From positions 1 to 23,911 of IMG/VR virus record IMGVR_UViG_3300017917_002865: a DNA stretch of 23,911 nucleotides. One strand, 5' to 3'. Shown in pieces: positions 1 to 23,911 of this stretch (the first letter of the stretch is position 1; each line of letters begins with the position of its first letter). A model generated the notes under the pieces. It was not told where the DNA came from. It ran no database searches and worked only from the letters and a program-made list of their open reading frames with translations. Source of the DNA: a virus. Made by a program: the position numbers and the translations under genes.

Positions 1-2
1 CT

Positions 3-578
3 GCTATTGGTATAGTTCCTCTAGATCTTTGTAGAATAGTAACCAAATATGCCTTGATGAAAGAAGAAATGGAGTTTTCTCCGGAAGGACCAGGAACACA
101 GGTTGTAAATGCTCATTCAGTATACGGTGACACATTAATGGAAACTCTGTTGTTTTTTTTAAAGCCGCATTTAGAAAAAACCACAGGTAAAAAATTATGT
201 CCTACCTATAGTTACTACAGGATATATCGCCCTGGGGACGAGCTAAAAAAACATGTAGATCGTCCGTCATGCGAAATAAGTTCTACAATCTGCTTCGGTT
301 ATTACTATACCTTAAAACCATCAGATTATCGTTGGGGAATGCACGTAGGACCGGATTCGTTGATTAAACAAGACACCGGTGATGGTATCATTTATCGCGG
401 GTGTGAAGTAGAACACTGGAGAGATCCGTTTGACGTCGGTCCAGGAAGCTATCAAGTGCAGGCTTTTTTCCATTATATAGACAAAAACGGTCCTTTTTAT
501 CCAGAATGGGCTTACGATAAACGTCCAAATTTAGGGTTTAGGAACGATCAAAAAAAACTAAATCAAATAGATAAATAA
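3..578 (+). CDS. 2OG-Fe(II) oxygenase, prolyl 4-hydroxylase-like (5' partial)
   Basis: The frame is open from the left edge, so the gene very probably begins upstream; a TTG at 54 followed by an ATG at 57 are only internal candidates. 191 residues are visible. An H-x-D pair (HVD at visible residues 84-86) and a distal His (EHWRDPF, about residue 138) inside a beta-rich stretch followed by YQVQAFFHYID match the double-stranded beta-helix of iron/2-oxoglutarate dioxygenases, closest in look to phage prolyl-4-hydroxylase-like proteins. Such enzymes hydroxylate proteins or nucleotides using 2OG and O2; the substrate here is unknown. Its stop codon (576-578) overlaps a late-promoter motif serving the next gene. 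The oxygenase family call is fairly secure, the prolyl specificity is inference. Confidence 0.7.
   Translation, partial: AIGIVPLDLCRIVTKYALMKEEMEFSPEGPGTQVVNAHSVYGDTLMETLLFFLKPHLEKTTGKKLCPTYSYYRIYRPGDELKKHVDRPSCEISSTICFGYYYTLKPSDYRWGMHVGPDSLIKQDTGDGIIYRGCEVEHWRDPFDVGPGSYQVQAFFHYIDKNGPFYPEWAYDKRPNLGFRNDQKKLNQIDK
571..577 (+). promoter_or_regulatory. T4-like late promoter (ATAAATA) for tail chaperone gene
   Basis: ATAAATA lies at the end of the preceding gene and matches the T4 late consensus TATAAATA. A start site about 6 nt downstream would give a leader of about 25 nt containing an AGGAG at 597-601 before the GTG at 608. This unit therefore has a conventional leader, unlike the leaderless arrangement at several other late genes here. 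Confidence 0.55.
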
Positions 579-607
579 TTGGTAAGATGTACAATTAGGA
601 GATATTT

Positions 608-1051
608 GTGGCGAAAAAATTTACAGTCGACGACATACAAGAAATCACACTACCTAGGAAGATGCAGGCAGTTGAAGCTGTATGGTGCAGCATTCTTTTC
701 AAGGGATGCACGACTCCGATAAAATTTTATGCATCTGACAGATATTCGCAAGGTGATGAGTTTTCAGCCGATTTATATCATCGTTTGATGCAGGCCGAAT
801 TTGGAGAAGTAATTGAGGGTGTATACCCACATTACAACGGAATACCACCGACACCTACAGAAATAGAAACAGCAAATTATGCTCAAAGAGCTCAGCTATT
901 ATTTGAATCAGATTGGACTGACACAGCAGCAGCTCAGGCAAGATTAAGCAATCAACAAAAGAACGATTGGGCAAACTATAGACAAGCATTGAGAGATATT
1001 ACGAATCAATCAGGTTGGCCTATAGAACCGCATTGGCCAACCAAACCCTAA
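608..1051 (+). CDS. Phage tail (fibre) assembly chaperone
   Basis: 147 aa, starting at GTG 608, 6 nt after an AGGAG. The C-terminal part carries the diagnostic pattern of the phage tail assembly chaperone family (Pfam Phage_tail_APC type): a W-T-D segment near residue 103, then W-x-x-Y-R-Q-A-L-R-D-I-T, a Gly-Trp-Pro and a terminal HWPTKP. Family members help tail-fibre or tail proteins fold or trimerise and are often encoded beside fibre genes. The N-terminal 75 residues are not recognisable and may bind the client. No fibre gene is visible in the window; it may lie to the left. The gene converges on groEL and they share one terminator hairpin. Confidence 0.7.
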   Translation: MAKKFTVDDIQEITLPRKMQAVEAVWCSILFKGCTTPIKFYASDRYSQGDEFSADLYHRLMQAEFGEVIEGVYPHYNGIPPTPTEIETANYAQRAQLLFESDWTDTAAAQARLSNQQKNDWANYRQALRDITNQSGWPIEPHWPTKP

Positions 1052-1066
1052 TATTATAGAGGTGAT

Positions 1067-1093
1067 AAAAAAGGCGCAAAATGCGCCTTTTTT
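1067..1093. terminator. Bidirectional Rho-independent terminator
   Basis: A6, then GGCGCA / AAA loop / TGCGCC, then T6. The flanking A and T tracts make it work in both orientations: for the tail chaperone gene ending at 1051 (+) and for groEL ending at 1108 (-). Confidence 0.92.
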
Positions 1094-1107
1094 ATTTGAT
1101 GTTTAAA

Positions 1108-3082
<1,975 letters not shown>

Positions 3083-3111
3083 TAAGTTCTCCTTAAATTG
3101 ATATATTAAAT

Positions 3112-3375
3112 TTAATTACCGTTGTTGGTAATTTTCATATTTTGATTAAGTTTTTTCCGTATAGAAATTATTTTATCACGCATTTCTGCTCCCAGTGTCG
3201 GCAGCTGTTTGGCATATACCATATCCATGAACATGCCGTCCAGGTTTTTAACTTCATTTATAAGATCATTTAACAATCTAGTAGATTCAATCTTGATCTG
3301 TCCTTCCTCCATTTTAGTAATGGCTTCGGTGTATCTTTTGACATCGTCTTGGAATCTTTGATTATTTTGAAGCAT
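3112..3375 (-). CDS. Small coiled-coil protein, unknown function
   Basis: 87 aa, predicted mostly helical with heptad-like spacing (for example IKIESTRLLNDLINEVKNLDGMF) and highly charged. No family recognised. It starts 10 nt after a GGAG at 3386-3389 and overlaps the end of the preceding gene (3362) by 14 bp, so translation is probably coupled. It sits between the Nudix-like protein and groES in the gp14-gp15-groESL operon, so it is a late protein: perhaps a small virion component, assembly factor or chaperonin partner. Only its reality as a gene is well supported. Confidence 0.7.
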   Translation of the reverse strand: MLQNNQRFQDDVKRYTEAITKMEEGQIKIESTRLLNDLINEVKNLDGMFMDMVYAKQLPTLGAEMRDKIISIRKKLNQNMKITNNGN

Positions 3376-3748
3376 CTTTTTCTAACTCCATGATAGTTTC
3401 AATCTTGGTTTTGATGATTTGGTTATTTAGCGTGGTTTTAAGGCCAGTATGCAGTTGTTTGGGTAAATGATCAAGCTGTGACCAACAGATAGTATCTGCT
3501 GCCGTGGTGAGAAACTCCTCCTCTACCACACATACATATGTTCCATACTCGAACCCTCTATCTTCGCTGAGGTAAAGTTCTATGGGCAGGATCCTTCCCT
3601 GCGAATAAGCCCTTAATAAATCTTTGGCATCATCTATGAGTGCTGCTGTCCTTGGAAAGGTAGGCACAGTCCATCGAGAATCCTCTAGAATTAGAAGGAC
3701 TCTGCCTGTGGTTTTTGCTAGAAATAATAGGCCGGCACGCTGTTGCAT
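3362..3748 (-). CDS. Nudix-fold-like protein lacking the Nudix box
   Basis: Start chosen at ATG 3748, 14 nt beyond the gp15 stop codon; the frame stays open further upstream but would run deep into gp15. 128 aa. The N-terminus (QQRAGLLFLAKTTGRVLLIL, then W-T-V-P) resembles the first strands of Nudix hydrolases, and W-x-x-LDHLPKQLHTGLKTTL (89-107) resembles the typical Nudix C-terminal segment. The region that should carry the GX5EX7REUXEEXGU metal-binding box (about 30-60) has no such motif, so pyrophosphatase activity is unlikely. It may be a structural or binding derivative. No strong ribosome site is visible; translation may be coupled to gp15. The fold is inference from pattern, the gene itself is well supported. 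Confidence 0.6.
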   Translation of the reverse strand: MQQRAGLLFLAKTTGRVLLILEDSRWTVPTFPRTAALIDDAKDLLRAYSQGRILPIELYLSEDRGFEYGTYVCVVEEEFLTTAADTICWSQLDHLPKQLHTGLKTTLNNQIIKTKIETIMELEKDASK

Positions 3749-3761
3749 GCTGTTACTTAGC

Positions 3762-5282
3762 TTAGATAAGTTTGAAGTTCCAATATCCTGGAGCGTATTC
3801 GCCTTCGAAGGCTTTGAGCCATTGTTCTCCATCCCACTTGTATTTGATACCTGTGCGTATGTTTTGGATGTAGATGGTTTCTGTGCTGTCTGCAGGATTC
3901 CAAATTGTATCCCAGCTGTGTCCACTCCATTCAATGATAGAATTGGCTACAATAATAGGATCTGTTCCGTCTTGGTTTTCCCATGAGCTGTCATTGTTGC
4001 TGGGTTCTCTCCATGCCTGTGGTCCTCTATATGGCACACTGCTGCTGTCTGCTGGATTACTAGGATATTCTATATATCCGTCTCTGTTTGCACTGTTGTT
4101 GACATCATCCAGCATCAAGAATCTCAAACCGACAGGTATGGCTGCATGACTGCCGTAGACTTCCAAAGGATTGTATTTGTAGGGATCTATGATAGCGTCT
4201 ACGGTGCCTCTGGTTTCTGTAGAACCTTCTATGTCTGTGTTGCCAGGATAGGTGTCGAGATCTAGGGTCACTGTCAACACACTGCTGTCTAGGGGATTTA
4301 TCACAAAAGTTCCAACAATCTCTGAACCATCTTCTTTCTTGAACCAAACTTCACTGCCTGGTTGATATCCTCCCTGCACTTCGAGAATGGTTTCCCAAGC
4401 GACTGGATCTCCATTCTTGATAGATTTCTGGTCTAGTCCCAGAGCCAACACAGCAGCATCAGGATTTACCAGAGTGAGGTCATATAGATTATCAGTGAGA
4501 TTACCTGTGTTAGATTTGAACAACAGCACACGATATCTGTTGGTTGTGATGCTGAATGCACCTGTGCGTTTGTTATAAACAAGATCTTCTAGGTTTACGA
4601 TTTCGCCAGCTTCTGTAAAAACATTAGATATCACGCTCTGCACTATGCCAAGTTTCTTGACCTTGGCTGGCGGTGTTATCCATATTGGTATTTCAAACTC
4701 TAGAGAACAGATATCTATCTCTGAATCAGCACCTGCCGGTATGGTTCTGCTACTGAAATTAGTTGTAGTGAGGTATAAAACACTGAGGCTGGTCCAATCA
4801 ATGTAGTTGTCAGTGGTCTGCAGTTCTAGGCTGGGGTTAAACAATACCAGTATCTGTTCCAGTAACTGTAATTTTTGATCGGTATTACTGGTCCATATGT
4901 CTGCCTTCATGGTCAATTTAAATGGTGTTGGCATTAGACGTTCGACAGTGTAGTTGCCGCCCTGCACATTTTGATATTCTCTGGTGCCGCTGGCATCTGT
5001 ATACCTGCGCTCGCGCACATGAACCTTGCTGATAAAAGTGGGGTCAGATAATCGATCAGTGCTCATTTCTAACCCAGTGATATAACAGGCTATACGAGGC
5101 ACATTAGGCATCTTGTTTTCGCTGTTTTCTTTGATGAGAGCCGCTACCTGCCTAGTCATGTCGCCATACATCACAGGCACTGTGGATTCATCTCCATTAC
5201 CAGTTTTCCATTTAAAACCGATGAACACACGCATGAATTGTGTTACATAACGTCTTATTTGCCCGTCGTAGAAATGATCCAT
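3762..5282 (-). CDS. 15: Tail sheath stabiliser / tail completion protein (gp15-like)
   Basis: 506 aa, against 272 for T4 gp15, which caps the tail tube and sheath and docks the tail to the head. The start HFYDGQIRRYVTQFMRVFIGFKW corresponds to the gp15 opening, and residues 115-170 (PTPFKLTMKADIW, then LQLLEQILVLFNPSLELQ) match its conserved core. ICSLEFEIPIWITPP (191-205) is the last core strand. Residues about 230-506 are an extension rich in Asp/Ser/Trp that ends in a Tyr/Trp module (IYIQNIRTGIKYKWDGEQW), also present in gp14 and the sheath here. It starts 2 nt after the gp14 stop, so it is the second gene of the operon. The extension was presumably added for decoration or host contact; its function is unknown. 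Confidence 0.85.
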   Translation of the reverse strand: MDHFYDGQIRRYVTQFMRVFIGFKWKTGNGDESTVPVMYGDMTRQVAALIKENSENKMPNVPRIACYITGLEMSTDRLSDPTFISKVHVRERRYTDASGTREYQNVQGGNYTVERLMPTPFKLTMKADIWTSNTDQKLQLLEQILVLFNPSLELQTTDNYIDWTSLSVLYLTTTNFSSRTIPAGADSEIDICSLEFEIPIWITPPAKVKKLGIVQSVISNVFTEAGEIVNLEDLVYNKRTGAFSITTNRYRVLLFKSNTGNLTDNLYDLTLVNPDAAVLALGLDQKSIKNGDPVAWETILEVQGGYQPGSEVWFKKEDGSEIVGTFVINPLDSSVLTVTLDLDTYPGNTDIEGSTETRGTVDAIIDPYKYNPLEVYGSHAAIPVGLRFLMLDDVNNSANRDGYIEYPSNPADSSSVPYRGPQAWREPSNNDSSWENQDGTDPIIVANSIIEWSGHSWDTIWNPADSTETIYIQNIRTGIKYKWDGEQWLKAFEGEYAPGYWNFKLI

Positions 5283-5284
5283 TA

Positions 5285-6676
5285 TTAGTCTGCCTGTGGT
5301 TTAAGAGCCCTAGAAAGACTCTGTTTTTCTTTGGTATTGTGACCGTCAATTTCATTGATCACTGTGTTGTTGATAAATGTGGTTTTCTGTGTTCTGCGAA
5401 CATTCTTACCAGTAAATTCATCTCCTAGGCCAACATCGGTGGCTCCTAGATTGCTCATGGTCATACGCACATTATCTTCGAACTTGACCCAACGGCTGCC
5501 ATTGTATCTAAACAGTCTGTTAGGCAGATAGTCTGTGCGCAGACAGAATTGGCCTGTGCTGGCGTTAACTGGAAAAGCCAGACCCGCTGTGAACGGAGCT
5601 CCGTTAGGAGGAAGTCCGTCGGAAGTGAGATAACCATTATAACCATCTCCTTCTGCAGGCATGATCACTGAACTGGCGGTTTGTCCAACATATATTGGAT
5701 CACCGTTGGCATCGACTAATGGATTGCCGTTGACGTCAGTGGCCTGAGTGGCTGCATCTGCGGTTACCTGACTGGCGTCAACCGTGGCTAGTTCAGCTGT
5801 GCCATCGTCTAATCTCTGCAGAGTCCAGAACTTAGAAGTATCATAACCACTCTTGGGAGCATCTGATTCTGCTTGATCCAGTACAGCTTTGGTGATCTCC
5901 ATCTCTTTGTTGTAGGTGGACATGAGATCTCTCAGGCTATCCGCCAACTGATAGTAGCTAGAATTAGGAGGTGCTAGTCCTGTGACTTCCTGTGTGACTT
6001 CATATTTCTTGTTGTCCGGACCTGTGACGATGTCACCAGGATAATAGGTAATGCTGGCATTGTATTGTCCTTTGTCAGAAGCTGAATCTGCTATGCCATC
6101 CAGTATCTGTTTGTATTCTTGGCTGTCTACCAGAGGTTTACACTTAGCACGATATAGATGTGGGTACCATGTGGCTGAAAAACCTTCTGCTGCACGGCTC
6201 ACTTCTTCTACCACATAAAATCTTTTCAATGCATATTTGAAATCATTCAAGGCATATTCGTCTTTGAGGTGGGGAAGTTCTATGACATCACCGGATATGA
6301 TCTTTCGACCCAGTTTTTCCACTGTGTCATTGATATGGAAAGTTATAAAAATTGTATCATTCTGCAGGAATAATCCAAATTGGCTGAGATTAAAATCAAT
6401 ATCCTGGAGGCTATACACGCCCCTGAGCACATACACATCTGGATCGTATTTCCTATCTCTATTTTCTAAGAACAATAGATCTTGGATATGGAAAGGATTA
6501 TCCCCACCTGTGTATTCTGGAGTGCTGGGGCTAGCACCCTGTATAGCGGTGTCGGGTCCTAGATATCTGTGGACTAGGACATCAATACCCCCAACCTGGA
6601 ACATTTCCCAAACGGTTTTATCGATGAATTTGTAATCGTTGCCCTTTTCGGCACGATAAAGCGAAAGTCTTGGCAT
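5285..6676 (-). CDS. 14: Neck protein (gp14-like)
   Basis: 463 aa from ATG 6676 (MPRLSLYRAEK), against 256 for T4 gp14. An ATG at 6682 is an alternative; a longer form would overlap the divergent gp13 promoter. gp14 with gp13 forms the neck that closes the packaged head and accepts the tail. The T4-like core is seen in LFLENRDRKYDPDVYVLRG (68-86), a segment around NDTIFITFHIND, then GRKIISGDVIELPHL (123-137) and YVVEEVSRAAEGFSATWYPHLY (154-175). Residues 203-240 (YNASITYYPGDIVTGP, then YEV) resemble a carbohydrate-binding type-3 repeat, and 370-400 contain GQFCLRTDYLPNRLFRYNG followed by SRW. It is the first gene of the minus-strand operon ending at groEL and has its own late-promoter motif at 6684-6689. 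Confidence 0.82.
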   Translation of the reverse strand: MPRLSLYRAEKGNDYKFIDKTVWEMFQVGGIDVLVHRYLGPDTAIQGASPSTPEYTGGDNPFHIQDLLFLENRDRKYDPDVYVLRGVYSLQDIDFNLSQFGLFLQNDTIFITFHINDTVEKLGRKIISGDVIELPHLKDEYALNDFKYALKRFYVVEEVSRAAEGFSATWYPHLYRAKCKPLVDSQEYKQILDGIADSASDKGQYNASITYYPGDIVTGPDNKKYEVTQEVTGLAPPNSSYYQLADSLRDLMSTYNKEMEITKAVLDQAESDAPKSGYDTSKFWTLQRLDDGTAELATVDASQVTADAATQATDVNGNPLVDANGDPIYVGQTASSVIMPAEGDGYNGYLTSDGLPPNGAPFTAGLAFPVNASTGQFCLRTDYLPNRLFRYNGSRWVKFEDNVRMTMSNLGATDVGLGDEFTGKNVRRTQKTTFINNTVINEIDGHNTKEKQSLSRALKPQAD

Positions 6677-6683
6677 AGTCATA

Positions 6684-6689
6684 TATTTA
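6684..6689 (-). promoter_or_regulatory. Late promoter core TAAATA for gp14-gp15-groESL operon
   Basis: On the minus strand TAAATA is followed by 7 nt and then the gp14 ATG (6676). It lies back to back with the plus-strand gp13 promoter, only 9 bp apart. No other good promoter was seen before groES, so this may drive the whole operon. Confidence 0.55.
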
Positions 6690-6697
6690 CCGCAGCA

Positions 6698-6704
6698 ATA
6701 AATA
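6698..6704 (+). promoter_or_regulatory. Late promoter ATAAATA, 5 nt before gp13 ATG
   Basis: ATAAATA followed by CTAGT and the ATG at 6710. With T4 late-promoter geometry (the element ends at about -6) the first transcribed base would be the A of the start codon, giving a leaderless mRNA. Confidence 0.65.
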
Positions 6705-6709
6705 CTAGT

Positions 6710-7468
6710 ATGAGCACAAACGACCAAGCCCGCCAGTCTGTCTACGACTATTGCCGCACTATGCTAGGTGACGGTATGATCGATGTAGAACTAGATCCAC
6801 AGCACTACCAAACAGCCCTAGATCGAAGCCTAGCAGTTTTCCGCCAACGCAGCGACAATGCTGTGGAAGAAAGCTATGTTTTTCTCAATCTCATACAGGA
6901 TCAAAACGAATATATACTGCCCAAAGAAATCCAGCAGGTTCGCCAGATTTTCCGTAGATCAGTGGGATCACGCACAGGCAACGGCACAGGCGGCACAGTG
7001 TTTGAACCTTTTAACCTAGCCTACACCAACACATATTTGTTGAGCTCAACAAACATGGGTGGACTTTTAACCTATGAATTATTTGCTCAGTATCAAGAAC
7101 TAGTGGGAAAAATGTTTGGATCGTTTATCAACTTTACCTGGCATCCACAGAGTCGCAAGCTGATTATACATCAACGTCCTAGAGGTGAAGAATCTGTGAT
7201 GCTAGAAGTCTATAACTCAAAACCAGATTTTGCCATACTAGATGATGTCTATGCAGGACAGTGGATCAAAGATTACTCACTGGCCAACTGCAAGATGATG
7301 CTAGGACAGGCTCGTGAAAAATTCGGCCAGATAGCAGGACCCAGTGGCGGCACACAGCTAAACGGAGCAGCTATGAAAACCGAAGCACAAGCAGAGATGG
7401 AAAAACTCATAGACGACTTAATAAAACTAGTGCCAGGTGGTTCTGGTTATACCTGGATCATTGGTTGA
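6710..7468 (+). CDS. 13: Neck protein / head completion (gp13-like)
   Basis: 252 aa (T4 gp13 is 309). gp13 acts with gp14 to close the portal after DNA packaging. The N-terminal helix pattern (YDYCRTMLGDGMIDVELDP, then YQTALDRSLAVFRQR) followed by YVFLNLIQDQNEYILPKEIQQVRQIFRR is characteristic of T4-like gp13. The C-terminus has YSLANCKMMLGQAREKFGQI followed by a Gly-rich stretch and a helix. No ribosome binding site is present; a late-promoter element ends 5 nt before the ATG, so a leaderless transcript is predicted. It is divergent from gp14, whereas 13 and 14 are adjacent and co-oriented in T4. Its TGA stop overlaps the ATG of the next gene by one base. Confidence 0.82.
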   Translation: MSTNDQARQSVYDYCRTMLGDGMIDVELDPQHYQTALDRSLAVFRQRSDNAVEESYVFLNLIQDQNEYILPKEIQQVRQIFRRSVGSRTGNGTGGTVFEPFNLAYTNTYLLSSTNMGGLLTYELFAQYQELVGKMFGSFINFTWHPQSRKLIIHQRPRGEESVMLEVYNSKPDFAILDDVYAGQWIKDYSLANCKMMLGQAREKFGQIAGPSGGTQLNGAAMKTEAQAEMEKLIDDLIKLVPGGSGYTWIIG

Positions 7469-8370
7469 TGTGTATAGTAATCGGCAAATACTTTGAAGGG
7501 CAGGGTTGGATCGGTATCAAGAACCGAGATCGCAATTATATCCCAGATATTTCATTCAAGAAAAAACTCAGTCAAGGAGTAGAAATACTCTATTTCTGGG
7601 ACGATGTCACGCAATACTGTGAAGGCATGAATTCTGCAGGTGTGGGAGTTCTCAGTGCCAGTTTGATGGTATTGGATGACGAAAAGGAAATCGAAGATCG
7701 CAGCAAGAATCCCAGCAAAGACGGTAAAAAAATAAAAAAAGCCTTACAGTATCCCAATGTCAAAGCAGTAACCATGAGTCTCATTGAACAGAAACTCACA
7801 GGCAATACCTTGGTGTTTGATGAAAACAACATGTATCTCATAGAAGGCGCATGGGAAAAAGGAGGATATGCCAAAGAAGAATATGCCTACAAGGTTCGCG
7901 AGATCAGCAAGGATCAGACCGTGGTCAGAACCAATCATGGTGTGTGGTTGTCGTGGGCTGGCTATCAGCATGGTGTAGATGATTCCCAGACACAGAGCCG
8001 ATACAGCAGCGAAAGCCGTAGGCTGATAGCGGAAATCGTCACAGCCAAGGCTGAGAATCCGGAAGATATATTAGATGGACTCACCCTAGATTTTACTCGC
8101 AACGGTCAGATGAATGCTTTGAGGACTACCACAGAGCGTAAAAAGATGAGGACTACCAGCCAGATCCTAATCGTGCCTAAAGAACGAACCATGTATGTGA
8201 GACCAGTGCAGAGCAATATGAAATTTAATTTCTGGGAACTCAACGATCCCAAACAACAGCTATGGGTAGAGATATTAAGCAACCGTGTGCTGTATAAAAA
8301 TCTTAAAGACATGGATCCTGAGAACGATCCTCCGTTCGATCATAAATTGAGCCACTCTATAGAAAAATAA
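7468..8370 (+). CDS. Ntn-type cysteine hydrolase (C45/C59-like: acyltransferase / choloylglycine-hydrolase superfamily)
   Basis: 300 aa from ATG 7468, which overlaps the gp13 TGA (TGATG); a TTG at 7465 is less likely because the ATG puts Cys at position 2. After Met removal Cys2 would be the N-terminal nucleophile, as in conjugated bile-acid hydrolases and penicillin V acylases. Other superfamily landmarks occur in order: IGIKNRDRNY (16-24, Arg20/Asp21), YCEGMNSAGVGVLSAS (50-65), the VRTNHGVW block (153-160, Asn156) and MRTTSQILIVP (227-237, Arg228), followed by a YVRPVQ strand. These enzymes cleave or transfer amide-linked acyl groups; the substrate could be a peptide, an acyl-homoserine lactone or a cell-wall component. 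Its position directly after gp13 suggests late expression and perhaps a virion role. The superfamily call is moderately strong, the substrate is unknown. Confidence 0.65.
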   Translation: MCIVIGKYFEGQGWIGIKNRDRNYIPDISFKKKLSQGVEILYFWDDVTQYCEGMNSAGVGVLSASLMVLDDEKEIEDRSKNPSKDGKKIKKALQYPNVKAVTMSLIEQKLTGNTLVFDENNMYLIEGAWEKGGYAKEEYAYKVREISKDQTVVRTNHGVWLSWAGYQHGVDDSQTQSRYSSESRRLIAEIVTAKAENPEDILDGLTLDFTRNGQMNALRTTTERKKMRTTSQILIVPKERTMYVRPVQSNMKFNFWELNDPKQQLWVEILSNRVLYKNLKDMDPENDPPFDHKLSHSIEK

Positions 8371-8392
8371 AGTTGAAAAATTAGTCACATCA

Positions 8393-8422
8393 TTGTTATC
8401 CATTTAATCTAAGTGGTATATA
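8393..8422 (+). promoter_or_regulatory. Sigma70-like promoter before the AT-rich 2OG gene
   Basis: TTGTTA (8393-8398), 18-bp spacer, then TATATA (8417-8422) with an extended -10 TG at 8414-8415. The predicted start (about 8429) falls at the doubled ATG (8427/8430), so this transcript may also be nearly leaderless. It would make the oxygenase independently expressed. Confidence 0.5.
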
Positions 8423-8426
8423 AAAG

Positions 8427-9002
8427 ATGATGAACATAGAATATCTTTTTTCTACACCTGTAGTTATTGATTATCTAACAATTGATAATTTTAGGTTAGA
8501 AAAGTTCTGTAGAAATGCCGTTGATTCTGCAGTAGGTCATCATAATCAAACCGGGTCATTAGATCTTTCATCCCCCGAATTACAACCATTAATAGTTGAA
8601 ATAAACCAAAGACTTCAATTATTGCATAAACAATTAAATTTTAGTAAAAATACTAAGTTTAGGATTAAAACAGCTTGGGCAAATATTAATAATTCTGCTC
8701 CAATTAATCTTCCTCATTGTCACCCTACTAGTGTTTTTAGTGCTGTATATTATGTAAAAGGTGCAGGAGCACCAGAAAATGGAAATCTTGTGTTGTTGTC
8801 ACCCTTAAATTCATTAATACAATACGCAATACCAGAAAAATACAAAGATGCTAATAACAGTTTTAATTCTTGGAATTGCACATTGCCTCCAGAAACTGGA
8901 AAATTGATAATTTTTCCATCTTGGATCACACATAGTGTTTCGGATAATAAATTGACAAATTCAGACCGAATATCAATAGCTATAGATGCCGATATAGGTT
9001 GA
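8427..9002 (+). CDS. 2OG-Fe(II) oxygenase (TIGR02466 / PF13759-like)
   Basis: 191 aa (190 if ATG 8430 is used). The core TAWANINNSAPINLPHCHPTS (residues 82-102) followed by SAVYYVKG, then GKLIIFPSWITHSV (158-171) and DRISIAID (180-187) is the pattern of the putative 2OG-Fe(II) oxygenase family: His97/His99 region, distal His169 and 2OG-binding Arg181. Substrate unknown. The gene is much more AT-rich (about 31% G+C counted over 8461-9000) than its neighbours (42-48% in sampled stretches), uses TTA/ATT-rich codons, and has its own sigma70-like promoter. It looks like a recently inserted cassette between the Ntn hydrolase and dNMP kinase. It is unrelated in detail to the oxygenase at the left edge. 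Confidence 0.78.
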   Translation: MMNIEYLFSTPVVIDYLTIDNFRLEKFCRNAVDSAVGHHNQTGSLDLSSPELQPLIVEINQRLQLLHKQLNFSKNTKFRIKTAWANINNSAPINLPHCHPTSVFSAVYYVKGAGAPENGNLVLLSPLNSLIQYAIPEKYKDANNSFNSWNCTLPPETGKLIIFPSWITHSVSDNKLTNSDRISIAIDADIG

Positions 9003-9027
9003 CCTAATAGGTTTATGATAGTATTAT
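8999..9027 (+). promoter_or_regulatory. Sigma70-like promoter for dNMP kinase
   Basis: TTGACC (8999-9004) overlapping the preceding stop codon, a 17-bp spacer, then TATTAT (9022-9027). A TATAAATT at 9025-9032 also resembles a late element, so the gene may be read both early and late. Leader with GGAG at 9037-9040, 6 nt before the ATG. Confidence 0.6.
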
Positions 9028-9046
9028 AAATTAATCGGAGAATAAA

Positions 9047-9733
9047 ATGATTATAGGTATTTGTGGTTTTATTGGTTCGGGTAAAGACACTATCGCGGAC
9101 TATTTGGTGAACTTTCACGAATTTAGGCGTGAAAGTTTTGCGTCTACGCTCAAAGATGCTGTGGGCGCAGTGTTTGGATGGGATCGGACTCTGCTAGAAG
9201 GACGAACCAAAGAAGCTCGTGAATGGCGAGAACAGGTAGACCCATGGTGGGCAGAACGCTTGGGAATGCCCACACTGACTCCTCGATGGGTGCTGCAATA
9301 TTGGGGCACCGAAGTTTGTCGAAAATCATTCCATGATGATATCTGGATAGCTAGCCTAGAAAATAAACTGCGAAATTCCAAAGATCATGTGGTGATCAGC
9401 GATTGTCGTTTCCCCAATGAAATCGCCAGCATACGAAATGCCGGAGGCAAAATTATTTGGGTGCAGAGAGGTGTCCTTCCTGATTGGTATGACGTTGCAG
9501 TTGATGCAAACAACGGCAGCAACATAGCTATCAATGAATTGAAAATGCGAAAGATACATGCCAGCGAAACTGCTTGGGTAGGAACTGAATTTGATGCTAT
9601 CTTAGACAACAACGGAACCATTGACGATTTATATCAACAGGCAAAATCAATAATCAGCGACGAGGTCGCCTTGACGCCAAGTGACGCCCTCCTTGTGAAG
9701 CACCTGAGCACAATTGGCACAGACTGTTTTTAA
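9047..9733 (+). CDS. 1: Deoxynucleoside monophosphate kinase (T4 gp1-like)
   Basis: 228 aa (T4 gp1 is 241). It phosphorylates dNMPs to dNDPs for phage DNA synthesis. The P-loop GFIGSGKDT spans residues 7-15, followed by YLVNFHEFRRESFASTLKDA, then WREQVDPWWAERLG and the segment RWVLQYWGTEVCRKSF (85-100), which is typical of the phage dNMP kinase family. VISDCRFPNEI is the Walker B-like strand. It starts after a good GGAG and a sigma70-like promoter, as expected for an early nucleotide-metabolism gene. The last 29 codons overlap the 3' end of the convergent HNH gene, and the C-terminal tail beyond about residue 200 has no conserved look. Confidence 0.88.
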   Translation: MIIGICGFIGSGKDTIADYLVNFHEFRRESFASTLKDAVGAVFGWDRTLLEGRTKEAREWREQVDPWWAERLGMPTLTPRWVLQYWGTEVCRKSFHDDIWIASLENKLRNSKDHVVISDCRFPNEIASIRNAGGKIIWVQRGVLPDWYDVAVDANNGSNIAINELKMRKIHASETAWVGTEFDAILDNNGTIDDLYQQAKSIISDEVALTPSDALLVKHLSTIGTDCF

Positions 9734-9985
9734 GTTTGCAAGACGGCAGTTATCTAAATTTCCGTCTATGTGAAACACTCTATACACTTCCGAGTGAGGT
9801 GATTTGAATCCGCACTTCTCACAGTGATTCTTGGGTTTGTATCCAGCCTGTTGCCATCTAGGCACGTGAGCTCTAGGTCCATGAACCATACAGGCTTCAC
9901 AGAGCCTACGATAATAGGCTTTTCCTTGTTTATAATAATTTAATGCTCTCGGACGCTGTGCGCAGGCCTTGCAAAGTGGTCTCAT
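9647..9985 (-). CDS. Zinc-binding HNH endonuclease-like protein
   Basis: 112 aa. Four CxxC knuckles (C5/C8, C29/C32, C55/C58, C89/C92) surround VFHIDGNLDNCRLANLKTVC, a degenerate HNH core with H72, D74 and the Asn-Leu-Lys-Thr segment. Similar short proteins are common in T4-like phages of aquatic bacteria and are called HNH endonucleases; with an intact four-knuckle layout it may equally be a DNA-binding regulator. It starts 5 nt after a minus-strand late-promoter element (9991-9996), with no ribosome site, so a leaderless late message is predicted. It is antisense to the last 87 bp of the dNMP kinase gene. Confidence 0.72.
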   Translation of the reverse strand: MRPLCKACAQRPRALNYYKQGKAYYRRLCEACMVHGPRAHVPRWQQAGYKPKNHCEKCGFKSPHSEVYRVFHIDGNLDNCRLANLKTVCANCAQVLHKEGVTWRQGDLVADY

Positions 9986-9990
9986 AGAAA

Positions 9991-9996
9991 TATTTA
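9991..9996 (-). promoter_or_regulatory. Late promoter core TAAATA, 5 nt before HNH ATG
   Basis: Minus-strand TAAATA followed by TTTCT and the ATG at 9985. Same 5-nt spacing as at the plus-strand late genes, so it should give a leaderless transcript. It is divergent from the sheath promoter at 10053. Confidence 0.6.
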
Positions 9997-10052
9997 CACC
10001 TTTTCCTCCCCTTTTTCACTGGCTATAACTGCCCATTTTTACAAGTTACCGC

Positions 10053-10058
10053 TAAATA
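10053..10058 (+). promoter_or_regulatory. Late promoter core TAAATA for sheath operon
   Basis: CTAAATA followed, 33 nt after its end, by the sheath ATG (10092). The transcript would start near 10064 and carry a short leader with AGGAG at 10077-10081. This gives the most abundant tail protein a normal Shine-Dalgarno leader. Confidence 0.6.
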
Positions 10059-10091
10059 TTATGAGCAACTATTACCAGGAGAATAGGGAAT

Positions 10092-13000
10092 ATGGCACTA
10101 CAATCACCCGGCGTACAAGTTACGGTAATCGACGAGAGTTTTTATACACCAGCAGAGCCTGGCACAGTTCCTCTGATCGTCGTAGCAACAGGCCAAGATA
10201 AAACTAACGGAGCAGGTACAAATACAGCTACCGGCACAACCAAAGCCAATGCTGGTAAGGCATTTAAAATGACCAGCCAAAGAGATCTAACAGATACATT
10301 CGGTATTCCATATTTTGAAAAAACTGCCAGTTCTACTCCTATCCATGGATCAGAGCGCAATGAATACGGTTTGTTAGCAGCCTACAGTTTATTAGGAGTC
10401 AGCAACGCAGCATTTATCGTTCGTGCAGACGTAAACCTAGACGAATTAGAAGCACAAGTAGATGCCCCGGGAGCGAATCCTACAAACGGTCAATGGTGGA
10501 TTGACACCCAGGCAACATCTTGGGGTATACAAGAATGGAATGGTGCAGCAGCGAGCACCACAGGCGGACAGAAATTTACATATAAAAATCCTATTGTATT
10601 AACAGACAACGATTATCCTGCTAAAATCACGAATAACATGCCTAAAGAATCAGTGGGCATGATTGGTGACTATGCTGTGGTATTCCAGACAGTGGAAGGC
10701 GATACTTCTTATGGTACTAATGAAGACCTAGCTAGATTCTATTTTAAATCAGCAGGCAACGGCGGAACAGCAGGTGGGGGAACGGCAGTTGCCTCCGGTG
10801 ACTGGGTATTGATAGGTTCCAAAGAGTGGAAAGCCAGCTGGCCTGTGTATACTGGGTCTGCTTCGACCAGCACCATCAACGGAACATTATTTGTTAACAA
10901 TCATCAGATCAGTGTTAATGGTGGAGTCACTGTAGCAAAAACAGCTATCAATGCCGCAAACATCACAGGTGTTTGTGCAAATGTCATCAACAACAAATTA
11001 TACATCTACTCCGATGGTAGAACATCAGGACTAGATTCTGCAGCCGACGGCACAGTGCAGTTGGAAAACGGCACCGGGTCTTGGGCAACACTTGGAGTTA
11101 CAGTTGGTAGATACGCTGCTCCTAAGATGCAGATCAGCCCACACACTTCTGTGCCAGCATTCAAGATCACAGACAATGCCACAGGAGACAATCCAATTAC
11201 AGCAGGATATCCAACTGGTTCTATCTGGATCAAATCCACAGAGCCAAACTATGGCGCTCGATGGAGAGCCAAGCAATGGAGTTCTGCCACAGAATCATGG
11301 GTCAGCCACGAAGCACCAATTTATGCTTCAACTAACTCTGCACTATATTATCTAGATCGCAGCGGTGGTGGGGTTGGAATCGCAGCTGATTCTCTTTTTG
11401 TCCAAAGCAATGCGTCTGAGAATTCTGGATTTGATCTAACTCCAGACACAGCTGAATTCCGTGTATGGCGTAGAAATGTTGCAGCAGGTTCTGGAGCCAG
11501 CATTACTTCAAACATCGTAAAAGCAAATACATTCACTTTATCATCTTCATATAGTTTTACTATGAAAGAAACATTGGTGGGAGAAGAAGGTCTTGACACA
11601 GCAAAAACTATTTCTTTCACCGGAGCTGGCAACAGCAGTGATGCTGATACCATAGCAGGATTGATTAACTCAGCAGGATTTACAAATATTGAAGCTTCTG
11701 TGATTACAATTTCAACAACATCTAGCAGATTAGTTATCACTCATACTGCAGGTGGTGATATGAGACTCACAGATGGCACAGGCACACCTGTTTCCAAATT
11801 GTTCACTGCCTATAATCTAAAAACCAGAGAAGGCACTGAGAATTTCTACAATATTTCAGCAGGACTTGTTACAGTAGGACAAGAAGATCTATCAACAGGT
11901 GCCAGTGAAGATTACCTAGCCAGCGGCTGGGAACCTTTGGCAGCGTCAGATCCAAGATTCGCAGCCAGCGGAGATGCTCCTTTAAACGAGCCAACAGATG
12001 GCCAGTTATGGTATAATCCAAACTTCTCCGAAGTGGACATCATGGTTCACAACGGTGCTACATGGGTAGGTTACAGACACAGCACAGCACCTTACTATGA
12101 GGCTGCAACAACTACCCTAAGAACAGGATATCTACCAATTGTGGCTGCAAGTAATCCTTATGTTTCCGGTGTAACAACTACCGGTGACTTGTGGGTCAGC
12201 ACAGCTGATATGGAAAACTATCCAACAATATATAGATACAACAGCAACCTAACAGACATAGCAGACACATCTCAACGTTGGGAATTGGTTGACAAAGCAG
12301 ATCAAACCACAGAAGAAGGTGTGTTATTTGCAGACGCTCGTTGGGCCACAGCAGGCAGTTCTAAAACAGCATCTACCATTGAGGATTTAATCACTAATAA
12401 CTTCCTTGATCCAGACGCACCAGATCCTGCACTGTATCCCAAAGGCATGCTGTTATGGAACCTACGTCGTTCAGGTGGTAATGTCAAGAGCTACTCTAAC
12501 AATTATATCAACACCACAGGTGATAATCCACGCACTAGCCAATCAGGCGGCACCAATGACGGTACAGCATTTGTCAGCGGATCGGGACAAAGTATGGAAG
12601 CATATTGGACAGATCGTTGGGTAACTGCCAGCGGTAACAACGAAGATGGTTCAGGTAGCTTTGGTCGCAAGGCACAGCGCAAGGTTGTTGTGCAGGCCAT
12701 GAAGAGCGCGGTAGACACCAGCTCAGAAATACGAGACGAAGAGCGCAGAAATTTCAACTTGATAGCTGCTCCTGGATACCCAGAACTACTCAGCAACCTA
12801 GTTAATCTAAACATTGACCGTGGTATTACAGCGTTCGTGGTTGGTGACACACCGTTGCGTCTAGAATCAGATTCTACCAGCCTAACAACATGGGGCACTA
12901 ATGCCAACCTAGTAACAGATAATGGCGATGACGGTATTGTAACTTATGACGAATACCTAGCCTGCTACTATCCAAACGGATACACCACAGACCTAAGTGG

Positions 13001-13598
13001 TGCAGGTGCAGTTGTTCCAGCATCACACATGATGTTGAAGACAATCGCTCTGAGTGACAATGTAAGTTATCCATGGTTTGCACCAGCCGGAACACGTCGT
13101 GGTGGTATCACTAACGCTACAGCAGTTGGTTATATCGATGCTATGACCGGAGAATTCCAGACTGTGGCATTGAACGAAGGACAGCGTGACACACTATATG
13201 ATCTAAAGATCAATCCAATTCCATTCTTCAATGGTGTCGGTCTAGTGGCCTACGGTCAAAAGACTCGTGCAAGAAACGCTTCTGCACTAGACAGAATCAA
13301 CGTAGCACGTTTAGTTGTATATCTACGCAGTCAGTTGAACAAACTAGCTCGTCCATATATCTTTGAACCCAACGATAAGATCACACGCGATGAGATCAAA
13401 CAAGCAGTTGAAAGTCTATTGCTAGAGCTAGTAGGTCTCAGAGCTATATATGACTATGCTGTTGTCTGTGATGAAAGCAACAATACTGCATCACGCATCG
13501 ATCGCAACGAACTTTATGTAGATATCGCGATTGAACCAGTGAAAGCAGTTGAATTCATTTACATTCCATTGCGTGTTAAGAACACAGGAGAAATTTAA
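10092..13598 (+). CDS. 18: Tail sheath protein (gp18-like), greatly enlarged
   Basis: 1168 aa against 659 for T4 gp18. The sheath surrounds the tail tube and contracts at infection. The N-terminus (SPGVQVTVIDESFYTPAEPG, then VPLIVVATG) and the C-terminal domain (about 870-1168, with RRNFNLIAAPGYP, WFAPAG, RINVARLVVYLRSQLNKLARPYIFEPND and YVDIAIEPVKAVEFIYIPL) are unmistakable sheath signatures; the C-terminal part forms the contractile core. The middle (about 120-860) is an insertion with at least four Gly-x-Trp...Trp modules, e.g. at 133-150, 376-404, 637-660 and 698-731, likely exposed on the sheath surface. AGGAG lies at 10077-10081. gp19 follows 2 nt after the stop, so the two form one operon that ends at the 14268-14296 terminator. 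Confidence 0.95.
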   Translation: MALQSPGVQVTVIDESFYTPAEPGTVPLIVVATGQDKTNGAGTNTATGTTKANAGKAFKMTSQRDLTDTFGIPYFEKTASSTPIHGSERNEYGLLAAYSLLGVSNAAFIVRADVNLDELEAQVDAPGANPTNGQWWIDTQATSWGIQEWNGAAASTTGGQKFTYKNPIVLTDNDYPAKITNNMPKESVGMIGDYAVVFQTVEGDTSYGTNEDLARFYFKSAGNGGTAGGGTAVASGDWVLIGSKEWKASWPVYTGSASTSTINGTLFVNNHQISVNGGVTVAKTAINAANITGVCANVINNKLYIYSDGRTSGLDSAADGTVQLENGTGSWATLGVTVGRYAAPKMQISPHTSVPAFKITDNATGDNPITAGYPTGSIWIKSTEPNYGARWRAKQWSSATESWVSHEAPIYASTNSALYYLDRSGGGVGIAADSLFVQSNASENSGFDLTPDTAEFRVWRRNVAAGSGASITSNIVKANTFTLSSSYSFTMKETLVGEEGLDTAKTISFTGAGNSSDADTIAGLINSAGFTNIEASVITISTTSSRLVITHTAGGDMRLTDGTGTPVSKLFTAYNLKTREGTENFYNISAGLVTVGQEDLSTGASEDYLASGWEPLAASDPRFAASGDAPLNEPTDGQLWYNPNFSEVDIMVHNGATWVGYRHSTAPYYEAATTTLRTGYLPIVAASNPYVSGVTTTGDLWVSTADMENYPTIYRYNSNLTDIADTSQRWELVDKADQTTEEGVLFADARWATAGSSKTASTIEDLITNNFLDPDAPDPALYPKGMLLWNLRRSGGNVKSYSNNYINTTGDNPRTSQSGGTNDGTAFVSGSGQSMEAYWTDRWVTASGNNEDGSGSFGRKAQRKVVVQAMKSAVDTSSEIRDEERRNFNLIAAPGYPELLSNLVNLNIDRGITAFVVGDTPLRLESDSTSLTTWGTNANLVTDNGDDGIVTYDEYLACYYPNGYTTDLSGAGAVVPASHMMLKTIALSDNVSYPWFAPAGTRRGGITNATAVGYIDAMTGEFQTVALNEGQRDTLYDLKINPIPFFNGVGLVAYGQKTRARNASALDRINVARLVVYLRSQLNKLARPYIFEPNDKITRDEIKQAVESLLLELVGLRAIYDYAVVCDESNNTASRIDRNELYVDIAIEPVKAVEFIYIPLRVKNTGEI

Positions 13599-13600
13599 AA

Positions 13601-14251
13601 ATGGCAATTACATCACTTAACAACATCGGTATTCCAACAACCAATGCGGCAGGAAGCACTCAGGTGCTTCTTATGCCTAAGTTAAAATATCGATTCCGTG
13701 TTACACTGTTAGGATTCGGAGTTGCCGCGGCGACTGAACTAACTAAACAGGTCCAAGACGTTACTAGACCAAAAGTCAGTTTCGAAGAAATGACACTGGA
13801 TGTTTATAATTCTAAGGTCAAACTTGCAGGTAGATACTCGTTAGAAAATATCACACTGACCTTACGTGATGATGCCAGTGGACAGGTTCAAAAATTAGTT
13901 GGACAACAGGTCCAGAAACAATATGATTTCATGGAACAGGCTTCAGCTCGTTCAGGTATTGACTACAAGTTTACGACCAGAATAGAAGTGCTAGATGGCG
14001 GCAACGGTGCTCTAACACCTGAGACTCTAGAAACATTTGAACTATATGGTTGTTTCTTGCAGAACGTAGACTACGGTGATGCTAACTATAGCACCAACGA
14101 ACATATGACCTGTGCTTTGACAATTGCCTTCGATAACCTCGCACAGTTTGCAGCAGGCGCAGCCGCTGTAAGTCCAGTTGGTGGTATCGGTGCAGCAGTT
14201 GGAAGAACTCTAGGCGCAGCTACAACAGGTGCTTCTACTGCTCAAGGTTAA
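13601..14251 (+). CDS. 19: Tail tube protein (gp19-like)
   Basis: 216 aa (T4 gp19 is 163). It forms the inner tube through which DNA passes. Characteristic segments: LMPKLKYRFRVTLLGFG (24-40), VQDVTRPKVSFEEMTLDVYNSKVKLAGRY (51-79), ITLTLRDDASGQV (84-96) and FELYGCFLQNVDYGDANYSTNEHM (147-170). The last 30 residues are a flexible Gly/Ala/Thr-rich tail. AGGAG at 13586-13590 overlaps the end of the sheath gene, 10 nt before the ATG. A strong terminator follows, so sheath and tube are one bicistronic late unit. Confidence 0.93.
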   Translation: MAITSLNNIGIPTTNAAGSTQVLLMPKLKYRFRVTLLGFGVAAATELTKQVQDVTRPKVSFEEMTLDVYNSKVKLAGRYSLENITLTLRDDASGQVQKLVGQQVQKQYDFMEQASARSGIDYKFTTRIEVLDGGNGALTPETLETFELYGCFLQNVDYGDANYSTNEHMTCALTIAFDNLAQFAAGAAAVSPVGGIGAAVGRTLGAATTGASTAQG

Positions 14252-14267
14252 TCAAAACCTTAATTAG

Positions 14268-14296
14268 AAAAAGCCTGGTTTACCCGGGCTTTTTTT
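14268..14296 (+). terminator. Rho-independent terminator after gp19
   Basis: A-run, AGCCTGG / TTTAC / CCGGGCT stem (one T-G pair) and a T7 tract. It closes the gp18-gp19 unit; the next late promoter starts 6 bp later. Confidence 0.9.
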
Positions 14297-14301
14297 ATGG
14301 C

Positions 14302-14308
14302 ATAAATA
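14302..14308 (+). promoter_or_regulatory. Late promoter ATAAATA, 5 nt before gp54-like ATG
   Basis: ATAAATA followed by TTTGT and ATG 14314. No ribosome binding site fits in between. Predicted +1 is the A of the AUG. Confidence 0.7.
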
Positions 14309-14313
14309 TTTGT

Positions 14314-15390
14314 ATGGCTAATTATTTCACTAGATTTTTGAACGGTGTCGCTGAAGGTGTAACAAATCCCAAGGGACAACAATCCAACTGGCGTCATGCT
14401 ACTAGACTGTTTGTAGACGACACCATGAGATTGGCACCTCGAACCAAATTCCTTTTTTATGTGAGATTTGAGATCAATAAACGAGCGATAAAAGCACCCT
14501 CGTTTACTAACAAACATCAAGAAGAAGTAGGTCTGTTGGTAAAATCTGCAGATCTTCCTAAATTTAATTTTGACAGTGTGATAAAGAATCAATACAACAG
14601 GAAAAAGATAGTCTATAAACAGATTAACTATGATCCTGTGAACATTGCTCTACACGACGACAGTGCTGGTATAGTCAGTGCCATGTGGGCTATCTACTAC
14701 GGCTATTATGTAGCAGATAGACTACAACCTAATTCGGCCTATGAAGCTAACCATCTTAGACCAACCAAGACTCCTAAAGATAATTTTAGATATGGTCTAG
14801 ACAATGATATCACAGCACCTTTTTTTGATTCTGTAACACTCTACACCATGAGCCGTAGAAGATTCATAGGTTACACACTGGTTAATCCTCGTATCAAATC
14901 TTGGAATCATGGCGCAATGGATTATTCTGCTTCAGAGTTTAATGATAGTCAGATGACTCTTGAGTATGAAGCAGTTAAATATTCCGCAGGCAATGTCAGT
15001 TACAATAATCCCAAAGGCTTCGCTAATCTTCACTATGATTCAACACCAAGTCCATTGACAGTGGCAGGAGGCGGAGTAGCTACTCTCACAGGCGAAGGAG
15101 GTGTGCTAGATGGTCTAGAACAGGTGTTCGGTGACATTGGTTCTGGCAAGGCCTTTGATAGTTTTGGTGGATTCCTTGGCACAGCAATCAAAGCTGTCAA
15201 CACATATAAAAATGTCAAGGGTCTATCAGCAGCTCAGCTCAAATATGAAGCTGTGAATATACTAAGCAATCCTGCAAACATAGCCGGTGCGGTGTCGACT
15301 GTGGGAGGTGTAGTAGGCAGTGTGTTCCCCAAAAGCGCATCAACAGAAACTTCTACGTCTGCTACTCAAAGAAATCTAACAGGACAATAA
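14314..15390 (+). CDS. Baseplate tail-tube initiator (gp54-like; gp48 possible)
   Basis: 358 aa (T4 gp54 is 320, gp48 364). These gp19-fold proteins start tail-tube polymerisation on the baseplate. The segment SADLPKFNFDSVIKNQYNRK (about 74-93) then YKQINYDPVNIALHDDS, followed by a W-x(n)-YYGYY helix, parallels the gp54/gp19 tube fold (strand, DP-h-x-h-x-h-DD, helix). The C-terminal third (230-358) is Gly/Ala/Ser-rich with short helices, as in gp54. It begins a new transcription unit directly after the gp19 terminator and is followed 1 nt after its stop by the next gene. Choice between gp54 and gp48 is uncertain; the tube-fold assignment is firmer. Confidence 0.62.
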   Translation: MANYFTRFLNGVAEGVTNPKGQQSNWRHATRLFVDDTMRLAPRTKFLFYVRFEINKRAIKAPSFTNKHQEEVGLLVKSADLPKFNFDSVIKNQYNRKKIVYKQINYDPVNIALHDDSAGIVSAMWAIYYGYYVADRLQPNSAYEANHLRPTKTPKDNFRYGLDNDITAPFFDSVTLYTMSRRRFIGYTLVNPRIKSWNHGAMDYSASEFNDSQMTLEYEAVKYSAGNVSYNNPKGFANLHYDSTPSPLTVAGGGVATLTGEGGVLDGLEQVFGDIGSGKAFDSFGGFLGTAIKAVNTYKNVKGLSAAQLKYEAVNILSNPANIAGAVSTVGGVVGSVFPKSASTETSTSATQRNLTGQ

Positions 15391-15391
15391 C

Positions 15392-15757
15392 ATGGCAACA
15401 AATTTACCTTCGCAGATTATTTCTGACAGTGCGGCGGGAACAAAGTTATATTTTGATCGTTACGGAGAATCACCATTAGAGTTTTCAGCCAATGATGTAA
15501 CTTTGACTGTTGGTTTTTTTGAGTCTGCAGGATTTGACACAGATGCTGCAAATACTGTGGCCATGACTCTATTGCGGCAGGCCAAGATTGATAGCACTCC
15601 GATCGGTCAAATATTAGACACGATTGAATCTTTTCCTAGCATGTCATTGAGTCAGTTGGTAGGAGAAATACTCAACAACAACAGGGTGCCTACATCTATA
15701 CTGGGATTCCGAACCACAGATGTCAAACCCAATCAGATAAGGAACATAGCTGCCTAA
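15392..15757 (+). CDS. Small T4-like structural/assembly protein, unknown function
   Basis: 121 aa. The central part (VGFFESAGFDTDAANTVAMT, then LLRQAKIDSTPIGQILDTIE, then SLSQLVGEILNNNRVPTSILGF) is helical and has the regular look of a conserved marine T4-like protein found near tail genes, but I cannot attach a T4 gene name. It begins ATG-GCA 1 nt after the preceding stop, with AGGA 8 nt upstream. Its TAA overlaps the ATG of gp4 by one base (TAATG), so translation is coupled. A baseplate or tail-assembly role is suggested only by position. Confidence 0.6.
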   Translation: MATNLPSQIISDSAAGTKLYFDRYGESPLEFSANDVTLTVGFFESAGFDTDAANTVAMTLLRQAKIDSTPIGQILDTIESFPSMSLSQLVGEILNNNRVPTSILGFRTTDVKPNQIRNIAA

Positions 15758-16197
15758 TGCCTAAATTTGCACAGGGTCGATTTGACATGAAGAACCCTGA
15801 CAAGTATGTGGGGAAGAAAACACCATTGGCTCGCAGCAGTTGGGAATTTGTTTTTATGCGTATGCTGGACGAGCACCCCGGAGTGCAAAATTGGGCCAGT
15901 GAAAGCATCCAAATACCTTACAGAGATCCATTGACCGGAAAAAGCACAATATACGTGCCTGATTTTTTTATCGTATACAATGATAAAAACGGAACCAAAC
16001 ATGCAGAAGTAGTGGAGATCAAACCCAGCAGTCACACTCTGAGAGAAAAAGTCGGAAAGAGTCTATACAACCAAGAACAATATGTTAAAAATATGGCCAA
16101 ATGGGAAGCTGCTGGTAAATGGTGTAAGCAACAAGGGGTGAGATTTAGGGTCATCAGTGAAAATGATATTTTCCATCAGGGCGGAAAACGCAGATAA
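15757..16197 (+). CDS. 4: Head completion protein / nuclease (gp4-like)
   Basis: 146 aa (T4 gp4 is 150). gp4 is needed to complete filled heads before tail joining and has a PD-(D/E)XK-type nuclease-like fold. MPKFAQGRFDMKNPDKYVGK, then RSSWEFVFMRMLDEHPGVQNWASESIQIPY aligns directly with T4 gp4. Further on, the putative active site reads YVPDFFIVY (Asp of PD) and AEVVEIKP (E-x-K), then KWEAAGKWCKQQGVRFRVISE. It is translationally coupled to the upstream gene (TAATG) and followed 7 nt later by gp16. Packaging-linked position agrees with its role. Confidence 0.9.
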   Translation: MPKFAQGRFDMKNPDKYVGKKTPLARSSWEFVFMRMLDEHPGVQNWASESIQIPYRDPLTGKSTIYVPDFFIVYNDKNGTKHAEVVEIKPSSHTLREKVGKSLYNQEQYVKNMAKWEAAGKWCKQQGVRFRVISENDIFHQGGKRR

Positions 16198-16200
16198 GTA
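16195..16200 (+). promoter_or_regulatory. Possible variant late promoter (TAAGTA) before gp16
   Basis: TAAGTA followed by AAGT and ATG 16205 reproduces the 4-5-nt spacing of the other late starts with one mismatch in the core. Its first three bases are the gp4 stop codon. Weak; gp16 could simply be read through from the gp54-like unit. Confidence 0.25.
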
Positions 16201-16204
16201 AAGT

Positions 16205-16687
16205 ATGACCAAAAAACTTGAAGAACTGTTTGATCTAGAATCTCAAGAGCAGGAAAAAATCGTAGAAGAGACGATTCCGATTGCCAAGCATGAAGAGGTA
16301 AAAAGTCTCGACGATCAATATAGTGCCGTGCAAAAGATCGTGCAGACACTGCCTGCGATACAGGAGTTGGAAAATCTAGATGAAAAAGAATTAGATGATC
16401 TGGCAAAAAAAGCAGAGCAGGCCTATGATGATCTCATGGATCTGGGCATGAACGTAGAAGTGCGCTATGCCAGCCGTATTTTTGAAGTAGCCAGCTCTAT
16501 GATGGGCAACGCTATAACTGCCAAGACAAATAAAATTGAAAAGAAACTTAAATCAGTAGATCTTCAGCTTAAAAAACTTAAAATCGACAACGACTCGGGC
16601 AATGATCCAAATAATGTCATAAACGGACAAGGATACGTGATAACTGACCGCAACGAGCTACTGAAAAAATTGAGTGGAAAAGCATAA
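16205..16687 (+). CDS. 16: Terminase small subunit (gp16-like)
   Basis: 160 aa (T4 gp16 is 164). It recognises DNA and stimulates the gp17 packaging motor. A short acidic N-terminus is followed by LDDQYSAVQKIVQTLPAIQEL (35-55), two long helices separated around MNVEVRYASRIFEVASSMMGNAITAK (83-108), KLKSVDLQLKKLK, and a C-terminal ELLKKL; this order matches the coiled-coil core and C-terminal helix of T4-like gp16. Its position just after gp4 and within 2 kb of gp17 supports the call. In T4 gp16 and gp17 overlap directly; here three genes separate them. The stop TAA lies inside the next late promoter. Confidence 0.78.
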   Translation: MTKKLEELFDLESQEQEKIVEETIPIAKHEEVKSLDDQYSAVQKIVQTLPAIQELENLDEKELDDLAKKAEQAYDDLMDLGMNVEVRYASRIFEVASSMMGNAITAKTNKIEKKLKSVDLQLKKLKIDNDSGNDPNNVINGQGYVITDRNELLKKLSGKA

Positions 16688-16690
16688 ATA
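16684..16690 (+). promoter_or_regulatory. Late promoter ATAAATA, 5 nt before capsid-targeted protein ATG
   Basis: ATAAATA followed by TTACT and ATG 16696. The gp16 stop codon is embedded in the element. No ribosome site; leaderless start predicted. Confidence 0.65.
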
Positions 16691-16695
16691 TTACT

Positions 16696-17274
16696 ATGAA
16701 AACTTTTAAAGAATATCTCTCCGAAAATCAAAAATCATATCCTTTCAGATTAAAAATCGCAGGTGATGTTCCTGAGAATTTTATTAAAGATTTGAAAGAT
16801 TGCATTGGTAAAGCTAATCCTACTATTGTTGAAAAAAGTTCAACTCCTATACAATCTGTGCCTTTAGATTTTCCAGAATTAACCTATTTGCCCGTGACAA
16901 CATTTGAAGTTGTCTGCGAGTATCCAATAACAGCCCCCGAATTACAAGAGCATGTAAAATGGTTGGTTCCAGAATCACATTTCCGTGTTAGGAACGGAGG
17001 TGATGCCAGTGAAGTAGAACACAACACAGCAGATATGGACCCCAGTGGTAAATCCATGTTACAAGAACCATACAACGATAAGATCAAACACAAGGACTAT
17101 TTTGGTGATGATTTCAACAAAGGTTTTCTAAAAGATCTACAGAAGACATCTAAACAACGCACCAAAGATGGTTTCAACACAGAATACAAAATTTCAAAAC
17201 AAAAAGCAGACAAAGCTGGAACTGTATCTCCTATAAGCAAGGTTGATAATCCAGACCCACGCAAAGGAAAATAA
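16696..17274 (+). CDS. Putative internal head protein with capsid-targeting-like N-terminus
   Basis: 192 aa. The first ten residues MKTFKEYLSE closely resemble the T4 capsid-targeting sequence (MKTYQEFIAE in internal protein III), which directs proteins into the prohead and is removed by protease gp21 after an (L/I)-x-E; here L-S-E falls at the same place. The following 80 residues form an alpha/beta domain (PFRLKIAGDVPENFIKDLKD, then TFEVVCEYPITAPELQEHVKW), and the C-terminal half is basic and disordered, rich in Lys/Asp/Gly, suiting a DNA-packed interior. No known family for the body. It is the first gene of its own late unit; the next gene starts 1 nt after its stop. Confidence 0.6.
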   Translation: MKTFKEYLSENQKSYPFRLKIAGDVPENFIKDLKDCIGKANPTIVEKSSTPIQSVPLDFPELTYLPVTTFEVVCEYPITAPELQEHVKWLVPESHFRVRNGGDASEVEHNTADMDPSGKSMLQEPYNDKIKHKDYFGDDFNKGFLKDLQKTSKQRTKDGFNTEYKISKQKADKAGTVSPISKVDNPDPRKGK

Positions 17275-17275
17275 C

Positions 17276-18046
17276 ATGGACTTTCAACAACTATTAGCAA
17301 AGATGAATGAACTTGATCAACCAGCTCCAACCACTGATGCAGTTGTTGAAGAGCCGATGGTGGCTGACGAATGTGGCGATATGCCATCTAGCCCAATGGG
17401 CATGAGCATGCCTAAGGAACCAGACGCTCCCCCTCCAAGCATGAGCATCAATCTAAATGCACAAGGCCTAGATAATATCGAAGAATTGATGAATCTTATC
17501 AAGGCAGTGAACAAGGATATGGGACAACCTGCTCCTAGCATGGCCCCTAGCATTGAAATTGAACCAATGGACAAGCCCATGGGCCTTCCTCCATTAAAGA
17601 TGTTGCCTGATATGGATGCAGACAACGATGACCGTCCAGGCGGAGAACCAGACATCGAAATCAAAGGTCTAGATCGTGATAATGATGGTGATCACGACAT
17701 GGATGATCATGACATGGAACGAGACGAAGAAGATGAAGCATACGATCAAGAAAAAATGAAAGACGGCGACATGCACCGTGGTGGCACAGGCGCTGGTGAC
17801 ATCAGCAAAGATGGCGAAGAAAAAGAAGAAACGTTTGGTAATTCTGTAGGTGATTCAGAACCCGGTTATCAAAATACCGACTACATGGTTAACAAACTGT
17901 CAGGCGGAATAAACTCACCAAAGACCATGCATAAACACAGTTATCGTCAAGGTGATAATCCTATGGCAATGGAAGGTGAAGAACTACGTGCTTGGGTGCG
18001 ATCAGAATTGCAAAAGAAATTAGCAGAAGCTAAAGGAGTGAAATAA
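17276..18046 (+). CDS. Acidic Asp-rich protein, unknown function (head/scaffold candidate)
   Basis: 256 aa. Start ATG 17276 was chosen, right after the previous stop, with AAAGGA 8 nt upstream. It has a short N-terminal helix (MDFQQLLAKMNEL), a Pro/Met-rich linker, a helix at about 65-82 (LDNIEELMNLIKAVNKDMG), then a very acidic stretch (about 111-160) with repeated D-x-D-x-D/H elements (DRDNDGDHDMDDHD) that could bind Ca2+ or other divalent ions. A C-terminal helix ends ELRAWVRSELQKKLAEAKGVK. Acidity and position among head/packaging genes suggest a scaffold-like, internal or decoration role, but this is inference. Its TAA overlaps the next ATG by one base. Confidence 0.6.
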   Translation: MDFQQLLAKMNELDQPAPTTDAVVEEPMVADECGDMPSSPMGMSMPKEPDAPPPSMSINLNAQGLDNIEELMNLIKAVNKDMGQPAPSMAPSIEIEPMDKPMGLPPLKMLPDMDADNDDRPGGEPDIEIKGLDRDNDGDHDMDDHDMERDEEDEAYDQEKMKDGDMHRGGTGAGDISKDGEEKEETFGNSVGDSEPGYQNTDYMVNKLSGGINSPKTMHKHSYRQGDNPMAMEGEELRAWVRSELQKKLAEAKGVK

Positions 18047-18501
18047 TGGCAGACTTACATGGAGTGGCTATTGGCGGAGGCCTGACTGGTAACGTCGATA
18101 ACAACGCAAGAAAATTATTAGGGGACGGTGCCAGCGGAGTAGGTCCATACACTAGATTTGGAACTCCACAATTACAGGCTATTAAGGTTGTATCTTCAGC
18201 TTATGATTTTACAACAACACCAACAGCAACTAACAGCAACATATATAAAGCTATCAAAGGTCTCCAAACTCTAGGAGAAATTTACTATGTTGGTATCCCT
18301 ACTAGTTCGGGTGCAAATCAATTTGTTGTATTGATAAATCTAAACAACACATTCAATGGCGCTACACAAGGTAGTGGATCAACAGCAGCATCACAGGACG
18401 GTACTTATACTGCTATAGAAGCTAATATTTTAGCTCTGTTGGGAGGATCTGGATCAGTTACGATCACTAATGTGGCCTTAACCGGTTTGACATTTGCCTA
18501 A
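18046..18501 (+). CDS. Small Gly/Thr/Asn-rich protein, possible virion protein
   Basis: 151 aa, starting at ATG 18046 coupled to the previous stop (TAATG). Composition is rich in Gly, Thr, Ser and Asn with alternating beta-like segments (FVVLINLNNTFNGATQGSGS, then VTITNVALTGLTF), as in small structural or decoration proteins of phage virions. No family recognised. It is last in the unit that begins at 16696 and is followed by a strong hairpin terminator. Confidence 0.6.
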   Translation: MADLHGVAIGGGLTGNVDNNARKLLGDGASGVGPYTRFGTPQLQAIKVVSSAYDFTTTPTATNSNIYKAIKGLQTLGEIYYVGIPTSSGANQFVVLINLNNTFNGATQGSGSTAASQDGTYTAIEANILALLGGSGSVTITNVALTGLTFA

Positions 18502-18516
18502 TTGAATCAATATATC

Positions 18517-18544
18517 AAATAGGGCCGTGAGGCCCTATTTTTTT
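18517..18544 (+). terminator. Rho-independent terminator before gp17
   Basis: Perfect 10-bp stem AAATAGGGCC / GTGA loop / GGCCCTATTT followed by further T residues to 18544. It separates the 16696-18501 unit from the gp17 unit. Confidence 0.92.
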
Positions 18545-18546
18545 CA

Positions 18547-18553
18547 TTAAATA
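18547..18553 (+). promoter_or_regulatory. Late promoter core TTAAATA, 4 nt before gp17 ATG
   Basis: TTAAATA followed by TAGT and ATG 18558, 3 bp after the terminator T-tract. No ribosome site; leaderless or nearly leaderless start predicted. Confidence 0.65.
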
Positions 18554-18557
18554 TAGT

Positions 18558-20144
18558 ATGGCCAAATCTTTAGACGGTAATTTAATCAAGAAAGCTCATG
18601 CGCAGATCAAGTATACACTTGAAGAAGTCCAACACCTGGAAAAATGTATGGATCCCGTGGATGGCCCGTTATATTTTGCCTACAACTTCATAAAAATACA
18701 GCATCCGGTAAAAGGATCTATACCCTTCCATCCCTACAAATATCAAGAACGCCTGATTCATGCGTATCATAACAACAAACAATGCATTGCCATGTTACCA
18801 AGACAGATGGGTAAAACCACCTGTGCAGTGGCATACTTGTTATGGTATACCATGTTCGTTCCCGATGTTCAGGTTCTAATCGCAGCGCACAAGTATGAAG
18901 GCGCTCGAGACATCATGGATCGTTATAGATATGCCTATGAAAACCTGCCGGATTTTGTTCGCGCAGGTGTGTATTCATACAACAGAAACACCATAGAATA
19001 TGATAACGGTTCTAGAATACAAGCAACCACCACAACAGAGAACACCGGTCGTGGTAAATCTCTTTCATTGATTTATTGTGATGAGTTTGCTTTTGTGCAA
19101 CCACCAGAAAAAGCCAAAGAATTCTGGACTGCTCTATCTCCAACACTGGCCACAGGTGGTAAAGCTATCATCACATCAACGCCAAACTCCGACGAAGATC
19201 AGTTCGCTATGATCTGGACAGAAGCCAACAAGAAGTTTGATGAGTTTGGTAATGAAACAGAACTAGGTGTTAACGGATTTCACGCTTTCTTTGCTCACTG
19301 GAATGAACATCCAGATAGAGATGATGCTTGGGCAAGATTAGAAAAAGCCAAGATTGGCGAAGAACGTTTCCGTCGTGAGTTTGAATGCGAATTTTTAATC
19401 TATGACGAAACTCTGGTAAATTCTGTTAAACTGGTAGAAATGCAGGGATCTGATCCATACATGACCATGGGGCAGACACGTTGGTACAAAGACATAGATC
19501 CTCGTTGCACCTATCTTGTTGCACTTGATCCCAGTCTGGGCACAGGCGGAGACTATGGTGCCATACAGGTATATGAAATGCCTGAGATGGTGCAGGTAGC
19601 AGAGTGGCATCACAATGAAACTCCAGTGCAACAACAGGTCAAGCACATGCGGGAAATACTGCGATACATCCAAGATCGCGGAGAAGAAAAAGGTGCTGTT
19701 CCGCAGATATATTATTCTGTAGAAAATAACAATATCGGCGAAGCTGCGCTGATTGTTATCGGTGACATAGGTGAAGAAAACTTTCCAGGATTGTTCTTAT
19801 CAGAACCTATACGCAAAGGACATGTGCGTAAATTCCGCAAAGGATTTAATACCACACATCGAAGCAAGATAACTGCATGTTCAATACTCAAGAACATGAT
19901 CGAAACAAATAAGATGAAAATACACAGCAAACCACTTATTTCTGAGTTAAAAACATTCGTGGCCACGGGCTTGGGGTTCAAGGCCAAATCAGGAGAACAC
20001 GACGACCTAGTGAGCTCTACCCTGCTGATAGTGCGTATGGCTGAAGTTTTAGCTGATTGGGATCCACAGGTTTACGAAAAAATGACAGAAAGAATAACCG
20101 AAGAATCCATGCCTATGCCGATCTTTGTCAGCATGGGTTTATGA
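18558..20144 (+). CDS. 17: Terminase large subunit (gp17-like)
   Basis: 528 aa (T4 gp17 is 610). The DNA-packaging motor: an N-terminal ATPase and a C-terminal RNase H-fold nuclease. Walker A is PRQMGKTT (81-88), Walker B with catalytic acid LIYCDEF (171-177), coupling motif ITSTPN (205-210). Nuclease acids: Asp324 in ALDPSLGTGGDYG, Glu389 in YSVENNN and Asp482/483 in GEHDDLVSS. All motifs are intact, so it should be active. The start is the only ATG fitting the late-promoter spacing. The shorter N-terminus accounts for much of the size difference from T4. It is followed by the 624-aa gene, whose promoter lies at the gp17 stop. Confidence 0.97.
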   Translation: MAKSLDGNLIKKAHAQIKYTLEEVQHLEKCMDPVDGPLYFAYNFIKIQHPVKGSIPFHPYKYQERLIHAYHNNKQCIAMLPRQMGKTTCAVAYLLWYTMFVPDVQVLIAAHKYEGARDIMDRYRYAYENLPDFVRAGVYSYNRNTIEYDNGSRIQATTTTENTGRGKSLSLIYCDEFAFVQPPEKAKEFWTALSPTLATGGKAIITSTPNSDEDQFAMIWTEANKKFDEFGNETELGVNGFHAFFAHWNEHPDRDDAWARLEKAKIGEERFRREFECEFLIYDETLVNSVKLVEMQGSDPYMTMGQTRWYKDIDPRCTYLVALDPSLGTGGDYGAIQVYEMPEMVQVAEWHHNETPVQQQVKHMREILRYIQDRGEEKGAVPQIYYSVENNNIGEAALIVIGDIGEENFPGLFLSEPIRKGHVRKFRKGFNTTHRSKITACSILKNMIETNKMKIHSKPLISELKTFVATGLGFKAKSGEHDDLVSSTLLIVRMAEVLADWDPQVYEKMTERITEESMPMPIFVSMGL

Positions 20145-20150
20145 TAAATA
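20144..20150 (+). promoter_or_regulatory. Late promoter ATAAATA, 5 nt before the 624-aa gene
   Basis: ATAAATA, whose first base is the last base of the gp17 stop, followed by TACTT and ATG 20156. It fixes the start of the large protein; longer in-frame forms would overlap gp17. Leaderless start predicted. Confidence 0.65.
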
Positions 20151-20155
20151 TACTT

Positions 20156-22030
20156 ATGGACGCAAGAAACAATATAGCTACAGATTTATTCTATAAGATT
20201 CGCAGCCGATTTTCAGGCCTAAAATTAGGTGCCGAAACCGGACAGATTACTATCAATCCCGAAGAAGCTAGATTCTTTGATTTTGACTATATGGAAGGCG
20301 AAACTCCAATAGGGCATGTCAGTATCAGCCTAGCAGAACCTAATTCTATGAAAGTGTATTTCAGCCATGGAATCACTGAAGGCATGGACGATGGACAAAA
20401 AGGCAACTGGTATGGTTTCTTGAAAGAACTGCGAGGTTTCGCCAAGCGCAGATTACTGAGTTTTGATACCAGAGATATCGCCAAGGATAATCTGGATAAG
20501 AGAGATTATGAATTTTTGAGCCAAAATGCTCAACCTAAACCACAGATGAATACAATTCAAAAGCCCGTTGGAGAAAGTATTATGGCAGAGAGCAACATGT
20601 ATGGTAGCAGATTAATGAGCTATCAGAATTTAATGGATACTAAATTGATTATCAAGCACAACCAAGCAGTAATGGATGATGCTCAACCAGGTGCGAGGAC
20701 TAGACACATCGCAGCACTTTTCGTAGAAAATCAAGATGGTGAACGATTTAAATATCCATTCATTCATTTAGCCGGAGCAAGAGCCATGCAGAGGCACGTG
20801 GCCAATGGCGGCGTTCCCTATGACGATGTAGGCAAAAGCATAGTTAGAATGAGCGAAGAAATCGCAGCTCTAAAGAGTTTCGGTAATTATGTTGTTCGCA
20901 ACGACCTAATGAATTCAGAAACTAATTCTGTGGTAGAACGTTCTGCTTCTTATCTAAACGGTCTACGTGAACAGATCAAAGCATTGGCAAAACAAAGTCA
21001 TTATGAGGCATATATAGAAAATTTCCAAACTCAAGGCCCTGAAGAAGTTCCTCAAGAAGTTGTAGAAGATTTCAAAGAAAAATTCACAGTTCGATCATTT
21101 AAAGAAGACATCGCAACAGTATTTCCGGTCCTATACAGACTAATGAAAGAAGGAAACACAATAGGCTATGACGACATAGTCGCTATGACACAACAAGAAT
21201 TGCAGAATGAAGATGTAGAAATAGAACAAGAAGCAGATGATCCATTTGCTAGATTTGAAAACTGGGTGATGGGTCTAGGAGAAGATTCTGCAGTCACTTC
21301 AGAAGATCCTGAAGAACAACAGGCAGCGATACAAAAACTACAAGAACTAGTGGGTCAACATTTCCCAGCAGGCGTAGATGGCACTAATGCTATTGAAAGC
21401 CTAAAAGGACTAATTGAAGATCCAGAATTATACAAAAGAATCAAAGAACAGGCTGCCCAAGATCCAGAGACCTGTTGCAGAGGCTTGGTAAAAGATTGGT
21501 TAGAACTAAATGCACCAGAGGCTCTAGAACAATTGGACTTTGGTGATTATGTTGAAGAACCAGCAGCAGGCGAACAGCCAGCCGCGGAGCCAACGCCTGG
21601 TGCAGAAGTTGCAGCAGAACCAGCCGCAGCAGCACCAGCAGAAGAACCAGTTCCACAAGAAGCAATTGATCCAGATAATCCTAGAGATTACGATAGACCG
21701 GCAGTGGATAGGAAAAAGGCAGGCCAAGAACCATTGACAATGAAAGACGTGCAGTATAAAGATGACAAACCTAAACGTGATTTCGAAAAGAGAAAAGAAA
21801 GATTAAACACAGAAGAATTGGCAGAATTTATCACATCATTTTATGACAGAGAATCAGGCACATTCCCCAAAGGACCAGAAGGTGTTGCTACAATGGTAGG
21901 CAAGAAGTTTGGAGAACAGGCAGAACAAGTTGCTCGAAAGTTTGTAGAACGTATGGCACCACACCAAACAACTGAACAAAATCCAAAGCTAGCAGAATTG
22001 GCTCGTATTCAAGAATTAGCAGGCTTGTAA
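20156..22030 (+). CDS. Large conserved phage protein, probable virion component
   Basis: 624 aa from ATG 20156 (MDARNNIATDLFYKIRSRF). Domains by eye: an N-terminal alpha/beta domain (about 8-125) ending WYGFLKELRGFAKRRLLSFD then TRDIAKDNLDKRDYEFL; a helical middle (145-440); an Ala/Pro/Glu-rich linker (about 465-505); and a C-terminal helical domain with EELAEFITSFYDRESGTFPK, then VGKKFGEQAEQVARKFVERM, ending ELARIQELAGL. The same N- and C-terminal signatures occur in marine T4-like phages without assigned function. Its place after gp17 and the I-Q-E near the end, a possible prohead-protease site, suggest a head-related role (inference). An in-frame ATG at 20582 preceded by GGAG may give a second, shorter product. 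Confidence 0.65.
   Translation: MDARNNIATDLFYKIRSRFSGLKLGAETGQITINPEEARFFDFDYMEGETPIGHVSISLAEPNSMKVYFSHGITEGMDDGQKGNWYGFLKELRGFAKRRLLSFDTRDIAKDNLDKRDYEFLSQNAQPKPQMNTIQKPVGESIMAESNMYGSRLMSYQNLMDTKLIIKHNQAVMDDAQPGARTRHIAALFVENQDGERFKYPFIHLAGARAMQRHVANGGVPYDDVGKSIVRMSEEIAALKSFGNYVVRNDLMNSETNSVVERSASYLNGLREQIKALAKQSHYEAYIENFQTQGPEEVPQEVVEDFKEKFTVRSFKEDIATVFPVLYRLMKEGNTIGYDDIVAMTQQELQNEDVEIEQEADDPFARFENWVMGLGEDSAVTSEDPEEQQAAIQKLQELVGQHFPAGVDGTNAIESLKGLIEDPELYKRIKEQAAQDPETCCRGLVKDWLELNAPEALEQLDFGDYVEEPAAGEQPAAEPTPGAEVAAEPAAAAPAEEPVPQEAIDPDNPRDYDRPAVDRKKAGQEPLTMKDVQYKDDKPKRDFEKRKERLNTEELAEFITSFYDRESGTFPKGPEGVATMVGKKFGEQAEQVARKFVERMAPHQTTEQNPKLAELARIQELAGL
20570..20584 (+). promoter_or_regulatory. 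Internal in-frame ribosome binding site and start in the 624-aa gene
   Basis: GGAG (20570-20573), 8-nt spacer, ATG (20582). It sits at a domain boundary (residue 143, MAESNMYGSRLMSYQNL) and would yield a 482-aa C-terminal product. The full-length start has no ribosome site, so this internal one is better placed for canonical initiation. Confidence 0.35.
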
Positions 22031-22051
22031 AAAATATAAAATAAATTAACA

Positions 22052-22078
22052 AGTGGGCACTTCGGTGCCCACTCTTTT
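22052..22078 (+). terminator. Rho-independent terminator with UUCG tetraloop
   Basis: Perfect 9-bp stem AGTGGGCAC / TTCG / GTGCCCACT followed by CTTTT. Ends the gp17 / 624-aa unit. Confidence 0.93.
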
Positions 22079-22079
22079 G

Positions 22080-22116
22080 GACAGATTAAATTTAACTCTT
22101 GTGTCAACGATCTGTC
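22080..22116. repeat. Inverted repeat and palindrome upstream of exported-protein gene
   Basis: GACAGAT (22080-22086) and ATCTGTC (22110-22116) are a perfect 7-bp inverted repeat 23 nt apart. Its left arm abuts a 10-bp palindrome TTAAATTTAA (22086-22095). This could be an operator or an RNA hairpin before the 98-aa gene; the promoter itself is not clear (AT-rich TTATTATATTATG at 22128-22140). Confidence 0.35.
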
Positions 22117-22156
22117 TAAGTAGAACGTTATTATATTATGTTAGGAGAAAAACATC

Positions 22157-22453
22157 ATGAAGAAAGTTCTAGCACTCGCAGTTGTTGGTCTGATGATGAT
22201 TTCAACGTCAAGCCAGGCAAATCCGAATCATTGGCACCATCATGGTTATCACAATCCATACGGTTGGGTTGCCCCGCTTGTGATCGGAGGCGCAGTGGGA
22301 TATGCACTCACTCGTCCGCAGACCGTAATAGTGCAACAGCCTTCGCAGATTTATTATCCTAATACCCAACCACCTGTGCCGTATGGTTATCATTATGAAC
22401 AGATTCTTGATGCTAACTGTAACTGCTACAGATTGGTGCTTGTTTCAAACTAA
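22157..22453 (+). CDS. Small exported protein with His-rich and glycine-zipper-like segments
   Basis: 98 aa, AGGAG at 22143-22147 with 9-nt spacing. A Sec signal peptide is clear (MKKVLALAVVGLMMISTSSQA, cleavage after about residue 21). The mature part begins with a His-rich stretch (HWHHHGYHNPYGW), then a short hydrophobic Gly segment (APLVIGGAVGYALT), a Gln/Pro/Tyr-rich linker and a C-terminal YHYEQILDANCNCYRLVLV with two Cys. It probably acts in the periplasm or at the outer membrane of a Gram-negative host: lysis, superinfection exclusion or envelope change are possible, none shown. The upstream terminator and the 18-nt gap to the next exported protein make a small separate operon. Confidence 0.7.
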   Translation: MKKVLALAVVGLMMISTSSQANPNHWHHHGYHNPYGWVAPLVIGGAVGYALTRPQTVIVQQPSQIYYPNTQPPVPYGYHYEQILDANCNCYRLVLVSN

Positions 22454-22471
22454 CCTAAAGGAAACTTTAAA

Positions 22472-22663
22472 ATGAAATCAATCGCAATCCTAATCGCATC
22501 TGTATTTGCAGTATCAGCTTTCGCAGCAGAACCAGCCAAGAAAGAAGAAAAGAAGGTAGAAGCAAAGCCAGCGGCTGCAGCACCAGCAGCACCAGCTAAA
22601 GCCCCTGCCACTAAAAGCGATAAGAAAGACACAGCTAAGACTGACGCCAAAGCCGCTAAATGA
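22472..22663 (+). CDS. Small exported Lys/Ala/Pro-rich protein
   Basis: 63 aa; AAAGGA at 22457-22462, 9 nt before the ATG. Signal peptide MKSIAILIASVFAVSAFA with A-F-A cleavage, followed by a low-complexity basic tail (KKEEKKVEAKPAAAAPAAPA, continuing to KAAK). Tiny secreted proteins of this composition are common in aquatic Betaproteobacteria, so it may have come from a host; this is a weak inference. Its positive charge suggests binding to lipopolysaccharide, peptidoglycan or nucleic acid. It is second in the small exported-protein operon and is followed by a terminator-like hairpin and a start-less reading frame. Confidence 0.65.
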   Translation: MKSIAILIASVFAVSAFAAEPAKKEEKKVEAKPAAAAPAAPAKAPATKSDKKDTAKTDAKAAK

Positions 22664-22838
22664 TTTAGATGACAACGACAACCTTGTCATCGACGATGAG
22701 GTTGTTTTTGGTCGTAATCGAAATGTAGAAAAGTTTGGTAAAATAATACATGATAGTGATTTATCAGATTATGTGAAGTTTCGATTATGGCTAGCAAGGC
22801 AACTTGCACTGGCGAAATATAAGGAAAAGTGGGCTTGA
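22662..22838 (+). CDS. Conserved-looking short reading frame without a start codon (frameshifted, recoded or sequence error)
   Basis: 58 residues in frame: DLDDNDNLVIDDEVVFGRNR, then NVEKFGKIIHDSDLSDYVKF, then RLWLARQLALAKYKEKWA, ending in a TGA inside a terminator loop. The charged, helical C-terminus looks like a genuine small phage protein. The frame has no ATG, GTG or TTG until a GTG late in it. It is open back to a stop at 22557, overlapping the 63-aa gene in another frame. An ATG at 22660-22662 would be in frame if one extra base followed (ATG-GAT-TTA). A +1 shift at the preceding AAA-TGA would fuse it to the 63-aa protein. Function unknown. Confidence 0.45.
   Translation, partial: DLDDNDNLVIDDEVVFGRNRNVEKFGKIIHDSDLSDYVKFRLWLARQLALAKYKEKWA
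22678..22709 (+). terminator. Bulged hairpin with T-tract (terminator or attenuator)
   Basis: ACAACCT (22678-22684) pairs with AGGTTGT (22699-22705), an inner CATC-GAC-GATG stem continues it with a 3-nt bulge, and a T5 run ends at 22709. It would end the exported-protein operon, but lies inside the start-less 58-codon frame, so it may be an attenuator or recoding element. Confidence 0.6.
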
Positions 22839-22852
22839 CCCACTTTTCTTTT
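22821..22852 (+). terminator. Rho-independent terminator overlapping a stop codon
   Basis: AAAAGTGGG / CTTGA / CCCACTTTT, extendable by G-C, G-T and A-T pairs, then TT. The TGA of the 58-codon frame lies in the loop. It insulates the following gp32-like gene. Confidence 0.82.
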
Positions 22853-22876
22853 GGTGAAATTTTTTTTGGAATTCCG

Positions 22877-22905
22877 TTGACTTTACTAAATAAAAAGCGC
22901 ATACT
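22877..22905 (+). promoter_or_regulatory. Dual promoter region of gp32-like gene
   Basis: TTGACT (22877-22882), 17-bp spacer, CATACT (22900-22905) fits a sigma70-like early promoter. Within the spacer CTAAATA (22886-22892) matches the late core. Both would give a leader with the strong AAGGAGG-type site (22951-22957). Early plus late transcription suits an SSB needed throughout infection, as for T4 gene 32. Confidence 0.5.
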
Positions 22906-22966
22906 TAATACATGCGTAAAAGGCATACAATCATTTTAAGGCAAATAAACAAGGAGGCATATTAAA

Positions 22967-23911
22967 ATGGCAACACTAGCAGAAATCCGTGCGAAACTTC
23001 AAGAAGCACAAAACAAAGGTTCAAATTCTACATCATCAGGCGGTGACAATGCGATTTATCCGCATTGGAACATGCAAGAAGGTAAAGAAGCCGTAGTGCG
23101 TTTTCTTCCAGACGGAAACACCAATAACACATTCTTCTGGGTAGAACGTGCGATGATCAAACTTCCATTCGCAGGTATCAAAGGTGAAACAGATTCACGA
23201 CCAGTTCAAGTGCAGGTTCCCTGTGTTGAAATGTATAATGATGGATCAGTTTGTCCAATCCTTAGCGAAGTTCGTGGTTGGTTCAAAGACAAATCACTGG
23301 AGGAAATGGGTCGTAAGTATTGGAAGAAGCGTTCATACATCTTCCAAGGCTTTGTGGTAGAAGATGCCCTTAAAGAAGAAAACACACCCGAAAATCCTAT
23401 CCGTAGATTTATTATCGGTCCTCAGATTTTCCAAACAATCAAATCTGCTCTAATGGATCCAGAGTTGGAAGAACTTCCAACAGACTATCTCCGCGGTGTT
23501 GATTTTAAGATCGCTAAAACCAGCAAAGGTGGATTCGCTGACTATTCTACTTCTAAGTGGAGCCGTCGTGAACGCACACTATCTGACGTTGAAAAGGCAG
23601 CTATTGATCAATATGGTCTATTTGACCTTTCAGCATTCCTTCCTAAGAAGCCAACTGATGTTGAGCTCAAAGTGATGAAAGAAATGTTTGAAGCATCAGT
23701 AGATGGTGAAGCCTACGACATGGACCGTTGGGGTCAATATTTCAAACCAGCAGGCATGGGTTCAGCAACTGGTGATCCAGTAGCAAGAACAGCAGCAGCA
23801 CCAAAGGTTGCGGCTCCTGCAGCCAGTGAAGAAGAACTTCCTTGGGAAGATGAACCTGCTCCAAAGGCAGCACCTGCTCCAAAGGCAGAAGCACCAGCAG
23901 CAGGCGGTGAA
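22967..23911 (+). CDS. 32: Single-stranded DNA-binding protein (gp32-like), 3' partial
   Basis: 315 codons visible and still open at the right edge; start ATG 22967, 9 nt after AAGGAGG. It coats ssDNA in replication, recombination and repair. Features: a short basic N-terminus (MATLAEIRAKLQ), EAVVRFLPDG (41-50) opening the OB-fold core as in T4 gp32, PCVEMYNDGSVCPILSEV (85-102), YWKKRSYIFQGFVVED (118-133), FIIGPQIFQTIKSAL (148-162), and an acidic SEEELPWEDEPA (287-298) tail joined to Ala/Pro/Lys repeats. The zinc-site spacing C-x9-C-x2-C of T4 is recognisable, but the third Cys is Leu99 and the His ligand is not apparent, so the zinc subdomain is probably lost. The acidic C-terminus that recruits replication partners should follow outside the window. 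Confidence 0.92.
   Translation, partial: MATLAEIRAKLQEAQNKGSNSTSSGGDNAIYPHWNMQEGKEAVVRFLPDGNTNNTFFWVERAMIKLPFAGIKGETDSRPVQVQVPCVEMYNDGSVCPILSEVRGWFKDKSLEEMGRKYWKKRSYIFQGFVVEDALKEENTPENPIRRFIIGPQIFQTIKSALMDPELEELPTDYLRGVDFKIAKTSKGGFADYSTSKWSRRERTLSDVEKAAIDQYGLFDLSAFLPKKPTDVELKVMKEMFEASVDGEAYDMDRWGQYFKPAGMGSATGDPVARTAAAPKVAAPAASEEELPWEDEPAPKAAPAPKAEAPAAGGE

Follow-up and report, generated by a model that had tools for sequence, protein, structure and literature searches.

Late promoters and genes in the window

The window, i.e., the whole stretch of 23,911 nucleotides analyzed here, belongs to an uncultured T4-like giant phage and has no near DNA match in the phage collection. Five ATGs (6710, 9985 on the minus strand, 14314, 16696 and 20156) are each preceded, at a distance of exactly 5 nt, by TAAATA (6699, 9996 on the minus strand, 14303, 16685 and 20145), and a sixth ATG (18558) is preceded at 4 nt by TAAATA at 18548. 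At three other genes (starts at 608, 10092 and 22967), TAAATA lies further upstream and the leader carries a good ribosome site. The initial annotation, made from the sequence alone, had listed all of these sites, and all of them held as stated. The distance between TAAATA and the start codon is referred to as the spacing, and the genes with the short and long distances as the short class and the leader class, hereafter. The features are as follows.

572..577 (+), late promoter, leader class, of the gene at 608-1051; GTG start, TAAATA 30 nt upstream, AGGAG
5285..6676 (−), near-leaderless virion structural gene (phrog_11591); likely start at the second ATG
6684..6689 (−), late promoter TAAATA of this divergent gene; first ATG (spacing 1) within the promoter, second ATG (6676) at spacing 7
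6699..6704 (+), late promoter TAAATA of the gp13-like gene; spacing 5, also 5 in 8/9 relatives
6710..7468 (+), predicted leaderless head-tail adaptor (gp13-like, phrog_211); coding periodicity right after the ATG
9647..9985 (−), predicted leaderless HNH endonuclease (phrog_2255, E 1.5e-5)
9991..9996 (−), late promoter TAAATA of the HNH gene; spacing 5, 4-5 in 34/37 relatives
10053..10058 (+), late promoter, leader class, of the sheath gene at 10092-13598; 33 nt before the start, AGGAG
14265..14296 (+), terminator-like hairpin and T-run directly 5′ of the 14303 promoter; limits approximate, drawn by eye
14303..14308 (+), late promoter TAAATA of the 14314 gene; spacing 5, 4-5 in 58/58 relatives
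14314..15390 (+), predicted leaderless tail-tube family protein (PHROGs match to phrog_4542); family match, coding periodicity
16685..16690 (+), late promoter TAAATA of the 16696 gene; spacing 5, also 5 in 64/67 relatives and 7 in 3/67
16696..17274 (+), predicted leaderless gene of unknown function (no family match)
18517..18544 (+), intrinsic terminator, 10-pair stem and T-run, ending about 3 nt 5′ of the terL promoter
18548..18553 (+), late promoter TAAATA of terL; spacing 4, 5 in 76/85 relatives and 4 in 8/85
18558..20144 (+), predicted leaderless large terminase terL (gp17-like; phrog_36964, 1.5e-119)
20145..20150 (+), late promoter TAAATA of the 20156 gene, directly 3′ of the terL stop; spacing 5, 4-5 in 75/76 relatives
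20156..22030 (+), predicted leaderless virion structural protein (phrog_13484); conserved N-terminus MDA(T/R)NNIATDLFYK
22887..22892 (+), late promoter, leader class, of the SSB gene at 22967; 74 nt before the start, AAGGAGG

The minus-strand gene that diverges from the gp13-like gene is a seventh, near-leaderless case: TAAATA (6689-6684) is followed by tATGACTATG, and one relative has the second ATG only. The TAA of the TAAATA at 16685 doubles as the stop codon of the gene at 16205-16687. The label "gp54-like", given earlier to the 14314 gene, fits the tail-tube match, but this is a tail gene, not a head gene. The earlier statement that the six genes have no Shine–Dalgarno (SD) sequence held for the predicted mRNAs; in the HNH gene, G-rich SD-like DNA (GGGGAGG, AAGGTG) occurs just 5′ of TAAATA, and hence outside the predicted mRNA.

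Spacing, conservation and membership in related genomes

The two-class design of the late genes is shared by many environmental relatives, far beyond chance. In whole relatives, the spacing is bimodal, with a sharp peak at 4–5 nt and a broad mode at 12–40 nt: 21 genes of a 282-kb relative and 19 genes of a 280-kb relative have the 4–5-nt spacing, and the second, broad mode occurs there at 14–38 nt. TAAATA at −11/−10 is the commonest fixed-position hexamer 5′ of the starts in 8 of the 10 class-carrying records, and it is tied for first in HTVC008M.

An AT-rich word might coincide with start codons merely by chance. TAAATA is plentiful in AT-rich genomes, and the short class is not in excess in T4 (1 gene), PA5oct (2 genes), CBB, GAP32 and others. 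Nevertheless, shuffled, reversed-pattern and jitter controls all speak against this explanation. In the window, TAAATA-N5-ATG was observed 5 times against 0.43 expected, no shuffle among 100 reached 5, and none of 2000 local-jitter trials reached the observed count, while the hexamer alone is not enriched there (14 seen vs 19.9 expected). Under the same jitter null, the observed and expected counts were 23 and 1.3 in G001, 21 and 1.6 in G002, 31 and 1.1 in G014, 64 and 0.9 in G016, 23 and 1.3 in G017, and 12 and 0.9 in HTVC008M; in none of these six relatives did any of 2000 trials match the observed count. In addition, the counts against the control were 40:0 and 27:0 in GC-rich genomes (57–59% GC). 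Coincidence is refuted in the clade of the window and is extremely unlikely overall. Absence of the 4–5-nt enrichment from related genomes would have refuted the initial annotation; in fact, the enrichment is very strong. The short class is also present in marine phages, GC-rich phages of about 0.5 Mb and the cultured HTVC008M. T4 itself lacks the class, and on this point the initial annotation does not stand as written.

The spacing is a conserved property of individual genes. TAAATA, which was the search word, is conserved at the window sites among orthologues, and the short spacing is kept in 84/85 relatives for terL, 75/76 for the 20156 gene and 58/58 for the 14314 gene. Likewise, the sheath leader of 31–46 nt is kept in 40/40 relatives, and an SSB leader of 66–82 nt is found in 67/68.

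A true start located downstream and provided with an SD was ruled out for terL (1/84) and the 20156 gene (0/68). Coding periodicity starts immediately 3′ of the ATG, which also argues against a downstream start. For the HNH, 14314 and 16696 genes, in-frame start-like codons with SD-like words occur in some relatives, and there the argument rests on N-terminal conservation.

The initial annotation had described the leaderless set as head, neck and packaging genes, and this claim failed as written, being too simple. The short class of the relatives includes an HNH nuclease, a baseplate wedge, an endolysin-like protein, superoxide dismutase, glutathione peroxidase and radical-SAM proteins, and that of HTVC008M includes baseplate and tape-measure genes. 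A split between head/neck/packaging and tail is ruled out by these nuclease, baseplate, tail and metabolic genes. The superoxide dismutase could not be used to infer the host; its best match, 47% to a Methylophilaceae MAG, is too weak.

Inferred transcription start, upstream terminator-like elements and ribosome sites

The T4 late element TATAAATA occupies −13 to −6 relative to the start site (PMC1524935). In these phages, its first two bases (T at −13, A at −12) are only weakly retained or have disappeared, and similar degeneracy is on record for other T4-like phages. At spacing 5, the base before the ATG is a pyrimidine in 122 of 133 genes, as compared with 796 of 1675 (48%) in other genes; this is what transcription starting at the A of the AUG would predict. 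In leader promoters, the 6th nucleotide after TAAATA is a purine in 88% of cases in PA5oct, 78% in pelagiphages and 72% in T4. In the clade to which the window belongs, the leader promoters lack a clear purine signal where +1 is expected.

It is possible, though less likely, that these are real promoters with leaders of 1–3 nt instead of none, in which case initiation would still be SD-independent. The base preceding the ATG is usually a purine at spacing 4, in most cases G and often at the fixed 4th position after TAAATA; the minus-strand 6676 gene has spacing 7; and the cyclase orthologues of pelagiphages show spacings of 5, 6 and 7. In contrast, the pyrimidine–A step at spacing 5, which is the majority spacing in the window's clade, points to +1 at the A, and so does the purine found at this offset in PA5oct, T4 and pelagiphage leader promoters. 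At spacing 4, a 1-nt leader is equally likely. The GC-rich megaphages have G at the 4th position, not the purine at the 6th, and transcription could begin at that G there. The earlier placement of +1 at or next to the A of the AUG is supported to within 1–2 nt, although the 5′ ends have not been mapped.

The upstream sides of two promoters are also informative. A T6 run lies 5′ of terL in 81/85 relatives. The hairpin at 14265..14296 is absent from the pattern-scan list, and a T6 run occurs upstream of the gene in 58/58 relatives. A terminator-like stem or T-run thus abuts the terL and 14314 promoters, and therefore no room is left for a leader.

These structures bear on two further explanations. 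One is that the short-class genes are translated from read-through transcripts by termination-reinitiation, the promoter lying near the ATG only through genome compactness. In its favor, the TAA at 16685 is the upstream stop, and the upstream stop overlaps the promoter in 6 of 21 short-class genes in G001 and 8 of 19 in G002; reinitiation could contribute where short-class genes abut an upstream gene. However, the stems or T-runs 5′ of terL and 14314 stand against it, the HNH and gp13 genes begin divergent or isolated units, and 23 of 31 short-class genes in G014 and 37 of 63 in G016 have no close same-strand upstream gene (gap >60 nt). Compactness does not predict a constant 4–5-nt spacing, and compactness alone is ruled out by these gaps. 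This explanation is considered unlikely. The other, still less likely, is that TAAATA acts at the RNA level, as an element for non-SD initiation inside longer leaders, and does not serve as a promoter. The constant distance to the ATG and the mutual exclusion with SD would suit it. Nevertheless, the same genomes carry TAAATA at variable distances before SD leaders, TAAATA is established as the late element of T4 (PMC1524935, PMC2988020), and only about 3 nt separate the terL terminator from TAAATA, so no leader exists to bear such an element.

With TAAATA taken as a promoter, the short-class mRNA is predicted to start at or near the AUG, and therefore it would have no room for an SD. An SD was found in only 19 of 215 short-spacing genes, as compared with 152 of 218 leader genes; the contrast is weakened by small numbers in HTVC008M (p 0.05) and Mosig (p 0.001). 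The short-class start codons are ATG in 214 genes, GTG in 8 and TTG in 1, and RNA structure at the 5′ end is weaker in this class in G016 (p 4e-6) and G014 (p 6e-5).

Proposed mechanism and related systems

The reading we prefer, and hold to be very likely, is that the late genes are split into those whose element lies 4–5 nt before the ATG, giving leaderless mRNAs, and those with SD leaders. It is supported by five independent kinds of evidence: the bimodal spacing against the jitter null, the gene-specific conservation, the anticorrelation with SD, the pyrimidine before the A, and the terminator-like stems or T-runs that abut the promoters of two of the genes. The initial proposal of two translation classes in one late regulon is supported to this extent; it remains a strong inference without mapped 5′ ends or ribosome profiles.

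In the proposed mechanism, late transcription would depend on a T4-type system, with a gp55-like sigma factor and TAAATA as the −10 element. In the leader class, the element would lie 12 to about 80 nt 5′ of the start and the leader would bear the SD. In the short class, RNA polymerase would start at the A of the AUG, or at most 1–2 nt before it, and the mRNA would be translated as leaderless through recognition of its 5′-terminal AUG. The likely benefit is that translation of these genes would be confined to transcripts initiated at their own late promoters: when early or middle transcripts read through, an internal AUG that lacks an SD should give almost no product. The position of +1, the leaderless mode of initiation and the benefit are inferred, and the host and its competence for leaderless initiation are unknown.

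A bolder reading, on which we would not yet rely, is that a leaderless class is hard-wired in a viral sigma-factor regulon across several clades of the T4 superfamily (freshwater and marine jumbo phages, GC-rich megaphages and pelagiphages), locking translation to the late phase, possibly with the aid of the phage-encoded ribosomal protein bS21. A strict link to phage-encoded bS21 is not supported: G001 lacks bS21 though its class is strong, and PA5oct and Phosso have bS21 without the class.

In the relatives, a stable set of essential genes (terminase, neck, tail, nuclease) seems to have shifted to leaderless messages, with SD leaders retained for others, e.g., sheath, SSB and capsid. This offers a testable case of viral control through the mode of translation initiation, and helps to locate start codons that SD-expecting gene callers may misplace. 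HTVC008M and Mosig, on Pelagibacter, are cultured systems that would allow a check of the prediction to the exact base. No report of leaderless T4-like late mRNAs was found in the accessible literature searched, many subscription papers being outside the search; the initial annotation knew of no description of such a split in T4-like phages.

Leaderless mRNAs occur in bacteria and phages, e.g., lambda cI and mycobacteria. Those described (PMC4633059) share with the short class an AUG at the 5′ end, the lack of SD and weak 5′ structure, whereas here they would form a conserved gene-specific class within one viral sigma-factor regulon, in phages that use SD as well. The late start sites of phiKZ, also a jumbo phage, overlap an ATG-like motif, T(-3)ATG(+1), with the start at G (PMC7598289); however, that ATG lies outside the mRNA and is not a start codon, and the polymerase is a different, phage-encoded one. 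In T4, late-only translation of gene e and I-TevI is achieved by hairpin release (PMC3014915, PMC2988022). There too, a late promoter lies beside the start, only late transcripts are well translated and homing endonucleases are included, but T4 retains an SD and hides it in long transcripts, whereas the short class lacks an SD and its signal would be the 5′ end of the message.

Most late messages of T4, the textbook case of a late regulon, carry SD leaders. The T4-type regulon (gp55/gp33/gp45; TATAAATA) and that of the window phage share the TAAATA core, similar late genes and the SD leader class, whereas the large 4–5-nt class of the window's clade is missing in T4 and PA5oct. Although the window fragment itself lacks a gp55 homologue, close relatives encode one: in G001, the protein at 104920(−) shares 46% identity with the late sigma factor of PA5oct. 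G001 also encodes a clamp-loader (gp44-like) protein.

Spacing of the late promoter element

The window, a 23.9-kb virus record, is from a T4-superfamily phage. Its terminase is 96–82% identical to the terminases of many IMG/VR contigs, two of which (G001 and G002) are ~280 kb long; by the terminase, the closest cultured phages are the PA5oct-like Pseudomonas jumbo phages (54%), Sinorhizobium phage Phosso, and Agrobacterium phage Atu_ph07. PHROG matches include gp13, tail sheath, tail-tube-like proteins, head closure, terminase, SSB, GroEL, and HNH nuclease. The features concerned are as follows.

6710 (gp13), 9985 (minus strand, HNH), 14314, 16696, 18558, and 20156: starts with TAAATA 4–5 nt upstream and no Shine-Dalgarno (SD) site (the short class, predicted to be leaderless)
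608, 10092, and 22967: starts with TAAATA followed by a leader carrying an SD site (the leader class)
5285–6689, minus strand: structural gene
10092–13598: tail sheath protein of 1168 aa, against only 659 aa for the T4 ORF; the phrog_23 sheath match lies close to the C-terminus
1108–2781, minus strand: GroEL-like phage chaperonin
2774–3082: small gene adjoining the GroEL-like gene, possibly GroES

The six short-class promoter-start pairs, proposed in the initial annotation, were all verified in the sequence. The window holds no excess of TAAATA itself (14 observed vs 19.9 expected); TAAATA-N5-ATG occurs five times against 0.43 expected, a count that no shuffle reached. Among the 14 TAAATA words, six lie 4–5 nt upstream of a gene start, three precede the SD-leader genes, and one lies 1 or 7 nt upstream of the minus-strand structural gene. 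The late promoter of this last gene (TAAATAtATGACTATG) contains the first ATG; its true start is likely to be the second ATG, at 6676, which is divergent to the gp13 promoter.

Among relatives, TAAATA was found 4–5 nt before the ATG in 84 of 85 terL loci, and likewise for the genes at 20156 (75/76 relatives), 14314 (58/58), and 16696 (64/67, the remaining three at 7 nt), for the HNH gene (34/37), and for gp13 (8/9). The sheath gene has a leader of 31–46 nt in every relative, and the SSB gene one of 66–82 nt in 67 of 68. Since the spacing is constant and the spacer sequence varies, the class characterizes the individual gene. Most terL relatives have an intrinsic terminator hairpin whose T-run ends ~3 nt short of TAAATA; within the 60 nt upstream, 81/85 terL loci and 58/58 14314-type loci contain a T6 run. 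A −10 element has to be upstream of the site at which it directs initiation, and transcripts from these promoters can therefore carry a leader of at most about 5 nt.

Genome-wide, the distance from TAAATA to the called start peaks sharply at 4–5 nt in G001 and G002 (21 and 19 genes), with a second, broad mode at 14–38 nt; in T4 and PA5oct, only a broad mode and no 4–5 nt peak was seen. A reversed-pattern control gave 15 vs 133 for the test pattern in 12 relatives. As this and the hexamer controls differ from the test in base order, a jitter null was added, in which every TAAATA was shifted by up to 40 nt in 2000 trials: ~1–1.6 genes were expected vs 23 (G001) and 21 (G002), and the observed values were reached in none of the trials. 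The same null revealed no excess of short spacing in T4 and PA5oct. Gene calls were simple ORF calls, and the relatives' counts are not independent, because their records are related and partly overlapping.

Start-site and translation signals

In the published geometry, TATAAATA occupies −13 to −6 (PMC1524935), and thus +1 is the 6th nt after TAAATA. This nucleotide is a purine in 88% (PA5oct), 78% (pelagiphages), and 72% (T4) of the leader promoters; the leader promoters of the clade to which the window belongs show no clear purine signal at this position. At spacing 5, it is the A of ATG, and a pyrimidine precedes the ATG in 122 of 133 genes vs 796 of 1675 other ATG starts. At spacing 4, most ATGs are preceded by a purine, in many cases a G at nt 4 after TAAATA; +1 may be this G, leaving a 1-nt leader. 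G at the 4th nt is favoured in both classes, leader promoters included, of the GC-rich contigs G014 and G016.

An SD-like tetramer lies upstream of 19/215 short-spacing genes vs 152/218 leader genes (ten records pooled). The short-class start codon is ATG in 214 of 223 ATG/GTG/TTG cases; an SD-preceded comparison set, which includes internal in-frame codons, is less pure (498 ATG, 100 GTG, 79 TTG). Short-class genes of G014 (p 6e-5) and G016 (p 4e-6) have less structure in the first 40 nt of the predicted mRNA, as do, weakly, those of G001 (p 0.02); no weaker structure was found there in G002 and the record G017. Directly after the ATG, substitutions show coding periodicity and the N-termini are conserved.

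The best reading, inferred without any mapped 5′ ends, is that a gp55-type holoenzyme would start transcription at the A of AUG or 1–2 nt earlier, and that ribosomes would engage the 5′-terminal AUG. Among the proteins of G001 is a homologue of gp55 that shares 46% identity with the late sigma factor of PA5oct. The likely benefit, itself inferred, is temporal locking: without an SD, ribosomes should hardly start at an internal AUG when an early transcript reads through the gene. T4 gene e and I-TevI, whose SD is hidden in long transcripts and freed in late ones (PMC3014915, PMC2988022), reach the same end by SD hiding, whereas the short class has no SD. No description of such a leaderless late class was found in the literature searched (open-licence papers only, with partial coverage).

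Membership and occurrence of the short class

The initial division, with head, neck, and packaging genes leaderless and tail genes carrying leaders, failed. Short-class genes also encode HNH, tail-tube-like, baseplate wedge, endolysin-like, superoxide dismutase, glutathione peroxidase, QueC-like, and radical SAM proteins, and some leader-class genes encode head proteins. The G001 major capsid gene has an SD and no TAAATA within the 160 nt upstream examined. The class of a gene can change between relatives: the spacing is 5 for the baseplate wedge gene of G001 (1143 aa) and 18 for a G002 gene of similar size with the same first residues (MTT).

Late promoter elements in a phage genome also precede genes for an Fe/Mn superoxide dismutase and a glutathione peroxidase (L104:17301–17858, minus strand; L105:12902–13435, plus strand), both predicted to be leaderless. 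A 32-codon mini-ORF with TAAATA-N5-ATG, conserved directly before the portal gene in G001 (near 94696, minus strand), G002, and the records G004 and G005, may encode a leaderless coupling peptide; the G001 copy ends in a stop codon that overlaps the start of the portal gene (ATGA).

Beyond the close relatives, spacing 5–6 was also seen in 61 of 79 loci of another, divergent group of terminase relatives (~50% identical to Phosso). In the two GC-rich (57–59%) ~0.5 Mb contigs, TAAATA-N5-ATG outnumbers the reversed control by 40:0 and 27:0; spacing 4 predominates in G016 (50 genes), and of all hexamers at a fixed position before gene starts in this contig, TAAATA at −10 is the most frequent. In both G014 (L380–L399) and G016 (L415–L434), TAAATA-N4/5-ATG is the start signal found most often at a fixed position. 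Simple counts gave no clear excess in KVP40, CBB, GAP32, 121Q, RaK2, PAU, Phosso, Atu_ph07, Syn9, P-SSM2, P-SSM4, phiM12, Cr30, XaC1, Melnitz, and Vibrio 2.275. The short class is present in Pelagibacter phage HTVC008M (12 genes) and more weakly in Pelagibacter phage Mosig (6 genes). The public HTVC008M annotation independently places starts at the short-class ATGs in the genes inspected, which include DNA end protector, head closure, tail tube cap, baseplate wedge, tape measure, and tail completion.

A phage-encoded ribosomal protein bS21 occurs in G002 (L160), HTVC008M (L156), G014–G017, PA5oct, and Phosso; its gene is carried by the majority of phages with the leaderless class, though not by every one, and also by some that lack the class.
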